From contig DXHR01000018.1 in assembly GCA_019113295.1 (NCBI GenBank), forward strand, positions 1 through 64,000: a stretch of DNA of 64,000 bases, read 5' to 3'. Under the pieces are notes generated by a model. It was not told the origin of the DNA. It saw nothing but the letters and a program-made list of their open reading frames with translations, and searched no databases. Source of the DNA: Candidatus Salinicoccus stercoripullorum (GTDB lineage Bacteria > Bacillota > Bacilli > Staphylococcales > Salinicoccaceae). A program made the position numbers and the translations under genes. Position 1 is the first letter of the stretch; every line of letters starts with the position of its first letter. Positions 1 to 64,000 of this stretch are shown here, in pieces.

Positions 1-1366
1 GCCAGTAATTATCAATAATCATCTTATATAGAACAAATTCTTTTCTTTCTCCGAGAAATGGCTGCTGTATAAGATCAATCATTTTTCTTGAATTAGTGAA
101 TATGAATTCCTCTGTCTCCGGATCGGTTTCCAATGTCAAAGCACTGTGCCAGTTTCCCATCCTTGATTCCAGATGGAACAGATCGAAGTAGTGACGGTTG
201 AGAGTAACCCCTTCGGTAACCAGGTTCCTTTCAAAATATTTTGGTGCCTCTTCATCAAGGTTATATAATTTTTTGAATGCTACAGAGAGTCCGTGGATGC
301 ATTTTTTATAAAATTTGAAATCGTCGCTCTTGTTATCCAATTCTTCCGGAAAATCCGCTTTTCCCATACCGAAAACTGTTGATTTGATGTGAAGTGCATT
401 ATCAAATTTCCTGTAGTTTCTATAATAGTTGGCCAATTTGTAGGAATGATTGGAATAGAGTACCTTTTCGGTTTCTTCAATGAATCTTTCATCCGGTTCA
501 AACTCGTCCAGATTGAAGATGGTATGGTTCCAAGCCAGATTTCTCTGCATCTGTTTTGTGATTTTTTCATCATTTGAATATATTAGTTTTGCGAGATCTG
601 TTTTAAGGTTTTTTTGAGATTTTGTGTATGTTATGTATTCTATGTCGTCACTTAATTCTCTGGTCAACGCAGCTGAAACCCGGGAATCCACTCCTCCGGT
701 CATGCTCAAGAACTTATATTGCTGATTTTTCTTCAGCCATTTTATACTGTTGTCCAGATACTCTTTCATTTCACTGAATGTGTACCTCGACGTACGTTCT
801 TTCAATTCAACTCTTGGATATACCCTTTCAAATTCGAAAGTATTCAACTCTAATGAGAGGCTGGGGTTGAATTTGAAAATATCATGGTATCTCGTGAAGT
901 CCAGCTCATTATGATTAAAACCGGATATCCTTTCCAAATTGATGTCATGATCCACCAGAAGATCCTGTATCATTGCATCATGGGAGGCGAGCACTTTGGA
1001 CTCTATATGGTACACAAGTGGTCGCAACTGGGATGCATCCGAATATAAACATGTTCCATCCGTATTATGGATAATGATGAAATATCGGCCATTTATGTAT
1101 TCCAGTTCTTCCGTCACATCAACAATTGTCAGTAAATTTTCCAGGATTTCATGTTCTGCGAGATTTGGATTCCTGATATCAAAAGCATATCCCGCTAATA
1201 TTGCAGTGCCGGAGCCAACAGACTTGGTATGAACTGTCAATTCGTTGGAAAAGTAAAGCAGATATTCTCCTATTTCCTTTTGCCCAGCCCCTGCCATATT
1301 TTGCACTTTAAGATCATTAGGGACTAGTAAATATCCTTTTCTGTAATTGTTGGATTTAAAAATCAT
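1..1366 (-). CDS. Asparagine-synthase-like protein (partial, runs off left edge)
   Basis: The frame is open for 455 codons from an ATG at 1366 to the window edge and has no stop inside the window. Around residue 220 it carries SMTGGVDSR, the PP-loop that binds ATP in asparagine-synthase-type amidotransferases. The N-terminal ~200 residues resemble the glutaminase half of AsnB (YINGRYFIIIHN, YSDASQLRPLVYH), but the protein starts MIFKSN and lacks the N-terminal Cys2 nucleophile, so glutamine hydrolysis is unlikely. AAGGAG lies 13 bp upstream of the start. It is probably the third gene of an operon with the ATP-grasp and GT4 genes. Stand-alone homologues occur in surface-polymer and peptide loci; the substrate is unknown. 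The DNA is clearly more AT-rich than most of the window. Confidence 0.8.
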   Translation of the reverse strand, partial: MIFKSNNYRKGYLLVPNDLKVQNMAGAGQKEIGEYLLYFSNELTVHTKSVGSGTAILAGYAFDIRNPNLAEHEILENLLTIVDVTEELEYINGRYFIIIHNTDGTCLYSDASQLRPLVYHIESKVLASHDAMIQDLLVDHDINLERISGFNHNELDFTRYHDIFKFNPSLSLELNTFEFERVYPRVELKERTSRYTFSEMKEYLDNSIKWLKKNQQYKFLSMTGGVDSRVSAALTRELSDDIEYITYTKSQKNLKTDLAKLIYSNDEKITKQMQRNLAWNHTIFNLDEFEPDERFIEETEKVLYSNHSYKLANYYRNYRKFDNALHIKSTVFGMGKADFPEELDNKSDDFKFYKKCIHGLSVAFKKLYNLDEEAPKYFERNLVTEGVTLNRHYFDLFHLESRMGNWHSALTLETDPETEEFIFTNSRKMIDLIQQPFLGERKEFVLYKMIIDNYW

Positions 1367-1392
1367 AATGTCAGCACAGCTCCTTGAAGTCT

Positions 1393-2574
1393 TTATTTGA
1401 GGTTTTCCATAAATTGATTTACTGCCAATCTTTGTTTTCGTTCAAAGAAATTGAAGTAATTAGATAGAATCTCATCTTTATTTTCAATTTCATAGCCATT
1501 ATCGATGTTGTTCAAATACTGATCCCGGACGATTGCTGCATCAATGAAATACTCGATGGCCTTTGAAGGATTCCCATAAGTAGGATATCTGGTCACTGAC
1601 AGCAGCGGAAATGCATTAATTTCGATGATTTTAGGTGTTATATCATCAAACCCTTTAATCATGATATCAATCCCGCCGCAGTTCATTCCTGGCAGTGCTG
1701 CCAAAGCATCCAATGCTGTTTCCTTGATTTCCTCAGAAACCAGGTCGGAAACATCCACAATTTCTCCGCCATTTATCAGATTGGATACTGAAAGAAGCAG
1801 TACATGTTCATCTTTTTCCGGAATACTATTGTAGTTGTACCCGGACTTCTCTAAAAATGCTTCGATCACTTTGGTTTTCTTAATCGGGTATTTACTCATG
1901 AATCCACATTGCTTCTTTTGTTCATTTTTCTCGTCAATCAATTCTTCTATCGTGCTTTTTCCGTCACCTGTAACATTACCCGGGAGCCTTGTCATAACGG
2001 AAACGACCTTGCCTTCAAGTATAGTCACTCTGGCTTCAAAGCCTTCTATGTATTCCTGTACCAGAATATGCTTCCCTTTTCTCTTATTCTTGCGGATAAT
2101 GTTTGAGCATAAATTCCAATAATGATCGAAAGTATCAATGGTTACATTGGAATAGACGCCCTGGCTGAGGGCCAGATTCAGAGGTTTGATGACGATGCCG
2201 CCTTCAAATGATGCTGCTTCCTTTTTAGCCTTTTCCTTCTGATCCAAAGCATACTTCTTTGAATTGGTAGTTGGCACTCCCGCTGCTCGCAGATATTTCT
2301 CGGCTTCAAACTTATTCCTTGCGATACTGAAACTCAATCTCGAATTGGTTGGATAGTAAGGATTTTTCACTCTTGCAATCTTTGTTTTGTCATGCCTTAA
2401 TAAATTCGCCGACATGAACCCTGTTTCTAGTTTTTCATATTCATAGTGATAACCGTTATCTTTCATGTAATCTTTATACATTGCTACATTCTCAATTACG
2501 ATATCCTCAGGATATATATTTTTCTCTGTATAAGGAATATTCTTAAACAAATACTCCAGATCGCTGCTTTTCAT
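1393..2574 (-). CDS. ATP-grasp ligase, cyanophycin-synthetase-like
   Basis: A 393-residue ATP-grasp protein. The central part contains GGIVIKPLNLALSQGV (nucleotide-binding lysine and glycine loop), LVQEYIEGFEARVTIL, then RLPGNVTGDGKSTIEELI. That last motif is characteristic of the ATP-grasp domain of cyanophycin synthetase and the related glutamate-cysteine ligase/glutathione synthetase. The metal-binding end is GIDIMIKG and IIEINAFPLL. Such enzymes activate a carboxylate as an acyl phosphate and join it to an amine. It lacks the Mur-ligase half of true CphA. It sits 26 bp upstream of the asparagine-synthase-like gene and 39 bp after the GT4 gene, all on one strand, which suggests a three-step modification of a surface or secreted molecule. 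The substrate cannot be read from sequence. Confidence 0.8.
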   Translation of the reverse strand: MKSSDLEYLFKNIPYTEKNIYPEDIVIENVAMYKDYMKDNGYHYEYEKLETGFMSANLLRHDKTKIARVKNPYYPTNSRLSFSIARNKFEAEKYLRAAGVPTTNSKKYALDQKEKAKKEAASFEGGIVIKPLNLALSQGVYSNVTIDTFDHYWNLCSNIIRKNKRKGKHILVQEYIEGFEARVTILEGKVVSVMTRLPGNVTGDGKSTIEELIDEKNEQKKQCGFMSKYPIKKTKVIEAFLEKSGYNYNSIPEKDEHVLLLSVSNLINGGEIVDVSDLVSEEIKETALDALAALPGMNCGGIDIMIKGFDDITPKIIEINAFPLLSVTRYPTYGNPSKAIEYFIDAAIVRDQYLNNIDNGYEIENKDEILSNYFNFFERKQRLAVNQFMENLK

Positions 2575-2613
2575 TTTAATGACCCCGCTTTTATTTCTGT
2601 CTGGTTGTTAACT

Positions 2614-3780
2614 TTAATCAATCCTTCTATACACCCGCTTCAACACGTCTTTCTCATTATTCCAATTGTACTTCAGCTTCGCCTGTTTTGTGTTTTCACG
2701 GAATGTGTTCCGTAGTGCGTCTCTGTCCACAAGTTTCTGGATGGCTTCTTTCAGCTGCCTGGTGCTTTCGGGTTCGACTGTCAGCCCTGCCTGCTCTCCT
2801 TCGATCACCGCTTCTATCTCAGGCAGCTTTGAACCGATGACGGGCACATGTGCCATGATATACTCGAACAGTTTGTTGCTGGAGGCGGAATAATGGTTGA
2901 AGTTCGTGTTCTCGAGGAACTGGATGCCGACATCGGCGGCTTTTGTATAGCGTCTGAGCTCCTTATATGGGACTCTCTGGATGAAATGGACTTTGTGTTC
3001 AAGCCCGAGTTTCCTGTGATGATCGATGAGGTTGAGCCGTTCCTTGCCGTCGCCGATCATGATGAGCCTGGCGCCCTCGACTTCCTTGAAGGCATCGAGG
3101 AGTTTGAACAGTCCCCTGCCCTCCTGCATGCCGCCCTGGTAGAGTACAATTTTCTCCGAACCGGGTATGCTGAATTCTTCCCTGATCGGATAGGTTTCAA
3201 CCGCTTCTACATCATAGAATTCGGAATAGTTGTGTACGGGTGTGGGACGGTCCCTGTACAGTCTCCTGTGATAGTCGGCCCGTGTATCGTTCTCGACGAT
3301 GACGTGGTCGACGAACTTGAGCAGGAACTTCTCTATCCTGTAGATCTTCCTGAAGCTGTAGTGCGTCCGGCTGGTCTGCACTTCGTGCGAATCATAGATC
3401 AGCGGCTTCCGGTCCCGCCTGAGTTTCGCACTGGCGATCCCCTGCAGCAATGTGTTCAGATCATGTGAATGGTAGACGTCTGCATCCCGGCTTCTGCCGA
3501 GTGCCATCATCTTGAGCATTGCGAGCATGTTGGGGATGTGCTTGTTCAGGAGACCGGATTTTATTCTGCCCTGAACACGCTTTGGCAGTTCGAGCTTGAG
3601 CGGCCGGTTGACGATTACGCCCGGTGCGACGGTTTCTGCCGCCGGGAGATGCTGTTCGTCCATCTCCTTTTTGGCGATGACTGTGACGACGTATCCCATT
3701 TCCGTGAGTGCGGTGGCTTCCCGGAGCACGCGCGCATCATTTACAAAGTTGTTCCAGACGAACATCGTTATCTGCTTCAT
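2614..3780 (-). CDS. Family 4 glycosyltransferase
   Basis: A 388-residue GT-B glycosyltransferase. The N-terminal half has VWNNFVNDARVLREATAL and DVYHSHDLNTLL (acceptor domain). The C-terminal half has IVLYQGGMQEGRGL, LIMIGDGKE, and the sugar-nucleotide motif region SASSNKLFEYIMAHVPVIGS with the downstream E. Its base composition is near the window average, unlike the two AT-rich genes downstream of it. AGAGGTG precedes the ATG. It is divergent from the LCP gene, with about 215 bp between them. It probably transfers a hexose or derivative to a cell-surface acceptor at the cytoplasmic face; donor and acceptor are unknown. Confidence 0.88.
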   Translation of the reverse strand: MKQITMFVWNNFVNDARVLREATALTEMGYVVTVIAKKEMDEQHLPAAETVAPGVIVNRPLKLELPKRVQGRIKSGLLNKHIPNMLAMLKMMALGRSRDADVYHSHDLNTLLQGIASAKLRRDRKPLIYDSHEVQTSRTHYSFRKIYRIEKFLLKFVDHVIVENDTRADYHRRLYRDRPTPVHNYSEFYDVEAVETYPIREEFSIPGSEKIVLYQGGMQEGRGLFKLLDAFKEVEGARLIMIGDGKERLNLIDHHRKLGLEHKVHFIQRVPYKELRRYTKAADVGIQFLENTNFNHYSASSNKLFEYIMAHVPVIGSKLPEIEAVIEGEQAGLTVEPESTRQLKEAIQKLVDRDALRNTFRENTKQAKLKYNWNNEKDVLKRVYRRID

Positions 3781-3908
3781 ACTGCACCTCTATCGTTTTC
3801 ATAAAAATTCCATGATGCTGTGAACATACAATTCCTTGTACTTCGCTGCGGTTTTGGGTATCATGGACAACAGTTTTCAAAAATAAATGTAATTGGCTTC
3901 CGATAATA

Positions 3909-3938
3909 TTTCATTTTGCTCACGTATCATATTATAAT
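3909..3938 (+). promoter_or_regulatory. Candidate sigma-A promoter for the LCP gene
   Basis: TTTCAT (3909-3914), an 18-bp spacer and TATAAT (3933-3938) lie 57 bp upstream of the LCP start codon. The -10 is perfect and the -35 is weak. Confidence 0.4.
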
Positions 3939-3995
3939 GAAAGTTATGTATAAAGTCATTACATCAAAATTCCAATTAAAGTAGGTTACTCATTT

Positions 3996-5357
3996 ATGAA
4001 AAAATTTCTATACGGTGTAATCATCCTTCTGGTCATTGCGCTGATTGTCATCGGTGTCTACCTGTTCAACCTGTTCAACGCCTTCCAGAGCGGTGTGAAC
4101 AGTTCGTTCGAGGGGACGGACCGGGAAGGTTCCGAGCTGCGCGAGGAGGATATCGATCCTTCGATGGACAGCTTCACTGTACTCATACTCGGCGTTGACG
4201 AGAATGAAGCGCGCAGTGAAAAGAACGATATGGACACGGATGATTTCCGTACCGATACAATGATGCTCGCAACGTTCGACAAGGATGCGGACGAAGTGAA
4301 GCTGACGAGCATCCCGAGGGATACGCTCACTTACTTCCCTGAACAGAATTACTTTGACAAGATCACACATGCCCACCGCGAAGGCGGACCGGACAATTCG
4401 ATGGCGGCTGTGGAATCACTGCTCAATGTCCCTGTGGACTTCTACGTGCGTGTGAACATGTCGGCGGTCGTCGATGTGGTGGATGCGGTCGGCGGTGTCG
4501 AGTTCGACGTGCCGTTCGACATGAAGGAGCCGAACTCCAATGATGACGGCTACACTGAACTTGAGGAAGGCAAGCAGAAACTGGACGGCGAGGAGGCGTT
4601 GGCAGTCGTCAGGAGCCGCCGGGTGGATACGGATCTCGGCCGCGGACAAAGGCAGCTCGAGATGGTCGAAGCCATACTCAGCAGGGCCAAATCGACCGGA
4701 GCACTGACGAAACTCGATGACCTGATCAAAGTCGTTGCGGACAATACGAAGCACAACATGGAAGCCAAGACGATCAGGAGCCTCGCGGCCTACTACTCGA
4801 CGAACGAGCTTGAATTCAATTCCACACAGGTGCGCGGCAGCGACTACTGGAATCCGGGCAACGGCGCCTATTTCTACTGGGCGAACGAAGAGCACCTCTA
4901 TACGATTTCCAAAACACTCCGGGAAACACTCGGACTCGAGGAGCCGGAGCCCTATGATCTGATCAACGTCCGTCTGATGGACTACATCACGCCGTATCAG
5001 TACGTGGAAGACTATTATCTTGAAGAGTTCGAACCAGAAGAGCCGCCGTACTTCATGCAGGAGGGTTATGAACTGCAGTTCGGAGACGGCTTCGACATCC
5101 CTGAATCGACCCCTGAGGAGAGCATAGAGGGGGAAGATGACCCCGAGTCCGTTCCCGGCGGCGGGCAGAATGCAGAGGAGCCGTCAGAAGAGCCGGCCGG
5201 CGAAACTGCTCCGGAGGAATCCACTGAGCAGTATGATGACGGCTCCGGAGAGAATTATGACCAGGGCGGCCGATTAGATGAACAGCCGCCCCAGGAAGGG
5301 TATAATGGAGGCACAGACGGACCCGAAGGTGAAAATCGTTCTTATAACGGAGTTTAG
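3996..5357 (+). CDS. LytR-CpsA-Psr (LCP) family protein
   Basis: A 453-residue protein with one N-terminal membrane anchor (about residues 4-27, FLYGVIILLVIALIVIGVYL) and an extracellular LCP domain (about 60-230). Typical LCP signatures are FTVLILGVDENEARS, DFRTDTMMLATFD, TSIPRDTLTYF, DAVGGVEFDVPFDM and SRRVDTDLGRGQRQ, including the conserved Asp and Arg residues that bind the polyprenyl pyrophosphate. LCP proteins attach wall teichoic acid or capsule to peptidoglycan. The last ~95 residues are an acidic, low-complexity Glu/Pro/Gly tail that may lie within the wall. It heads a plus-strand group with the DUF2538-like and GNAT genes and neighbours the teichoic-acid-type export locus, which fits a role in polymer attachment. 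Confidence 0.92.
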   Translation: MKKFLYGVIILLVIALIVIGVYLFNLFNAFQSGVNSSFEGTDREGSELREEDIDPSMDSFTVLILGVDENEARSEKNDMDTDDFRTDTMMLATFDKDADEVKLTSIPRDTLTYFPEQNYFDKITHAHREGGPDNSMAAVESLLNVPVDFYVRVNMSAVVDVVDAVGGVEFDVPFDMKEPNSNDDGYTELEEGKQKLDGEEALAVVRSRRVDTDLGRGQRQLEMVEAILSRAKSTGALTKLDDLIKVVADNTKHNMEAKTIRSLAAYYSTNELEFNSTQVRGSDYWNPGNGAYFYWANEEHLYTISKTLRETLGLEEPEPYDLINVRLMDYITPYQYVEDYYLEEFEPEEPPYFMQEGYELQFGDGFDIPESTPEESIEGEDDPESVPGGGQNAEEPSEEPAGETAPEESTEQYDDGSGENYDQGGRLDEQPPQEGYNGGTDGPEGENRSYNGV

Positions 5358-5369
5358 GAGCTGATTGCA

Positions 5370-5837
5370 ATGAGAAAGACTTATGACAAGGAGACGAACA
5401 TCAACGAGATGTTCGACTATCTCGAAGATCAGATTAAGAACAGCGGCCGTCCGAAGATCGAGGATGGGTATTTCTATCTCAACCATGAACACAGGGAGAT
5501 GTACCTCTCCATCAAGGGATACTTCAGCGAGTCACTGAGGAACCCTGAAGTGGACGGTGCCTGCTACATCCTGGCCATCCCCGAGATCTACAAAAACGTG
5601 GACATCTTCGAGCTGACGTTCCCGATGGACTGGGTGAAGAACGAGGAAGGCAGGCTGAGTGACTCATTCAAGCAGCTGAAGCCGCATATGCAGTACATTG
5701 CGCTCGCTGCGGCGGAGGCGAGCAACATCCGCTTCAACACCCAGCCCGCCCTGTCCCTCGGCCTCAATTACTGGAACCTCGAACAGCTCAAGGCATTCTG
5801 GCAGTTCACGGCCATCCGCCGTAAAAACGCAATGTAG
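5370..5837 (+). CDS. DUF2538-like protein
   Basis: A 155-residue soluble protein with no signal peptide or membrane segment. The sequence (INEMFDYLEDQI, YFYLNHEHREMYLSIKGYF, GACYILAIPEIYK, FPMDWVKNEEGRLSDSF) resembles the small uncharacterised DUF2538 family of staphylococci; I make that assignment from memory of the family. It starts 12 bp after the LCP stop and ends 10 bp before the GNAT start, so the three are probably co-transcribed. No enzymatic motif is evident. Confidence 0.65.
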   Translation: MRKTYDKETNINEMFDYLEDQIKNSGRPKIEDGYFYLNHEHREMYLSIKGYFSESLRNPEVDGACYILAIPEIYKNVDIFELTFPMDWVKNEEGRLSDSFKQLKPHMQYIALAAAEASNIRFNTQPALSLGLNYWNLEQLKAFWQFTAIRRKNAM

Positions 5838-5847
5838 GGGTGAAACC

Positions 5848-6270
5848 ATGGAAATCACAGTCGCAGAATCGAAAGAACTTTATGAACAGTGCCTGGAAAT
5901 CCGCAAACGCGTATTCGTCGGGGAGCAGAACGTGCCGCTCGACCGGGAAATCGATGAACATGAAGACTTCGCCATACACATTCTGCTGAAGGATGACACG
6001 CCGCTCGGCACGGTCCGGTACCGGCCGCTGTCCAAGGATACGATCAAAGTGGAACGCATGGCCGTCCTGCCGGAGGCGCGCGGCATGGCGCTCGGCCGGA
6101 AACTCATGGATTTCGTCCATGAACACGCACGGCATTACGGCTACAGGAAGGCCAGGCTCGGCGCGCAGACACATGCGGCCGACTTCTACGGAAAGCTCGG
6201 GTACGAAATCGTATCCGATGAATTCGAAGATGCCGGCATCCCGCATGTATATATGGAACGCAGCATTTAA
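5848..6270 (+). CDS. GNAT family N-acetyltransferase
   Basis: A 140-residue single-domain acetyltransferase. The acetyl-CoA-binding motif A is visible as MAVLPEARGMALGRKLMDFV (R-G-x-x-L-G-type loop), preceded by LGTVRYRPL and followed by ARLGAQTHAADFYGKLGYE. This arrangement matches the ElaA/YjcF-like branch. I take ATG 5848, with GGGGTGAAACC in front of it, rather than a longer frame reaching back into the previous gene. It is last in the LCP operon and ends at a bidirectional terminator. The acceptor substrate is unknown. Confidence 0.85.
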   Translation: MEITVAESKELYEQCLEIRKRVFVGEQNVPLDREIDEHEDFAIHILLKDDTPLGTVRYRPLSKDTIKVERMAVLPEARGMALGRKLMDFVHEHARHYGYRKARLGAQTHAADFYGKLGYEIVSDEFEDAGIPHVYMERSI

Positions 6271-6309
6271 AAAAGAGGAGGACCTGCTACACCGGGTTCT
6301 CCTCTTTTT
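6269..6309. terminator. Bidirectional intrinsic terminator
   Basis: AAAAAGAGGAGGACC pairs with GGGTTCTCCTCTTTTT around a short loop. The T-run on either strand serves both the GNAT gene (+) and the convergent 721-residue glycosyltransferase gene (-), whose stop codon lies inside the hairpin. Confidence 0.85.
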
Positions 6310-8452
6310 GTGTGATTTTCTTCAGGTTCTCCCTGATTGCATCAAGGTCATTGAGTGCGTTGCAGATGATGTTGCCGTGTTCCTCACTGCATATGCCGGC
6401 AAGTGTGCTCCCCGGCTCATACTGCACCCATATTTTCGTACCGGAGCCGATGTAGTCGCTGAACTTCGACGGCAGGTATGGGTTCCTCCGCTTATACTCA
6501 TCCGTCCGTGCGTCACTCAGCATGAGGTAGTCGAATTCCTTCGAGGCGCTCAGGAATTCGAAGTATCTGAGGTACGGGTTCACATCGACGATGCCATTCA
6601 AGCCGTTCGAGAAGATCTGGCTCTTCACCTGCCGGGTGCTGTTGGTGAAGACGTGGATCTTCACATCGAACGATTCCGCCTTGATGAGGCCGGCGATGTT
6701 CATGATCTCTTCTGCATTCCGCGTCTCGTAGAAGTTGCCGAAGTAGCCGATGTTGATCTTGTCCCTGTCGAGCGCCACATAGTTCTTCTGATAGCTGTAG
6801 TATTCCGGGGCGGGTGTCGGATGCCGTTCGATGACGGATTTTCGCCTGACCATCTCTTTGAAATCGTCGTCGAAGCGGTCGATCATCGATTCGAGCTGCA
6901 GTTCATTTGTAAACACCAGCTCTGCGGCGAACAGGAACGGGATGACCTCGGCCATGTTGAACAGGTTGTCATCGAGGTATTTCTGGTAGTTCGATGCGGT
7001 GTGCTTCTTCATCTCCTTGATGTCCTTCTTCGTATAGAAGGTGGCCTGCCGGATATTGTTCTTTATATCCCGGTACAGGGGATCCGAGAATTCGGCTATC
7101 CACCTGATGTTCCGGCTCTTCCTGAAGATTTCGTAGGCAAGCACATGGGATGCCGGCCAGAGGGCCCTGGAATAGATTTCCCTGTATTTGTATATATCGA
7201 GCTTCTCCATCGCACGCTCCACGAACAAACTGATGTACTTGCTGCCGGCGAACGAGGACGTGGTGTTTATCTCCCGGCGGCTGGCGATGAAGGGCTCCGC
7301 CAGGCGCTCGAGTGTGAGGTCCATGTTGCGCACGTCGTACATGTTGTTGTGGATGACGTCGCACGGCTCAGCGGCTGCGACGATGCGTTTGGCCATGACG
7401 ATGCCGCTCGTATCGGAGTACGGCGGGAAGCAGTAGCTGATGTACAGCCGCTTCGCCAGGTCCTCGTTCATGCGTGCATACGGGAAGTATTCATCCGTAT
7501 AGTGGGCCACCTCGCCCGCCACCAGTGCGTAATCCTCCATGTGCTCTTTCAGGTAGCGGTTCATGAAGCCCGCCTGGGCGCGCATGCGGTCGATGATGAG
7601 CGTCCTCACTTCCTCGTCATCCTCGACTTTGAGGATGTCCTGGAGCCGGGCGAGCACCGCAATGCGGTCGGTGATGCTGAACTCGTAGTTGGATTTCGTG
7701 CGGGAGAGTGAATTGTCCACCATATGCCTGTAGTATATGGCTTCATTCGGATTCACTTTGACGATCGGCTTGTGCTCTGAGATGAGCTGCATGTAGAGCA
7801 GCACATCCTCGCCGTTGTTCAGCGCCTCGTCGAACGCCGTCTTTTTAAGGAGATGGGTGGGCAGCACCTTGCCGCCGTTCAGCGACAGATTCTTGACGAC
7901 GCTGTAGTAGCTTTCCGGATAGGTCTCCTGTTTTGCGAGCTCCCGGTTGATATGGTTGGCGCCGCCGTCCGGCTTCTGCCCTTTCACATCATACAGCCGG
8001 TTGAGCAGTATGGTGAACGGTTCGCATTCATCGAGTGAATTCTGCAGATAGCCGGCCGATATGGTGTCATCGGAATCCAAAAAGGCGATGTTGGAGTAGG
8101 ATGCATTGCTGATGCCGGCATTCCGCGCCCGGCTCACACCCTGCTCTGTATAGAGTACTTTGTACTGCTTCCCCTTTTCGAGGGAATTGAATATCTCCTC
8201 GGTCGCCGCATATTCCCCGTTGAAGATGATGATGGTCTCGAACTGCTCACGATCCAGGGTCTGTGCTTCAAGCGAGGCAATAAGCCGCTCGATGTACTCC
8301 TCGCCGCGGTGGACGGGGATGATGACACTGATGCCTTCTGATAAAGGACATCCAAGGCTTTCGGGTTCCCCCGCCGGTTCCTTCCCGGAAGTGATGCTGC
8401 GCTTAAGCGCCTCTATTTCCTGCAATCTCTTTCGAATGTTAAGTTCACCCAT
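6287..8452 (-). CDS. Two-domain glycosyltransferase (GT2 N-terminus, GT4-like C-terminus)
   Basis: 721 residues. Residues ~38-250 are a GT2 (GT-A) domain: GISVIIPVHRGEEYIERLIA, SRARNAGISNASYSNIAFL, then DSDDTI as the metal-binding DxD-type motif. Residues ~345-715 form a second GT-B-like region starting YISYCFPPYSDTSGIVMAKR, with NIGYFGNFYETRNAEEIMNI and PYLPSKFSDYIGSGTKIWV. This C-terminal region is paralogous to that of the 691-residue protein at 9715-11790. It is the last gene of the glycan/teichoic-acid locus, 7 bp after a small coiled-coil protein. It probably builds or decorates the polymer exported by TagGH; specificity is unknown. Confidence 0.85.
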   Translation of the reverse strand: MGELNIRKRLQEIEALKRSITSGKEPAGEPESLGCPLSEGISVIIPVHRGEEYIERLIASLEAQTLDREQFETIIIFNGEYAATEEIFNSLEKGKQYKVLYTEQGVSRARNAGISNASYSNIAFLDSDDTISAGYLQNSLDECEPFTILLNRLYDVKGQKPDGGANHINRELAKQETYPESYYSVVKNLSLNGGKVLPTHLLKKTAFDEALNNGEDVLLYMQLISEHKPIVKVNPNEAIYYRHMVDNSLSRTKSNYEFSITDRIAVLARLQDILKVEDDEEVRTLIIDRMRAQAGFMNRYLKEHMEDYALVAGEVAHYTDEYFPYARMNEDLAKRLYISYCFPPYSDTSGIVMAKRIVAAAEPCDVIHNNMYDVRNMDLTLERLAEPFIASRREINTTSSFAGSKYISLFVERAMEKLDIYKYREIYSRALWPASHVLAYEIFRKSRNIRWIAEFSDPLYRDIKNNIRQATFYTKKDIKEMKKHTASNYQKYLDDNLFNMAEVIPFLFAAELVFTNELQLESMIDRFDDDFKEMVRRKSVIERHPTPAPEYYSYQKNYVALDRDKINIGYFGNFYETRNAEEIMNIAGLIKAESFDVKIHVFTNSTRQVKSQIFSNGLNGIVDVNPYLRYFEFLSASKEFDYLMLSDARTDEYKRRNPYLPSKFSDYIGSGTKIWVQYEPGSTLAGICSEEHGNIICNALNDLDAIRENLKKITQKEENPV

Positions 8453-8459
8453 GTTATCC

Positions 8460-8669
8460 CTACTTCTTCATCATCTTTTTCGCCTTCAGAGCGGCTTTTA
8501 TCGGCAGGAACTCCTTGTATTTCTGGAGTTCACGGGAAAGGCGGGCATTGTCATTTTTCAAGGCCGACATTTCCTGGTCAATTATTTTGAACTCACTGAG
8601 TACGCGCTCCTCCTGCTCCAGGCTCTCGAGGGCGATTTTCTTCAATTCTTCATAACTCAACTGGTCCAT
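8460..8669 (-). CDS. Small coiled-coil protein in glycan locus
   Basis: A 69-residue, highly charged helical protein (SYEELKKIALESLEQEER, then heptad-like FKIIDQEMSALKNDNARLSR) with a basic tail AALKAKKMMKK. It has no signal peptide. It lies 7 bp upstream of the two-domain glycosyltransferase and behind its own promoter. Coiled-coil segments of this kind often precede or join glycosyltransferase domains in staphylococcal wall-polymer loci, so it may be a detached oligomerisation module. The function is unknown. Confidence 0.7.
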   Translation of the reverse strand: MDQLSYEELKKIALESLEQEERVLSEFKIIDQEMSALKNDNARLSRELQKYKEFLPIKAALKAKKMMKK

Positions 8670-8693
8670 ATTGACTCACTTCCATCCTTTTTT

Positions 8694-8748
8694 GGCACCG
8701 GGGTGCCATATTGCACGTCCAGTATAATGCATGAACATTAATATTCAA
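8694..8748 (-). promoter_or_regulatory. Internal promoter with 14-bp palindrome
   Basis: Read on the minus strand: TTGAAT (8748-8743), a 16-bp spacer and TATACT (8726-8721), about 55 bp upstream of the small coiled-coil gene. A perfect palindrome, GGCACC-GG-GGTGCC (8694-8707), falls just after the predicted start point and could be an operator or 5'-UTR hairpin; it has no T-run on either side that would make it a terminator. Confidence 0.5.
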
Positions 8749-8790
8749 TTAAAATTCCCGGTGAATCCGGAGTTTTATGCATTTTTTCGT

Positions 8791-9699
8791 TTAAAGATGC
8801 CCGACGATCTGGAAATACGCTGCAACGATCATGCTGACGGTCACACCGCCGAGGAGCATGCTGTTCCATATCCCGAGTTTCGTATCGTCCTTGAGTGTTT
8901 CGAACTCGAAGATCCGCTGGCCTTCGGTCATCGCTTTCTTGTACCGCTGCTGTATGTGCTTCGGCTTCTGGTTGTATCCGCGCACGAACCTGGCATACAG
9001 GCCGACGACGGGGATGCAGCTGCCGTATTCACGCACTTCGCCGTAATGGATCCAGAGCGCCTTGTTGCACATCTTCTGGATCTGGCCGATGGAGTGGCTG
9101 ACGAAGAAGATCGTCCTGCCCTCCTCGCGGAACTGCTCCATGCGCCGGATGCATTTGTTGGCGAATGTATCATCACCGACGGAGAGTGCCTCGTCGACGA
9201 TGAGCACATCCGGATCGGTGTGGACGGCGATGGAGAAGCCGAGGCGGGACTGCATGCCGCTCGAATAATTCTTGATCGGCCGGTCCATGAAATCCTCGAG
9301 CTCGCTGAATTCGACGATATCCCCATACTTCTCGTCGATCTCCCGCTCGCTCATGCCGTGCATCAGGCACTTCATGCGGATGTTCTCTTTCCCCGTCAGC
9401 TCCATGTTGAGCCCGGCGGAAATCGCGATGAGCGACGCCTCCCCGTTCACTTCGATGCTGCCGGTCGAAGGTTCCGACACCCCGCCGAGCAGGTTCGACA
9501 GTGTCGATTTCCCGGAGCCGTTGAGTCCGACGATGCCGACGGAATCCCCTGGCTCCACATCGAAGGAGACATCCTTCAGCGCCTGGTAGTACTCCGTCTT
9601 CTTCTCCATGAACGGCAGGATCATGTTCCACAGTTTTTTCTTGTTCTTCGTGACATTGTAGACTTTCGATACATTCTCTACACGCACTTTGTATTCCAT
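8791..9699 (-). CDS. tagH: Teichoic-acid-type ABC exporter, ATP-binding subunit
   Basis: A 302-residue ABC ATPase: Walker A GLNGSGKST, signature NYSSGMQSRLGFS, Walker B VLIVDEALSVGD, and switch His in FVSHS. The sequence pattern (MKCLMHGMSEREIDEKY, SIGQIQKMCNKALW) is that of the TagH/TarH/RfbE polysaccharide exporters. The C-terminus extends past the ATPase and ends with one hydrophobic segment (about 278-300, LLGGVTVSMIVAAYFQIVG), as in several Gram-positive TagH proteins. The partner permease tagG is not adjacent but four genes upstream (13940-14749), an unusual arrangement. Confidence 0.9.
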   Translation of the reverse strand: MEYKVRVENVSKVYNVTKNKKKLWNMILPFMEKKTEYYQALKDVSFDVEPGDSVGIVGLNGSGKSTLSNLLGGVSEPSTGSIEVNGEASLIAISAGLNMELTGKENIRMKCLMHGMSEREIDEKYGDIVEFSELEDFMDRPIKNYSSGMQSRLGFSIAVHTDPDVLIVDEALSVGDDTFANKCIRRMEQFREEGRTIFFVSHSIGQIQKMCNKALWIHYGEVREYGSCIPVVGLYARFVRGYNQKPKHIQQRYKKAMTEGQRIFEFETLKDDTKLGIWNSMLLGGVTVSMIVAAYFQIVGHL

Positions 9700-9714
9700 A
9701 TTCTCACATCCATT

Positions 9715-11790
9715 TCAGTCGGGGCAGGTGATCATGTCTGCCCTGTACAGCTCTTTGCCGAGCCTTCCGGCAAGAGTGTGGAACGCTCCTGCATATTCAT
9801 GATAGTCATGCTGGCGGGTGATGGCGATGTTATCGTCCACTGTGCCGTCCAGCACACTGCCGGGCTCGGTGAATGCCCATACGAAGCTCGAGCTGCCCCG
9901 GCAGTCGCTGAGCTTCGATGGCACATACGGATTGAACGGCTTGATGCCGATCGTCTGTGCATCGAAGATCATCAGTATATCGAGCGTGTCGGCAAGATTC
10001 AAAAACTCGAAGTACGGCACATACGGGTTCAGTATGATGTAATCCTTGAAGTCGCTGTTCCTGTGGAGCTGCACCGTCCTGCCGTTCAGATTTGTAAACA
10101 CGTGGATCCTGAAGTTGTTGATCTTTCTGTCATACAGCTGCCTGGCCACGAGCTCGATCTGCCTGAACCCGCGGGTATCGTAGAAGTTGCCGAAATAGGC
10201 CAGGTTGATGACCGTATCATCCAGCGTGTAGTACGACTGGACAAGGCTGTAGAGTGATTTCGGCGGGGTCGGGTGCTGGCTGATGACGGCCTTCTTTCTG
10301 ATCAGCTCCTGAAGCTCCGGGTCGAACCGTTCCATCATGTATTCGAGCTGATGGGTGTTCGTGAAGATCAGCTCGTCGGCATGGATGAACGGCAGCACTT
10401 CACACAGATTGAACACGTTGTCGCTGATCAGCCTGTGATATTCCGGATCGAGGTCACGCTTCAGTCCTTCTAAATATTCGTCGTCCTCGACCGGTGCGTA
10501 TCGTTGCTCCGCGTTCACATCCTTGTGGAGCGGATCCGAGAATTCCGCCACCCACTTGACTTGCGGGTTGTGCCGCTTGATTTCAAAGCCCAGGAAATGG
10601 GACTGCGTGAACATCGCCCGGGAATAGATTTCTTCGTACTTGTCCCGGTGGCTCAGAAATAGCTGGTAGCCGTCCTGCATATAGCTCTCGATGCTGCCCC
10701 AGCTGCTGAATGCCTGCGGACCATCCAGCATGAACTGGGAATCGAGCAGTTCGGACACAAGGTTGAGCAGTTTGTCATCGCGTGATCGTATGCGGTCCAT
10801 GTTGTTGGAGATGATATCCACAATCTCACCCGATTCATGGATGCGCTTTGCCATGACGTTGCCGCTCGTGTCATTGTAGGGCGGAAAGCAGTAGGCGAGC
10901 ACCAGCTTTTTGGCATCCCCCTTGTTGAGTGTCTTGTAGTGGATGTTTTTGATCCCCAGCCGCTTCATCTGTGCTATGAGCGCATCTTTGCCGATTTCGC
11001 CGCGGTCCAGCATGTTTTTAAGCGGCACGGTGAACTGTTCGTTGAAATGTTCGAGCAACGCCGTCGCCCCCGTGTCGTACCGCTTTTGGAGCGCACTGTC
11101 TATATGGCTGATGACCGTGAGCAGCGCTTCCACCGTGTCCGGGAAGCCCCGGTCCGGCTCGCCGTGGATACGCACCGACTCCGTTTGCCCCAGCCTGCCC
11201 CTCGATGTTGAAACGGCGAGGATCTGCTGGAGCCATATGTTCATGCGGAAACTCAGAGCATGATTGAATTCATGGACGAAGAGCTTCCGTGACGGGATCA
11301 GCACCGTGTTCTCCCGGATCAGGTTTTCATAAAAGCGGGGAGCGTCATCCGCCTCCGGGCGGCCGGATGTCTCAAGGAAGTGCCTGTATATCCTGCCGTC
11401 GGCAGATTCCGCACCTTCCAGGCCGCACATGATGATATCTGTCTGCTTCCATTCCGCATGCCCGCTCCCGAACCGGATCGTCTGATGGTCGTCCAGTATG
11501 ATGAAGTGTGAAAATTTCACGTGGAGTTTCGCGTCCTCGACGGTACCTCTGACCGGGATGATGTTATCATGCCCGGGGACCCCTGCAAGCACACTGTCAT
11601 CATATGACGCGACAATGAGCTGGATATCGCCTGCCGCCTGGCCGATATTATGTTCTAAGGACTCATTCCATCTGTCTGCGTTCTGGATGACGGAGACCCC
11701 GGGGGGCAGATCCGCTGCGAAGGCATCGATCTCTTTGTTGATATAGTCGGAGTTGACATCCTGCATGTTGATCTTGAAGTCGATCTTCAT
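9715..11790 (-). CDS. Large glycosyltransferase-like protein with degenerate N-terminal half
   Basis: 691 residues. The C-terminal ~390 residues (from LAYCFPPYNDTSGNVMAKRI, through VAEFSDPLHKDV, NLAYFGNFYDTRGFRQIELV and NPYVPSKLSDCRGSSSFVW) are paralogous to the second half of the 721-residue protein at 6287-8452 and look like a GT-B fold. The N-terminal ~300 residues occupy the place of the GT2 domain in the paralogue but lack its clear motifs; a region around IQLIVASYDDSVLAG and FSHFIILDDHQTI may be a worn GT-A domain. Its start codon directly follows the stop of the 207-residue protein gene, indicating tight coupling. A polymer-chain glycosyltransferase role is inferred from context. Confidence 0.75.
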   Translation of the reverse strand: MKIDFKINMQDVNSDYINKEIDAFAADLPPGVSVIQNADRWNESLEHNIGQAAGDIQLIVASYDDSVLAGVPGHDNIIPVRGTVEDAKLHVKFSHFIILDDHQTIRFGSGHAEWKQTDIIMCGLEGAESADGRIYRHFLETSGRPEADDAPRFYENLIRENTVLIPSRKLFVHEFNHALSFRMNIWLQQILAVSTSRGRLGQTESVRIHGEPDRGFPDTVEALLTVISHIDSALQKRYDTGATALLEHFNEQFTVPLKNMLDRGEIGKDALIAQMKRLGIKNIHYKTLNKGDAKKLVLAYCFPPYNDTSGNVMAKRIHESGEIVDIISNNMDRIRSRDDKLLNLVSELLDSQFMLDGPQAFSSWGSIESYMQDGYQLFLSHRDKYEEIYSRAMFTQSHFLGFEIKRHNPQVKWVAEFSDPLHKDVNAEQRYAPVEDDEYLEGLKRDLDPEYHRLISDNVFNLCEVLPFIHADELIFTNTHQLEYMMERFDPELQELIRKKAVISQHPTPPKSLYSLVQSYYTLDDTVINLAYFGNFYDTRGFRQIELVARQLYDRKINNFRIHVFTNLNGRTVQLHRNSDFKDYIILNPYVPYFEFLNLADTLDILMIFDAQTIGIKPFNPYVPSKLSDCRGSSSFVWAFTEPGSVLDGTVDDNIAITRQHDYHEYAGAFHTLAGRLGKELYRADMITCPD

Positions 11791-12414
11791 CTAATGCTTC
11801 CCCTTTCTGTTCCAGTACGCCATCTGCAGACGGCCGAGCTTCGACTTGCGGAGGTGATCAAGGCGGTCCAGTGCCTGCTTGTACTTGTCCATCACGTCCA
11901 GATAGCGGCGGGCAAGGTCCTCATCATGCTTGACGCCTGATGCGGCCTTCAGGTTGTCGTACCGTGACTTCAGTTCCCGGTATTTCCGGTTTTCCGCACC
12001 CGCATCGGTCAGCAGGCTCTCTATGATCTCCATTTCGTACGTCTTGTTTTTCAGCCTGAGGTTGTGGGCGAGTATTCTGAAGCGTTCTTTGACGGCCGGA
12101 TCGCTTTCCCCGATACCGAGGGTGAACCTGCCGTCCCGGACCGCAATGCCATTTGCTCCAAGCGGCTCAAGCAGCGGTTCACCGAGGTGCTCCGGGCTGA
12201 TCACGATCCTGATGCGTGTCATTTCTGCCGGCGGGATCTGCCTCACGGCTGTGATGATCTCCTCATGGGTCAGCCCGTCCACATCGATATGGAGCGTGTC
12301 CGCTTCACCGAGTGCCGTACTGACGTCTTTTACGAAGGCCGCCAGATTGTCCGCTTCCAGTATATGGCGCGTGCCGCCGTATCCAAGGTCCGTGACTCTG
12401 ATCAGCCTGCTCAT
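11791..12414 (-). CDS. Glycan-locus protein with C-terminal coiled coil (unknown)
   Basis: 207 residues, no signal peptide. The N-terminal ~105 residues (SRLIRVTDLGYGGTRHILEA, DTLHIDVDGLTHEEIITAV) look like a compact alpha/beta domain I do not recognise. The C-terminal half is charged and helical, and ends KSKLGRLQMAYWNRKGKH, a K-L-G-x-L-x-x-x-Y-W tail often seen at the ends of staphylococcal wall glycosyltransferases. Its ATG overlaps the stop of the 125-residue gene and its stop directly precedes the ATG of the 691-residue gene. A role as scaffold or subunit of the polymer machinery is inferred. Confidence 0.7.
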   Translation of the reverse strand: MSRLIRVTDLGYGGTRHILEADNLAAFVKDVSTALGEADTLHIDVDGLTHEEIITAVRQIPPAEMTRIRIVISPEHLGEPLLEPLGANGIAVRDGRFTLGIGESDPAVKERFRILAHNLRLKNKTYEMEIIESLLTDAGAENRKYRELKSRYDNLKAASGVKHDEDLARRYLDVMDKYKQALDRLDHLRKSKLGRLQMAYWNRKGKH

Positions 12415-12788
12415 GACCCATCATCCTTTTTGAAATTGATGCTGACCTTTTCGCTCACGATATCGAGGTCGTTCTCATGCTGGCGGGCGAAGCCCTGTAC
12501 TGTATACCTGCCTTTCGGCACATCCAGATGGAATGTGTTGGACAGCTGGTACGGCAGTTTGAGCGTCTCGTTCCTGCCCTTCCGGTCGATCACATAGACC
12601 GCATAGGTCATCCTGTTGCCGGTGGCGTCGATGATCACCTCGAGTGTGCCTCCCCTGTCTGACACATGGACGTCGTTGATGCGGAGTTTCGGCGCTGCGC
12701 CATTTACAAGTTCACTCGTCTCCTTCATGATCTGTCCGATGTGGCTTTCCAGGTCATGGTATGCTTTTTCCCAGTCAACTCCAGTCAC
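12411..12788 (-). CDS. Small beta-rich accessory protein (unknown)
   Basis: 125 residues. After a helical N-terminus (WEKAYHDLESHIGQIMKETS), residues ~33-120 alternate hydrophobic and polar residues in strands (LRINDVHVSDRGGTLEVIID, MTYAVYVIDRKGR, FHLDVPKGRYTVQGFAR), as in an immunoglobulin-like beta-sandwich. There is no signal peptide, so it acts inside the cell. It overlaps the GT4 gene by 14 bp upstream and the 207-residue gene by 4 bp downstream, so it is translationally coupled. Detached beta-sandwich domains sometimes bind the polymer for TagH-type exporters; whether this one does is unknown. Confidence 0.7.
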   Translation of the reverse strand: MTGVDWEKAYHDLESHIGQIMKETSELVNGAAPKLRINDVHVSDRGGTLEVIIDATGNRMTYAVYVIDRKGRNETLKLPYQLSNTFHLDVPKGRYTVQGFARQHENDLDIVSEKVSINFKKDDGS

Positions 12789-13926
12789 TTGTAATCACCT
12801 CCAGTTCCTTTCTGATCACTGTATCGATGCCCGCCTGCTGCCGGATGGCGCCGGAGGCTCTTTCCGACATCTTCAAAAATTTCTTCGGCTCCTTATACAG
12901 CCTGTCGTAGTGGGCCACCATTCCGTCCACGTCATCCCGTCCGGCAAGCATGCCGGTCTGCCCGTGACCGACGAACTCCGGGATGCCGCCGATGGCGTTT
13001 GATATCGGCACGAGGCCGCTGCTCATCGCCTCCCCGAGCGATACGCCCTGGGAATCATGACGCGACGGTCCGAGGAAGACGCCGTGCTCCCGGTGGATGT
13101 CCGGAATCTCTCCCTGCGGCACGAACCGTTTGTGCAGATGGACATTGTCATACTTTTTGAGCGGCTGGTTGATCCTGTCGAATAAAGGCCCGTCGCCGTA
13201 CAGGTTGAACGTCAGCTTTTTGAAATAACGCTTCTTGCTGATCTTCTGTATGAATTCCACCGTCAGGTCGTTGGCATAGTTCCGTGCGGTATACGGCCGT
13301 ATGCTGCATATGCTGAGCCGGTCGCGCCTTTCCTTCCTGTGGTACGGGAACAGTGTCTCATCCACGATGTTCGGGATGATATAGAAGCGCTCCGGCACGA
13401 CACCGGTGAACGGATCGGCATACAGCTCCTTGAACGCCTTTGACACATAGACGAACTTGATGTTGTACGCATCACTCGTCATGAGTCCCCGCAGGAATTC
13501 CCTCTGTGTTTCATAAGTGGTATCCTTCTTCTCGAGCTGGGCGTCGAGCTTCTTGATGTCGTCCAGGAAATTGTAGTAGCGCCGGTGCCACGCTTCCGCT
13601 TCGAAACCGTGCAGCCAGACGACGATGTTCGGCCGGTCTTCGGCCGGCAGCGCCTCTATGCCGTAAAACATCTTCGGGTTGATGAAATGGAACAGTGCAG
13701 TGCCGTATTCGTTCTCTTTCAAGTGTGAGGCGATCTGGTATTCATCCATGTATTTAATGTGTACGCCGTCATAGAATTTATCCTTCAGCACTTTCGTCGT
13801 GATGACGATGACGCGGACATCGAGGCCCGCCTTCTGATAGGACTTGACGCGCCTGTGCAGGAATCCGTTGGCGTAGACCTTCTCCACGGTCGGATACGCA
13901 TTGCAGATCAGCAGATATTTCTGCAT
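12775..13926 (-). CDS. Family 4 glycosyltransferase
   Basis: A 383-residue GT-B enzyme. The N-terminal domain has LICNAYPTVEKVYANGFLHR and VWLHGFEAEAWHRRYY. The C-terminal donor domain has ICSIRPYTARNYANDLTVEF, LTFNLYGDGPLFDRI, VFLGPSRHDSQGVSLGEAMS and VPISNAIGGIPEFVG, which contain the E-x7-E-like phosphate-contact region. It lies 14 bp after tagG and overlaps the next gene, inside the export locus. It probably adds a sugar to the wall polymer or its carrier lipid in the cytoplasm. Confidence 0.88.
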   Translation of the reverse strand: MQKYLLICNAYPTVEKVYANGFLHRRVKSYQKAGLDVRVIVITTKVLKDKFYDGVHIKYMDEYQIASHLKENEYGTALFHFINPKMFYGIEALPAEDRPNIVVWLHGFEAEAWHRRYYNFLDDIKKLDAQLEKKDTTYETQREFLRGLMTSDAYNIKFVYVSKAFKELYADPFTGVVPERFYIIPNIVDETLFPYHRKERRDRLSICSIRPYTARNYANDLTVEFIQKISKKRYFKKLTFNLYGDGPLFDRINQPLKKYDNVHLHKRFVPQGEIPDIHREHGVFLGPSRHDSQGVSLGEAMSSGLVPISNAIGGIPEFVGHGQTGMLAGRDDVDGMVAHYDRLYKEPKKFLKMSERASGAIRQQAGIDTVIRKELEVITSDWS

Positions 13927-13939
13927 GAAAATACCACCT

Positions 13940-14749
13940 TTATAAATAATCGATCAGTTTATATCTGAATTTCATATGCAGATAGCTCCCTGTGATGAGC
14001 AGGAAGAGTGTGATGCTCCAGAAGTACAGATGGTCGATGCCGTCGCCGTAGAAGAACCCGTCGCCGTAGATCAGTGCGTTGCGGAACGTCTGGACGAGAT
14101 AGGCGAACGGATTGAGATCAGACACCATCTGCAGCAGTCCGCCGCGCTCCCCCGCCTGCCAGAAGACCGGCGTGAGGAAGAAGCCCATCCGGATGAGGTT
14201 CTGCAGCACATTCCTGAAATCGCGCACCAGTATGATCAGCGTGCTCATCACAAGCGTGATTGCGAAGATCAGCGCAAAAGACGCCACCAGGAAATACAGG
14301 AGCCCCAGGAAATAGACGGGGCTGCTGTACCGGCCCGCGAGCGAGATCAGTCCGATGATGACCGTCATGAAGAACAGGTTGATCAGGCTGTTCGTGTACG
14401 AGATCGACAGCAGCACACTCGACGGGAAACGCATCTTCGTCACCAGCCCGAGCTGGGCATAGATCGAATTCGAACCGATGTTGATCGCCTGCGATATGAA
14501 CAGCCACGGGAAGAGCCCCGAGATCAGGTAGACGATGAACGGGATATCCGCATCCGGCGCTGTTGCGCCCCGGAGCCCGAGGCCGAATATCATGTAGTAG
14601 ATCGCCGCCTGCATCAGCGGCTGCAGTATGTTCCAGAACAGGCCCAGATAATGGTTCGAATATTCACTTTTGATGTTGTACAGGGAAAGCTTCCATATCA
14701 GATTCAGATTTCTATACTGTTCATTCAATAACTTGATTACATGGTTCAT
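13940..14749 (-). CDS. tagG: Teichoic-acid-type ABC exporter, permease subunit
   Basis: A 269-residue ABC-2 permease with about six membrane segments (AAIYYMIFGLGL, FIVYLISGLFPWLFISQAI, FFMTVIIGLISLAG, LYFLVASFALIFAITLVMST, YFWSITLFLLITGSYL). The motif VRDFRNVLQNLIRMGFFLTP followed by PVFWQ is typical of TagG/Wzm exporters that flip lipid-linked wall polymers. The N-terminal amphipathic start (LNEQYRNLNLIWKLSLYNIK) is also typical. It heads the minus-strand locus that also holds tagH, four genes downstream. Confidence 0.9.
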   Translation of the reverse strand: MNHVIKLLNEQYRNLNLIWKLSLYNIKSEYSNHYLGLFWNILQPLMQAAIYYMIFGLGLRGATAPDADIPFIVYLISGLFPWLFISQAINIGSNSIYAQLGLVTKMRFPSSVLLSISYTNSLINLFFMTVIIGLISLAGRYSSPVYFLGLLYFLVASFALIFAITLVMSTLIILVRDFRNVLQNLIRMGFFLTPVFWQAGERGGLLQMVSDLNPFAYLVQTFRNALIYGDGFFYGDGIDHLYFWSITLFLLITGSYLHMKFRYKLIDYL

Positions 14750-14814
14750 TCTATTCCCTCAAAGCATATTTTTATGATTATCCACCATTATATTACAGAA
14801 TCGCCGCCGATAGG

Positions 14815-14846
14815 ACAAAGAGCGGACGGAAGCAGGGTCTTCCGCT
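14815..14846 (-). terminator. Weak terminator after acyltransferase gene
   Basis: On the minus strand GCGGAAG and CTTCCGTCCGC form a stem directly after the stop codon, followed by TCTTTG with only a poor T-run. Confidence 0.35.
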
Positions 14847-15827
14847 TCAGCCCGCAGTTTTTGGCATCCTGTTATCCCGGCCGAGAAGCAGCCTCCTCGT
14901 GACGCCCGCACGCGACATCAGCATGCCGATGATCACAGGGATCACGACACCGAAGCATGTGAATTCGAACGTCGTCACATCATAACCGAGCACCGTGCGG
15001 AAGAATATGTTGACCGGCAGGTGCAGATACATGATGACGACCGAATACCTGCCGACCGTCCCGAGCGCATCTCTGGCCCTGCAGCGGGCCAGCACCGTGC
15101 TCAAGTATATCACCGGCATGAAGAACGAGACGGGCACGATGATGTCCATGACGGGATTGTTCAGACGTCCCATCTTCAAGTTCATTTCATACGCCATGAA
15201 GCCGTTTGCGCTCATAATGACGAAAAATGCCGCAATGAGTGCCGACCCGGCCGCCAGCCAGAAGGAATGGTTGTATTTGACGATGAAATCCTTCGCGTAA
15301 TGCCCCAGCGAATAATAAAGGACCGCAACCAGCACCGTGTCCACGTTCCAGAAGAAGTCGGAGCTCGCCAGCACCGGAGTGTGCCCGATGATGAACAGCG
15401 CCGTTATGAGCGTCATCTGCACCCATCTTTTGAGCGGGCTCATGAGGGCAAGCAGCATCTGTGTAAGCAGCAGCACCGTGATGAACCAGAACACACCGTA
15501 AGGGCCCTGGAGCGCCCGGCCGCCGTAGAGAAGTGCGGCGAGATGTTCGAATATCATATCCATATTATGTAGATTGAAGACGGCGAAGATCAGTATGCCG
15601 TATGAGAAATAGGGCACCATCAGCCGTCGCATCCTGCCTGCGGCCCACCTGAAGAAATCCCGGGTACACACCGGCCTGAACAGTATGCCCGACAGGAAGA
15701 AGAACAGCGGAATCCGGAACCACCCCAGATAAATATCGAGATACTGATGTCCCGCATGCCCCAGCACGACGAGTATGATGGAGAGCGCCTTTGCGGTATC
15801 CAGCCATTCCATCCTTTTTGATGCCAT
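14847..15827 (-). CDS. Acyltransferase 3 family membrane protein
   Basis: 326 residues with about ten membrane segments. The family hallmark is at the start: MEWLDTAKALSIILVVLGHA (the His of the first helix) and WFRIPLFFFLSGILF. Members transfer acyl groups, usually O-acetyl, to sugars of surface polymers; this protein lacks the extracellular SGNH domain of OatA and is closer to stand-alone sugar O-acetylases. The start is ATG 15827, with GGGGTG in front, rather than an upstream GTG. It lies directly upstream of tagG on the same strand, which suggests decoration of the exported polymer. Confidence 0.85.
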   Translation of the reverse strand: MASKRMEWLDTAKALSIILVVLGHAGHQYLDIYLGWFRIPLFFFLSGILFRPVCTRDFFRWAAGRMRRLMVPYFSYGILIFAVFNLHNMDMIFEHLAALLYGGRALQGPYGVFWFITVLLLTQMLLALMSPLKRWVQMTLITALFIIGHTPVLASSDFFWNVDTVLVAVLYYSLGHYAKDFIVKYNHSFWLAAGSALIAAFFVIMSANGFMAYEMNLKMGRLNNPVMDIIVPVSFFMPVIYLSTVLARCRARDALGTVGRYSVVIMYLHLPVNIFFRTVLGYDVTTFEFTCFGVVIPVIIGMLMSRAGVTRRLLLGRDNRMPKTAG

Positions 15828-15983
15828 GAAATTCACCCCGCCTGTAAATCAGATGATGGATTATAATTACTTTCAGCTTGATAAAGTTTATCATCTTTCA
15901 TGACAGGCTGTCATTTGAAAGCCGGCCGAAAAGCGCCGCTTTACACAATCTTTACAATCGGGCCGCGCCCCCCGGATAAAAAA

Positions 15984-16016
15984 ATACCCCGGGGACCGCG
16001 GTCCCCGGGATACATT
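15984..16016. terminator. Terminator after MarR gene
   Basis: TACCCCGGGGACC and GGTCCCCGGGATA form a strong GC stem (about 15984-16013). On the minus strand it is followed by a T-run (AAAAAAA at 15978-15984 on the plus strand), placing it after the MarR gene. Confidence 0.75.
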
Positions 16017-16026
16017 TCATGGTTTC

Positions 16027-16446
16027 TTATAGATGGATCTTTTCAAGTGCCTTGATGAGGGCCGCCTTCTCTGCCTCGTCAAGGTCTGCGACGATATCGT
16101 CGGACAGTTTGCATATTGCCCCTTCGAGATTTTCAAGTGTCCTTTCGCCGAGACCTGTCAGATTGAGATGGGTGGCCCGCTTATCCTGTGGATCGGGCTC
16201 TTTTTCGATGAAACCACGCTCTGTAAGTCTCGTTATTGCCCGGGAAACGGAAGTCTGTTTCTTCTTGAACCGTTCCACAAGCAGTTTCTGGGTGATACCC
16301 GGTTCTTCTGCGATCATCTCTATGATGTACAGCTGATCCCGCGAGATGTTTCCCCTGGCGGTTTCAAATTCTGCAAGATGGTCAATTTTCGCGTTAAGCA
16401 GGTAGATATATCTGCACAGATTGCGCGTATCGATAGTAACGTCCAT
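16027..16446 (-). CDS. MarR family transcriptional regulator
   Basis: 139 residues with a winged-helix fold: EEPGITQKLLVERFKKKQTS is the helix-turn-helix, and SRAITRLTERGFIEKEPDPQ followed by DKRATHLNLTGLGE is the wing motif typical of MarR proteins. These repressors bind a small ligand and control stress or efflux genes. The gene is monocistronic between terminators. An imperfect palindrome lies just upstream and may mediate autoregulation. Confidence 0.9.
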   Translation of the reverse strand: MDVTIDTRNLCRYIYLLNAKIDHLAEFETARGNISRDQLYIIEMIAEEPGITQKLLVERFKKKQTSVSRAITRLTERGFIEKEPDPQDKRATHLNLTGLGERTLENLEGAICKLSDDIVADLDEAEKAALIKALEKIHL

Positions 16447-16476
16447 AGGCTTCCCGACTTCCTTTATAATTCACTG

Positions 16477-16495
16477 ATGATAACTCTACTATCAT
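16477..16495. promoter_or_regulatory. Candidate MarR operator
   Basis: ATGATA and TATCAT are separated by 7 bp, 31-49 bp upstream of the MarR start. The half-site layout fits a dimeric winged-helix regulator; autoregulation is inferred. Confidence 0.4.
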
Positions 16496-16559
16496 TATAC
16501 ACAACCTGCTTGCACAAAAAAACATTTTATGATGAAATAGTCAAATTTTTCGAATCATT

Positions 16560-17360
16560 TCACTTCTTAACTTTTTCAAGCTGCTCCTTTGTTATGTACC
16601 CCACCGAGCACTCCTCCCCGACCTGTACATAGGCCGGTATGTGAGGCGTCTCTGCATCCAGCGCCTCGCCGTGCGTCCTGAACCTGCCGATGATGACGAT
16701 GATCCGGTGGATGAGCACATTGATGCCATCTATGACTTCCTGGCTCAGCCGTCCACGGCCGGCATGGATCACCGGGTTTTTCTTTTCCTTTGACGGAAAA
16801 GTGACGGAGCGGATCCAATTCAGCTCACCTGCCGACAGTGCTTCACGCGTTTTCAGTTCGACCGCGAGGAACGGCTGCCGGCCCGTTTCCCTGAAAGCTT
16901 CATCATACTGGTTTCTGAAATGGAAGAACTCGAGCCCCGCATCATCCACCCGCACGAAATACTGCCGGTGCTGCTGCTGGACGTAGAATAAAGTCCCCGC
17001 CCTCACGGTTTTCGTCCGGGCCAGTCCGTGAAATTTATCCACTGTCTCCATGAATTTCGAGTAGTCCAGCAGTTTACTGCCGGCGGGATTGTCGTTCTCT
17101 GTCCGCCGCCGGGTCAGTGTAACCGTCATGTCCCGGTTGTATATTTCCGCCCGCCCGCCTGTTTCGAACAGGCGGTGCAGGGGAAGGGACACAGGATCTT
17201 CATCCTCCAGCCCCTGCACTTTGAGCCCGCCGGTGAAATTTATGTTCACGAGATTTTTTTCAACGAGCGCCCTGATGAGTGCACCCACGGTGCTGTCGGG
17301 GTCTGCCGTTATTTTATCCATCATGAGTTCCGTGTCCCTGACTTTCACTTTAAGCTTCAT
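16560..17360 (-). CDS. Partner protein of membrane metalloprotease (unknown)
   Basis: 266 residues, soluble, no signal peptide. The first ~80 residues (KLKVKVRDTELMMDKI, STVGALIRALVEKNLV, a GGLKV strand, then PLHRLFETGGRAEIYN) have the length and strand-helix-strand order of a ubiquitin-like beta-grasp domain; this is a pattern impression only. The remaining part (GTLFYVQQQHRQYFVRVDD, FLAVELKTREALSAGE, GVLIHR-like helix) is not recognised. Its ATG overlaps the stop of the metalloprotease gene by 4 bp, so the two are translationally coupled and probably act together. Confidence 0.65.
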   Translation of the reverse strand: MKLKVKVRDTELMMDKITADPDSTVGALIRALVEKNLVNINFTGGLKVQGLEDEDPVSLPLHRLFETGGRAEIYNRDMTVTLTRRRTENDNPAGSKLLDYSKFMETVDKFHGLARTKTVRAGTLFYVQQQHRQYFVRVDDAGLEFFHFRNQYDEAFRETGRQPFLAVELKTREALSAGELNWIRSVTFPSKEKKNPVIHAGRGRLSQEVIDGINVLIHRIIVIIGRFRTHGEALDAETPHIPAYVQVGEECSVGYITKEQLEKVKK

Positions 17361-18922
17361 CGTGTTGCCCTCTCTTCCTCATATTCTAAAAGGTTCCCGA
17401 GTATGTCCACGCGGAGTGCCACAAGGTCCGGTTCTTCATAGAAGGCCCGGACTTTTATGTCTTTGAGCCGGCTGTCCGTCTCCGGCATGGTGCCCGCAAT
17501 GAATGCTGTGAACGTCACTGCATAGTCCTCTTTCGGATTGAGTGCCTGGTACGGCACGTAGAAGTCTTCCGGATTGTTACTGAAGAATGCCTCTTTTTCG
17601 GGTTCCGACTTGTATTTATTCTCAAGCCATTTTTCGCCGTACTGGCTCCAGAAGCGCCCGATGTAGTCACCGAGCAGCGTATCGTCCTTCAGGCAGTCGA
17701 GTTCCGTGCCGCCGCAGCCTTCTGTGAAATCCTCCGCCGGCAGTGAATGGATATGGCCGTACTCATGGATCAGCGTGCGGTACTGGGCGGCCCGGCTGGC
17801 GTTGTCCCGGATGTCGACGCCGAGCGTCGTGCCGCCGGGCCGGATATCGACGTAGGCGAGCGTGTTGCCCTCGCCGTCCGAGAACAGGCTGAAACCGGTG
17901 ACCGTGGTGAGGCGGTCCGGCGGAATGATGGCCGTGAACCTGTCCCAGATCTCCCGGAACTCCTCTTCCGTGCCGACCGGCAGTGCATTTTCATGCTCCG
18001 GGCCGGAGAGCTTCAGTTCGTCGTCCACTCTGTATGCGATATAATCCGTACGGCTCCTGTTCTCGATGAAGATGTGCGGCTCCTCATCGATGTCGATGTA
18101 GCCGGACAGCGCGTCAAGGTACCGGTCACCGAGCTGCTTGCATTCCTCTATGGTGGCGCAGTCCGGATGATCCACAGGCTGCTGCCAGTTGATGTCGGTC
18201 CCGCGCACTTCCCCCGGCCCGCTCAGCTGCTGCAGCAGGAAGATACCGCCGCCCGTGATGAGCGCTGCAGCCAGGGCAAGCGCCGCAATCTGCAGGACGG
18301 ACCGTCCGGCGTCATGGAGCGCGGTCTTGGGCCGTTCTTCCCGTGTGCGTTCCACCGGCATCTGTCTGATGATGCCGGCGTCATGCAGAACGGCCTTTAT
18401 ATCATCGATCCGGTTGTGGTAGCCGGGCTTTGGATCATCGGTGTCTTCAAGCGTGTGTATATGGACATTTTCACGCCGGCCTGTGACCGGATACTCCCCG
18501 CATGTGAAGACATGGGTCTCGATGCCGTTGTTGTGGGCAACGGCCATGAGCACCCTGAAATCCCGTTCGGCGATGTCCGTTGACAGCACGAATACATCGG
18601 CATCTTCGAACCAGCGGCCAAAACGCCGGTCGGACTTCACCGTTTCATAATTGTTGCTGCCGGCGTCAAACCCCGTATCATACAGGCGGCCGTATGCCGC
18701 CGACACCTTGCCGGCCCGCCGGGTGTCCACGCCGTCTTGGTGCAGCGTCTCCCTTACGGCGCCAGTGATCTTCGTCTCTTCAGTGCTGAAATTCGTATGT
18801 ATACATATTTCGTGGCGGGAATGGCGTCCGATGAGTGATGCGATCTTGAATCCGCCGGCAGTTTCGGTATGCTCCCTGTTTTCTGTATTGATATAAATGC
18901 CGCCGGCCGCCAGTATCTTCAT
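17357..18922 (-). CDS. Membrane-anchored zinc metalloprotease with PfkB-like N-terminus
   Basis: 521 residues in three parts. Residues 1-165 resemble the first half of a PfkB/ribokinase-type fold (KILAAGGIYINTEN, AGGFKIASLIGR, LHQDGVDTRRAGKV, EDADVFVLSTDIAERDFRVL) but no GAGD catalytic loop follows, so kinase activity is not expected. Residues 209-231 are a single membrane helix. The C-terminal ~290 residues, probably extracytoplasmic, carry a gluzincin-type site HEYGH at 386-390 with Glu-rich sequence downstream, consistent with a zinc peptidase. Cys255, Cys261 and a later C-x6-C pair might form disulfides outside. It is coupled to the downstream 266-residue gene. I know of no named family with this architecture. 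Confidence 0.7.
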   Translation of the reverse strand: MKILAAGGIYINTENREHTETAGGFKIASLIGRHSRHEICIHTNFSTEETKITGAVRETLHQDGVDTRRAGKVSAAYGRLYDTGFDAGSNNYETVKSDRRFGRWFEDADVFVLSTDIAERDFRVLMAVAHNNGIETHVFTCGEYPVTGRRENVHIHTLEDTDDPKPGYHNRIDDIKAVLHDAGIIRQMPVERTREERPKTALHDAGRSVLQIAALALAAALITGGGIFLLQQLSGPGEVRGTDINWQQPVDHPDCATIEECKQLGDRYLDALSGYIDIDEEPHIFIENRSRTDYIAYRVDDELKLSGPEHENALPVGTEEEFREIWDRFTAIIPPDRLTTVTGFSLFSDGEGNTLAYVDIRPGGTTLGVDIRDNASRAAQYRTLIHEYGHIHSLPAEDFTEGCGGTELDCLKDDTLLGDYIGRFWSQYGEKWLENKYKSEPEKEAFFSNNPEDFYVPYQALNPKEDYAVTFTAFIAGTMPETDSRLKDIKVRAFYEEPDLVALRVDILGNLLEYEEERATR

Positions 18923-19008
18923 CGCGTCACCCCCGTTCCTGCCCCCATTATCCTAAACTGGACGTGAAAATAAAAGAAATTGCCCCGGATTTGCAGAAAG
19001 TTCCGTAT

Positions 19009-19509
19009 TCATAGGCAGCTGCGCCGGATGGCATACACCGCATTCTGCTCCTTGATTTTGATCAGCCGGTCATTGACGACGAGCGCCTTGCTGTACTGCT
19101 TTTCGCAGAACGCAAAGTCCGCATGCACTTCCACGCGCGTCCCGTCGCTGAAATGGATGATGGTCGTGCCGGGCGACGGACCCGGCGTGAAGCGCAGGAA
19201 ATGGTACAGGTTCACCCAGAACTGGTTCTTCTGCCGGCTCACCGTGATCGGGAACAGGACGAACTGCAGCTGCTCATCCAGGATGATCGGCCCCTGCCTG
19301 TGGATTTCATGCGTCTTTTTCAGATAGGTGCGGCGTGCCTTGATCGTCGTGCCGTATGTATGGAGCAGCAATGCATCGATCAGTGATTCGGACGGTTTGG
19401 CCGAAGGCAGCGTGCGGCCGTTCTTATATACCATGTGACAGAGGAACTCGGGATGCTGGACCGGTTCGATGTAGAACACGCCGGCGTTCAGCGGATTTTC
19501 AGGATTCAT
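19009..19509 (-). CDS. comK: Competence transcription factor ComK
   Basis: 166 residues that align along their length with ComK: the segment SESLIDALLLHTYGTTIKAR corresponds to the ComK region around its conserved S-Y-x-G-R, followed by GPIILDEQLQFVLFPITVSR, NQFWVNLYHFLRF and the strand IIHFSDGTRVEV. The C-terminus is shorter than in Bacillus ComK. ComK activates the DNA-uptake genes by binding AT-boxes. GAGGTGAACC precedes the ATG. It is divergent from a sigma-70-family gene, and part of coiA lies at the right end of the window. Confidence 0.85.
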   Translation of the reverse strand: MNPENPLNAGVFYIEPVQHPEFLCHMVYKNGRTLPSAKPSESLIDALLLHTYGTTIKARRTYLKKTHEIHRQGPIILDEQLQFVLFPITVSRQKNQFWVNLYHFLRFTPGPSPGTTIIHFSDGTRVEVHADFAFCEKQYSKALVVNDRLIKIKEQNAVYAIRRSCL

Positions 19510-19559
19510 GGTTCACCTCAATGTTGTTATGTCTAATCCGTTACTCAGGATTATTATAA

Positions 19560-19635
19560 CCCAACTTCAAATTATTTAACACATAATTAACAAAATATTT
19601 TAAATAGTTAACTTAGTTGGAAGTTGAGCATTATT
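19560..19635. promoter_or_regulatory. AT-rich divergent control region between comK and sigma-factor gene
   Basis: The 225-bp interval holds a strongly AT-rich core bounded by an inverted repeat, CAACTTC near 19561 and GAAGTTG near 19620, with AAAATATTTT inside. ComK AT-boxes have the form AAAA-N5-TTTT, so autoregulation is plausible, but no exact box of that spacing is seen. Confidence 0.35.
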
Positions 19636-19734
19636 TTGTAAGGGTATGCGGTTCGTTTTATGGCATACGGCGGAGCTATGATGGTGTCATCCGGAAATAC
19701 TTTCAGATGTATCGATACATCACAGGAGATTGTG

Positions 19735-20268
19735 ATGACAGGATTTGAAGAGAATGAAGAGACAGAACACATGGATGCGGACGACCGTGCATTTGACCTG
19801 CGCATCCGGGAATATGAACCCATGATCCAGAGCATCATCGGCCGCCTGAATGTCCGCTTCGACCAGGACGACTACATGCAGGTCGGGCGTCTCGCCGTAT
19901 ACAACGCACTGTCCACTTTTGACGACATCGCCGCCCGCGGCGCGACCGAGTCGCAGTTCGTCTACACCCGCATCTACCAGCGGATGATCGATGAAATCCG
20001 CCGCGTGTCCCGGTATACGAACAATGTCAGCGCGACCGATGACGACGTGCTGATGGAGAATACGGGTGCGGCCGGCGGCGAGGCTGTGCTCCTGGCCGAG
20101 CTCCGCGGCATGCTGGGCACGCTCGATCGCCGGGAACGGCAGTGGCTGCTGCTGACACTCGACGGCTACACCGTTGTCGAGATTGCAGCAGCCTCCGGGT
20201 TCAGCGTATCGAGCGTGAAGAACTGGCGCCGGAGTGCCCGGGCGAAACTCGGGGCTCTGCGCGGGTGA
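19735..20268 (+). CDS. Sigma-70 family RNA polymerase sigma factor
   Basis: 177 residues. Region 2 is visible as REYEPMIQSIIGRLN, DQDDYMQVGRLAVYNALST and FVYTRIYQRMIDEIRRVSR. Region 4 is LDRRERQWLLLTLDGYTVVE followed by IAAASGFSVSSVKNWRRSAR. There is no region 1 or 3, so it is an alternative factor in the size range of staphylococcal SigH (ComX-like) or SigS; I cannot decide which. ATG 19735 is preceded by GGAG at 19725; an upstream frame extension from 19660 is possible. It is divergent from comK, suggesting a shared competence or stress control unit. Confidence 0.85.
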   Translation: MTGFEENEETEHMDADDRAFDLRIREYEPMIQSIIGRLNVRFDQDDYMQVGRLAVYNALSTFDDIAARGATESQFVYTRIYQRMIDEIRRVSRYTNNVSATDDDVLMENTGAAGGEAVLLAELRGMLGTLDRRERQWLLLTLDGYTVVEIAAASGFSVSSVKNWRRSARAKLGALRG

Positions 20269-20361
20269 TGCGGGCCGTGTTTTCGGGAGGGGACGGGTTT
20301 TTATTCCCCGGTTATGATGTGAGCGGCTGGCAATTATTTTGTAAATCGGCCAGAATAATGA

Positions 20362-20389
20362 TTACAAAAGGTGCAAAAGGTAGTATAAT
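20362..20389 (+). promoter_or_regulatory. Promoter of ykvS
   Basis: TTACAA (20362-20367), a 16-bp spacer and TATAAT (20384-20389) lie about 30 bp upstream of the ykvS start; GGAGG at 20409 is the ribosome site. Confidence 0.55.
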
Positions 20390-20420
20390 GTCTTACATCA
20401 TTGTTGTGGAGGTATGACGC

Positions 20421-20618
20421 ATGGCAGATATAGATGAAGAGATCGTTGCGGCGAAGGTCGGCAACATCGTATCGTTTGATGGCATGAAGGGCAAGGTTGA
20501 GAAGGTGAATGACAATTCCGTCATTGTCGACATCACGATCAACGACAGCTTCGACGAGCATGAGATGTTCGAGAAGACGGTGGTCAACCACAGACGGTAC
20601 ACGATCATAGAAGAATAG
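20421..20618 (+). CDS. ykvS: YkvS family protein (DUF2187)
   Basis: 65 residues matching the YkvS/DUF2187 family throughout: KVGNIVSFDGMKGKVEKVND, SVIVDITINDSF and EKTVVNHRRYTII. The fold is KOW-like and the function unknown; members are common as single genes in Bacillales. It has its own promoter and ends at a strong terminator. Confidence 0.9.
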   Translation: MADIDEEIVAAKVGNIVSFDGMKGKVEKVNDNSVIVDITINDSFDEHEMFEKTVVNHRRYTIIEE

Positions 20619-20635
20619 TATTTCATATATTGGAA

Positions 20636-20680
20636 TGCCGCCCCGGCGCCCTCTGTTGTGAGGGTGTCGGGGTTTTTTCG
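20636..20680 (+). terminator. Terminator after ykvS
   Basis: CCCCGGCGCCCTC pairs with GAGGGTGTCGGGG, followed by TTTTTT. Confidence 0.88.
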
Positions 20681-20788
20681 TTGTCAAGGGTGGAATTCTT
20701 ATGTGTTTTGGCAATTTCTTCCATTATTCGGGGATGTGGTGGCGAAAGAGTGCCGGTTTTGCGAAATCTGCTTTTTTAATTCTGAAAA

Positions 20789-20820
20789 GATCAAATCGGC
20801 CCTTTTTAGGCATATATAGG
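20789..20820 (+). promoter_or_regulatory. NERD-family upstream block, copy 1
   Basis: ATCAAATCGGC, then CCTTTTTAGG and CATATATA, ending 36 bp before the NERD gene start. The same block with the same internal spacing precedes the three other family members (33917-33950, 38929-38961, 52049-52080). CATATATA may supply a -10, but no standard -35 is present, so a specific activator or operator is possible. Confidence 0.7.
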
Positions 20821-20856
20821 GTGAAGGGAGTTTTATCATGAATTTTGGAGGCAGAT

Positions 20857-21897
20857 ATGTTCATTACTGAGAGGAACAAATCAAAGCGGCATGTGTACTT
20901 TGAAACTTTGTCCGGGCGTGCGGAACTTGACCGGAAGGAGGCGGCGGATCTCGCACGGTATCGCTCGGGATATTCGGGCGAGTGTGAATATGATGCGGTG
21001 CTTGATGCAGTCGGGCATGACAACCTTTTCGTTTTCCGGGATATATGGATGCAGGCCGGCGGCGGTGAAGTCCAGTTCGATGCGCTGATCGTGGTGGATA
21101 ATGTTTTGATTGCGAATGAGATCAAAAATTACAGCGGCAATTATTCGTATGAAAATGGTGTGTGGAGGGTGCGCGGCCAGCAGATTTCAGAGGATCCGGT
21201 CAGTCAGCTCAGCCGCGCTGCCGGAAAACTTGTGAAACTCCGCAACGAATCAGGGTTCCAGTTCGATATTGAAAAGGAGATCGTCTTCATCAATCCGTAC
21301 TTCATTTTCGGCGGTGATGGCGGTATGGGCGCTTCTGGAGGCGGGTCCAGGCAGTTCGTCATGCGGAACCGGCTGAAACAGTACTTCCGCAGCCTCGGCA
21401 ACCATACATCCGGCCGCTCCGCGAAAGTCCTGGCCGAAGAGATTTCGGGGCGCATCATTGCAGACCCCTATCCGGTTCCGGAGACTGATTACGGTCGGCT
21501 TAGGCCGGGTGCGAACTGCTTTAAGTGCGGAAGTTTCGATGTTGAGTTGAAACGGTTTGTGTCCGTGTGTCGCAGGTGCAGCTATGCCGAGACCGTCGAA
21601 AGGCTGATCGTCCGCACTGTGGTCGATTTCGCAGTGTTGTTTCCTGACGGGGACGTGACTATGAGAAAGATATACAACTTTTTAGATCAACAGATAGACA
21701 CCCAGAAAATACAGCGGTGGATGAGCCGATATTTCCAGGTTGTGAGAAACAGTTCAAAAAGTCACTATGAAATCAGAGTTAAAGACCTGCGCAAAACCCT
21801 AGTGTCCGGCGGCTATCGTTCAAATTACGAACATGATCGTGCGTTCATATTCGAAAACCACCCCAGAAGGCATAAATTGAATCCGCACTACGTGTAG
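20857..21897 (+). CDS. NERD-domain nuclease-like protein with zinc ribbon, copy 1
   Basis: 346 residues. Residues ~35-150 form a NERD domain, a relative of PD-(D/E)xK nucleases: GYSGECEYDAVLD, FVFRDIWMQ, QFDALIVVDNVLIANEIKNY, with D75, E88 and K90 in catalytic positions, and SEDPVSQLSRAAGKL. A zinc ribbon follows (C221, C224, C238, C241). The C-terminal ~90 residues are helical and basic (VTMRKIYNFLDQQIDTQKIQ), possibly DNA-binding. ATG 20857 sits behind GGAGGCAGAT. Paralogues lie at 32921-33904 and 51027-52016, with a broken one at 38261-38911. A long hairpin array starts 41 bp after the stop codon. The cellular role is unknown. Confidence 0.85.
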   Translation: MFITERNKSKRHVYFETLSGRAELDRKEAADLARYRSGYSGECEYDAVLDAVGHDNLFVFRDIWMQAGGGEVQFDALIVVDNVLIANEIKNYSGNYSYENGVWRVRGQQISEDPVSQLSRAAGKLVKLRNESGFQFDIEKEIVFINPYFIFGGDGGMGASGGGSRQFVMRNRLKQYFRSLGNHTSGRSAKVLAEEISGRIIADPYPVPETDYGRLRPGANCFKCGSFDVELKRFVSVCRRCSYAETVERLIVRTVVDFAVLFPDGDVTMRKIYNFLDQQIDTQKIQRWMSRYFQVVRNSSKSHYEIRVKDLRKTLVSGGYRSNYEHDRAFIFENHPRRHKLNPHYV

Positions 21898-21937
21898 GCG
21901 GTGATTATTTCCCTTCGCAACTCAACGATCTGATTTC

Positions 21938-22600
21938 GTTAAGGCGAGAGACGGGGGAACGCCTTAATGAAAATGAATCATTGATGTGTAAATGCCGTTA
22001 CACATCACCGGAATGGAAACGTTAATGTGAGGCAGAAGGGCTCACCTCATCGAATAAAACACGTTAAGGTGAGATCGCGTTCTTACCTCGTCGTTCATAA
22101 ATCATTGATGTGAGACAGGAGGGCTCACCTCATCGCAATTAAAACGTTAATGTGAGATCGCGTTCTTACCTCGTCGTTCATAAATCATTGATGTGAGGCA
22201 GGGGGGCTCACATCAACGAATAAAACGCGTTAATGTGAGACCGTGTTCTTACCTCGTCGTTCATAAATCATTGATGTGAGGCAGGCAGGCTCACCTCAAC
22301 GAATAAAACACGTTAAGGTGAGAGCGCGTTCTTACCTCGTCGTTCATAAATCATTGATGTGAGGCAGGGGGGCTCACCTCAACGAATAAAACGCGTTAAG
22401 GTGAGAGCGCGTTCTTACCTCGTCGTTCATAAATCATTAATGTGAGACAGGGGGGCTCACCTCATCGAATAAAACGCGTTAAGGTGAGCCCGCGTTCTTA
22501 CCTCGTCGTTCATAAATCATTGATGTGAGACAGGCAGGCTCACATCATCGAATAAAACGCGTTAAGGTGAGCCTGCTTTTTATTCCCTCTCCCGCGCCGC
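21938..22600. repeat. Tandem hairpin array, 16 monomers of alternating 41/42 bp (83-bp dimer)
   Basis: Monomer starts (GTTAAKG or ATTGATG) fall at 21938, 21980, 22021, 22063, 22104, 22146, 22187, 22229, 22270, 22312, 22353, 22395, 22436, 22478, 22519 and 22561, alternating 42 and 41 bp, so the exact repeat is an 83-bp dimer. Each monomer holds a stem-loop. The stems vary but keep pairing: TTAAGGCG/CGCCTTAA in the first, TGATGTGTAA/TTACACATCA in the second, TGATGTGAG/CTCACATCA later. It fills the gap between the NERD copy 1 gene and a convergent gene. No ORF, spacer diversity or cas gene is present. Confidence 0.95.
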
Positions 22601-22604
22601 CCAA

Positions 22605-22632
22605 CATAAAAAAACACCCGCGCGGGGTGTCT
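22605..22632 (-). terminator. Terminator of metallophosphoesterase-like gene
   Basis: On the minus strand ACACCC-CGC-GCGGGTGT is followed by TTTTTTT, directly after the stop codon at 22632. Confidence 0.75.
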
Positions 22633-23540
22633 TACAGATGATAGTGCACCAGATCGAGGAGGTTGTAGTCTTCGCTGAGCTGCGAGACTTCCTGGTCGAT
22701 GCGGGAAACGGAGTGGCCGAGATATTCGTATGTGGTGGTGCGGGTCTTGAAATTCAGTGAGATATGCATCACCTGGCTGTCGTGGTGATGATGGTACATC
22801 GGCACGCGGCCGTCTTCGGGCACGTTGAATGTTTCGTATTTGGAGGCTGTGATCCGCGGACTCAGAACGGCGCCGTCTCCGATCTCACCATCCGTATCGC
22901 CCCCGTCCGATTCCTGCTCGGGGCTGCCGGTGATGAGCATGCCGACGCCTTCCATGTCCTGGAGGACGGCGGCCGTTTCCCGGTCCCAGTCGGAGATGCA
23001 GACGATGACGTAGTCGGGGTCGACGGAATCGTATATATAGCGCAGCCAGCGCTTCACCGAGCTGCCGAGGCGCGAGATGTGCAGCGTCGGATTCCGCTCA
23101 CCTGCCTCGGGGATGAATTCCCCGCCGTAGCCGGAGACGACCACGAGCTTCATGCCGTTGATCGAAAACACCTGGTACGGCTCGCCGAAGAACGGCTCTT
23201 TCGTCATCGGATGGGCGACGTTGCAGTTCATCCACGGGAAATTCGAAAAGCTCAGCGCCCGGCGCAGCTTCGAGACGTTCGACAGGTCCTGGTGGTTGAA
23301 GACGCCGAAATCGTACTGCATGTAGTTCATGCACGTGATCGCCGGATTGCGCGGCTTGGAATAATCATGGTCGATGCCCATCGAGCCGCCGAGGTCCGAC
23401 AGCAGGATGTGCGTGTTCTCCTCAAGCGACAGACCGCGCCTGTACCTGGACACCTTCGACAGGCTGACCCCGCCGCGCGCGCCGAGAGACCGGTTCAGAT
23501 GCTGGGTGATGATGAGACTGATGCTGAAAAACTCCTGCAT
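22632..23540 (-). CDS. Degenerate 5'-nucleotidase-like metallophosphoesterase
   Basis: 302 residues. The layout follows the 5'-nucleotidase metallophosphoesterase domain: a first strand SISLIITQHLNRSLG where active members have an IxHTNDxHG motif, LLSDLGGSMGIDHD in place of the D-A-G-D motif, MNYMQYDFGVFNHQDLSN in place of MNxxGYDAxxxGNHExD, and a final MYHHHHDSQVMHISL. Several metal ligands (the first D-x-H, the N-H-E) are changed or shifted, so normal phosphatase activity is doubtful. There is no signal peptide. I take ATG 23540, with AAGGAAGGGG before it, over an upstream TTG. Confidence 0.6.
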   Translation of the reverse strand: MQEFFSISLIITQHLNRSLGARGGVSLSKVSRYRRGLSLEENTHILLSDLGGSMGIDHDYSKPRNPAITCMNYMQYDFGVFNHQDLSNVSKLRRALSFSNFPWMNCNVAHPMTKEPFFGEPYQVFSINGMKLVVVSGYGGEFIPEAGERNPTLHISRLGSSVKRWLRYIYDSVDPDYVIVCISDWDRETAAVLQDMEGVGMLITGSPEQESDGGDTDGEIGDGAVLSPRITASKYETFNVPEDGRVPMYHHHHDSQVMHISLNFKTRTTTYEYLGHSVSRIDQEVSQLSEDYNLLDLVHYHL

Positions 23541-23617
23541 GGAATTCCCCTTCCTTTCCAAAAATTTACCGGTTCAGACGAAATTCAAATTCAGACCGGC
23601 CGTGGCTATAAAAACCC

Positions 23618-24973
23618 CTACCCGATCAACAGGCGCTCTTTCGGGAAGCGGTACGGCAGCTCGTGCTGGCGGCCGCCGATGCTGAACAGGAACGAAACGA
23701 ATCCGATGCGCCCGATGAACATGAACATCATGATGATGATCTTGCTCGGGGCGCTGAGATCATCCGTGATCCCCGTCGACAGACCGCATGTGCCGAATGC
23801 GCTGGTCACTTCGAATATGATGTCGATCAGATCGAAGCGGCTGTCCTCGAGCACGGTGATCGACACGATGCCGGAAAACACCAGCACGACGGCAAGCATT
23901 ATGACGGCGAATGCCCGGTGCAGGTCTTCACGCGCGATTTCGCGGTTGAAGATGTTCACCCGGTCGCGTCCGCGGCTGAATGCGATGAGGAACAGTATGA
24001 CGAGCGCGAGTGTCGTCGTGCGGATGCCGCCGCCTGCTGAACTCGGGCTCGCGCCGATGAACATGAGTCCGCTCATGACAACCTGTGTGCCGTCGGCGAA
24101 CTCGGCGGGGTCGACCGTCGTGAGTCCCCCGCTCCTGGTGGTCGAGGACGCAAAGAAGCTGTTCGAGAGCGTCTTGAACCACGCGTCTTCGCTGAAATAG
24201 TTCTGCGATTCCATGACGAATATGAAGAACGTGCCGACTGCGAGCAGAAGTCCGTACGTCGACGTCGTCACTTTGGTGAACAGCGAGAAGCGGAAATTCT
24301 TCTGACGCCGGCCCAGGTAGTCCCTGATTTCAAGCAGCACCGGAAAGCCGATGGCGCCGAGCATGATCTGCAGCATGACCACAAACTGCAGGAAATAGCT
24401 TTCCGTATAGTCAAGCAGAGAGTTGCCGAACAGGTCCATCCCCGCGTTCGTCGTCGCCGACACGGACAGGAAGATCCCCGTCATGAGCGAATGGACGATG
24501 CCGCCGCCCTGTGCCATGAAATAGATGACGTATATGAATGCGCCGGTGGTTTCTATTACTATCAGAGTCCTGAAGATCTCGACGACGAGCCGGACGACGC
24601 CGGACAGCTTGGTCTGGTTGTTGTCCACCATGATCTGCATGCGCTCGCGCAGCCCGATGCGGAACCCGAAGAACACCCAGATGAGTGTCCCGAGGGCCAT
24701 GATGCCGATGCCGCCGAGGTTCATGATCAGCATGATCATGATATAGCCGCCTGTGTTGAATGTCTCCGCGATCCCCACCGGCGTAAGGCCGGTGACGGAC
24801 AGCGCCGAGGCGGCGACGAATGTCACATCTATCAGCTGGATCTCCCTGTCGCCGCGGTGGAACAGAGGAAAGCTGAGCAGCACTGTCGCAGCGGTCAGTG
24901 CCAGCAGATAGTAGACGAATATCCAGCGCTGCGGACTCATTTTGTGTAAAAAGTCTTTCAGCCATCTAAGCAT
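23618..24973 (-). CDS. ktrB: Trk/Ktr-type potassium transporter membrane subunit
   Basis: 451 residues of the TrkH/KtrB superfamily: four M1-P-M2 repeats with filter regions ALSVTGLTPVG, TNAGMDLFGNS, TTRSGGLTTVDPAEF and TSAFGTCGLSTGI, each with the conserved Gly. Together with a cytoplasmic KtrA-type RCK subunit, which is not in this window, it imports K+ in exchange for the Na+ gradient. The ATG at 24973 is preceded by AAGGTG. Its length is normal for KtrB. KtrB and KtrD cannot be separated by eye. Confidence 0.85.
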   Translation of the reverse strand: MLRWLKDFLHKMSPQRWIFVYYLLALTAATVLLSFPLFHRGDREIQLIDVTFVAASALSVTGLTPVGIAETFNTGGYIMIMLIMNLGGIGIMALGTLIWVFFGFRIGLRERMQIMVDNNQTKLSGVVRLVVEIFRTLIVIETTGAFIYVIYFMAQGGGIVHSLMTGIFLSVSATTNAGMDLFGNSLLDYTESYFLQFVVMLQIMLGAIGFPVLLEIRDYLGRRQKNFRFSLFTKVTTSTYGLLLAVGTFFIFVMESQNYFSEDAWFKTLSNSFFASSTTRSGGLTTVDPAEFADGTQVVMSGLMFIGASPSSAGGGIRTTTLALVILFLIAFSRGRDRVNIFNREIAREDLHRAFAVIMLAVVLVFSGIVSITVLEDSRFDLIDIIFEVTSAFGTCGLSTGITDDLSAPSKIIIMMFMFIGRIGFVSFLFSIGGRQHELPYRFPKERLLIG

Positions 24974-25105
24974 CGATGCACCTTCTTTCAATTACTACCA
25001 GTATACAAAAAATCATCTCAAATGACATCCCGGTTTTTTGTCGGCACCCGGACATCCCGCCGCCTTCGTCCATACCCGTTTTCAGACGGAAATAAGACTT
25101 TCATC

Positions 25106-25141
25106 CCAAAAGAAAAAGCCGGCCCATGCGGCCGGCGGAAA
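25106..25141 (-). terminator. Terminator of htrA-like gene
   Basis: GCCGGCC-CATGC-GGCCGGC stem with a T-run on the minus strand (AAAAGAAAAAG on the plus strand), just after the protease stop codon. Confidence 0.8.
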
Positions 25142-25143
25142 GG

Positions 25144-26922
25144 CTACTCCAGGGTGACTGTCGTCTCCTGGCGCTCGCCATTTCTGTAGAATTCGATTGT
25201 CATCTCCTCGCCCTGCTCTTTTTCATAGTACAGGTACTGGCGCAGTTCGAGCATGTTCGGGATCGGCTCGCCGTCGAGTGATACGATTACATCGTACTGC
25301 TTCAGTCCGGCGTCTGAGGCCGGTGTGCCTTCCTGCACATTGCTGACGATGACGCCTTCTGTGACGTCTTCAGGCAGGTTCATCTCGCTGGTCAATATTT
25401 CGGTCGGCACGGTGTACAGGTCCTGCAGCTGGATGCCGAGGTACGGGCGTGTGACTTCCCCGTTCTCCTCGAGCTGTGTCACGATTTCCTTGACTTCGTT
25501 TGCCGGTATGGCGAATCCGATGCCTTCGACGGTCGGCATGCTGATCTTCATGGAGTTGATGCCGATCAGATTGCCGGATGCGTTGACGAGTGCTCCGCCG
25601 GAGTTTCCGGGATTGATGGCTGCATCGGTCTGGATGACGTTGGACTCCCAGTCGTAGTTGCCGTCGCCGTCGATGTCAACGGGCACGCTGCGGTCGAGGC
25701 CGGAGACGATGCCGCGGGACACGGAGCCCGAGAATGCCTCCCCGAGCGGTGAACCGATGGCGATCGCTGTCTCGCCGACGAGCAGCTCGTCGCTGTCTGC
25801 GAATTCGATGGCACTGTCGATTTCCCCGCGGTCGACTTCGAGTACGGCGAGGTCCGTCCAGAGATCCGTGCCGACAAGGGAAGCTGAGAGCTGTTCGCCG
25901 GACTCTAGATTGATCTGGATCTCCTCCGCACCTTCGACGACGTGGTTGTTCGTGACGATGTATGCCTTGTCATCCGTCAATTTGTAGATGACGCCGGAGC
26001 CGGTGCCCGCTTCCTCGGGTTCCGCTTCCGGGGTTTCTGCCGTACCCGGCATGAATGATTCCGCTTTCTGAAGGTTGATGACGGACACTACGGATTTCTT
26101 GGCTTTCTGGATGGCTGCGGTCGTATCGGTGATCCCTTCTGCGGAATTGCCGCTGTCTTCCTCGAGCTGCTGTTTGATGTCATCGAGCTCGTTGCGGGAA
26201 TCTTCCGGTACAGACTCCTGATCCGATTCGACCGCCGTCTGTTCGCCTTCCTGGATACCGGTTTCCCCATCATTTCCGAAGAAGTTGAAAAGGAGGAGCA
26301 CGGCCAGTGCGCCGATCGCACCCATGATGAGGGGCAGGAGCCATAAGAGGCAGCCTTTGCGGCGTCCGCCGCCGGAACCGCGCCCGCCGTCTGCGGGCGG
26401 ACCGCCGCGGCTGTCATCCGGTGTATCCGGACCGATGTTGTCGCCGCCCCGGTTGCCCGCCGGAATCACGCCGACGCCGCCTGCGGGCGTCGAACGGTCG
26501 CTGTAGCCGCCCTCGCCGGGGTGATAGTCCTGAGCGGGATCGGCTTCTTCCTTCTGTTCCTGCGCCGGCTGGTTCGGCGTCGGTGTCGGCGTTGCGTTTT
26601 CCGCCGGGTCCGTCCCGGTGTCGCGGCCGGAATCTTCATCCGGCGCCGGTGTGGGATTCTGATTCGGGTTCAGGTCCGGGTCGGTGTGGGACCCGGGCGG
26701 GCCGACTGTGCCGGGCCCTTTTTCCCTGTATGCTTCCCTCCGGGCTTCGGGACCGTTCTCCAATTCACGTGTACGCTCGGCCTCCTGTTGGCGCCCGGCA
26801 TGCTGCCTGCCTGAGTCATCAGGCGCGAATTCGCGCCTGTTTTCACTGTCTTCTGATGAAAAGACTCTGCGTTTGCGACGGTATTGTTCTCTCGGAATGA
26901 TATGTTTCTCTCCATTGTCCAA
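25144..26922 (-). CDS. htrA: HtrA/DegP-like membrane-anchored serine protease
   Basis: 592 residues. A long hydrophilic cytoplasmic region (1-189) rich in Pro, Asp, Gly and Thr is followed by one membrane helix (190-214), an extracellular trypsin-like domain with the triad H327 (TNNHVVEG), D357 (WTDLAVL) and S441 (NPGNSGGAL), and a C-terminal PDZ domain (about 485-590, YLGIQLQDLY, ASDAGLKQYDVIVSLDGEPI). HtrA proteases degrade or refold misfolded envelope proteins. The start is TTG 26922, preceded by AGGAGGCG. The long N-terminus resembles the staphylococcal HtrA1-type extension. Confidence 0.92.
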   Translation of the reverse strand: MDNGEKHIIPREQYRRKRRVFSSEDSENRREFAPDDSGRQHAGRQQEAERTRELENGPEARREAYREKGPGTVGPPGSHTDPDLNPNQNPTPAPDEDSGRDTGTDPAENATPTPTPNQPAQEQKEEADPAQDYHPGEGGYSDRSTPAGGVGVIPAGNRGGDNIGPDTPDDSRGGPPADGGRGSGGGRRKGCLLWLLPLIMGAIGALAVLLLFNFFGNDGETGIQEGEQTAVESDQESVPEDSRNELDDIKQQLEEDSGNSAEGITDTTAAIQKAKKSVVSVINLQKAESFMPGTAETPEAEPEEAGTGSGVIYKLTDDKAYIVTNNHVVEGAEEIQINLESGEQLSASLVGTDLWTDLAVLEVDRGEIDSAIEFADSDELLVGETAIAIGSPLGEAFSGSVSRGIVSGLDRSVPVDIDGDGNYDWESNVIQTDAAINPGNSGGALVNASGNLIGINSMKISMPTVEGIGFAIPANEVKEIVTQLEENGEVTRPYLGIQLQDLYTVPTEILTSEMNLPEDVTEGVIVSNVQEGTPASDAGLKQYDVIVSLDGEPIPNMLELRQYLYYEKEQGEEMTIEFYRNGERQETTVTLE

Positions 26923-26983
26923 GTGCGACGCCTCCTGTCAAAAATGAACTTAAATCATATTCTTAAATCATATTATAGAGATT

Positions 26984-27772
26984 TTAATAGTTGCTTTCCA
27001 CTCTTTTGCCGCCGTCTCCATCCGCATCCCTGCTTGAAAACCAGCCGATCAGGATGACCGCGACCATGACTGCCCAGAAGATGAGTTTCCATGTGGCCGA
27101 ATGGGGGAACTCGTGCGGGATGATGCCGACCTGCCCGTGAGCGAGCGTGAGTACGGCCAGTTTGACGCCGACCCAGCCGACGATGATGAATGCCGCCACT
27201 TCGAGTCCAGGCTTCCTGTTCAGGACCTCGACGAACCATGTCGCGAAGAACCGCATGATGATGACACCGATCAGACCGCCGATGAGCATCACTGTATACT
27301 GCCCTGCGTTGACGCCGAAGAAGTCGCCGCCGACTTCAGGCAGTGCGAGCGCGATTGCCGCCGCTGCCAGGATCGAATCGATCGCAAACGCGATGTCGGC
27401 CAGTTCGACTTTGAACACTGTCATCCAGAAGCCGCTGCCTTTTTGCTTCTTCTCCATCTTTTCCAGGTCCTCCCCGTCGCTCTGCCCCTGTTTTATCTTG
27501 ATGAGATGCGAAATCGATACGTAGAAGAGGTATATTGCGCCAAGTGCCTGCATCCACCACCACTGGACAAGGAATACGAGCAGCAGGATGGCGAACATAC
27601 GGAAGACGAATGCACCGAACAGACCGTAGAAGAGCGCCTTCCTGCGCCTTTTCGGGTCGAGGTGTTTGACCATGACCGCGAGCACGACAGCATTGTCGGC
27701 CGCAAGCAGGCCTTCGAGCACGATGAGTACGATGAGCACCCACGAGTACTCGAGCAAAACAGCAAAATCCAT
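26984..27772 (-). CDS. TerC family membrane protein (probable manganese exporter)
   Basis: 262 residues with about seven membrane helices. The TerC signature is present: VLIVLEGLLAADNAVVLAVM and VELADIAFAIDSILAA, with the paired acidic residues that bind metal. TerC proteins preceded by a yybP-ykoY riboswitch act in Mn2+ efflux or metalation of exported proteins. ATG 27772 follows AGGAGGAATTTTC; a longer frame reaching into the leader is less likely. Expression should rise with Mn2+ through the riboswitch whose terminator ends 33 bp upstream. Confidence 0.88.
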   Translation of the reverse strand: MDFAVLLEYSWVLIVLIVLEGLLAADNAVVLAVMVKHLDPKRRRKALFYGLFGAFVFRMFAILLLVFLVQWWWMQALGAIYLFYVSISHLIKIKQGQSDGEDLEKMEKKQKGSGFWMTVFKVELADIAFAIDSILAAAAIALALPEVGGDFFGVNAGQYTVMLIGGLIGVIIMRFFATWFVEVLNRKPGLEVAAFIIVGWVGVKLAVLTLAHGQVGIIPHEFPHSATWKLIFWAVMVAVILIGWFSSRDADGDGGKRVESNY

Positions 27773-27805
27773 GAAAATTCCTCCTAAAAGTTGTTTGACA
27801 AAACA

Positions 27806-27955
27806 AAAAGAGACCCCGATCCGGGATCTGTGCACGGCACAGATCCGGTCAAGGTCTCACGATACAATGTGATGCATTGCTCAATGCACCGGGATTTCTC
27901 CGTAGTGACGATGCATTGATGGGTCGCCCCATTCGTTACTCCCCTTTTCCGCTTC
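27806..27955 (-). ncRNA. yybP-ykoY manganese riboswitch
   Basis: In the leader of the TerC gene the minus strand reads AAAGGGGAGTAACG, CGTCACTACGGAG and GTGAGACCTTGACCGG, the conserved blocks of the yybP-ykoY aptamer. The last block pairs with GGGGTCTC before a TTTTT run (27806-27860), forming a terminator that Mn2+ binding would disrupt by holding the GAGACCTT strand. The position ahead of a TerC gene is the classic one. Confidence 0.87.
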
Positions 27956-28048
27956 GGCGGCCCGGTTTCCGGGCTGCCGGGAAAGGCAGCATTCTTTTCA
28001 TAAGTCATCATTAAATATAAAGCATCCATCCGGAAAAGTAAAGTGGTT

Positions 28049-29611
28049 CTACAGCATGCTGTAGAGTTCTATCTCAGGGAACTTGTCCGTGAACCATCTG
28101 GTGGCAAACTCATTCTCGAATAAAAACACCTTCCGGTCGTAACGGTCCAGCACCAGGTTGGATCTCGGCGAGTTCATCGCTTCCGTGATGTCCTCTTCGT
28201 TTCTGATCCAGCGGGCGATCTTCTTGCCTACGGGTTCCATGATGACGTCCGTGTTGTACTCGTTCTTCATGCGGTGTTCGAACACTTCGAACTGGAGCTG
28301 TCCGACGGCACCGAGGATCGGCTGGTTCGTGTGGACCGTCTTGTAGTACTGGATCGTCCCCTCCTGCACAAGCTGCTCGATGCCCTTGTAGAAATGCTTC
28401 TGCTTCATGACGTTCTTGGCGGACACTTTCATGAACAGTTCCGGCGTGAACTGCGGCAGCGCCTCGAACTCGAACTTTTTGGCGCCGGGGCCGTACAGCG
28501 TGTCGCCGATCTGGTAGGTGCCCGTATCGTAGAGGCCGATGATGTCGCCGGCATAGGCTTCGTTCACCGTCTCGGTATCATCGGCCATGAACATCGTCGC
28601 CCGGGTGACTTTCGACTTCCTGCCGGTCCGGGCGAGTGTTGCGTCCATGCCGCGCGTGAACCGTCCCGAAACGATGCGCATGAAGGCCAGGCGGTCGCGG
28701 TGGCGCGGGTCCATGTTGGCCTGGATCTTGAAGATGAAGCCGCGGAAGGTGTCATCCACCGGTTCGATGTCCGTGCCGTCCGTCGTCTCCCTTGAAGTCG
28801 GCATCGGTGCGAAGTCGACGTATGTGTCGAGGAACTCCTCGATGCCGAACGTGGACAGTGCGGAGCCGAAGAACACCGGTGTGAGGTCCCCCGTGGCGAT
28901 CTTCCCGCGGTCGAAGTCATCGCCCGCCTCCTCGATCAGCATGAACTCCTCGATCGCGGTCCTGAATGCTTCGTCATCTTCGATAGGATGATTCTCTGCA
29001 AGCCCGTAGTCATCTGTCAACTGGAGCCTTTCTTCTTCCCTGTAGGGGTTTATGGTGCGGTCCTTGCGGTTGATGATGCCGAAGAAGCTCTGGCCCATGC
29101 CGACCGGCCACGTCATCGGATATGTTTCGATCTCGAGTGTGGATTCGATCTCTTCGAGCAGTTCGAACGGTTCTTTGCCGACGCGGTCGAGCTTGTTGAT
29201 GAATGTGAAGATCGGGATGCCGCGCATCCGGCACACTTTGAAGAGCTTGAGTGTCTGCGGCTCGATCCCCTTCGCGGCGTCGATGACCATGACTGCGGAG
29301 TCGACGGCCATGAGCGTGCGGTACGTATCCTCGGAGAAGTCTTCGTGCCCCGGGGTGTCGAGTATGTTGATCTTGTAGCCGTCGAAGTCGAACTGCATGA
29401 CGGAGCTCGTCACGCTGATGCCGCGCTCCTGCTCCACTTTCATCCAGTCGGATGTGGCGAATTTGTTCGATTTCTTCCCTTTGACGGTACCGGCTTCGCG
29501 GATGGCGCCGCCGAAAAGCAGCAGCTTCTCGGTGAGCGTCGTCTTCCCGGCGTCCGGATGGGAGATGATGGCGAACGTCTTCCTTTTTTCTATTTCCTGT
29601 GTCAGATTCAT
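28049..29611 (-). CDS. prfC: Peptide chain release factor 3
   Basis: A 520-residue translational GTPase: G1 [13 protein letters not shown]2 region [15 protein letters not shown]3 [15 protein letters not shown]4 TFINKLDR and RF3-specific C-terminal domains ([39 protein letters not shown]). RF3 removes RF1 and RF2 from the ribosome after termination. AAGGAG precedes the ATG. It lies downstream of murE and the yueH-like gene, the order known from staphylococci. Confidence 0.95.
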
Positions 29612-29621
29612 AAAAATCTCC

Positions 29622-29855
29622 TTACTGTTTATCTGTTGCTTCCGTGATCTTGCGGGCGATTTCTGTGCATTCCGCCTCGTCCATCATGTGGAAGAGATGG
29701 ACGATGATTTCGTCCTCCCTCTCTTCTGCCGGGACACTGTGGGCCAGTTCCAGGCTGAAATTGATGTACGGGATGCTGATGACGTGCGCCGATCCGGTAT
29801 CGTATATATAGGCTGTGGCGGTGTGGCCCGCGGCATCAATCGCCGTCGTAATCAT
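29622..29855 (-). CDS. YueH-like small protein
   Basis: 77 residues. ATG 29855 lies within the end of murE (20-bp overlap) behind AGGAGCG; the longer frame was rejected. The sequence ([50 protein letters not shown]) resembles the YueH family, which occupies the same place between murE and prfC in staphylococci. The function is unknown. Confidence 0.65.
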
Positions 29856-31329
29856 ATTCTTCGCTCCTGTACTTGCGGTATGCGGCGTCAAGGGCGATCA
29901 GGTCGTCGCGGTGCGGCACTTTGATGTAGTCCTCCATGATCTGATACGGCTCGCGCCCCTTGCATGCGAGCACGATCGTGTCGCCGGGACGGGAGATGTC
30001 GATGGCGTGCTGGATGCCTTCGGCCCGGTCGATGAATGAACGGTGGTTTTCGTGCACCGCGCCCTGTTCGAGCGCCCTGACGAGTGTCGCCGGATCGTCA
30101 TTGGCCGGGTTGTCCGGCGTGAATATCGCATAATCGGCGCGGGTTGAGATCCGGCCCATCTCGGCCGCCTTCGACATGTCGCGCTCGCCCGTCATGCCGA
30201 CCAGGAAAATCATGCGCCCGGTGACGAACGGCTCGATGGTATCGATGATCTTTTCGAGCGCGTCCGGTGTATGCGCGAAATCGATGATGATGTCGACCGG
30301 CAGGTGCGGATCGAGCACTTCGAGCCTGCCCTCGACCGGTTCCATGGCGGATACGGCATCTGCGATGCGCTTGAGCCTGTAGCCCTGCAGCCACTCGCTG
30401 ATGACCGCACACATCAGGTTCTGTATGTTGAAGTACCCGATGAACGGCGAATTGATTTGGAACGGGCCGTCGGGGGTATTGAGTGTAAAGTTGAACCCTT
30501 CGAGCGTCCCTTCTATGCCGGACGGCCAGAAATCCGCGCTGTCATCGAGACCGTATGTGATGACCTCGTGCGGCGTCATGCCGCTGTAGCGCCTGCTCCA
30601 CTCATCATCGTTGTTCAGCACGATGTATTTGCGGTCGCGTACGTTCTGCCCCATCTGTGAGAACAGGAGTCCCTTGACGTAGCCGTATTCATCCATCGTG
30701 TTGTGGAAATCGAGATGGTCCTGGGTGAGGTTCGTGAAAATTGTGATGTCGTAGTCGATGCCGAATGTGCGGCCGAGCTTCAGTGCGTGGGACGACACTT
30801 CCATCGTGAAGACTTCCGTCTCCGCATCGTTCGCCTCTTTCAGCCGTTTGTGGAGTTTCGTCGTTTCCGGTGTCGTATTGATGCTGTCGTAGCGGTCTTC
30901 ATTGATCATGAATCCGTTCGTCCCGAGATATGCGCTGTTCTTGCCGAGCGAACGGCTCAGGTTGTGGATCATCGTCGCGACAGTCGTCTTGCCGTTGGTG
31001 CCGGTCACGCCGATCATCGTCTGGCTGTCGTGCGGGAAGCCGTAGATGTATTCCGAGAAGAGCGCCGCCACTTTGGATGGATCCCTGACGATGAGGAGCC
31101 CCGTATCTTCCGGGAGTTCAATATAGCGGTCCGTGACGATGAACCGGCATCCCTTTGCCACTGCCTTCTTGATGAAGCTGTAGCCGTCCACCTGGTGTCC
31201 GCGCAGCGCGACGAATACGGATGCCGGCCCCGCCTCGCGGGAATCCGTCGTAATATCCGCGACGGTTTCGGGGAATGTTCCATATGCGGTTTTTATTTTC
31301 AGCTGGGAAATCAGTGTCCTCGAATTCAT
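29836..31329 (-). CDS. murE: UDP-MurNAc-tripeptide ligase, L-lysine type
   Basis: A 497-residue Mur ligase: ATP loop GVTGTNGKTTVATMIH, substrate region TDSREAGPASVFVALRGHQV and the C-terminal motif DNPANDDPA. Lysine-adding MurE enzymes have this motif where diaminopimelate-adding enzymes have DNPR, so the peptidoglycan is of the L-Lys type, as in staphylococci. I take ATG 31329, with AAAGGTGG upstream, over a GTG 12 bp earlier. It is divergent from the LtaA-like gene, as in S. aureus, except that ugtP is absent here. Confidence 0.95.
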   Translation of the reverse strand: MNSRTLISQLKIKTAYGTFPETVADITTDSREAGPASVFVALRGHQVDGYSFIKKAVAKGCRFIVTDRYIELPEDTGLLIVRDPSKVAALFSEYIYGFPHDSQTMIGVTGTNGKTTVATMIHNLSRSLGKNSAYLGTNGFMINEDRYDSINTTPETTKLHKRLKEANDAETEVFTMEVSSHALKLGRTFGIDYDITIFTNLTQDHLDFHNTMDEYGYVKGLLFSQMGQNVRDRKYIVLNNDDEWSRRYSGMTPHEVITYGLDDSADFWPSGIEGTLEGFNFTLNTPDGPFQINSPFIGYFNIQNLMCAVISEWLQGYRLKRIADAVSAMEPVEGRLEVLDPHLPVDIIIDFAHTPDALEKIIDTIEPFVTGRMIFLVGMTGERDMSKAAEMGRISTRADYAIFTPDNPANDDPATLVRALEQGAVHENHRSFIDRAEGIQHAIDISRPGDTIVLACKGREPYQIMEDYIKVPHRDDLIALDAAYRKYRSEEYDYDGD

Positions 31330-31355
31330 GTTTCCTGCCACCTTTCAACTTTTAT

Positions 31356-31384
31356 ATTATACAATAATAATGGAGTGTTTGACA
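31356..31384 (-). promoter_or_regulatory. Candidate murE promoter
   Basis: On the minus strand TGTCAA (31384-31379), a 17-bp spacer and TATAAT (31361-31356), 27 bp upstream of the murE ATG. Confidence 0.45.
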
Positions 31385-31391
31385 GAGATAA

Positions 31392-31421
31392 TTGACAGTG
31401 TCACTTTATGGAAAGTATGGT
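31392..31421 (+). promoter_or_regulatory. Candidate ltaA promoter
   Basis: TTGACA (31392-31397), an 18-bp spacer and TATGGT (31416-31421), about 50 bp upstream of the LtaA-like gene and back to back with the murE promoter. Confidence 0.4.
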
Positions 31422-31469
31422 TATACATGTTCCGACTCCAGGTATCGATTCTGATTGGCGAAGGTGAAA

Positions 31470-32753
31470 ATGATGACAAATGACTTGAAGAAGAAGCGGT
31501 TTTGGAAACTCTCACTCATATTATTCCTGACGGAGATGGTCCGGGGGATGTTCATCCTGAGCTATCTGCCCGCCCTGCCGACAATCGGTCTGATTTCGAT
31601 CGGCCTGAGCTCGATTGTGATTACGATGCACTACGTGCTCGATGCGGTGACCAATGTCTGGCTCGGCTTCCTGATACGCAGGATCGGCGAAGTCTGGACG
31701 ATGCTGCTGAGCTATCTGCTCGGCATCGGTGCGATGGTGGCGGTCGGCTTCGACCAGAGCTTCTGGACGCTGCTCGCAGCTGCCTGCCTGCTCGGGGTGA
31801 GCGTCTGTCCGATATGGATCATGGCGCTCTCGAACGTCGAGGAGAAGAACCGCGGCCGCGACATGGGGCTCGTGTTCTTCTCGTGGCTGACCGGCCTCGG
31901 CGCCGGCATGGTCGCGATGAACTTCCTGATCGGGATATTTTCAGAAGCAGCCGTGTTTGCGATGGCCGGTGTGTTCGTCGTGAACCTGCTCGTCTTCCTC
32001 GTGCTGCCGGGCAACCGGCAGGCCGTGGTTGAAGCGGTCGGCGGGGAGGATGCCCCCGAGACCGTCGGCGAGAAGGTCGGCCGGGAAGTGTACAGTGCGG
32101 GCGACGGGGCCGGTTCGTCTTCGAAGCGCCGCGACAGGAGCGGACAGAAGAAACGCCTGCCGCTCGGTGATACATGGCACATACTGAAGCGTCACATGAA
32201 GAACATGCCGGGCATCATGCTACAGGGGCTCGGCGTCGGCATGCTGCTGCCTGTGCTGCCGACGTATATCACATCCGAACTGTCGCTGAACTATTTCCAG
32301 TATACGTTCTTCATCCTCATCGTGTTCGGGCTCGTCGCCTTCAGCATGACCGTGCTGAGCCGCGGCCTCGATACGTATTCGATGCGGCTGACGTTCGCCG
32401 TCATCTGCGGCGGCTTCTTCATCTATGCCGCCGGCATCATATGGTTCTCGACGCTCGAGACGATATGGCTGATCTTCGCGATTGCCAGCTTCATCGGGCT
32501 GTCCTACGGCATCATGCTGCCCGCGTGGAATAAATACCTCGCCGGCACGATCGAGGAGGGCCGCCGCGCCGAATCGTGGGGCGTCATCAGCTCCGTGCAG
32601 GGCATCGGCGCGATGATCGGCCCCGCCCTCGGCGGGCTGACGGCCGACTTCTTCGGCACCGTTGATGCCACGCTGCTCGCCAGCGGCCTGATCTTCGTGC
32701 TGCTGTTCTTTTATTACGCCGCGCTGTTCGCGTTCAGATGGCGCCGGACGTAA
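31470..32753 (+). CDS. ltaA: LtaA-like glycolipid flippase (MFS)
   Basis: 427 residues with 12 membrane helices. It matches LtaA in characteristic places: TEMVRGMFILSYLPALPTIG, YVLDAVTNVWLGFLIRR, VCPIWIMALSNVEEKNRGR, MGLVFFSWLTGLGAGMVAMN and GIMLPAWNKYLAG with WGVISSVQGIGAMIGPALGG. LtaA flips the diglucosyl-diacylglycerol anchor of lipoteichoic acid. The central cytoplasmic loop is long and charged. ATG 31470 follows GAAGGTG. In S. aureus ltaA is paired with ugtP, which is not next to it here. Confidence 0.82.
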   Translation: MMTNDLKKKRFWKLSLILFLTEMVRGMFILSYLPALPTIGLISIGLSSIVITMHYVLDAVTNVWLGFLIRRIGEVWTMLLSYLLGIGAMVAVGFDQSFWTLLAAACLLGVSVCPIWIMALSNVEEKNRGRDMGLVFFSWLTGLGAGMVAMNFLIGIFSEAAVFAMAGVFVVNLLVFLVLPGNRQAVVEAVGGEDAPETVGEKVGREVYSAGDGAGSSSKRRDRSGQKKRLPLGDTWHILKRHMKNMPGIMLQGLGVGMLLPVLPTYITSELSLNYFQYTFFILIVFGLVAFSMTVLSRGLDTYSMRLTFAVICGGFFIYAAGIIWFSTLETIWLIFAIASFIGLSYGIMLPAWNKYLAGTIEEGRRAESWGVISSVQGIGAMIGPALGGLTADFFGTVDATLLASGLIFVLLFFYYAALFAFRWRRT

Positions 32754-32756
32754 AAA

Positions 32757-32791
32757 CCGGAATCCCCTTTTGGCGGGATTCCGGTTTTTTT
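32757..32791 (+). terminator. Terminator after ltaA
   Basis: ACCGGAATCCC-TTTTGGC-GGGATTCCGGT stem followed by TTTTTT. Confidence 0.9.
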
Positions 32792-32796
32792 GATGC

Positions 32797-32905
32797 GGGT
32801 TTGGCGGGCGGCGCCATGCCCGCATGGAGCGTTATCCGGGTTTGGCGGGCGGCGCCATGCCCACGTGGGGCGTTATCCGGGTTTGGCGCACAGAACGATG
32901 CCCAT
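32797..32905. repeat. 41-bp hairpin array beside NERD copy 2
   Basis: GGGTTTGGCG recurs at 32797, 32838 and 32879, an exact 41-bp period (about 2.6 units). The unit core GCGGGC-N8-GCCCGC forms a hairpin. The array lies between the ltaA terminator and the stop codon of NERD copy 2. Confidence 0.88.
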
Positions 32906-32920
32906 ATGCGCCGGCGGAGG

Positions 32921-33904
32921 CTACCAGATGAAATTACGGTCATTCTCGTATTTCGTCTCATAGCCGTTCTCTTTCAGCAGGGAATCCAGATTCAAATTTT
33001 TCGCTGTATAGTAGGTCGATCTGCCCGAGCCGTGCATATTACAATACTTCGCAAGCGTCCGGCGCATTGTGCGCTCGTTGATCTGAATACCGATGAACCG
33101 GGTTATCCTGGGCCTGGTCATTGGAATATCGTGAAACAGTACAGAAAAATCAATGATGCCCCGGACAATCATCCGCTCGGCCGTCTCCCCGTAGCCGCAT
33201 CTGAGACACTCCGCCTTATACTTGCCGATGCCGAGGTCAAACGCGCCGCATGCATGGCAATAGTTCCCTATCCGCACCCGTTTGAAATCCGTCTTCGGCA
33301 ACGACATAGGATTGCGGATGAAAAAACGGCGGAGCGCCCGGGCGTTCGCGTGGGCGGCGGGGCCGGCTGAGAGTCTCGCGAGGTCACTAAAATGTTCCCG
33401 CAGCCGGGGCCGCCCGACGATGAACCGCCGGTTCTCTTCCGAATTGAATTCGAGATTCATATCAGGATTTACAAATACTACCTTTTTCCGCACATCGAAA
33501 CGGTGCGGCATCATGCCGCTGAGCCGCACAAGCTTTCCGGCGGTGCGCGACACCTGGGCGAGCGGGTCTTCGTAGCCCGGCCGGCCGCTGACTGTCCACT
33601 TGCCGTCCGCATACTTGTAGTCCCCGCTGAAATTCTTCACTTCATCAACGGCAACGACCCCGTCGGCAATGACCAGGCTGTCGGTCTGGATCACGGCTTC
33701 ATCCACTTTCATCCAGACATCGCGGTAGATTAATAAACTCCCGTGGCCGGCGGCATCGAACAGCCTGTCATACTCGCACTCGCCCGCATGCCCGGCGGAG
33801 AGCGCCGCAAGCTTCCGCTGCTCTTTATTCGACAGTACGGAACGGTTTGACAGTGCCTGATAATAGATCAGTTCCTGCGGTTTCTGCCGCATGTTCAGAA
33901 ACAT
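32921..33904 (-). CDS. NERD-domain nuclease-like protein with zinc ribbon, copy 2
   Basis: 327 residues, co-linear with copies 1 and 4. NERD domain with D75, E88 and K90 (IQTDSLVIADGVVAVDEVKN), EDPLAQVSRTAGKLVRLSG, then a zinc ribbon (C216, C219, C233, C236) and a basic helical C-terminus ending in a segment with GRSTYYTAKNLNLDSLLKEN. Its N-terminus (MFLNMRQKPQELIYYQAL) is shared with copy 4. It is GC-rich like the surrounding genes, in contrast to AT-rich copy 4. The 41-bp array begins 16 bp after the stop. Confidence 0.85.
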   Translation of the reverse strand: MFLNMRQKPQELIYYQALSNRSVLSNKEQRKLAALSAGHAGECEYDRLFDAAGHGSLLIYRDVWMKVDEAVIQTDSLVIADGVVAVDEVKNFSGDYKYADGKWTVSGRPGYEDPLAQVSRTAGKLVRLSGMMPHRFDVRKKVVFVNPDMNLEFNSEENRRFIVGRPRLREHFSDLARLSAGPAAHANARALRRFFIRNPMSLPKTDFKRVRIGNYCHACGAFDLGIGKYKAECLRCGYGETAERMIVRGIIDFSVLFHDIPMTRPRITRFIGIQINERTMRRTLAKYCNMHGSGRSTYYTAKNLNLDSLLKENGYETKYENDRNFIW

Positions 33905-33916
33905 AAAAACACCTCC

Positions 33917-33950
33917 TATACTGTATATGCTTAAAATGGGCCGATTTGAT
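33917..33950 (-). promoter_or_regulatory. NERD-family upstream block, copy 2
   Basis: Minus strand: ATCAAATCGGC, CCATTTTAAG, CATATACAGTATA, ending beside AGGAGGTG and the ATG at 33904. Spacing is identical to the other three copies. Confidence 0.7.
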
Positions 33951-34008
33951 TTTACAAAATAGTGTAAAATGAAATCGAAAGTACCCGAACTCTGTCACAT
34001 CAACAGCC

Positions 34009-34028
34009 GGAGGTGTAAATTCACTCTA
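34009..34028. repeat. 20-bp boundary sequence shared with 39019-39038
   Basis: GGAGGTGTAAATTCACTCTA here and GGAGGTGTAAAATAACTCTA at 39019 match at 18 of 20 positions and are preceded by ATCAA in both. Each lies at the distal end of the region upstream of a NERD copy (2 and 3) and touches the stop codon of an unrelated neighbour, so it may mark an insertion edge. Confidence 0.55.
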
Positions 34029-34452
34029 AATATTCAGTTTTGAATTTCTCGTAGAGCTGGTCTTCGAAATAGTTCCTGCTGGCCTGGATGTACGCCTCGA
34101 CCAGCAGATAGGTGAAGAAGGCGTAGTAGATGCCGAACAGGATGGCCAGGTTGCCCGAGCCGAAGAATGCGAGTATGACGGTCGGCAGCACGAGGAACAA
34201 CAGGATGACCACTATGCTGAAATAGCGGTAGAAGCTCGCCTGCCGCATCTGTTTCAGAACGTCGTCGTTGATGTCACGAATGAATTCGCGGTGCTTCCGG
34301 CGGCCGGCTTCGTCCAGTTCATCGGCAGCATCGCCTGTCAGGAACTCTGTGATTTTTATGCTGCCGTCGAAATTATTTTCCAAATATCTGATATCCACTT
34401 TCGGATTGGGGCTGAAAAGGTGGCGTCCAATCCTCGATAATGGTAGCCTCAT
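34021..34452 (-). CDS. Small two-helix membrane protein, copy A
   Basis: 143 residues. I take ATG 34452 (MRLPLSRIGRHLF) behind GGAGAGAATCACC; the longer frame overlaps the divergent promoter region. After a charged N-terminal half, two hydrophobic helices (FSIVVILLFLVLPTVILAFF and LAILFGIYYAFFTYLLVEAY) end in a short basic tail. It is paralogous in layout and sequence to 43440-43823 (PNPKVDIRYLENNFD versus MDLRYTENKYD). Both are divergent from a Tat-exported dehydrogenase subunit, which suggests a role with that enzyme. The function is unknown. Confidence 0.75.
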   Translation of the reverse strand: MRLPLSRIGRHLFSPNPKVDIRYLENNFDGSIKITEFLTGDAADELDEAGRRKHREFIRDINDDVLKQMRQASFYRYFSIVVILLFLVLPTVILAFFGSGNLAILFGIYYAFFTYLLVEAYIQASRNYFEDQLYEKFKTEYLE

Positions 34453-34552
34453 GGTGATTCTCTCCTTGTCTGCAAATGTATATTGATTTATCATTAGATT
34501 AGTATTAACCTTATTATGGCATAATATTTCAAATTTATAAAGAGGTGAAAAC

Positions 34553-35335
34553 ATGTCCAGCAATGAAACTGAAAAATCATTTTCCAGAAGGAATTTCCTG
34601 AAAATGTCAGGTATGGCCACGGGAACGCTGGTCGCAGGTACTTATCTGGGCACACTGCTGAAGGATGATCCGACGCAGCCGGAGTCCCCGGAGACGGCAA
34701 CGGAAGGCGGACAATCCGAAGGCGGCGGTGAACAGGCGGAGGAAACGCCGGATTACGGGAGGGCCTATAAGTTCTTCCAGAAACAGGAAGACTTCGCAAC
34801 TATCGAAGCTGCCGCTGAACGCATCTTCCCGGAGGATGACAACGGTCCGGGAGCCGCCAGCCTCGGCATCGCATGGTTCATCGATCATGAGCTTGCGGGC
34901 GGTTACGGGTCAAACAGCCGTGAATATATGAAAGGGCCGTTCAAGGAGGGCACCGACTACCAGGGGCCTCAGTACGCCATGGTGCGCCGCGAGATCTTCT
35001 CCGAAGGCATCCGTGTGATGAACGCCCAGGCCGAGGAGCAGTTCGACGCCCAGTTCGCAGAGATCGAGGGCGACCAGCAGGATGAGATACTAACACAGAT
35101 GGAACAGGACGACATTGAAATCCCCGGCCTCAAGGCAAGCGATTTCTTCGAGGAACTGCGCCTTGTGACACTCTCCGGTGCCTATGCCGATCCACTCTAC
35201 GGCGGCAACATCAAGATGAAGGGCTGGGAGATGAAGAAATTCCCGGGTGCCTATATGAGTTACGCGAACGAAATCGAACAGGACGGATTCATCGACAAAG
35301 AGACGCAGCCGCTCTCTTCACATGTATCCCACTAA
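34553..35335 (+). CDS. Tat-exported gluconate-2-dehydrogenase subunit 3-like protein, copy A
   Basis: 260 residues. The N-terminus is a twin-arginine signal, SRRNFLKMSGMATGTLVAGT, followed by a Gly/Glu-rich linker. The mature part (ATIEAAAERIFPEDDNGPGA, DHELAGGYGSNSREYMKGPF, AYADPLYGGN) is the gluconate 2-dehydrogenase gamma-subunit (subunit 3) family, which escorts and stabilises GMC-type flavoprotein dehydrogenases at the outer membrane face. It lies 21 bp upstream of such an oxidoreductase. The latter has no signal and would be co-exported with this subunit through Tat. Paralogue: 42567-43352. Confidence 0.88.
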   Translation: MSSNETEKSFSRRNFLKMSGMATGTLVAGTYLGTLLKDDPTQPESPETATEGGQSEGGGEQAEETPDYGRAYKFFQKQEDFATIEAAAERIFPEDDNGPGAASLGIAWFIDHELAGGYGSNSREYMKGPFKEGTDYQGPQYAMVRREIFSEGIRVMNAQAEEQFDAQFAEIEGDQQDEILTQMEQDDIEIPGLKASDFFEELRLVTLSGAYADPLYGGNIKMKGWEMKKFPGAYMSYANEIEQDGFIDKETQPLSSHVSH

Positions 35336-35356
35336 AATTGACAGGAGGACGAATGA

Positions 35357-37072
35357 ATGGCTGAAACGCTGGATAAAAGGGAAGTCGTCGTCGTCGGCCT
35401 CGGCTGGGCAGGCAGCATTATTGCCGCCGAGCTCGCCAAGGAAGGCAAAGATGTCCTGGGCCTTGAACGCGGGGAAGAAAAGACGACGGAAAATTACCTG
35501 ACCGCCCACGACGAGTACAGATACGTGGTCGGACACGAAATGATGCAGGACCTCTCCAAGGAGACCCTCACATACCGCAACAACCTGGACGAGGAGGCAC
35601 TCCCGATGCGCCGCTTCGGAGCATTCCTGATCGGCACCGATGTCGGCGGCGGCGGTGTCCACTGGAACGGTGACACATGGATGTACAATCCGTACGACTT
35701 CGAGATAAAATCACGCACCGATGAAAAATACGGGGCGGACAAGCTGTCGGATGACTATCTCATACAGGACTGGGGCATTACATACGACGAGCTCCTTCCA
35801 TACTATGAGAAGTTTGAAGCGACGGCAGGCATCAGCGGTGAACAGAACCCGATGGGACCCGAGCGCAGGAAAGACTATCCAACCCCGCCGATGAAAATGA
35901 CACCGCTCCTCTCCGACTTCAAGGCGGCCTGCGAGGCGGCCGGTACATCACCGTTCAGGACACCGGCCGGAAACATGTCACAGGAGTATACGAACCCGGA
36001 CGGCCAGACGCTCGCCGCCTGCCAGTACTGCGGTTTCTGTGAGAAGTTCGGCTGTGAATGGGGCGCGAAATCCTCACCGATCGTCACCACCATCCCGACT
36101 GCGAAGGAAAGCGGCAATTTTGAAATAAAGACCCGTGCCAACGTTGTAGAGATCATGAAAGACGGCGACGAAGTTACCGGTGTGCTCTATGTGGATACGA
36201 CAACGCACAAGGAGTACATCCAGCCGGCTGATGTTGTCGTCATCACGAGCCATACGACGAACAACACGAAACTGCTACTTCACTCCGACCTCGGCACACC
36301 GTACGATCCGGAGACCGGTGACGGGAATGTCGGCAGGAACTACTGCCTGCACATCACACCGTCCGTGACGGGCTTCTTCGACAAGGAGTACAACATGTCG
36401 ATGGGCGCCGGTGCATTGGGTGTGACCATCGATGACTACAACAACGACAACTTCGACCACTCCGACCATGATTTCATCCACGGGGCTTCGATTTCCATGA
36501 AACAGCAGGGCAAGCGCCCGATCCTGGAAAACGCTGTGCCGGATGGTGTGAAGAACTGGGGTGCGGAATTCAAGAATGAATCCATCAAGGCATACAACCG
36601 TTCCGCCAGTGCCTGGGCACAGATGATCACCCTGCCGTATGTCACCAACTATCTGTCACTCGACCCGACATACAAGGATGAATGGGGCCGTCCGCTGCTG
36701 CGTCTGACGTATGACGTCACGGACCATGACAGGAAAGCCCACAAGTTCATCGGCGACCGCATCGAGGAAATCATCGACGAGATGAATCCTGTCGCCAAGA
36801 CGCGCGCAGAACTCGATGACCATTTCGATATCCTGCCGGCACACAACGACCATATCGTCGGCGGCACGATCATGGGCGCAGACCCTGAGACGAGCGTTGT
36901 GAACAACTATCTCCAGATGTGGGATGCGGACAATGTATTCGTCATCGGCGGGTCGAACTTCCCGCACAACGGCGGCTACAACCCGACCGGCACAGTCGGC
37001 GCGCTTGCCTACCGTGCAGCCGAGGGTATCAGCCAGTTCCTGGATGATAAAGGACCGCTTGTCGACGCTTAA
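35357..37072 (+). CDS. GMC-family FAD oxidoreductase, copy A
   Basis: 571 residues. FAD Rossmann motif VVGLGWAGSIIAAELAKEG with the E of GLERG, GGGVHWNGDTW, the GMC N-domain, a Cys cluster CQYCGFCEKFGCEWGAKSS, and the C-terminal GMC motif NVFVIGGSNFPHNGGYNPTG containing the catalytic His/Asn pair. This is the large subunit of a gluconate- or sugar-dehydrogenase-like complex; the substrate is unknown. No cytochrome c subunit is encoded nearby, so electrons probably go to another acceptor. It is followed by a terminator and then tatC. Paralogue: 40839-42563. Confidence 0.9.
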   Translation: MAETLDKREVVVVGLGWAGSIIAAELAKEGKDVLGLERGEEKTTENYLTAHDEYRYVVGHEMMQDLSKETLTYRNNLDEEALPMRRFGAFLIGTDVGGGGVHWNGDTWMYNPYDFEIKSRTDEKYGADKLSDDYLIQDWGITYDELLPYYEKFEATAGISGEQNPMGPERRKDYPTPPMKMTPLLSDFKAACEAAGTSPFRTPAGNMSQEYTNPDGQTLAACQYCGFCEKFGCEWGAKSSPIVTTIPTAKESGNFEIKTRANVVEIMKDGDEVTGVLYVDTTTHKEYIQPADVVVITSHTTNNTKLLLHSDLGTPYDPETGDGNVGRNYCLHITPSVTGFFDKEYNMSMGAGALGVTIDDYNNDNFDHSDHDFIHGASISMKQQGKRPILENAVPDGVKNWGAEFKNESIKAYNRSASAWAQMITLPYVTNYLSLDPTYKDEWGRPLLRLTYDVTDHDRKAHKFIGDRIEEIIDEMNPVAKTRAELDDHFDILPAHNDHIVGGTIMGADPETSVVNNYLQMWDADNVFVIGGSNFPHNGGYNPTGTVGALAYRAAEGISQFLDDKGPLVDA

Positions 37073-37106
37073 CTTTATTTGGCAAAAGAAAATGGTGTAT
37101 AGTGAG

Positions 37107-37136
37107 GCATATACGAAAGTTTTCGTATATGCCTTT
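37107..37136 (+). terminator. Terminator between GMC oxidoreductase and tatC
   Basis: GGCATATACGAAA pairs perfectly with TTTCGTATATGCC, then TTTTT. tatC may depend on read-through or a promoter of its own. Confidence 0.75.
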
Positions 37137-37167
37137 TTGCGAATTATGGAAAGAGAAGGTGAACGTG

Positions 37168-37986
37168 ATGGTATCGAATGAAAATGACAATGAGAGAAAA
37201 GAGACGATAAAGGCCATCAGCGACGACGGATATGAAGAGACCCGGCGGCGGAGCAAAGTGACGGTCGAGGACCCGGATGCAACGCTTGTCGAGCATCTGG
37301 ATGACCTGCGCGGCATGCTGATCAAATCGGCGGTCGTATTCGTGTTCTTCTTCATGCTCATATTCCTGACCATCCAGTACTGGTTCCCCTATCTGTCAAA
37401 AGGGCATGATCTGATCGTACGCGGACCGTTCGAAGTCATCCGCTTCTACATACGGACCGCCGGCGCACTGGGCCTCGGCCTCAGCCTGCCGTTCATATGC
37501 AGGTTCCTGTGGCAGTTCATGAAGCCCGGGCTTGTGGATAAGGAGACGCAGTTCCTGAAATCCTATTTTCCGCTGATGTTCCTCCTCTTCCTCGGCGGGC
37601 TGTCATTCGGCTATTTCGTCGTCCACCCCATCAGCTACTACTTCCTGATCCAGATGGGCGAGCAGAACTTCGACGTGCTGGTGACGGCCGATGAATACAT
37701 GTCGTTCCTGCTGATATCGACGATGCCGATGGGGCTCATCTTCCAGCTGCCGATCGTCGTGCTGTTTCTGCACCATATCGAGCTGCTGGATGCGGCACTG
37801 ATGAGGAAAGTGCGGAAATACGTCTACTTTGCGCTGCTGGTGATCACCGCGCTGATCGCCCCGCCCGACTTCTTCACACATCTCATCACTGTCAGCCCGA
37901 TGATCGTGCTGTATGAGATCAGCATCTATATCGTGAGAATCCGCGAACGGCGCGCGGCGAAGCGGAAGACAAAAGCGGCAGAGTAA
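37168..37986 (+). CDS. tatC: Twin-arginine translocase subunit TatC, copy A
   Basis: 272 residues with six membrane helices. TatC hallmarks are [39 protein letters not shown], FSFxYFVVHP-type loop [15 protein letters not shown], and [20 protein letters not shown]. TatC recognises the RR signal. The N-terminus before the first helix is long (~45 residues) and charged. ATG 37168 follows GAAGGTG. It is near its likely substrate, the subunit-3 protein; no tatA is present in the window. Paralogue: 40000-40824. Confidence 0.93.
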   Translation: MVSNENDNERKETIKAISDDGYEETRRRSKVTVEDPDATLVEHLDDLRGMLIKSAVVFVFFFMLIFLTIQYWFPYLSKGHDLIVRGPFEVIRFYIRTAGALGLGLSLPFICRFLWQFMKPGLVDKETQFLKSYFPLMFLLFLGGLSFGYFVVHPISYYFLIQMGEQNFDVLVTADEYMSFLLISTMPMGLIFQLPIVVLFLHHIELLDAALMRKVRKYVYFALLVITALIAPPDFFTHLITVSPMIVLYEISIYIVRIRERRAAKRKTKAAE

Positions 37987-37987
37987 A

Positions 37988-38022
37988 GCAACCCCCGGCG
38001 TTTTGGCGCCGGGGGTTTGGTG
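37988..38022 (+). terminator. Terminator after tatC copy A
   Basis: CCCCCGGCG-TTTTG-GCGCCGGGGG stem with a short T-run, placed directly after the stop codon. Confidence 0.75.
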
Positions 38023-38040
38023 GTTTTTGTGGAGGTGGCG

Positions 38041-38246
38041 CTGGCGGCCCTCCTGATGCCCCGGTAATCCATTTGCCGGGCATGGCGGCTCTCCTGATGC
38101 CCGGGTAATCCATTTGCCGGGCATGGCAGCTCTCCTGATGCCCGGGTAATCCGTTTGCCGGGCTTGGCAGCTCTCCTGATGCCCGGGTAATCCGTTTGCC
38201 GGGCATGGTGGCTCTCCTGATGCCCGGGTAATCCGTTTGCCGGGCA
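38041..38246. repeat. 41-bp hairpin array beside NERD copy 3
   Basis: TCCTGATGCCC recurs at 38051, 38092, 38133, 38174 and 38215, an exact 41-bp period, five units. Each unit holds the perfect stem TGCCCGG/CCGGGCA. It lies between the tatC terminator and the remnant of NERD copy 3. Confidence 0.95.
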
Positions 38247-38260
38247 TTAATCGCTATCAA

Positions 38261-38911
38261 TTAGGAAGTACTTCTGCTTCTGCCTGTTTTGTCACAATAT
38301 CTGTTGTGCAGCCTCCGCACCGTCCTCTCATTCAGCACACAACCGGTAAAATGATGCATTCTATCCTTTGTCACAGGTGTATTATGAAACAACACAGAGT
38401 GATCAATGTCCGCACGCGCAAACATATGATTCAGTTTTTCTCTCCCGCCGCAATTTCTGCAGGTCATTTTAAACTTCCCATACTCCACTTCAAAACTCCC
38501 GCAGCTGCAGCAATAATTTCCAACCCGCACACGTGGGGATCGGTCTCAGGCAACGGCATGGGATCGGCGATGAAGTACTTCCTGAGGGCGGCGTTTTCGC
38601 GGGCGGACCAGCCGCTTTGGTACAGATGACTTCCGCTGTAGTTCTTGATCCCGTTCACAACAATCACCCCGCCGGTCACAATCAGGCTGTCTGCCTGCAG
38701 TACGGCCTTGTCCACTTTCATCCAGACATCCCTGTATATCAATAAACGCCCGTGGCCCGCGACATCGAACAGCCTGTCATATTCCGCCTCACCGGCGAAA
38801 CCGCGCGCCAGGTTCGACATGCGCCACTGCTCGTCGCGGGTGAGTGCGCTCCGACGGACCAGGCTTCATAGTAACGGAGTGCCGCTGATTTTCCCCGTTG
38901 TTCAAAAACAT
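38261..38911 (-). pseudogene. Decayed NERD/zinc-ribbon gene, copy 3
   Basis: Pieces of the family are recognisable in different frames. The start MFLNNGENQ is at 38911. A frame change leads into GFAGEAEYDRLFDVAGHGRL. After the NERD core (LQADSLIVTGGVIVVNGIKN) about 90 residues are deleted, joining NYSGSHLYQSGW to SARENAALRKYFIADPMPLP. A second frameshift leads to the zinc ribbon (NYCCSCGSFEVEYG, CRNCGG), and the product stops after GRSRSTS, some 25 residues short. The catalytic Glu is replaced by Gly in VVNGIKN. The upstream block and downstream array remain. Confidence 0.88.
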
Positions 38912-38928
38912 TAAAAAAACCTCCTTTA

Positions 38929-38961
38929 CTATATATATGGATAAATATTGCCGGTCTGATT
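38929..38961 (-). promoter_or_regulatory. NERD-family upstream block, copy 3
   Basis: Minus strand: ATCAGACCGGC, AATATTTATC, CATATATATAGT, then AAAGGAGG. The block is kept although the gene has decayed. Confidence 0.65.
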
Positions 38962-39018
38962 CTTTAAAATGATGTGAAAAGATATCAGGCATATACAAAC
39001 CCTTATATATCAATGACA

Positions 39019-39038
39019 GGAGGTGTAAAATAACTCTA
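39019..39038. repeat. 20-bp boundary sequence shared with 34009-34028
   Basis: Matches 34009-34028 at 18 of 20 positions and overlaps the galU stop codon; see that entry. Confidence 0.55.
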
Positions 39039-39944
39039 TTTAATTTTTTCGTCCTCTGTTCCTCCACGGTGCTTCCGCGTCATCTCCTCCATGAAGTCGA
39101 GGAGCTCTTCCTTCATATCCGACTTCAGGGCGTATTCGATCGTCGTCTTCACGAATCCGCGTTTGGCGCCCACGTCATGCCGGCGGCCCTCGAAATCGAC
39201 GGCGTAGACGTCCTCGCCCTCTTCGGCGATTCCGCGGATGGCATCGGTCAGCTGGATTTCGCCGCCGGCGCCGATCTCCCCCTTCGCGAGGTGGCGGAAC
39301 ACCGACGGCGTCAGCACATACCGGCCCATGATGGCGAGGCGCGAGTCGGTCACTCCGGGGGCCGGTTTTTCATACATGTTGTCGAGGTGGTAGCAGTTGC
39401 CCTCGTGGCTGTCGTACTCGACGATGCCGTACCGTGAAACGTCATCCGGCGGCACGCTTTTCACGCCGATGACCGAACTTTGATGCCTTTCATAGTGCTC
39501 GATCAGCTGGCCGATCGCAGGCGTGCCGCCCTCATTGTCCACGATGTCATCGCCGAGCAGCACCGCAAACGGTTCATCCCCGATGAACTGCCTGGCCGTA
39601 TGTATCGCATGTCCCAGCCCCTTCGGCTTCTTCTGCCTGACATAGAAAATATTGGCGAGGCCGGTGGCATGCTCGACCTTCCCGAGAAGCTCGTCCTTCC
39701 CTTTGTTCTCAAGGATGGTCTCGAGTTCCATGGACTGATCGAAATGGTCCTCGATCGCCCGCTTGTGCTTGCCGGTGACGATGATGATATCCTCTATCCC
39801 CGCCGCCACGGCCTCCTCGACGATATATTGGATCGTCGGCTTGTCCAGGATGGGGAGCATCTCCTTCGGCATCGCTTTTGTCGCAGGCAGAAAACGGGTG
39901 CCGAGGCCCGCCGCCGGAATGACTGCTTTCTTCACTTTCTGCAT
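39036..39944 (-). CDS. galU: UTP-glucose-1-phosphate uridylyltransferase
   Basis: A 302-residue nucleotidyltransferase: [20 protein letters not shown] and PKEML form the nucleotide-binding loop, followed by [34 protein letters not shown] and [19 protein letters not shown]. It makes UDP-glucose from UTP and glucose-1-phosphate, the donor for glycolipid anchors and wall polymers (GtaB in Bacillus). It lies between the two inverted GMC/Tat modules, on the same strand as the second one. Confidence 0.95.
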
Positions 39945-39999
39945 ATATATCCTCCTACTGTCCTTATAGATTCCACTATAACAAAAAGAGGACCGGAAT

Positions 40000-40824
40000 C
40001 TACTCCCGGCCCTCGAGTCGCGCCTCTTTTTTTTCTTTTCTTTTTACAATATGGATACTGATCTCATACAGAATAATCATCGGCGAGAGCACGATGAGAT
40101 GTGAAAACAGATCCGGCGGTGCAATCAGCGCGGTGAGCACGATGAGTGCGAAATAGGAATATTTGCGCGACTTCACCATCAGGGCCGAATCCAGCAGTTC
40201 AATATGATTGAGGAATAAAACCACCATCGGCAGCTGGAAGATGAGCCCCATCGGAATGGATGACATCAGAAGGAACGACATGTATTCGTCCGCTGTCACC
40301 AGCACATCGAAGTTTTCCTCCCCCATCTGGATCAGGAAGTAATAGCTGATGGGGTGGACGACGAAGTAGCCGAATACGAGGCCCAGGAAGAACAGTCCGA
40401 TCATGGCCGGCACCATCCCCCGGAGCATCGACACTTTCACACCGCGCAGCCCCATCACTTTCTGCACATACTGCCACAGGAAGTACAGTATGAACGGCAC
40501 CGAGAGGCCGAGCGAGATGGCTGCCGACGTCCGCACGTAGAAGCGGATGACTTCGAACGGTCCCATCACCACGATATCGAAACCTTTCGAGACGAACGAG
40601 AACCACCATTCGACAGTGAAGAAGATGAGGATGAACCAGAGGGCGACCGCGACGGCCGACTTGATCAGCAGGCTGCGCAGCGCCACAAGCTGGTCCTCGA
40701 GCGGCTCGAACGGATCCTCTCCCCCGCCTTCCGGCTTGCCGTCACCTTCCGGGCCTGCGCCCTTTCGTCCGGCCAACGGGTCTTCATCCCCCAATTCTGA
40801 ATTCCGCTTTTGCATTGGATCCAT
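40000..40824 (-). CDS. tatC: Twin-arginine translocase subunit TatC, copy B
   Basis: 274 residues with the same TatC hallmarks as copy [59 protein letters not shown] and [20 protein letters not shown]. The N-terminal extension is Gly/Pro/Glu-rich and differs from that of copy A. It starts 14 bp after the GMC copy B stop with no terminator between, so here the operon with its substrate is intact. A module-specific translocase is inferred. Confidence 0.93.
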
Positions 40825-40838
40825 TTGATCACCTGTCT

Positions 40839-42563
40839 CTATTCAAGACGCCTGTTATCCTCCGCATAGTCGATGATGCCTTCTGCACAGCGGTAGGCAA
40901 GCGCCCCGACAGTTCCTGTCGGGTTATACCCTCCATTATGCGGGAAATTCCCCGCGCCGACAACAAAAAGATTGTCGCGGTCCCAGTGCTGGAGATAGGT
41001 GTTGACGACACTCGTCTCCGGATCGTCGCCCATGATGGTGCCGCCGGTGTTGTGCGTGGACTGGTACGGCACGATGTCGTAGTCCTCGACGACCGTGTCC
41101 TTCTTGACTTCGTTGGCGCCCATCTCCTCGACCACTTCGGCCGCGCGGTCGATAGTATATTTCTGGACACCGCGGTCCTGGTCGGTGAAATTGTATGTCA
41201 GCTTGACGAGCGGCACATCGTACGCGTCGGTATACTCCTCGTCGAGGTCGAGATAGTTGTCCTTGTAGGGCAGCGTCGCACACTGGGCCTGGACGCGGAG
41301 TGTGCGTGTATAGTTTTCTATGGATTCCTTCTTGAACTTGGCGCCCCATGACGGTGTGCCCTCGCGCGTCGTATTGGTCGCGATCGGGCGTGCGCCTGTC
41401 TGGGTGATCGCCATATTGCCGCCGTGGAGGAAGTCGAGGTCGGAATGGTCATAATTGTCGCCGTTGAAGTCGTCAAACGCCATGCCGAGTGCTCCGGCCC
41501 CCATGAATGTATTGAACTGCTCGTCGAAGAACCCGACAGCCCCGCCGAAGATCTGGTAGCAGTAGTTTCGGCCGAGCGTGCCCTCTTCCGTCTCCGGGTC
41601 GTACTGCTCGCCGATTTCGGACACCCTGAGCAGCTTATAGTTGTTGAAAAGGTAGCTCGTGAGCACGACGATGTCCGCCGGCTGGAAGAACTCCTCGCCG
41701 CTCCTTGTATCGATGAAGCGTACGCCCGTCACCTTGCTGTCGTCATCTTCATCCTTCATGACCTCGACGACGTTGGAATGCGGACGCACCTCGAAATTCC
41801 CCGTATCGCGGGCCGCCGGGATGACGGTCACTTCAGGCGATGATTTCGCGCCGTACTCACAGCCGAAACGCTCACAGTACGCACAGTACTGGCAGGCCTG
41901 GATCTCCTGGCCGTCCGGGTTCTCGTACGCTTCGCTCAGATTGGCCGACGGCATCATGACCGGACTGTAGCCGAGTGAGTTCGCCGCGTCCTCGAACATC
42001 TTGAGCGACCGCGTCTTGATCATCGGCGGTGTCGGGTAGTCATCCGAACGGTCGCCTCCGAGCGGGTTCGGCTCTCCGGAAATGCCGGCGACCTTTTCGA
42101 ATTTGTCGAAGTACGGCTCAAGTTCATCGTAGGTGACGCCCCAGTCCTGGAGGCGGTAGCCGTCGTCGTCCCTCAGCTTATCAGCGCCATAGCGCTCTTC
42201 GGTCTTGGAACGGATCTCGAAGTCATACGGCAGGAACCGCCACGTCTGACCGTTCCAGTGCGTCCCCGCTCCGCCGAGGTTGTCCCCGAGAAGGAACGAG
42301 CCCATCTCGCGCATCGGCAGTGCCTTCTGGTCGCGCTTATTCCTGAATGTGAGTGTCTCCTTCGAAATGTCCTGCATCAGTTCATATCGGATTGCGTATT
42401 TATATTCATCGTGTACATTCTGATAATCCTCAGTGCCACGCTCGCGCCCGCGTTCAAGCCCCATCACCTTGAGGCCGGCTTTCGCCGCTTCGGCGGCAAT
42501 GATCCCGCCGGTCCAGCCGACACCGACGGTTACAACATCTACTTTATCCAACTCTGTCACCAT
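40839..42563 (-). CDS. GMC-family FAD oxidoreductase, copy B
   Basis: 574 residues, paralogue of 35357-37072: FAD motif VTVGVGWTGGIIAAEAAKAG with GLERG, GGAGTHWNGQTW, Cys cluster CQYCAYCERFGCEYGAKSS, and the GMC C-terminal motif VVGAGNFPHNGGYNPTG with its His and Asn. Side chains around the catalytic cavity differ from copy A (for example TMGDDPETSVVNTYLQHWD), so the substrate may differ. The ATG is 3 bp after the stop of the subunit-3 gene. Confidence 0.9.
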   Translation of the reverse strand: MVTELDKVDVVTVGVGWTGGIIAAEAAKAGLKVMGLERGRERGTEDYQNVHDEYKYAIRYELMQDISKETLTFRNKRDQKALPMREMGSFLLGDNLGGAGTHWNGQTWRFLPYDFEIRSKTEERYGADKLRDDDGYRLQDWGVTYDELEPYFDKFEKVAGISGEPNPLGGDRSDDYPTPPMIKTRSLKMFEDAANSLGYSPVMMPSANLSEAYENPDGQEIQACQYCAYCERFGCEYGAKSSPEVTVIPAARDTGNFEVRPHSNVVEVMKDEDDDSKVTGVRFIDTRSGEEFFQPADIVVLTSYLFNNYKLLRVSEIGEQYDPETEEGTLGRNYCYQIFGGAVGFFDEQFNTFMGAGALGMAFDDFNGDNYDHSDLDFLHGGNMAITQTGARPIATNTTREGTPSWGAKFKKESIENYTRTLRVQAQCATLPYKDNYLDLDEEYTDAYDVPLVKLTYNFTDQDRGVQKYTIDRAAEVVEEMGANEVKKDTVVEDYDIVPYQSTHNTGGTIMGDDPETSVVNTYLQHWDRDNLFVVGAGNFPHNGGYNPTGTVGALAYRCAEGIIDYAEDNRRLE

Positions 42564-42566
42564 GTG

Positions 42567-43352
42567 CTATTTCCCCCCGTAAAGTGATTGTGGTTCTATT
42601 TCCTGGAAGCTGTCCGTATCGATCTGCTGGATGTAGGCATGCTGGTGTCCCGGGAAGTTCTTCATCTTCCACCCTTCCATGCCGCGGTTTCCCCGGTACA
42701 TCGGGTCCGCATACGCACCCTGCAGAGTGGCGGAACGCAGCAGTCTGAAGAATTCCTCCGGTTTGCCGGCCGCCCTCGGAATGCCGAGATCCGCATCCCC
42801 GTCCTCGAATTTGGTGAGGATCTCATCCTTCTGATCGTCTTCGATGCTTGCGAAATCGTTGTCGAAATCGTTCTGGGCTTCATTGTTCAGCGCCTCTATA
42901 CCGAGCGTGAACAGTTCCGCACGCGTCAGGCGGGACTGGTAGCCCTGCGTCGTCTCCCCCTCGTGGAACGGCCCCTGCATGTATTCCTTCGAATTGTTGC
43001 CGTAGGCACCATCGAGCTGCAAGTCAAGGAAATATGGCACACCGAGCTTGATCGCACCCGGGCCGAGGTCATCCTCGGGGAATATCCTTTCCATCGCCTG
43101 GGAAATCGTCTCGAAATCCGCATCATTGTGGAAGAACAGCCTGCCGGGATTCTCCGTCCCGCCGGACTCCTCTCCCCCGCTCTCTTCAGTCTGCTGAGCC
43201 TCTTCCTCGCCGGTGGACGTGTCCGAACCGAAATTCATGCCGATCGAGCCGCCGAGGAGCGAACCACCGATGATCCCCCCTGTGGCCGCGCCGGTCGTCT
43301 TCAGGAAATCACGCCTGGAAAACTTCTTCTCCTTCTGATCTTTGCCAGCCAA
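42567..43352 (-). CDS. Tat-exported gluconate-2-dehydrogenase subunit 3-like protein, copy B
   Basis: 261 residues from a TTG start at 43352, chosen because AAAGGGGGAG lies 6 bp before it and because the length then equals that of copy A; the open frame continues upstream without a better start. Tat signal KFSRRDFLKTTGAATGGIIG, a Glu/Gly linker, then the subunit 3 domain (ETISQAMERIFPEDDLGPGA, FLDLQLDGAYGNNSKEYMQG, AYADPMYRGNRGMEGWKM). It pairs with GMC copy B. Confidence 0.85.
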   Translation of the reverse strand: MAGKDQKEKKFSRRDFLKTTGAATGGIIGGSLLGGSIGMNFGSDTSTGEEEAQQTEESGGEESGGTENPGRLFFHNDADFETISQAMERIFPEDDLGPGAIKLGVPYFLDLQLDGAYGNNSKEYMQGPFHEGETTQGYQSRLTRAELFTLGIEALNNEAQNDFDNDFASIEDDQKDEILTKFEDGDADLGIPRAAGKPEEFFRLLRSATLQGAYADPMYRGNRGMEGWKMKNFPGHQHAYIQQIDTDSFQEIEPQSLYGGK

Positions 43353-43439
43353 TTGATACTCCCCCTTTGAATAAAATATACTTTCATTATATAATGATAT
43401 CATAATATTTAGAAAATTAAAGAAGGGGATGTGGTTTAT

Positions 43440-43823
43440 TTGGCTTTTTTCAAGTATCTCTTCTGGGACAACAGTCACATGGATCTCCGGTACACGGAAA
43501 ACAAGTATGATGCAAGACCCACAATTACAAAAGTCTATGAAGACGGTCCTGAAATCGATTTGGAAGCGGTTAACAGAAATTATCGGGATGATCTCCGCGA
43601 TGCCCAGCGTTCCATCAACGGCAACCGACTCGTCATGCTGATCCTCTATATGGTCTTTGTATTCCTGCCAGCCATCCTGATCAGCGTATTCCAAAATAAT
43701 GTTTTACTTCTCGGCGGCATTTTCGTCTTCACCATCTTCGCCTACTTCGTGGTGGAGACCGTCAACCAGGCCGAGATCAACAGACTGCTCTACAAGATGG
43801 ATCAGCAGCTCGGAGGACATTAG
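43440..43823 (+). CDS. Small two-helix membrane protein, copy B
   Basis: 127 residues from a TTG start at 43440, with AAGGGG 10 bp upstream; a GTG at 43431 is too close to that site. The N-terminal half is charged (HMDLRYTENKYDARP), then two membrane helices (LVMLILYMVFVFLPAILISV and VLLLGGIFVFTIFAYFVVET). It is the counterpart of 34021-34452 and likewise divergent from the subunit-3 gene. The function is unknown. Confidence 0.72.
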   Translation: MAFFKYLFWDNSHMDLRYTENKYDARPTITKVYEDGPEIDLEAVNRNYRDDLRDAQRSINGNRLVMLILYMVFVFLPAILISVFQNNVLLLGGIFVFTIFAYFVVETVNQAEINRLLYKMDQQLGGH

Positions 43824-43828
43824 GACAC

Positions 43829-43872
43829 CCGAATACCGCTGCACCCGATATTCCGGGCGCAGCGGTATTTTT
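43829..43872 (+). terminator. Terminator after small membrane protein gene
   Basis: AATACCGCTGCACCCG and CGGGCGCAGCGGTATT pair around ATATTC, followed by TTTGTG. Confidence 0.8.
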
Positions 43873-43893
43873 GTGTTTTCTGATAGGAGTTGT

Positions 43894-44060
43894 AAAAACG
43901 GAGGCCGCCAAACGACAATGCCGGCCGCGGTAACAAAAACGGCGGCCGCCAAACGACAATGCCGGCCACGGTAACAAAAACGGAGGCCGCCAGACGGCAA
44001 TGCCGGCCGCGGTAACAAAAACGGAGGCCGCCAGACGACAATGCCGGCCGCCGCAGTTTA
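43894..44060. repeat. 41-bp hairpin array without adjacent NERD gene
   Basis: AAAAACGGNGGCCGCC recurs at 43894, 43935, 43976 and 44017, an exact 41-bp period, about four units. GCGGCC and GGCCGC within each unit pair. It lies between the preceding terminator and the end of the convergent M23 peptidase gene. Confidence 0.93.
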
Positions 44061-44063
44061 TCC

Positions 44064-44888
44064 TCACAGGGCTTTTTGCGTCTTCTCTCTGCCGCCACTG
44101 GTGTCAAGTCCTGTTACGGCACCCCACAGTCTCCCCCGGGCGGCGGCGGTCTGGAAGGCGGCGCCGTCTTCTTTCCTCCCGGCTGCGATGAAGCGACTGG
44201 CACCGCCGTACGCAATCCGGAGCCACCAGTGGCCGTCGTTGTAATATAATTTGTCGAAGCTGAAAACTGTACCGGCCGCGGCCACGCCTTCGACTTTCGC
44301 CGTCAGAGATGGGAAGATCCGCTTCTTTATTCTGGCTGCTGTACGGAATTTCCCCCGCCACAGCCAGGCCTCCTCATAACTGGTCTTCCGTTCAAGCGGC
44401 CCTCCCCCGACGTCTATCCCGAGCGGGTTGATGCCGGTGCAGACGAATGCCTGCTCGCCCGGGATATAGCCGTATCTCTGAAACTGGATATGGAGGTGGG
44501 ATGCCATCTGCACGTTGTCATAGTTGGTGTTGGACTGGTATCCCACCGTGTCACCCTGCCGCACGCGCCGGCCGACCGCGACCGGCAGGTTTCTTGCGAG
44601 GTGCCCGTAGATCACCTGGATGCCGAGCGTCTTATTGGCCACGACGACCGTGCCGCCGAAATTGCCGTATGCATTCGTCCCCGCCACCACCTCGCCGTCA
44701 CATACCGACGGCACCGGCGCAAGATGCTGTTTCGCCAGGTCATACGCCCGGTGATAGCCGCCGCAGTATGTGTCGTAATTGTAACCGCCGACCGTGTAAT
44801 CCCGCTTCCCCCATATGCCGCTTCTGTACTTCGTCGGGTCCGATGTCACACGGAACCCCTGCCTCTTCAAATATTCTATTGGATTCAA
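44064..44888 (-). CDS. M23 metallopeptidase with SH3-like C-terminus, endolysin-like
   Basis: 274 residues from a TTG start at 44888 behind GGGAGGG. Residues ~40-165 are a LytM/lysostaphin-type M23 domain with zinc ligands in GGYHRAYDLA and SHLHIQF, plus VIYGHLARNLPVAVGRRVRQ. The C-terminal ~85 residues (TVFSFDKLYYNDGHWWLRIA) resemble a bacterial SH3 wall-binding domain. There is no signal peptide, which is usual for phage endolysins and unusual for secreted autolysins. No holin or phage gene is nearby; it may be a domesticated prophage lysin or bacteriocin-like enzyme. It should cut cross-bridge peptides. Confidence 0.8.
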   Translation of the reverse strand: MNPIEYLKRQGFRVTSDPTKYRSGIWGKRDYTVGGYNYDTYCGGYHRAYDLAKQHLAPVPSVCDGEVVAGTNAYGNFGGTVVVANKTLGIQVIYGHLARNLPVAVGRRVRQGDTVGYQSNTNYDNVQMASHLHIQFQRYGYIPGEQAFVCTGINPLGIDVGGGPLERKTSYEEAWLWRGKFRTAARIKKRIFPSLTAKVEGVAAAGTVFSFDKLYYNDGHWWLRIAYGGASRFIAAGRKEDGAAFQTAAARGRLWGAVTGLDTSGGREKTQKAL

Positions 44889-44950
44889 AACGATCCCTCC
44901 CGTAAATTATGGTCCATCTGATATATCGGAAGAGATACCGGAAAAAGTCA

Positions 44951-45000
44951 TTGACCAGTGTGGTCAAGCGCGTTACAATGCAATTGACCAGAGTGGTCAA
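44951..45000 (+). promoter_or_regulatory. Promoter with paired TetR operators
   Basis: Two palindromes, TTGACCA-GTG-TGGTCAA (44951-44967) and TTGACCA-GAG-TGGTCAA (44984-45000), with centres 33 bp apart. The first starts at the -35 (TTGACC, 44951) of a promoter whose -10 is TACAAT after 17 bp; the second lies over the expected start point. This is a textbook layout for autorepression by the TetR protein encoded 17 bp downstream. Confidence 0.85.
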
Positions 45001-45017
45001 TACACAACGGAGGTGCC

Positions 45018-45650
45018 ATGATGAAAGAAGCTTTCATCTCCCTGGATGAAAACCGCCAATATGAAATACTGGCCGCGGCGATGGACGAGTTTGCCGAACA
45101 CGGCTTCAAACGGGCGTCGACGAACCGCATCGTAAAGAGTGCCGGCATGAGCAAGGGGATGCTCTACTACTATTTCGAAAATAAACAGTCCCTTTTCGAT
45201 GATGCACTGGATTTTGCGCTCGTTCACATCGAAAAACATATGCTTGTTGACATCGCCTCAGAGAAGGAAGGTTTCATCGAGCGGTGCGCCAGACTGTCAC
45301 ACATCAAATACAGATATTTCATGGCGCACCCTGAAATCTCCAGGTTCATCACGTCGGTCTTCTTTTCCCATGACCTGAACGAAGAGCAGAAAATGCGCAA
45401 TGAGAAATTCATTGAGCAACGGGAGAAAATATTGTTCGATAACCTGGATCTTACACGCTTCCGGGATGATATCGACGACGGCACTGCCATTAAACTCATC
45501 TTCTGGACAATCGACGGGTACACCCGTGAAATGGAGCATCTGATGAAGACTGAAGGGATGGACTTCAACCATTTCGACGCATACTTTGACGAATTCGACC
45601 ACTATCTCGGGGCCATGCGCAAACTTTATTACAAGGAGGAATACCAATGA
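45018..45650 (+). CDS. TetR/AcrR family regulator of ABC exporter operon
   Basis: 210 residues. The N-terminal helix-turn-helix is typical: QYEILAAAMDEFAEHGFKRA, then STNRIVKSAGMSKGMLYYYF. The C-terminal ligand domain is unassigned. The stop overlaps the ABC ATPase ATG (ATGA). GGAGGTG precedes the start. It should repress its own operon through the two palindromes directly upstream and be released by a toxic substrate of the exporter. Confidence 0.92.
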   Translation: MMKEAFISLDENRQYEILAAAMDEFAEHGFKRASTNRIVKSAGMSKGMLYYYFENKQSLFDDALDFALVHIEKHMLVDIASEKEGFIERCARLSHIKYRYFMAHPEISRFITSVFFSHDLNEEQKMRNEKFIEQREKILFDNLDLTRFRDDIDDGTAIKLIFWTIDGYTREMEHLMKTEGMDFNHFDAYFDEFDHYLGAMRKLYYKEEYQ

Positions 45651-46537
45651 GCGTAATCGAACTGAAAGGCATGACCAAGACTTTCGGCAAAACCGTAGCT
45701 GCGAAGGATGTATCTTTCAGCATTGAAAAAGGGGAGATCTTCGGTTTCATCGGACCGAACGGGGCCGGAAAATCGACGACCATACGCATGATCATCGGGG
45801 CATTGACGCCCGATTCCGGCGAAATCCTCATGGACGGACAGCCGGTCACAGAGGACCCGCACTACAAGGATAAACTCACCTATGTACCGGGCGACGTCAA
45901 TCTGTGGGGCAACCTTACAGGGGATGAAGTGATCAATTTTTTCATGAAGACACGGGGGTACAGCGACAAGGAACGCAAAGCGGAACTGATTGAAAAGTTC
46001 AGACTGGATGCGAAAAAGAAATGTAAGACGTACTCCAAAGGGAACCGCCAGAAAGTCGCCCTCATCAGCGCATTCCTCTCGAATGCGGAACTGCTGATCT
46101 TCGATGAACCGACGACAGGTCTCGATCCGCTCATGGAGCGTTCCTTCCACGAGGAAGTCATCCGGGCGCGCGACGAAGGGAAAAGCATCCTCCTGTCGAG
46201 CCATATTCTGTCCGAAGTGGAGAAGCTCGCCGACCGCCTGGCCATCATCCGTGAAGGGGAAATCATCGAAACCGGCCGTCTCAAAGAGCTGCGGCATATC
46301 ACACGGATCGAATATGTCGTGCAGGCAAAAGGCGACCTGGAGCTGCTGAAAGACCTCCCCTACGTCCATGATTTCGATGAAAGGGAAGAAAATACCCATT
46401 TGCGCGTGGACAACGACAAGGCGGCAGAATTCCTCGAGGCGCTCCATCCGATCGGACCGACACACCTCGAGACACTGCCGCCGCGCCTTGAGGATATATT
46501 CATGCGCTACTATGAAGGCCGGAGTGATGAATCATGA
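45647..46537 (+). CDS. ABC exporter ATP-binding protein
   Basis: 296 residues: Walker A GPNGAGKSTT, signature TYSKGNRQKVALIS, Walker B ELLIFDEPTTGLDP and switch SSHILSEVEKLADR. The C-terminal extension (RHITRIEYVVQAKGDLELLK) resembles drug-exporter ATPases of the BcrA/YhfQ type. It is translationally coupled to TetR (upstream) and the permease (downstream) by 4-bp overlaps. Confidence 0.93.
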   Translation: MSVIELKGMTKTFGKTVAAKDVSFSIEKGEIFGFIGPNGAGKSTTIRMIIGALTPDSGEILMDGQPVTEDPHYKDKLTYVPGDVNLWGNLTGDEVINFFMKTRGYSDKERKAELIEKFRLDAKKKCKTYSKGNRQKVALISAFLSNAELLIFDEPTTGLDPLMERSFHEEVIRARDEGKSILLSSHILSEVEKLADRLAIIREGEIIETGRLKELRHITRIEYVVQAKGDLELLKDLPYVHDFDEREENTHLRVDNDKAAEFLEALHPIGPTHLETLPPRLEDIFMRYYEGRSDES

Positions 46538-48099
46538 CACATTTTCTTACAATTGTGCTGCGCGATGTCCGCTTCCGCATACTCATGTGGATCGTCGGCA
46601 TCTCGGCACTGACACTCGTCGTCCCGCCCGCTTTCGAAGGGCTCTACAGTGACCCGGCTGAACGTGAGCTGCTGAAGGAGACACTCAGCAACCCGGCAAT
46701 GGTTGCGATCGTCGGTCCGGTGCCGGAAAGTACCTACACCATCGCTGTCATGTTCGCCCATGAGATGATCGTATTCATGGCGGTCGTCCACGGCCTCTTC
46801 GGCATCATGATCGCAAACGCCGTAAGCCGGAAGATGGAGGACAACGGACTGCTGGAATATGTGAGCAGCACAGGCATCACACGCGGGAACATCTTCCGGG
46901 CACAGCTTCTGATCGGCTTCATAATGAACATCACGCTTGGTGCAGTCATCTTCGCAGGGCTCAGTGTAATGAACATCGAATCCTTCGGGACCGGGGGCAA
47001 TCTTCTCTATGCGCTCGGCACCACTTTGTTCGGCATACTGTTCTACACCTTCACCCTTGTGCTCGCACAGCTGCTGCCCTCGTCCGACTGGTCATTCGGC
47101 GCCGCCCTGTCGATCCTGCTGCTCCTGTATGCCGGGCGGGCGGTGACGGATGTGATCAACACAGACTATTCGGCAGCGTTCCCGTACCACTGGCTGTCCC
47201 GCATGGAACCTTTCGGCACGAATGACTACATGTGGCTGCTGCCATTTGCGGTCATACTGCTGTTCATTTGGCTTGCATGGGCGCTGTTTTCGAAACGTGA
47301 TCTTGATGATGCCTATATCGCACTCGATTTCAAAAGGAAGACACGCCGTATCGGCACCTATCCCCGTCTTCAGCTGACCGGCATGAAAGTGCTGATCATC
47401 AGCTGGCTTGCCGGCATGCTGATGATCGGGCTGTCCTACGGGGCAATCTTCGGGGACCTGGATACGTTCATCGGTGAAAACGAACTGCTGGCACAGGCAA
47501 TGGAGGATGCGTCCGGCACAGATCCGATCCTCCAGTTCATCAGCACTTTGATGATGATCACCGTAATCGTCGGTGTCATCCCCGCACTGATGGTATCTGC
47601 ACGCATACTGCGCGAAGAGAAATCAGGACGTCTGGAAATGCTCGCAAGCGCCGATATCAGCCGCATCTCCATGCTCATCACCCATGGAGTGCTCGGAGCC
47701 GTCACCGGCGCCCTTGGACTGGCCTTCTCCGTATTCGGCATGTACGGGGCGAGCATCGGCGTGGAGGGCATCGGCCTGACTCTCGGCGACTATATGCTGA
47801 CCGCCCTGAACTACACGCCCGCCGTCATCTTTTTTGCCGGACTGTCAATGCTCCTGATCGGCATATCCAGGAAACTGCATACGCTGATCTGGATCTATTT
47901 CATCTATGCATTCTTCGTCAACTACCTCGGACTCGTCATCGGGCTCGACGATGAGTGGCGAATGGCCACCCCGTTCCATTATCTCGCCGAAATGCCGGCT
48001 GAGGAAATAGACTGGACGGCATGGACCATTATCACCCTGATCGGCGCCGCACTCGGCGTCACCGGCGCCCTTCTATTCAGAAAAAGGGATATCGGCTGA
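46534..48099 (+). CDS. ABC exporter permease (12 TM, drug-exporter type)
   Basis: 521 residues with about twelve membrane helices in two halves, like the TetR-linked permeases annotated as exporters of polyketide antibiotics. Recognisable parts are MIVFMAVVHGLFGIMIANAV, SRKMEDNGLLEYVSSTGITR and, in the second half, EEKSGRLEMLASADISRISM, where each E-x-G-x-x-E/L motif marks the cytoplasmic coupling loop. It completes the TetR-ABC operon and ends at a strong terminator. The substrate is unknown. Confidence 0.88.
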   Translation: MTHFLTIVLRDVRFRILMWIVGISALTLVVPPAFEGLYSDPAERELLKETLSNPAMVAIVGPVPESTYTIAVMFAHEMIVFMAVVHGLFGIMIANAVSRKMEDNGLLEYVSSTGITRGNIFRAQLLIGFIMNITLGAVIFAGLSVMNIESFGTGGNLLYALGTTLFGILFYTFTLVLAQLLPSSDWSFGAALSILLLLYAGRAVTDVINTDYSAAFPYHWLSRMEPFGTNDYMWLLPFAVILLFIWLAWALFSKRDLDDAYIALDFKRKTRRIGTYPRLQLTGMKVLIISWLAGMLMIGLSYGAIFGDLDTFIGENELLAQAMEDASGTDPILQFISTLMMITVIVGVIPALMVSARILREEKSGRLEMLASADISRISMLITHGVLGAVTGALGLAFSVFGMYGASIGVEGIGLTLGDYMLTALNYTPAVIFFAGLSMLLIGISRKLHTLIWIYFIYAFFVNYLGLVIGLDDEWRMATPFHYLAEMPAEEIDWTAWTIITLIGAALGVTGALLFRKRDIG

Positions 48100-48102
48100 A
48101 TA

Positions 48103-48142
48103 AAAATTCCGCAGACCTTCATGCAGGCTGCGGAATTTTTCC
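48103..48142. terminator. Bidirectional terminator
   Basis: AAAAATTCCGCAG pairs with CTGCGGAATTTTT, serving the ABC permease (+) and the AI-2E family gene (-). Confidence 0.9.
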
Positions 48143-48144
48143 GG

Positions 48145-49248
48145 TTATTCGGAAGGGGGCTCCCCGGCTTCGGCAAACATCGTTTTTCCGATGTTGCTCC
48201 TGTATCTCCAGATGTTCTGGATGACCGTCTTGATGACGGCATATGTCGGAATGGCGATCAGCATGCCGATGAAGCCGGCGATGTTGCCGGCCGCAAGGAC
48301 GACCGTGATGACCGTGAGCGGGTGCAGTTTCAGTGTCTGCCCCATGACGTTCGGCGTGACGAGGTTGCTTTCGATCTGCTGCGCGATGAGTGTGATGAGC
48401 GATACCCACACAAACATGATCGGATCCTGGATGAGCGCAAGGAGTGCCGCCGGCAGGAATGCGACCCATGGTCCGATGAACGGGATGAGGTTCATGAACA
48501 ATGCGAAGATCGCGAGCAGCAGTGCATAATCGAGGCCGATGATTGCGTATCCGATGTAGAGGATGATGCACAGTATGAAACTCACAAGCATCTGCCCCTG
48601 GATGAATGCACGCAGTGTGCTGTCGATGTCACTCATCAGTTCGGAAAGGAACTGTTTGAATGTTCCCTTGAACGGTGAAGTCATTGCCGGAATGAATTTC
48701 TCATGGTCCTTCAGCAGGAAGAAGTAGAAGAACGGTATGAGGATCAGCGTAACCAGCACACTCACAGTACCCGACACGATCGTGATGGCATTGCCCAGCA
48801 GATTGGAAATCACCTGGGATCCCTGGTCAAGCGCGTCCTGGACATAGGACTGCGGATCGAACGGCAGCCTGTCCCGCTGGGAGAGCAGGAAGTTGAATAA
48901 TTCCTGGATTTCCCTCTGGATCATCGGCGCCCTTGATACGAGGTTCTGTACCTGGGTCGTCACCATCGGCACGATGATCATCGACAGGAGCGTGATGACG
49001 AGCAGTATGATGATGAAGATCGCAAGGATGCTTGTGACCCGGCCGGCTTTCCGTTTCTCCAGGAACCGCTGTATGGGCTCTGTAATATAGTAGAGCAGTC
49101 CGCCGATCAGAAGCGGGATGAATACTGTTGCTATGATTGTAAAGAACGGCTGGAAAATCACCTGCACCCTGATCACCAGCATGATGATCAGCAGGGTGAT
49201 GATGATTGCAACGCCGGTCTGGAACCAAACTTTTCTTGTCATGCGCAT
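48145..49248 (-). CDS. AI-2E family transporter (UPF0118/PerM)
   Basis: 367 residues with about eight membrane helices. Family features are FFTIIATVFIPLLIGGLLYY, LLKDHEKFIPAMTSPFKGTF, ALLLAIFALFMNLIPFIGPW and NLVTPNVMGQTLKLHPLTVI. Members have been linked to Na+/H+ exchange or signal export; the true substrate is often unclear. The start may be ATG 49248 or the ATG 6 bp inside it, given GAAGGG just upstream. Confidence 0.9.
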   Translation of the reverse strand: MRMTRKVWFQTGVAIIITLLIIMLVIRVQVIFQPFFTIIATVFIPLLIGGLLYYITEPIQRFLEKRKAGRVTSILAIFIIILLVITLLSMIIVPMVTTQVQNLVSRAPMIQREIQELFNFLLSQRDRLPFDPQSYVQDALDQGSQVISNLLGNAITIVSGTVSVLVTLILIPFFYFFLLKDHEKFIPAMTSPFKGTFKQFLSELMSDIDSTLRAFIQGQMLVSFILCIILYIGYAIIGLDYALLLAIFALFMNLIPFIGPWVAFLPAALLALIQDPIMFVWVSLITLIAQQIESNLVTPNVMGQTLKLHPLTVITVVLAAGNIAGFIGMLIAIPTYAVIKTVIQNIWRYRSNIGKTMFAEAGEPPSE

Positions 49249-49454
49249 ATTTCCCTTCTCGTTCGATTTAAAGTTGATTACAGTGTACCATAAATTTTAT
49301 TTTTCCTTAAAGCATATACAGAATAAAAAACGCGCGGACGCATGAAAGCGCCCGCAGAAGAATGGTATCGTCTGGATATCCGGGTGGGCCGGAATGCCCG
49401 AAACAGGAAGACTGTCAGTATCCCGGCGAAGCGTTACGCAAACAATAAAAATTG

Positions 49455-49483
49455 TTTAACGATTACCCCCTTATTGGTAGAAT
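49455..49483 (+). promoter_or_regulatory. Candidate promoter of esterase gene
   Basis: TTTAAC (49455-49460), a 17-bp spacer and TAGAAT (49478-49483), just upstream of the GAGGGGG ribosome site. Confidence 0.45.
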
Positions 49484-49504
49484 TGCAATGAGGGGGTTTT
49501 ACTT

Positions 49505-50230
49505 ATGGATATGACACCAGGAAAAGTGCATACGATCGATTTCGAATCGGAGACACTGGGTGACACTTATGAAATACAATACTATCTTCCTAAAAATTTT
49601 TCCGATCTCTACAAGCACCATGTGGTGCTGACTTTCGATTCACAGGATTTCTTCAAGTACGGCCAGATCGAACGGCAGTATGAAAAACTGTGGGAGAAAG
49701 GCGAGGTCGAGCGCGCCATCATCGTCGGCGTGCCGTATCCGTCCGTCGAATGGCGGAACGATTATTTCAGCCCGAACGGCAGACATCACGATGCATTCGT
49801 ATCGTTCGTCTCACGCGAACTGATCCACTGGATCGACAACACCTTCCCGACACTTAAAGTCGGCACGTCACGCGTGCTGATGGGTGAATCCCTGGCGGGG
49901 AGCTTTGCGTTCTCGATCGCCGCAGCCTATCCGGCGACATTCTCGCAGGCAGCCGCCTTCAGTCCGTTTGTCGATGAGGACTTTATCGGCCGGTTCGAAT
50001 CACAGCCGATGCTCATGCATCTGGATCTGTATCACACGATCGGGCTCGGGGAGGACGACTTCACGACGATCTCCGGGGAGCAGGCCGATTTCCTGACACC
50101 GAACCGCAGGCTGAACGAATATCTGGAGGGCGAGCCTCTCGAATATGAGTACCGGGAACTCGACGGGGGCCACATCTGGAAGACATGGAAACCGGAACTC
50201 GACAGCATACTGAAACACTATCTGAATTAG
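49505..50230 (+). CDS. Esterase D-type alpha/beta hydrolase
   Basis: 241 residues of the esterase D/Fes-like family: YEIQYYLPKNFSDLYKHHVV, nucleophile elbow VLMGESLAGSFAFSIAAAYP (Ser in GESLAG), and HIWKTWKPEL supplying the catalytic His. There is no signal peptide. It lies 62 bp upstream of yjcG, an arrangement also seen in other Bacillales, where a yjcG-yjcH-like pair occurs. The natural ester is unknown. Confidence 0.85.
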   Translation: MDMTPGKVHTIDFESETLGDTYEIQYYLPKNFSDLYKHHVVLTFDSQDFFKYGQIERQYEKLWEKGEVERAIIVGVPYPSVEWRNDYFSPNGRHHDAFVSFVSRELIHWIDNTFPTLKVGTSRVLMGESLAGSFAFSIAAAYPATFSQAAAFSPFVDEDFIGRFESQPMLMHLDLYHTIGLGEDDFTTISGEQADFLTPNRRLNEYLEGEPLEYEYRELDGGHIWKTWKPELDSILKHYLN

Positions 50231-50292
50231 ATATTATGGATTTTTGCAAAAAGTCTGATATAATTGAATTAAAACACACGGGAGGAATCAAG

Positions 50293-50808
50293 ATGAATTT
50301 TGGGGTAGCAATGTTTCCATCCAAACAACTTCAGGACAAAGTGAACCAGTACAGAAAAAGATATGATGCACACTATGCACTCATCCCGCCGCACATCACG
50401 GTGAAAGAAAGCTTCGAGGCGGATGAGTCCGATAAAGAGAAAATCATTGAATATCTTAAAAATGTTGCCAAAAATCACAACCCTGTAGATATTGAAATCA
50501 AAAAAGTATCCAGCTTCGTTCCGAACTCTCAGGTAATCTACTTCAAAGTGGAGAAGAACGAACAGCTGTCAGCCATCCACGATGACCTCAACAAAGGGGA
50601 TTTCTATGGCGAAAACCAGCACCCGTTCGTGCCGCACTTCACCATCGCACAGGGACAGACGTCCCAGGAATATGAAGATATGTTCGGCCACCTGAGCATG
50701 ATCGGCATCGACCATTCGGAAACACTGAACAGGATCAGCCTCTGCTTCCAGCTCGAGAACGGGATGTGGGAAGTATTCGAGACATTCCGCCTCGGGACAG
50801 GCGAATGA
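50293..50808 (+). CDS. yjcG: YjcG-like 2H phosphoesterase/ligase family protein
   Basis: 171 residues with the two H-x-T/S-x motifs of the 2H superfamily, PPHITVKES and VPHFTIAQG, about 100 residues apart, matching YjcG in length. ATG 50293 follows GGAGGAATCAAG. 2H proteins act on cyclic phosphodiesters or RNA ends; YjcG's reaction is not established. Confidence 0.9.
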   Translation: MNFGVAMFPSKQLQDKVNQYRKRYDAHYALIPPHITVKESFEADESDKEKIIEYLKNVAKNHNPVDIEIKKVSSFVPNSQVIYFKVEKNEQLSAIHDDLNKGDFYGENQHPFVPHFTIAQGQTSQEYEDMFGHLSMIGIDHSETLNRISLCFQLENGMWEVFETFRLGTGE

Positions 50809-50826
50809 CTCCGATTCTTACTTGTG

Positions 50827-50863
50827 TTTAAAAACCCCTCCACGGTGTGGAGGGGTTTTTGCG
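50827..50863 (+). terminator. Terminator after yjcG
   Basis: AAAAACCCCTCCAC-GGT-GTGGAGGGGTTTTT, a strong symmetric stem. Confidence 0.92.
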
Positions 50864-50900
50864 CGGCGTGGAATGGAACGGTTGTTATATTTTGAAACGG

Positions 50901-51023
50901 CGGCCGGCAATACTGTTTGCCGGTCTCCGTTCGGGATACCGCGGCCGGCAACACCTTTTGATGGCCTCCGTTTGGGATACCGCGGCCGGCAACACTGTTT
51001 GACGGCCCCCGTTTCTAATAGAG
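50901..51023. repeat. 41-bp hairpin array at 3' side of NERD copy 4
   Basis: CGGCCGGCAA recurs at 50901, 50942 and 50983, an exact 41-bp period. GGCCGGCAA pairs with TTGCCGG-type sequence in the same unit. The units belong to the same subfamily as the array at 52146-52470 on the other side of the gene. Confidence 0.93.
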
Positions 51024-51026
51024 CTT

Positions 51027-52016
51027 CTACAGTTTAACTTTTTTGAATCTGATATCCGTCTCATATTTTGATGTATAGTTGTTATCCAGTAACAGTTTTT
51101 CCAACTCTGTGTTTTTTATCTTATAAGATGTGGATCTGCTGTCCCCACTCTTATGGCAATAGGTGTTCATCATGCGCCTTATCGTCCGCGGCTTAAGCGA
51201 ATCCATTAAAAAAGTGCCGATTTTTGAACTGGTCATCGGTTCATTCCAAAATATGAATGAATAATCCATCAATCCTCTGACAAACATTTTTTCAAGTGTT
51301 TCCTTACTGCCGCACGCTCTGCACACGGCATAGAATTTCCTCATCTCCAAACTGAAAGATCCACAGTTAAAACAATAATTCCCCAATCTGATTCTATTAA
51401 TATCGATTTCAGGCAATATCATTGGATCATCGATGAAAAATTCCTTTATTTGTTCCGACATTTCATAAGCCTGCGGCCCGGCGTACATTTTATTCAAATT
51501 TTTCATATAATGTCTCAAAGTGGACCTTTTTATAATATTCCTGTCATATCCGGGCGCAGCTTCCAGATTGAATTCCGGGTTCACAAAAATCACTTTGAAT
51601 TGCCTGCTGAAATTCTGTTGAAGAAGATAACGTAATTTCAACAGTTTATTACCGGTGCGCGAAGCCTGGGCAAGCGGATCAGCAGAAATTTGTACGTCTC
51701 TTATCATCCACCCATCATTATCAAACGAATAAAATCCACTGTAGTTTTTGATTTCATTGACTATCAATGAATTTTCAGTGATGATCAATGCATCAATCTG
51801 AAGCGTTGCATCCTCTATCTTCATCCATACATCCCTGTAGATCAACAGATTTTCATGCCCTGCCTCATCAAAAACACTGTCATATTCTCTCTCCCCTTCA
51901 TATCCTTTCCTCAAAACAGCTAACTTTCTTTCTTCTTCCTGGCTCAGCCTGCAACGTCGGTTCAATGCTTCGTAAAACTTCAATTCCTTCGGTTTCGTCC
52001 TGCTATTTAAAAACAT
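51027..52016 (-). CDS. NERD-domain nuclease-like protein with zinc ribbon, copy 4
   Basis: 329 residues. NERD core with D75, E88 and K90 (LQIDALIITENSLIVNEIKN), SADPLAQASRTGNKLLKLRY, zinc ribbon C215, C218, C232, C235 and a basic C-terminus (IRRMMNTYCHKSGDSRSTSY, IKNTELEKLLLDNNYTSKYE). Base composition is much more AT-rich than copies 1 and 2 and than its neighbours, which suggests separate or more recent arrival. 41-bp arrays of one subfamily flank it on both sides. Confidence 0.85.
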   Translation of the reverse strand: MFLNSRTKPKELKFYEALNRRCRLSQEEERKLAVLRKGYEGEREYDSVFDEAGHENLLIYRDVWMKIEDATLQIDALIITENSLIVNEIKNYSGFYSFDNDGWMIRDVQISADPLAQASRTGNKLLKLRYLLQQNFSRQFKVIFVNPEFNLEAAPGYDRNIIKRSTLRHYMKNLNKMYAGPQAYEMSEQIKEFFIDDPMILPEIDINRIRLGNYCFNCGSFSLEMRKFYAVCRACGSKETLEKMFVRGLMDYSFIFWNEPMTSSKIGTFLMDSLKPRTIRRMMNTYCHKSGDSRSTSYKIKNTELEKLLLDNNYTSKYETDIRFKKVKL

Positions 52017-52048
52017 GCATTATACCTCCTTAATAAAAAATCCTCTTA

Positions 52049-52080
52049 CTATATATATGTATAAAAACTGCCGATTTGAT
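52049..52080 (-). promoter_or_regulatory. NERD-family upstream block, copy 4
   Basis: Minus strand: ATCAAATCGGC, AGTTTTTATA, CATATATATAGT. The spacing is as in the other copies; a possible AAGGAGG ribosome site follows further downstream. Confidence 0.7.
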
Positions 52081-52145
52081 TTTTTATCAAGCAAATAATA
52101 ATGATGCTAAGTAACTTATTGTGTAAAAATACCATTTTAAATAAC

Positions 52146-52470
52146 GGAGGCCGGCAATTATGTTTGATGGTCTCCGTTCGGGATACCGCGGCCGGCAACA
52201 CCATTTGATGGCCCCCGTTCAGGATACCGCGGCCGGCAATACTGTTTGCCGGCCTCCGTTCGGGATACCGCGGCCGGCAACACCGTTTGACGGCCCCCGT
52301 TCGGGATGCCGCGGCCGGCAACACTGTTTGATGGTCTCCGTTCGGGATACCGCGGCCGGCAACACTGTTTGATGGTCTCCGTTCGGGATACCGCGGCCGG
52401 CAACACCGTTTGATGGCCCCCGTTCAGGATACCGCGGCCGGCAACACTGTTTGCCGGCCTCCGTACACCA
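52146..52470. repeat. 41-bp hairpin array at 5' side of NERD copy 4
   Basis: About eight units of exact 41-bp period, with CGGCCGGCAA at 52189, 52230 and every 41 bp after. In some units GGCCGGCAA and TTGCCGGCC pair perfectly over 9 bp; in others TTGATGGTC keeps partial pairing through G-T pairs. It ends just before the fabI terminator. Confidence 0.95.
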
Positions 52471-52495
52471 CCCCGCTCCGCCCGCCGCCCGGCAC

Positions 52496-52533
52496 AAAAA
52501 ACCCGGGCGCCTCCTAAAGGAGGGCCCGGGTCC
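52496..52533 (-). terminator. Terminator of fabI
   Basis: ACCCGGGCGCCTCCT and AGGAGGGCCCGGGT form the stem; the T-run is on the minus strand, after the fabI stop. Confidence 0.85.
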
Positions 52534-52552
52534 GGAAATTGACGTTCTGTAT

Positions 52553-53320
52553 CTATGCCATGATATGGTAGCCGGAGTCGACGTGGACGACTTCGCCTGT
52601 GATGCCGCTTGCAAGATCGCTGAGCAGGAATGCGACGGTGTTTCCGACTTCGAGCTGGTCGACGTTCCTGCGGAGTGGTGCGCGTTCTTCGATTTCTTTC
52701 AGGATGGACTTGAACTCGCCCACAGCAGAGGAGCTGAGTGTACGGATCGGGCCGGCGGATACCGCATTGACGCGGAATCCGTCTTCACCGAGATCGTATG
52801 CGAGGTAGCGTACGCTTGCGTCAAGCGCCGCCTTCGCAACGCCCATCACGTTGTAGTTCGGCATTGCACGCTCGCCGCCGAGGTAGGTCATCGTGACGAG
52901 GCTGCCGCCTTCGTTCATGATCTTCTTCGCGTGCTTGGCAACGACTGTCAGTGAGTAAGTACTGATATCGAGCGCATTTTTGAACCCTTCGCGGGATGTT
53001 TCGCTGTAGCCGCCCTGCAGCTCATCCTTTCCGGCGAAAGCGATCGCGTGCAGCAGGCCGTCGATGCCGCCCGTCTTCTCACCGATTTCCCTGAATGCAG
53101 ATTCGATCTGCGCATCGTCCTGAACATCACATTCCACAACGATGTCGTGCTCGCCCTCGAGCTCGCCCAGAAGCTTCTCCAGCTCACGGCGGAAACGCTC
53201 GTTCAGGATCGTGAAGACGAGTTTCGCCCCCATTCTATCGAGCGCACGTGCAGCGCCCCACGCAATACTGCGCTTATTTGCAACACCCATGATGACATAG
53301 GTTCTACCTTCGAGATTCAT
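52553..53320 (-). CDS. fabI: Enoyl-ACP reductase (NADPH/NADH)
   Basis: A 255-residue atypical short-chain dehydrogenase: N-terminal YVIMGVANKRSIAWGAARAL (cofactor loop of FabI rather than TGxxxGxG), catalytic pair in YNVMGVAK (Tyr-x6-Lys) and AVSAGPIRTLSSSAVG. It performs the last reduction of each fatty-acid elongation cycle in FASII. It is monocistronic, with a perfect FapR operator 74-92 bp upstream of the start, so it should be repressed when malonyl-CoA is low. Confidence 0.96.
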   Translation of the reverse strand: MNLEGRTYVIMGVANKRSIAWGAARALDRMGAKLVFTILNERFRRELEKLLGELEGEHDIVVECDVQDDAQIESAFREIGEKTGGIDGLLHAIAFAGKDELQGGYSETSREGFKNALDISTYSLTVVAKHAKKIMNEGGSLVTMTYLGGERAMPNYNVMGVAKAALDASVRYLAYDLGEDGFRVNAVSAGPIRTLSSSAVGEFKSILKEIEERAPLRRNVDQLEVGNTVAFLLSDLASGITGEVVHVDSGYHIMA

Positions 53321-53393
53321 AAATGATTAACTCCCTTTTCGGATTTGGTACACGGAACCGCAGCCCCCCGCCCAAAACAATTTATAGTTTGTT

Positions 53394-53412
53394 ATTAGTA
53401 CCTACTACTAAT
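53394..53412. promoter_or_regulatory. FapR operator of fabI
   Basis: ATTAGTA-CCTAC-TACTAAT, a perfect 7-bp inverted repeat with 5-bp spacer, equals the FapR site pattern known from Bacillus and Staphylococcus lipid genes. FapR itself is not in the window. Confidence 0.9.
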
Positions 53413-53547
53413 CTACATTTTTTCACTCCCGATTGCAACTAAAACATGGGGCCAGGAGGATAAAAACCTCCAGCCCGGCTGTGCCCGTCCGCCGGTTCAG
53501 GAAACCGTCAGGTCAAAAAAAGCCGCCGCAGTGCGGCAGCTCCGTGA

Positions 53548-55407
53548 TCAGTACAGTTCCAGCTCTCTCTTCAGTTCCTCGACATAATCGGTCGCCCCGG
53601 TGACGAAGATCTTGTCATCGACTTCAAGCGGCGTATCCCCGTGCGGCACGATCGATTCCTGTCCGCGGAGTATGCGCAGGAAGATGATGTCACCCGCAAA
53701 CGGGAAGTTGCGGAGGATTACGCCGTCGTATCTGTAGTTGTTCATGTGTATTTCATAGATTGATGTCTCCTCGTCTGACAGGAGTTCGATCATGTTCGGC
53801 GATTCGATGAGGCCTTTAAGCAGCGTCTTCGAACTGAGCATTGTGGAGAAGAGTTCGTAGCCGAGCTTTTTGACTTCCTCCTCCTGGCGCGGATCGTCCA
53901 CGCGGTAGATGATCCGTTCGACGCCCGCCTCTTTGCCGAGGCCGGCGACCTGCCAGTTGAGCGAGGAGTCGTTGGCGCCGACGACCAGGATGTCGGTATC
54001 GAACGCCCCCAGCGCCGAGAGTGCCTCCTTCGAATATTCCGGTATTTCATGGAATGTCAGGCTGTCCCTGTTCGACCCCCGCGAATTCGAGAAGTTCCTG
54101 TGGAAGATGAGCTTCACATTGTAGAGGCCGCCGGCGATGCTGTTTGCCACCGGCACGGTCAGCTGGTTGTTCCCGATGATGGTCACGTCGATGACCTTGT
54201 CCACTTCTTCATGTACCGGATAGAGATGCTTGAAGAGCACCGGTGTGATGATGCAGGCGATGACCGCACTGAGGATGAACATGCCCCTTTCGATCTCCGA
54301 AATCATGCCGATCTGCTCGGCGATGACCGCGGCGGCGATGACGAGCGACAGCGTTGACGTCAGCAGGAAGCTCGCCGCCGACACGCGTCTGACATCGAAA
54401 TAGCGCAGCAGCACGGCAACCGGGACCACCTTGCTCAGGTAGTATGCCGCGAGCAGCACCGGGATCATGATGAACACACGGCTGTCCTGGAACATCGACG
54501 GCAGGTCGAGGTCCACACCGACCATGATGAAGAAGATCGGGATGAAGAAGCCGTAGCCGAATGAATCCAGTTTCGTGTGCATGTCCTTCTCGGGCTTGAG
54601 CAGGCTGACGATGCAGCCGGCGATGAAGGCGCCGAGGATGTTCTCGGCACCCACGCCTTCTGCGAGTGCCACAAGCATGATGATCAGTGCGAACACTCCG
54701 CGTATGCCGATCTGCATCGTACCATTGTTCAGCTGCTTGAGGAACTGCGCGTTGTGCATCACGCGTCCCAGGAAATAGAACAGTATGGCGAAGACGACCA
54801 GTATGCCCATGAGCCATATCGGCTGGCTGGAATCCGCATAGAGCTGCGAATAGAGTGCGAGCATGATCATCGTCACAAGGTCTGCGATGACCGCAACCAG
54901 CAGGATGACCTGCCCCATCTGTCTTGTGATCAGGTTCGTCTCCTTCAGTGTCGGCACAACGACGCCGAGCGAGATGGTCGAGATGATGATGACGAGCAGG
55001 AACACGTCATCGAATATGCCCGCCCAGCTCATCATTAGGGCAAACAGCAGGCTGAGCAGCAGTATACCCCCGAATATCGACAGCGTGAGTGCCAGTATGT
55101 TCGGCAGCGGACGCTTCAGTATCTTTGATTTTTTATGCTGTCCGGATTTCTGGATGAATGCTTCGAAGTCAATCTCCAGACCGCTCAGGAACATCAGGAA
55201 TATGAACCCGAGCGTCGACAGGATGTTGAGCCATGGATCGTTCGGATCCACGATATTTAAAAATGAATTACCGATGATGACACCGACGATGATCTCTGCA
55301 ACCACGACCGGCAGGAAACTGACTTTGAGCCGGTTGACCAGTATGGGTGTGAGCAGGGCTGCGAGCACCACGATGGCAAGCGATAATACGGATGGTCCAT
55401 GTTCCAT
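53548..55407 (-). CDS. CPA2-family cation:proton antiporter with RCK domains
   Basis: 619 residues. The first ~385 form about 12-13 membrane helices of the KefB/CPA2 type (LEIDFEAFIQKSG, GAENILGAFIAGCIVSLL, FFIPIFFIMVGVDLDLPSMF). The remainder is cytoplasmic with an RCK-N-like nucleotide-binding fold (VTIIGNNQLTVPVANSIAGG, DILVVGANDSSLNWQVAGL) and an RCK-C domain (IVPHGDTPLEVDDKIFVTGA). It exchanges K+ or Na+ for protons. It corresponds to YjbQ in the Bacillus yjb region and follows mgtE by 9 bp, so the two are probably co-transcribed. Confidence 0.9.
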   Translation of the reverse strand: MEHGPSVLSLAIVVLAALLTPILVNRLKVSFLPVVVAEIIVGVIIGNSFLNIVDPNDPWLNILSTLGFIFLMFLSGLEIDFEAFIQKSGQHKKSKILKRPLPNILALTLSIFGGILLLSLLFALMMSWAGIFDDVFLLVIIISTISLGVVVPTLKETNLITRQMGQVILLVAVIADLVTMIMLALYSQLYADSSQPIWLMGILVVFAILFYFLGRVMHNAQFLKQLNNGTMQIGIRGVFALIIMLVALAEGVGAENILGAFIAGCIVSLLKPEKDMHTKLDSFGYGFFIPIFFIMVGVDLDLPSMFQDSRVFIMIPVLLAAYYLSKVVPVAVLLRYFDVRRVSAASFLLTSTLSLVIAAAVIAEQIGMISEIERGMFILSAVIACIITPVLFKHLYPVHEEVDKVIDVTIIGNNQLTVPVANSIAGGLYNVKLIFHRNFSNSRGSNRDSLTFHEIPEYSKEALSALGAFDTDILVVGANDSSLNWQVAGLGKEAGVERIIYRVDDPRQEEEVKKLGYELFSTMLSSKTLLKGLIESPNMIELLSDEETSIYEIHMNNYRYDGVILRNFPFAGDIIFLRILRGQESIVPHGDTPLEVDDKIFVTGATDYVEELKRELELY

Positions 55408-55416
55408 AGTTTCTCC

Positions 55417-56802
55417 TTAGATCAGGTAAGACATAAACGCGTTGGCAAGCGAAAAGTAGATCAGCAGGCTGATGATGTCATTCGCCGTCGTGATGAACGG
55501 GCCGCTTGCCACCGCAGGGTCGATGCCCACACGTGCCATTGCAAGCGGCACCAGTGTGCCGAGCAGCGTCGCGAGGGTCATCGCGATCATGAGGCTTGCG
55601 CTCACGATCATGCCGAGCACCGGAGACTGGTACATCAGCACGATGATGGTGAACAGCACCGCCCCGCAGACGGCCCCGGTGATGACACCGGAGCCCATCT
55701 CGCGGAGGGCGAGCTTCACTTTGCTTGCTTCCTGTATTTCCCCTGTTGCGATACCCCGGACGGCAACGGCGAGGGACTGTGTGCCGGTGTTTCCGGCCAT
55801 ACCGCCGATGATGGGGATGAAAGCGCCGAGTATCGCCACCTGGGCCAGTGTATCTTCAAATGTAGTCAGCATCGTCGCCGTGATCATTCCCATGAATGTC
55901 AGGCCGACGAGCCACGGCAGCCGTTTTTTGGCTGTCGAGATGGAGGAATCCGTCGTCGGTTCGATCTCACTCATACCGGCGAGCCTGGAATAGTCCTCGC
56001 CCGCCTCTTCGTGGATGACATCCATGATGTCATCGGCTGTGATGATGCCGACCAGGTGATCCTGGTAATCGACGACCGGCACGGCAAGGAAGTCGTAGTC
56101 CCGCATGATCTGCGCAACATCCTCCTGGTCGTCCGACACACGTACGGATACGACGCGCTCCGTCATGATGTCCCCGATGTATTCATCATCATCGGCGATG
56201 ATGAGTTCACGGAGGGACATGATACCGGCGAGGCGCCGCTCCTCGTCCACCACGAACACGTAGTAGATCGTCTCAGAACCCGGCGCCTTCTCTTTCAGAT
56301 GACGCATGGCCTCGCGGACTGTCATGAGCGATGTCACGCTGACGAACTCGGTCGTCATGATACCGCCGGCGGTGTCCTCCTCATAGTTCAGGAGGGCGCG
56401 TATTTCACGCGCATCCTCCCTGTCCATCAGGGTGAGGAACGAAGTCAGCTTCTCCTTTGACACCTCATTCAGTATGTCCACTGCATTATCGTACTGCATC
56501 GAGCCGAGCATATGCGCCGCGTAGCGCGCGTCCATCTCATCGAAGATCTCTTCGAACTCCTCGGGCTCGAGCTCGAGGTTGTCGAAGAAATCGGAAACCT
56601 CGTCGGGATCCAGGAAATGATAGAGGCGCATGCGCTCATCATTCCCGATCTCCAGGTAGAATTCACTCTGTTCATAGCTGTGGAGTGCAAGGAACTCCCT
56701 TCTGAAGTCGTCTATATTATCATCTTTGAGCATGGAGCGCAATGCTCCGTGGCTCACCATTTCGTCTATGTTTTCGTTGAACTCTGCCAACTCTGCCACC
56801 AC
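55417..56802 (-). CDS. mgtE: Magnesium transporter MgtE
   Basis: 461 residues: N-terminal MgtE superhelical domain (YHFLDPDEVSDFFDNLELEP), two CBS domains (EDTAGGIMTTEFVSVTSLMT; EYIGDIMTERVVSVRVSDDQ), a plug helix and five membrane helices (LPWLVGLTFMGMITATMLTT, GGMAGNTGTQSLAVAVRGIA). Cytosolic Mg2+ binding to the N and CBS domains closes the channel. The start is uncertain: GTG 56802, the next GTG, or a TTG further in are all near AGGTGG. In S. aureus rluD lies between nadK and mgtE; it is missing here. Confidence 0.94.
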   Translation of the reverse strand: MVAELAEFNENIDEMVSHGALRSMLKDDNIDDFRREFLALHSYEQSEFYLEIGNDERMRLYHFLDPDEVSDFFDNLELEPEEFEEIFDEMDARYAAHMLGSMQYDNAVDILNEVSKEKLTSFLTLMDREDAREIRALLNYEEDTAGGIMTTEFVSVTSLMTVREAMRHLKEKAPGSETIYYVFVVDEERRLAGIMSLRELIIADDDEYIGDIMTERVVSVRVSDDQEDVAQIMRDYDFLAVPVVDYQDHLVGIITADDIMDVIHEEAGEDYSRLAGMSEIEPTTDSSISTAKKRLPWLVGLTFMGMITATMLTTFEDTLAQVAILGAFIPIIGGMAGNTGTQSLAVAVRGIATGEIQEASKVKLALREMGSGVITGAVCGAVLFTIIVLMYQSPVLGMIVSASLMIAMTLATLLGTLVPLAMARVGIDPAVASGPFITTANDIISLLIYFSLANAFMSYLI

Positions 56803-56861
56803 CTGTCATTCTTTCTTTATACTCATGCCCCTCCGGCGGGAATATATCCAAGTCCAACTAC

Positions 56862-56888
56862 AAAAAGCACTTTTGCAAGTGCTTTTTA
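56862..56888 (-). terminator. Terminator of nadK
   Basis: AAAAAGCACTT-TTGCA-AGTGCTTTTT, symmetric, overlapping the nadK stop codon. Confidence 0.85.
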
Positions 56889-57692
56889 TTCTGCGGAGAT
56901 GAATGAGTCATGGACCCTTCTCCAGAACGGGAATGGCCTGAATCTCGCAAAACGGATCTTTTCATCCGCCACCCGGAACTGGATGGATTTCACCCCTTTA
57001 TGTACGAGGTTGATATGATCGATCGTCAGATTGTATATTTCACTGTTCACAGGCAGCACCTGGCACGTATGGTGCTTCGGCAGCACAAGCGGTGAGCCGA
57101 CCGTCCGGAACACACGGTTGTTGATCGATGCAATCTCAGTGATCTGTATCGCTTCGAGCGACGGATGGATCAGCGCGCCGCCCAGAGCCTTGTTGTAGGC
57201 CGTTGAGCCCGACGGCGTCGAGATGCAGAGGCCGTCCCCGCGGAACCGCTCGAAATGCTGATTGCGGATATCGACATCCATCACGAGCGTCGTGCCGTTG
57301 TTCGTACGGAGCGTCGCCTCGTTCAGTGCGAGATAGCGTGTCTCGGTGCCCGCCGCCCCGTACCGCACGATCGTCTCGAGCAGCGGATATTCGATCACCT
57401 GGAATTCATCATTCTGGATCGAGATGATGAGCCGCTCCACCTCGTGCGGCAGCCAGTCCGCATAGAATCCGAGGTGCCCCGTATGGACGCCGACGAAAGC
57501 CGTGTGGTCCATCATATGCTGGTAGCTGTGGAACGCCTGCAGGAGCGTCCCGTCCCCGCCGACCGAAATGACGATCTCCGGCTTCTTCTCATCCGGCGTC
57601 ATCCCCATGTCGACCATATAGTTCATCATCTTGTCTTTCAGTGCATTCGATTTCGTGTCCCCCTTGGAGACGATGAAGAATTTCATCTGCAT
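56886..57692 (-). CDS. nadK: NAD kinase
   Basis: 268 residues: the GGDG motif [19 protein letters not shown], the NE motif [10 protein letters not shown], and the conserved [20 protein letters not shown]. It phosphorylates NAD+ to NADP+ with ATP. Either of two ATGs (57692 or 6 bp inside) may be used; GGAAGG precedes both. It is 44 bp downstream of relQ in the same run. Confidence 0.95.
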
Positions 57693-57736
57693 CCGCCCTT
57701 CCTTCCTGAGAATAAAGACCGTGTGGCCATATGCGT

Positions 57737-58366
57737 CTATATATTGCGTTTTTTAGTGTAGTATTTCTGTGCATCCTGGATCTCCTCGCGGATTTCGGAC
57801 ATTTCCTGATCGAGGAGGTACGCCGCCTCCGCCGCATTCTGGAGGCGCTTTTTGATTTCGGGCGGATATTCACCGCTGTACTTGTAGTTCAGCGTGTGTT
57901 CTATCGTCGCCCAGAAGTTCATCGCCAGCGTGCGGATCTGTATTTCGGCCAGGATGTCCACGGTCCCGCCGATGGTCTCGACCGGATATTCGACGATGAG
58001 ATGATAGGAGCGGTAACCGCTCTCCTTCGTGTTTTCGATGTAGTCGCGCTCTTCGACCACCGTCATGTCCGTCCGGCTGCGGATAAGCTCCGTGATGACT
58101 TTTATGTCATCGACGAACTGGCACATGATGCGGATACCCGCGATATCATACATCCCGGCGCGCAGCTGGTCGTACGGAATATTGCGGGTGCTCGCCTTCT
58201 CTATGATGCTCTGCACCGGCTTGACGCGTGCGGTCACAAATTCGACCGGAGAGGACTGGCGCTTCAACTGATAGTCTTTGCGCATCCCCTTCAGCTTAAC
58301 TTTGAGTTCTTCGACAGCCTGTTTGTACGGCCTCAGAAACTTCTCCCATTCTTCCATCAAAAACAC
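57737..58366 (-). CDS. relQ: Small alarmone synthetase RelQ
   Basis: A 209-residue GTP pyrophosphokinase domain without hydrolase or TGS parts: [37 protein letters not shown] and [20 protein letters not shown] include the catalytic Glu/Arg positions of small alarmone synthetases; [16 protein letters not shown] follows. Length and order with nadK identify YjbM/RelQ rather than RelP. It makes (p)ppGpp under cell-wall stress. Confidence 0.94.
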
Positions 58367-58382
58367 CCCAGTCAGTTATATA

Positions 58383-58736
58383 CTATAATCTGAATTGATC
58401 TCTGACGGCACTCTCGAATTCCCTGCCGTAGTTATTGTTGTCAACGATGTTATCGAGCAGGAAGTCCATCTCTTCCCAGAAACCGGCGAGTGTGATTTCG
58501 CCGTTCAGCAGGATCTCCCCATTCCTGTAGTCATCCAGCATGGACCATGTCTCCTTTACGAAGTGCACCCTCTGGAATGCATCACCGTCGTCCAGCAGAT
58601 AGATGAAGCTCATGTTGTCGGAGTCCACGATCATGCGCGAGGCAGCCGTCATCCCTGTGAGATCCGCGTCAGCATGGCATTTCAATATTTCTTCTTCAAA
58701 TTTGATTTCGTCTACGTATATATCCAAGTCATTCAC
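58383..58736 (-). CDS. UPF0738 family protein
   Basis: 117 residues that match staphylococcal UPF0738 (YjbL-like) proteins: IYVDEIKFEEEILKCHADAD, MIVDSDNMSFIYLLDDGDAF, HFVKETWSMLDDY and LDNIVDNNNYGREFESAV. The function is unknown; it is always beside relQ. The gene lies 16 bp upstream of relQ and is divergent from the CYTH gene. Confidence 0.88.
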   Translation of the reverse strand: MNDLDIYVDEIKFEEEILKCHADADLTGMTAASRMIVDSDNMSFIYLLDDGDAFQRVHFVKETWSMLDDYRNGEILLNGEITLAGFWEEMDFLLDNIVDNNNYGREFESAVRDQFRL

Positions 58737-58848
58737 TCCTTGCGCACTTTATTCTACCACAGTACAGCATTTTTGATAACGCTGAAACCTGTTTGCTTTA
58801 CAGTCCATTTCAATTTATAGATAATGTAGTCAAGGAGTGGATTCCATA

Positions 58849-59451
58849 ATGAAAGAATTGGAAATAGAATTCAAAAACATGCTGAGCGGCCAGGAATACG
58901 GACGTCTCGAAGAGAAATATTTCAGCAGCCAGAAGCCGGTTGTGCAGACGAATTTCTATATAGATACACCGGACCTCGATATGAGGAAGAACAGGATACT
59001 GCTCCGCATCCGCGACGCCGAGGGCATCCAGATGATGACATTGAAGGAACCGACTGAAAAAGGTGTGATGGAATATCATGGCGAGGTTTCAGGCGAGCTG
59101 AATTTCGACCGGGATATCCGGCCTGCTGAGCTGCCCGAGCTCATCCGGGGGGAGCTCGCCCGCTATGACATCGATATATCCCGTCTTAAGATCTATGGTG
59201 CACTGTCCACCGAGCGGCGGCAGGTCCCCTACAGGGAGGGACTTCTCGTGCTCGACCGCAATACGTTTTTGGACGAGGAGGATTTCGAGCTGGAATACGA
59301 GGTCGACAACCATGACAAAGGGGAGACCCGCTTCCTGCAGCTCCTTGAGGAGGCCGGCATAGAACGCCGCGGGGAAGTCACGAAAAGCGAACGGTTCTAC
59401 AACAAGCTCGCAAGCATCAGGACGGGTGATCACTATGCCTATACCATTTAA
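58849..59451 (+). CDS. CYTH domain protein (YjbK-like)
   Basis: A 200-residue CYTH phosphatase-fold protein: the signature E-x-E-x-K appears as ELEIEFKNML, then QTNFYIDTPDLDMRKNRILL, RIRDAEGIQMMTLKEP, LVLDRNTFLDEEDFELEYEV. It binds triphosphorylated ligands in the tunnel fold. ATG 58849 follows AAGGAG; a GTG 12 bp upstream is possible. The stop overlaps the haemoglobin start by 17 bp. Confidence 0.92.
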   Translation: MKELEIEFKNMLSGQEYGRLEEKYFSSQKPVVQTNFYIDTPDLDMRKNRILLRIRDAEGIQMMTLKEPTEKGVMEYHGEVSGELNFDRDIRPAELPELIRGELARYDIDISRLKIYGALSTERRQVPYREGLLVLDRNTFLDEEDFELEYEVDNHDKGETRFLQLLEEAGIERRGEVTKSERFYNKLASIRTGDHYAYTI

Positions 59452-59803
59452 GGAGATAGGCGAGGAGAAGCTCTACCGGATGATCGACATTTTCTACTCC
59501 TATGTTGCCGAGGATGACAGGATGAACTTCCTTTTTCCGGATGACCTGAGTGAGACCGCCTATAAACAGAAGCTGTTCCAGACACAGTTCCTCGGCGGTC
59601 CGAACCTGTACAACCAGGAATACGGCCATCCGATGATGAAGATGAGGCACATGCCGTTCCGCATTACACCGCATGCGAAAGAGGCGTGGCTTGAAAATAT
59701 GGGAAAAGCGATGGAGGACGTCGGGCTTGAAGAGGAGATGCGAGAATATCTGATGGCCCGCTACACCATGACCGCAAACCATATGGTGAATTCAACAGAT
59801 TAA
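59435..59803 (+). CDS. Truncated haemoglobin, group II
   Basis: A 122-residue 2-on-2 globin (YjbI-like): LYRMIDIFYSYVAEDDRMNF, FLGGPNLYNQEYGHPMMKMR and HMPFRITPHAKEAWLENMGK, where the His of PFRITPHAKEAW aligns with the proximal haem ligand and the YHP-type region with distal residues. Proposed roles are O2 or NO handling. It is coupled to the CYTH gene upstream and spxH downstream (13 bp). Confidence 0.92.
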   Translation: MPIPFKEIGEEKLYRMIDIFYSYVAEDDRMNFLFPDDLSETAYKQKLFQTQFLGGPNLYNQEYGHPMMKMRHMPFRITPHAKEAWLENMGKAMEDVGLEEEMREYLMARYTMTANHMVNSTD

Positions 59804-59816
59804 GCAGGGTGAGGAC

Positions 59817-60608
59817 ATGAATAATTCCCGCGAACAGTCACTTGTACTGGAGCCGACAACCCGCCATGTTGAGATTTTCTACTTTTTCGATCCATTTTCA
59901 GAAAGCTGCCAGGAGATGGAACCCATCATCAACAAGCTTCTGATCGAATACCGTGGACACATTTCCATCACCAAGATCCTTGCACCGTCACTGACCGTCC
60001 TGACCAAGTGCCAGGCACAGTCCACATCGGACATCGACAACATCGCGCTCGCCTACAAGGCAGCGGAAATCCAGGGCCGCAACAAGGCGCGCGCCTTCAT
60101 ACGCTATGTACTGAACCGCATCGCGCCGACGCGCAGCATCTGCACTGCCGAGCACTTGGAGGCGAGCGCGCGTCTCGCCGGTCTTGATATCTCCTCATTT
60201 TTCAGCGACGCGCGCTCCGAAGCCGTAAGGACAATGCTCCGCCGCGATCTTTCCGTCTACCGGGAGATGGACGTCGAAACGCTGCCCGCCATGGTCTTTT
60301 TCTCCGGCGATGTGCACGCTGAAGGTGTGAAGGTGGAAGGTGTCTACCCTTACCATATATACACATATATCATCAATGAGCTTGTCGATGCGGAGATAGA
60401 GAAACATCAGCTGCCGAGCATCCTTGACTATATCGAATCATTCGAAGTCGTCAGCTTCCACGAACTGAAAACAGTATTCGAATGGCGCAGCGGCCTGTTG
60501 CTGAACGAATTGAAAAAGCTGCGGCTGCAGCGCCTGATCGAAGAAGTAGAAACCGACGAAGGCGTTTATTACCAGATATTCGGAGGAACGTCGAGTCTCG
60601 GGAAATAG
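59817..60608 (+). CDS. spxH: ClpXP adaptor protein SpxH (YjbH)
   Basis: 263 residues of DsbA-like fold: EIFYFFDPFSESCQEMEPII at the position of the thioredoxin motif (a single Cys, no CxxC), ISITKILAPSLTVLTKC, and the DsbA-like VETLPAMVFFSG with the cis-Pro. SpxH brings the redox regulator Spx to ClpXP for degradation. The order with the haemoglobin and CYTH genes is conserved in staphylococci and Bacillus. It ends at a terminator. Confidence 0.94.
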   Translation: MNNSREQSLVLEPTTRHVEIFYFFDPFSESCQEMEPIINKLLIEYRGHISITKILAPSLTVLTKCQAQSTSDIDNIALAYKAAEIQGRNKARAFIRYVLNRIAPTRSICTAEHLEASARLAGLDISSFFSDARSEAVRTMLRRDLSVYREMDVETLPAMVFFSGDVHAEGVKVEGVYPYHIYTYIINELVDAEIEKHQLPSILDYIESFEVVSFHELKTVFEWRSGLLLNELKKLRLQRLIEEVETDEGVYYQIFGGTSSLGK

Positions 60609-60623
60609 AATTGAACATTGAAA

Positions 60624-60652
60624 ACCGGCCTGAGGGCCGGTTTTTTATTTGG
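60624..60652 (+). terminator. Terminator after spxH
   Basis: AAAACCGGCC-TGA-GGGCCGGTTTTTT. Confidence 0.9.
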
Positions 60653-60673
60653 GACGGCTGATGGAAAGATACG

Positions 60674-60962
60674 GCGGCCGGCTGAGCGGGTTGACGGCTG
60701 CCGTTTGCGTTACCGGGGCCGGCTGAGCGGGTTGACGGCCACCGTTTGTGTTACCGGGGCCGGCTGAGCGGGTTGACGGCCGCCGTTTGTGATACCGGGG
60801 CCGGCTGAACGGGTTGACGGCCGCCGTTTGTGATACCGGGGCCGGCTGAACGGCTTGACGGCCGCCGTTTGCGTTACCGGGGCCGGCTGAACGGCTTGAC
60901 GGCCGCCGTTTGTGATACCGGGGCCGGCTGAACGGCTTGCCGGCCGCCGTTTGCGTTACCGG
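60674..60962. repeat. 41-bp hairpin array downstream of spxH
   Basis: CCGGCTGARCGG recurs at 60678, 60719 and every 41 bp, about seven units. GGCCGGC pairs with GCCGGCC in the last unit; other units keep shorter pairing (GCCGGC with GACGGC-type). There is no NERD gene nearby. It lies between the spxH terminator and an intrinsic terminator on the opposite strand. Confidence 0.95.
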
Positions 60963-60967
60963 CCATA

Positions 60968-60993
60968 AAAAAGGCAGACCCGACCGGGCCTGC
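60968..60993 (-). terminator. Minus-strand terminator downstream of RsaE
   Basis: AGGCAGACCCG-ACC-GGGCCTGCCT with the T-run on the minus strand. It would catch transcripts passing the RsaE terminator. A separate perfect hairpin, GATTGCGC-CAT-GCGCAATC, lies at about 61017-61035. Confidence 0.65.
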
Positions 60994-61062
60994 CTCATAT
61001 CGTCATTTTGGATTTTGATTGCGCCATGCGCAATCGTTATACTGAAAGATCTAATCAAAAAT

Positions 61063-61166
61063 AAAAAAGCAGCACACCTTCTGTAGTGTGCTGCTCAAAC
61101 AAAGGGGATGGGAGAAATTTCTCACTGTTTTAACAAAGGGGTATGTTTCAGTGATAAAAATTTCAT
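61063..61166 (-). ncRNA. rsaE: RsaE/RoxS small regulatory RNA
   Basis: The minus strand holds a promoter, TTGCAT (61201-61196), a 17-bp spacer and TATAGT (61178-61173), a start near 61166, and a ~104-nt transcript. It contains two C-rich sites, ATACCCCTTTGTT and CATCCCCTTTGTTT, and ends in the terminator AGCAGCACAC/GTGTGCTGCT with a T-run. Sequence, C-rich seed motifs and position between spxH and pepF are those of RsaE (RoxS in Bacillus), which pairs with ribosome sites of central-metabolism and redox mRNAs. Confidence 0.88.
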
Positions 61167-61214
61167 GTCTAAACTATATCACGGTCAACAAGGTTATGCA
61201 ATAGTTTGAGCCGC

Positions 61215-61252
61215 TTTTCACAATAATGACACAATGAAAACGTATTCACAAT
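61215..61252 (-). promoter_or_regulatory. Candidate SrrA/ResD or Rex control sites of RsaE
   Basis: Upstream of the RsaE -35 the minus strand carries TTGTGAATAC, ATTGTGTCAT and ATTGTGAAAA within 38 bp. TTGTGAA-type boxes are bound by ResD/SrrA and, when palindromic, by Rex. RsaE/RoxS is known to be controlled by these redox regulators; site assignment here is by pattern. Confidence 0.5.
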
Positions 61253-61539
61253 CTCCTCCTCCCTTTTGACCTTCAATGACATTTAAAAATATTGAATCCA
61301 TGCGGTTTATATCGATTCGGGCATGAAAAAAACCTTCCCTGATCTTTGACCAATACCCTCCAAAATTTAATGTAATATTACATTATAAGAGGCATTAATC
61401 ACCACCGATTCTTTTTACTTATGTCATCCTGATTAATATATACGCATAATTATTCATAAAAATACAAAAAGTATCCCCCCGCTGTTTTCTGCATCTTCTG
61501 TCCTCATCCAGTTTATCCATTAAACTGGATATCAAAAAA
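61253..61539. other. Non-coding gap between RsaE and pepF
   Basis: No convincing gene in about 290 bp. The only notable element is a perfect 16-bp palindrome, AATGTAATATTACATT, at 61369-61384, which could be an operator or the centre of a control site for RsaE; its binding protein is not recognised. Confidence 0.4.
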
Positions 61540-61575
61540 ACAGGCAGACCCGCGTATTGGATCTGCCTGTCCTTA
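61540..61575 (-). terminator. Terminator of pepF
   Basis: ACAGGCAGA and TCTGCCTGT form the stem, with a T-run on the minus strand (AAAAAAA before 61540). Confidence 0.82.
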
Positions 61576-61577
61576 TT

Positions 61578-63383
61578 TTACAGTCCTGTCTCTTCAAGCA
61601 GCACTTCGAACTGGTCGAGCTGGCTTTCAAACACTTTCATGGCGTTTTCCACCGGCTCGGATGTGGTCATGTCGACACCTGCGTTTTTCAGCACTTCGAT
61701 CGGATAGTCTGATGATCCTTTTTTCAGGAATTCCCTGACATAGCGTTCCGCAGTTTCGCTCCCCTCTTCGAGCACCTGCTTGGACAGGCTGGCTGCGGCT
61801 GCGTAGCCTGTGGAATACTGGTACACGTAATAATTCATGTAGAAGTGTGGTATCCGCGCCCATTCCACATTGATGAAGTCGTCATATTCCACCGCATCAC
61901 CGAAATACTTGCGGTTGAGTTCTCCATAGATCTCATTGAGGCCCCCTGCTGTGAGCGGTTCGCCCGCTTCTTTCATGGAATGGATCTTATGCTCGAATTC
62001 CGCGAACATCGTCTGTCTGAAGACGGATCCCTTGAAGCCTTCGAGCTGTTCATTCAGAAGATAGAGTTTCTTCCTGTTGTCCTCGAGATTCCTGAACATG
62101 TAGTCAGCGAGCAGCGCCTCGTTGAAGTTGCTCGCCACTTCCGCCACAAAGATGGAATAGCCGGACATGTTCGATGGCTGGTTCTGACGGCTGTAGTAGC
62201 TGTGCACACTGTGCCCGAATTCATGCGTCAGTGTAAAGAGGTTGTTCACATTATCCTGCCAGTTCATCAGTATGAACGGATTGGTGCCGTACGTTCCGGA
62301 GGAATAGGCGCCGCTTCTCTTGCCTTTATTCTCGTAGATGTCGACCCAGCGGTTCTCGAGTCCTTCGCGGATGATGCCGACATATTCCTCACCCATTGGC
62401 TCGAGTGACTTCAGCATCCATTCCTTCGCCTCCTCATAGCTCATCTCGAAATCGATGTCCTTGACCATCGGCACATAGACGTCGTACATTCTGAGTTCGT
62501 CCAGGCCGAGCAGCCTTTTGCGGAGTTCAGTGTAGCGGTGCATGAGGTGAAGATTCCTATTCACCGTCTCCACCAGCTGATCATATACTTTTTCTGGAAT
62601 AAAGTTATTGGAGAGCGCCTGATGACGCGCTGAATCATACCCTCTCGCCTGAGCCTGGAATACGTGCGTATTGACGACACCCTGCAGCGTCTGGCTCAGC
62701 GTGTTTTTGAAGTCACCGTATCTCGTATACAGATTTTCATATGCGGACCTGCGCAGCTCGCGGTCCGGTGACTTGAGCAGATCGATGTACGTCCCCTGGG
62801 TCAGCGTGTGCCTGTTGCCCTCTGAATCGACCGCATCCGGAAATTCGAGATCCGCATTGTTGAACATGCCGTATGTGGATGACGGTCCCGCCAGGACTTC
62901 CCCGGCCCGGGCCATGAGCTTCTCCTCTTTGTCGCTCAGGACATGGTCGCGCCTGCTGTTGAGCTTCTTGAGATCGAAGGCGAACTCGGAGAGGCGTCTG
63001 TCCTCCATCCAGGATTTGAGCTCCGCCTCATCGATATTCATGATTTCAGGGACGAGGAAACTCCAGGCCGTGCTGAATTTGACTGCGAGCGTCCTCGCTT
63101 TTGCCTCCATCGCGCTGTACGTATCATCCGATGTGTCCTGGTCGTGCTTCAGGTGGGCGTATACATAGAGTTTGCTGACTTCGATGTCGATTTCCCGTTC
63201 TGTTTCCAGTGCATCTGCAAGTGTGCCTGCGGAATCGATCGAGCCTTTGTATTTCTCCTCTTCGCCGAGACGGTCCTCAAGCGCTTTATATTTCTGTTCA
63301 AACGCTTCGTCCGACTCGAAAATCGTCGTCAGATCCCACGTGTTTTCTGTTTGCTGTTCATTCCTTGCAATGACTTTTGCCAT
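61578..63383 (-). CDS. pepF: Oligoendopeptidase F
   Basis: A 601-residue M3 metallopeptidase. The zinc site is HEFGH at 387-391 (LFTLTHEFGHSVHSYYSRQ) with the downstream Glu in SIFVAEVASNFNEALL. The N-terminus NTWDLTTIFESDEAFEQK is typical of PepF. It degrades peptides of about 7-17 residues in the cytoplasm. ATG 63383 follows GGAGGGGTAAG; the longer frame was rejected. It is downstream of coiA, as in Bacillus and Staphylococcus. Confidence 0.95.
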   Translation of the reverse strand: MAKVIARNEQQTENTWDLTTIFESDEAFEQKYKALEDRLGEEEKYKGSIDSAGTLADALETEREIDIEVSKLYVYAHLKHDQDTSDDTYSAMEAKARTLAVKFSTAWSFLVPEIMNIDEAELKSWMEDRRLSEFAFDLKKLNSRRDHVLSDKEEKLMARAGEVLAGPSSTYGMFNNADLEFPDAVDSEGNRHTLTQGTYIDLLKSPDRELRRSAYENLYTRYGDFKNTLSQTLQGVVNTHVFQAQARGYDSARHQALSNNFIPEKVYDQLVETVNRNLHLMHRYTELRKRLLGLDELRMYDVYVPMVKDIDFEMSYEEAKEWMLKSLEPMGEEYVGIIREGLENRWVDIYENKGKRSGAYSSGTYGTNPFILMNWQDNVNNLFTLTHEFGHSVHSYYSRQNQPSNMSGYSIFVAEVASNFNEALLADYMFRNLEDNRKKLYLLNEQLEGFKGSVFRQTMFAEFEHKIHSMKEAGEPLTAGGLNEIYGELNRKYFGDAVEYDDFINVEWARIPHFYMNYYVYQYSTGYAAAASLSKQVLEEGSETAERYVREFLKKGSSDYPIEVLKNAGVDMTTSEPVENAMKVFESQLDQFEVLLEETGL

Positions 63384-63451
63384 TCTTACCCCTCCAGTAT
63401 CAAGATAATATAATTTTCTCAATATTCACTTGGAATTTCAAGCTCCGAAAC

Positions 63452-64000
63452 TTATTGTGAATTATATAACATATAATAGCCGTACAGCAGCTCCTTCATC
63501 ACCTGCTCCTTCTCCGGGGCGCCCTGCACAGTGCGCATCCGTATGAACCGCCCGAACATATCCATATGGAACGTGCCCTTTTGTATGTGAAGGTACAAAA
63601 ACAGCTTCCACTCAAGCGGAGGGTTCAATATCCACCGCTCCGCCTCAATCGTCCAGCATAGATGAGGCGGGATACGGCTTTCGTCCAGGCCCAGATGATA
63701 CATGAAGGACAATGTACTGTTCAGGACGCTCCGCTGCTGTCTTTCCCGCTGGATCATCAGTTTAATCTCACTCCCGGTCAGCTGCCTCGTTTCCTCTTGA
63801 AGGAATGGCTCTATCAGGAGGAGTTCCGGGACATCGGTTTCACGCCTCACGTATGACCACCTGCCGCAGCCGTGATTGTGATGGAGCATGATCCTGTGGA
63901 CTTTGCCGGTTTTCGTATTGTAGGTGAATAAAGACCGCATATACTGGGTGGACAGCTGGAAATTCGTTGGCATGCATCTGCCCGATTCCATGCGTATGCT
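63452..64000 (-). CDS. coiA: CoiA-like competence protein (C-terminal part, cut by right edge)
   Basis: The frame is open through the right window edge, so only the last 182 residues are seen. The sequence (STQYMRSLFTYNTKTGKVHR, QEETRQLTGSEIKLMIQRER, LCWTIEAERWILNPPLEWKL, HIQKGTFHMDMFGRFIRMRT) fits the C-terminal half of CoiA, and the gene directly upstream of pepF is coiA in Bacillus and Staphylococcus. CoiA helps process incoming DNA in transformation. The nuclease-like N-terminal part lies outside the window. Confidence 0.72.
   Translation of the reverse strand, partial: SIRMESGRCMPTNFQLSTQYMRSLFTYNTKTGKVHRIMLHHNHGCGRWSYVRRETDVPELLLIEPFLQEETRQLTGSEIKLMIQRERQQRSVLNSTLSFMYHLGLDESRIPPHLCWTIEAERWILNPPLEWKLFLYLHIQKGTFHMDMFGRFIRMRTVQGAPEKEQVMKELLYGYYMLYNSQ

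What the first reader, a model, noticed from the sequence alone, without database searches (positions are those of the whole stretch)
20789..52470. Dispersed NERD-zinc-ribbon gene family, every copy with a 41-bp hairpin array at its 3' end
Four family members (20857-21897, 32921-33904, 38261-38911 decayed, 51027-52016) occur within 32 kb. Each is followed within 4-41 bp of its stop by a tandem array of hairpin monomers of 41 bp (41/42 bp in copy 1). The intact copies keep the nuclease-like residues D75, E88, K90 and a C4 zinc ribbon. Association at all four loci is unlikely by chance. It suggests one module, perhaps a protein that maintains, spreads or acts on its own repeats, by analogy with RAYT transposases and REP elements. 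The functional link is inference; the co-location is seen directly.
Basis: partly seen in the sequence, partly recalled or inferred. Interest (0 to 1): 0.93.

Follow-up and report, generated by a model that had tools for sequence, protein, structure and literature searches.

The report
Nuclease-like proteins with private DNA lattices
Salinicoccus and related bacteria carry families of nuclease-like proteins, most of them encoded beside their own array of mirrored DNA boxes that repeats at close to a whole number of turns of the double helix; each protein likely grips its own boxes, and protein and boxes change together between species, which would be a new kind of protein-and-repeat partnership.

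Summary
The genome has 7 family members, all with a 41/42-bp array at the 3' end. Across related genomes 118 of 140 near-complete members have an array (111 at the 3' end). Of the 118, 113 have units of only 40-43, 50-52 or 61-62 bp (4, 5 or 6 helical turns); the rest are 83 bp (three), 235 and 244 bp. A unit is a pair of inverted boxes, centres about 20 bp apart. G.T and A.C mismatches are about equal (48 to 53), so the signal points to double-stranded DNA, not RNA. The protein is a PD-(D/E)XK-like NERD domain, a zinc ribbon and a winged helix; array sequence follows the winged helix more than the NERD domain. Boxes of one window copy's type (51027-52016) occur at about 13 places. At most orthologous sites tested, S. 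sediminis and S. halodurans carry arrays of their own box type. A congener without a full-length member lacks genes and arrays at five such sites. I conclude that each protein binds its own boxes, in cis and in trans, and co-evolves with them. Binding and nuclease activity are predicted, not shown. The RAYT/REP analogy fits arrangement, not protein family. Literature searches found no earlier description.

The parts
20857..21897 (+). Copy 1: NERD-Zn ribbon-winged helix protein (P0001, 346 aa)
   Evidence: Pfam NERD E 2.5e-9; alignment A3
22025..22571 (+). Array of copy 1, 83-bp (41+42) unit, 6.6 copies
   Evidence: TRF
32921..33904 (-). Copy 2 (P0002, 327 aa)
   Evidence: Pfam NERD E 5.4e-8
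32796..32908 (-). Array of copy 2, 41 bp, 2.8 copies
   Evidence: TRF
38261..38868 (-). Copy 3, decayed (stops, pieces missing)
   Evidence: two separate matches with stops; ORF pieces
38042..38247 (-). Array of copy 3, 41 bp, 5 copies, 95% matches, kept although the gene is broken
   Evidence: TRF
51027..52016 (-). Copy 4 (P0003, 329 aa); its box type is also found dispersed
   Evidence: Pfam NERD E 9.4e-11; AF2 model mean pLDDT 93.6
50900..51014 (-). 3' array of copy 4, 41 bp
   Evidence: TRF
52162..52464 (-). 5' array of copy 4, 41 bp, 7.4 copies, unit consensus 39/41 identical to the 3' array
   Evidence: TRF
43894..44052 (.). Solo array of copy-4 box type
   Evidence: arrays at the orthologous site in S. 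sediminis and S. halodurans
60676..60962 (.). Solo array of copy-4 box type; no TRF array at the orthologous site in S. sediminis or S. halodurans
52019..52085 (-). Promoter-like element upstream of copy 4 (AAATCGGC..TATATATAG) that recurs upstream of many members
   Evidence: seen by eye; TATATA near the start in 69 of 140 members against 87 of 736 other ORFs, start positions being defined differently in the two sets

Best explanation
Each NERD-zinc-ribbon-winged-helix protein is predicted to bind, likely as dimers through its winged helix, the inverted box pairs of its own array, which repeat about every 41, 51 or 62 bp (4, 5 or 6 turns of DNA), and its nuclease-like domain likely acts on the DNA it holds. 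Shown: arrays sit beside most genes; boxes are paired in inverted orientation with centres about 20 bp apart; unit length is quantised by helical turn; array sequence follows the winged helix more than the NERD domain; one protein's box type recurs at other fixed intergenic sites and differs between species together with that protein; a congener without a full-length member lacks genes and arrays at five such sites. Inferred: dimers line up on one face of the helix to form a nucleoprotein lattice; the conserved active site nicks or cuts at or near the array, and the resulting recombination keeps units alike and lets boxes follow a fast-changing protein. I put binding at about 0.85 and nuclease action on the arrays at about 0.4.
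Against: No binding or cleavage data exist. 22 of 140 members have no array of 38 bp or more by TRF (some show two or three degenerate units by eye; shorter-period rows such as those of L150 were not counted). The window's copy 3 is a pseudogene yet keeps a 95%-matched array; the S. carnicancri copy-4 orthologue has an in-frame stop yet boxes of its type persist. Of the S. sediminis and S. halodurans sites compared, one keeps own-type boxes, one is undecided, one ties with an unrelated class, one matches another gene's class, and S. halodurans has no TRF array at the orthologues of solo 60 and 138. Single arrays can be strongly strand-biased in fold energy, in either direction, and G.T against A.C clusters somewhat within arrays (p 0.09). 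The winged helix is next to the 3' array, so linkage can mimic co-divergence in cis; among the 7 members with only a 5' array the test is inconclusive. Period class follows clade, so independent changes are few and rest on a quick tree with unsure forks.
Confidence: 0.7

Rival explanations
1. REPIN/RAYT-like selfish pair: the protein copies or moves its array around the genome, and boxes are transposition substrates.
For: Copy-4 box type at about 13 places, 9 of them on one contig; arrays absent from five placed sites of a congener without a full-length member.
Against: Linkers differ between arrays of one genome (unit consensus 24-32 of 41 identical between sites; only the two arrays of copy 4 itself reach 39). 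Three of the sites (44, 67, 95 kb) hold arrays in all three species compared. Only the NERD domain passes Pfam cut-offs.
Confidence: 0.15
2. Chromosome organiser or insulator: the protein bridges or marks intergenic sites; the nuclease fold serves binding or regulation only.
For: Arrays tend to lie between convergent genes: 17 of 26 arrays checked convergent and none divergent, against 12 and 22 of 90 background gaps (crude ORF calls, several arrays are orthologues of each other).
Against: Catalytic residues invariant or nearly so in 61 proteins. Many private classes per genome. A congener has no full-length member.
Confidence: 0.2
3. Defence nuclease held in check by its arrays: the array is a decoy or tether, and the protein attacks foreign DNA that bears boxes or that displaces it.
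For: Weak NERD-region matches to defence proteins PglW, MkoA and MADS6. NERD is named among putative CRISPR auxiliary genes in a figure legend of PMC10910872 (passage). Fast specificity change and several private classes per genome.
Against: Copy 4 has no match in plasmid or phage collections and the family none in viral contigs (one peptide pattern). Neighbours in the window are ordinary chromosomal genes: 9 of 10 checked have Pfam matches (enoyl reductase, nucleotidyl transferase, MFS, TatC, oligopeptidase F and others), none a defence family. Boxes recur in trans at fixed sites.
Confidence: 0.15
4. RNA-level module: the array is the structured 3' UTR or a small-RNA array (type III toxin-antitoxin-like).
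For: Arrays lie 3' of the gene in most members; some arrays fold much better on the sense strand (L043, the contig-17 copy, L013).
Against: Sense fold lower in only 21 of 41 arrays; G.T 48 against A.C 53; units quantised by helical turn; solo and 5' arrays.
Confidence: 0.06

Closest known systems
REPIN-RAYT / REP-TnpA(REP) systems
   Same: A chromosomal gene kept through speciation with its own palindromes near it and dispersed in intergenic space (RAYT single-copy and vertical inheritance: passage of PMC8049555).
   Different: RAYT is a tyrosine transposase; TnpA(REP) of E. coli acts on single-stranded REP with a GTAG motif (passages of PMC8266576). Here NERD + zinc ribbon + winged helix, helically phased double-stranded box pairs in tandem, up to 15 matches (some of them fragments) per genome, no sign of copying with linkers.
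Type I restriction specificity (HsdS target-recognition-domain swapping; recalled)
   Same: A conserved core with a DNA-recognition domain that is exchanged or diverges fast and sets the target.
   Different: Targets are self arrays at fixed chromosomal sites; no methyltransferase or translocase domain found in the protein.
PRDM9 and its hotspots (recalled)
   Same: Fast co-change of a DNA-binding domain and its genomic sites.
   Different: Bacterial; sites are arrays that persist and are re-coded in place rather than eroded.
SmdA, a NERD-domain protein of Staphylococcus aureus (PMC9040797, passages read)
   Same: Share the NERD domain by annotation.
   Different: SmdA is a membrane cell-morphology factor that lacks several of the most conserved NERD residues (passage); the passages do not mention arrays.
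Type III toxin-antitoxin (ToxIN; recalled)
   Same: Nuclease-like gene next to a short tandem array.
   Different: There the array is upstream and works as RNA (recalled); here mostly downstream, with no RNA-strand signal.

Membership tests
NERD domain proteins (Pfam PF08378) | Match above the gathering score | tested here: met
   3 of 3 intact window copies; 5 of 5 distant members
PD-(D/E)XK nucleases | Conserved catalytic motif QxD...(E/D)xK | tested here: met
   Q73, D75, K90 in 61 of 61; residue 88 E in 56, D in 5. A plain regular expression finds the motif in 128 of 140
PD-(D/E)XK nucleases | Fold | tested here: inconclusive
PD-(D/E)XK nucleases | DNA cleavage | not testable with these tools
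   No assay
RAYT/REP | HUH/Y1 tyrosine transposase domain | tested here: not met
   Only NERD passes the Pfam gathering score in 8 members scanned
RAYT/REP | Many dispersed extragenic palindromes of one type | tested here: met
   36 boxes at about 13 places for copy 4, one of them a single box; all six TRF solo arrays in 552 kb match copy 4 best
RAYT/REP | GTAG-type tag at the foot of the hairpin | not tested
   -
Type III toxin-antitoxin | Array upstream of the toxin gene | tested here: not met
   3' array in 111, 5' array in 12 of 140
Type III toxin-antitoxin | Array acts as RNA | tested here: inconclusive
   No sense-strand preference; no expression data
CRISPR array | Unique spacers between identical repeats | tested here: not met
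   In the window the whole unit, linkers included, repeats at 84-95% matches
BREX PglW / MADS6 | Full-length family match above cut-off | tested here: not met
   Best 23.1 bits (MADS6, cut-off 460) and 12.3 bits (PglW, cut-off 990)

The most novel reading that the evidence does not exclude
A bacterial counterpart of PRDM9-type evolution: an array-bound nuclease re-codes its own binding lattices in place, in cis and at fixed intergenic sites in trans, by nick-driven recombination, so that every lineage carries several private, fast-changing protein-lattice codes, each measured in whole turns of the double helix.
Probability: 0.3. Interest if true: 0.97.

Novelty: categorically new. Interest (0 to 1): 0.92.

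Why it matters
[quoted passage not shown] It offers many natural protein-DNA specificity pairs, some with matched chimeras, and a tractable bacterial case of rapid co-evolution between a DNA-binding domain and its genomic sites. The lattice rule (4, 5 or 6 turns, largely fixed by clade) makes direct, cheap predictions.

Tried and rejected
RNA structure as the conserved feature: tested by strand-specific folding and by G.T against A.C counts, no support. Simple chance or assembly artefact: rejected by 140 members in many genomes and by controls (G007 400 kb, G037 160 kb, G076 140 kb hold no array of 40-43, 50-52 or 61-62 bp; among periods scanned they hold one each of 60, 48, 63 and 54 bp). Mobile elements: copy 4 has no match in plasmids or phages, and the family alignment none in viral contigs. 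Clustering of arrays round the terminus: the dif-like site (motif recalled) is on other contigs in own, G009 and G003. Conserved upstream element as a strict pattern: the pattern was too strict and found only copy 1. Orthologous arrays sharing linkers: identities between orthologous units (20-28 of 41) are not clearly above non-orthologous ones (19-25). 5' arrays as a linkage-free test: too few. Foldseek gave no hit at E 0.001 or better, so the domain folds rest on the AF2 model, VIA-align 2 and motifs. A sequence search of solved structures gave only weak hits. In the first motif run the shuffles had fewer starts than the real data; repeated with equal starts and 12 shuffles, same outcome. 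Literature: searched for this pair or its parts, for RAYT; none described it; the library lacks most subscription journals.
Full report
OBSERVATION. The four members in the window and their arrays are real. The whole genome (2,288,309 bases, 37 contigs) has seven members, counting the decayed one; the other three are on contigs 30, 8 and 17, and all seven have a 41/42-bp array on the 3' side, each with its own sequence.

BREADTH. A scan of named genomes gave 40 loci in Salinicoccus, Jeotgalicoccus and Lacicoccus. Whole-genome searches found a match in 33 of 33 genomes of the own family (in G007 only a weak C-terminal match) and in 64 of 157 genomes of the order, up to 14 matches per genome in another family; a later search listed 15 in one genome. 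Some matches are fragments. After removing members with the same 300-bp core there were 141 near-complete members (a few nearly identical), 140 with at least 250 bp of 3' sequence. Of these 111 have a TRF array of period 38 or more starting from -150 to +200 bp of the stop, 12 have one 5' of the gene, 118 have either. In the flanks TRF listed 8 further rows of period 38 or more in 562,236 bp. The 140 are not a random sample: best matches per genome plus places I chose from the lists. Arrays were found in three families by the tool's numbering (f1, f2, f4).

CONTROLS. G007, of the same genus but with no full-length member, has no array of the three period classes in 400,000 bp. G037 and G076, of the same order and without a match, have none in 160,000 and 140,000 bp. 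These controls hold four other repeats, of 60, 48, 63 and 54 bp. In Salinicoccus stretches 9 of 10 family ORFs and 32 of 726 other ORFs have an array at the 3' end; by their coordinates the 32 share an array with a family gene or flank a solo array.

ARRAY ANATOMY. Each unit tends to be palindromic about two centres, so boxes alternate in orientation. Mean best palindromy is 0.546, against 0.466 (largest of 200 means 0.485) for shuffled units. A motif search that did not impose geometry found a shared weak box, roughly C-R-W-Y-G-K-C-N-N-G-N-N-A, scoring 550.8 against 403.0-422.3 in 12 shuffles with equal starts; the forward and reverse boxes lie 16-17 bp apart (start to start) in 31 of 49 loci. 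Eight loci were left out of that search (six with mixed periods, L095, L015); 5 of the 49 are arrays without an intact gene of their own or second arrays. Of the 118 arrays, 113 have units of 75 bp or less: 79 are 40-43, 23 are 50-52 and 11 are 61-62 bp long, none in between; the other five are 83 (three), 235 and 244 bp. The means are 10.30, 10.23 and 10.29 bp per turn for 4, 5 and 6 turns. The distance inside a box pair centres on 19-21 bp in all classes but scatters (11-29 in the 41-bp class, 17-24 and 17-26 in the others). The extra turns therefore go into the spacer between pairs. On a quick tree of 116 proteins the class needs at least 5 changes; strongly supported branches alone force 2 each for the 4-turn and 5-turn classes. 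Helical quantisation is expected for proteins lined up on one face of double-stranded DNA and not for RNA hairpins. In line with this, box arms show 48 G.T and 53 A.C mismatches on the sense strand, and the sense strand folds better in 21 of 41 arrays. Single arrays can be strongly biased either way, and within-array clustering is suggestive (p 0.09).

SPECIFICITY IN CIS. In 50 loci, array similarity depends mainly on winged-helix identity (standardised beta 0.39; NERD 0.19; ribbon 0.05); the partial Mantel test given NERD has r 0.32, p 0.0005, and NERD given the winged helix r 0.15, p 0.0005. In 122 arrays (118 plus four added by hand), pairs with NERD identity of 0.8 or more match above the 99th background percentile in 13 of 13 cases at winged-helix identity of 0.85 or more, 7 of 9 at 0.70-0.85, 3 of 5 at 0.60-0.70, 5 of 20 at 0.50-0.60 and 0 of 3 below 0.5. 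At NERD 0.60-0.70 the counts are 6 of 6 (winged helix 0.70-0.85), 2 of 14, 1 of 15 and 10 of 63 (pairs are not independent; fractions converted to counts). Syntenic orthologues show the break: copy 1 and its S. sediminis orthologue are 92% identical in NERD and 57% in the winged helix, with different arrays; the S. sediminis and S. carnicancri ones are 92% identical in the winged helix and have alike arrays. L037 is L033 in the NERD half (91-99%) but nearer L042 in the winged helix (70%; 50% to L033), and its degenerate boxes resemble L042's by eye. Linkage could produce part of this in cis.

SPECIFICITY IN TRANS. The box type of copy 4 (CGGNGGCCGNCAA) occurs 36 times in the own genome (reversed-pattern control 4), at about 13 places, 9 of them on contig 12, one place with a single box. 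In S. sediminis and S. carnicancri it occurs 5 and 7 times (controls 5 and 0). The type of their own copy-4 orthologues (CSGTGTCCGSSA) occurs 49 and 37 times there (controls 6 and 8) and 8 times in the own genome (control 5). The sites are orthologous: flanks of the own solo arrays at 44, 67, 95 and 138 kb align at 86-94% to flanks of S. sediminis arrays, and those at 44, 67, 88 and 95 kb to flanks of S. halodurans arrays (76-86%). In a similarity table 6 of 6 own, 4 of 6 S. sediminis and 4 of 5 S. halodurans solo arrays match their own species' copy-4 array best or equal best. Exceptions: S. sediminis 441 kb keeps own-type boxes, 414 kb was undecided, S. halodurans 118 kb ties with an unrelated class, 221 kb matches another gene's class; S. 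halodurans has no TRF array at the orthologues of solo 60 and 138. Arrays in one genome differ in their linkers (24-32 of 41 identical between sites), which fits selected binding sites better than fresh copies of one element.

JOINT ABSENCE. In G007 the sequences that flank copies 1, 3 and 4 and solo arrays 67 and 95 lie only 307, 154, 209, 167 and 233 bp apart, without room for the gene and without a TRF array; copy 2's site holds other sequence (1590 bp), solo 44's gap of 414 bp looks coding, and the remaining sites could not be placed in the stretch held.

PLACEMENT. By crude ORF calls, 17 of 26 arrays lie between convergent genes and none between divergent ones, against 12 and 22 of 90 background gaps of 100 bp or more on contig 12. 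Some calls at the window copies are doubtful and many arrays are orthologues of each other, so this is indicative only. Nine of ten neighbouring genes checked in the window belong to ordinary metabolic, transport, protease or sigma-factor families, one has no Pfam match.

MECHANISM. Binding of each protein to its own boxes follows from the anatomy and from co-variation in cis and trans; I hold it at about 0.85. What the nuclease-like domain does is inference. Conserved catalytic residues, homogeneous units and joint absence favour action on the arrays (about 0.4). A tethered defence nuclease, a chromosome-organising role and selfish spread remain open.

KNOWN KINDS. The nearest analogue is REPIN/RAYT (abstract starts in the listing, passages). 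The protein fails that family's defining domain. Literature searches found no report of NERD proteins with phased arrays; the library is incomplete.

Noticed in passing
L102 1108-2051 (G000 contig 17, about 81-82 kb): A relative split in two ORFs beside an inositol-monophosphatase-like gene (by eye): a NERD-like part without a Pfam match that seems to lack the catalytic residues, and a separate 99-aa ribbon/winged-helix-like ORF. C-terminal-only matches of this kind appear in several Salinicoccus genomes, G007 included. TRF found no 41-bp array nearby.
   Followed up: partly
window 38042-38868: Copy 3 is a pseudogene but its array is 95% uniform, so arrays outlive their gene for some time or are served by another copy.
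   Followed up: no
upstream of many members, e.g. window 52019-52085: A shared promoter-like element (AAATCGGC, a short spacer, TATATATAG) upstream of even distant paralogues suggests one common regulator of all copies. TATATA near the start: 69 of 140 members against 87 of 736 other ORFs, with differently defined starts.
   Followed up: partly
G005 contig 7, 96.9-126 kb (L247-L249): In S. halodurans the orthologous sites carry arrays of a further box type (CGAYGKCCANATG-like, by eye), which matches its own copy-4 orthologue.
   Followed up: partly
L086, L091, L092, L226, L227, L230, L211: Seven members have the array only 5' of the gene.
   Followed up: partly
L096, L097 (G028, G029): Distant members have 235-244 bp duplications with degenerate inverted boxes (by eye) instead of short-unit arrays, perhaps an older or eroded form.
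   Followed up: no
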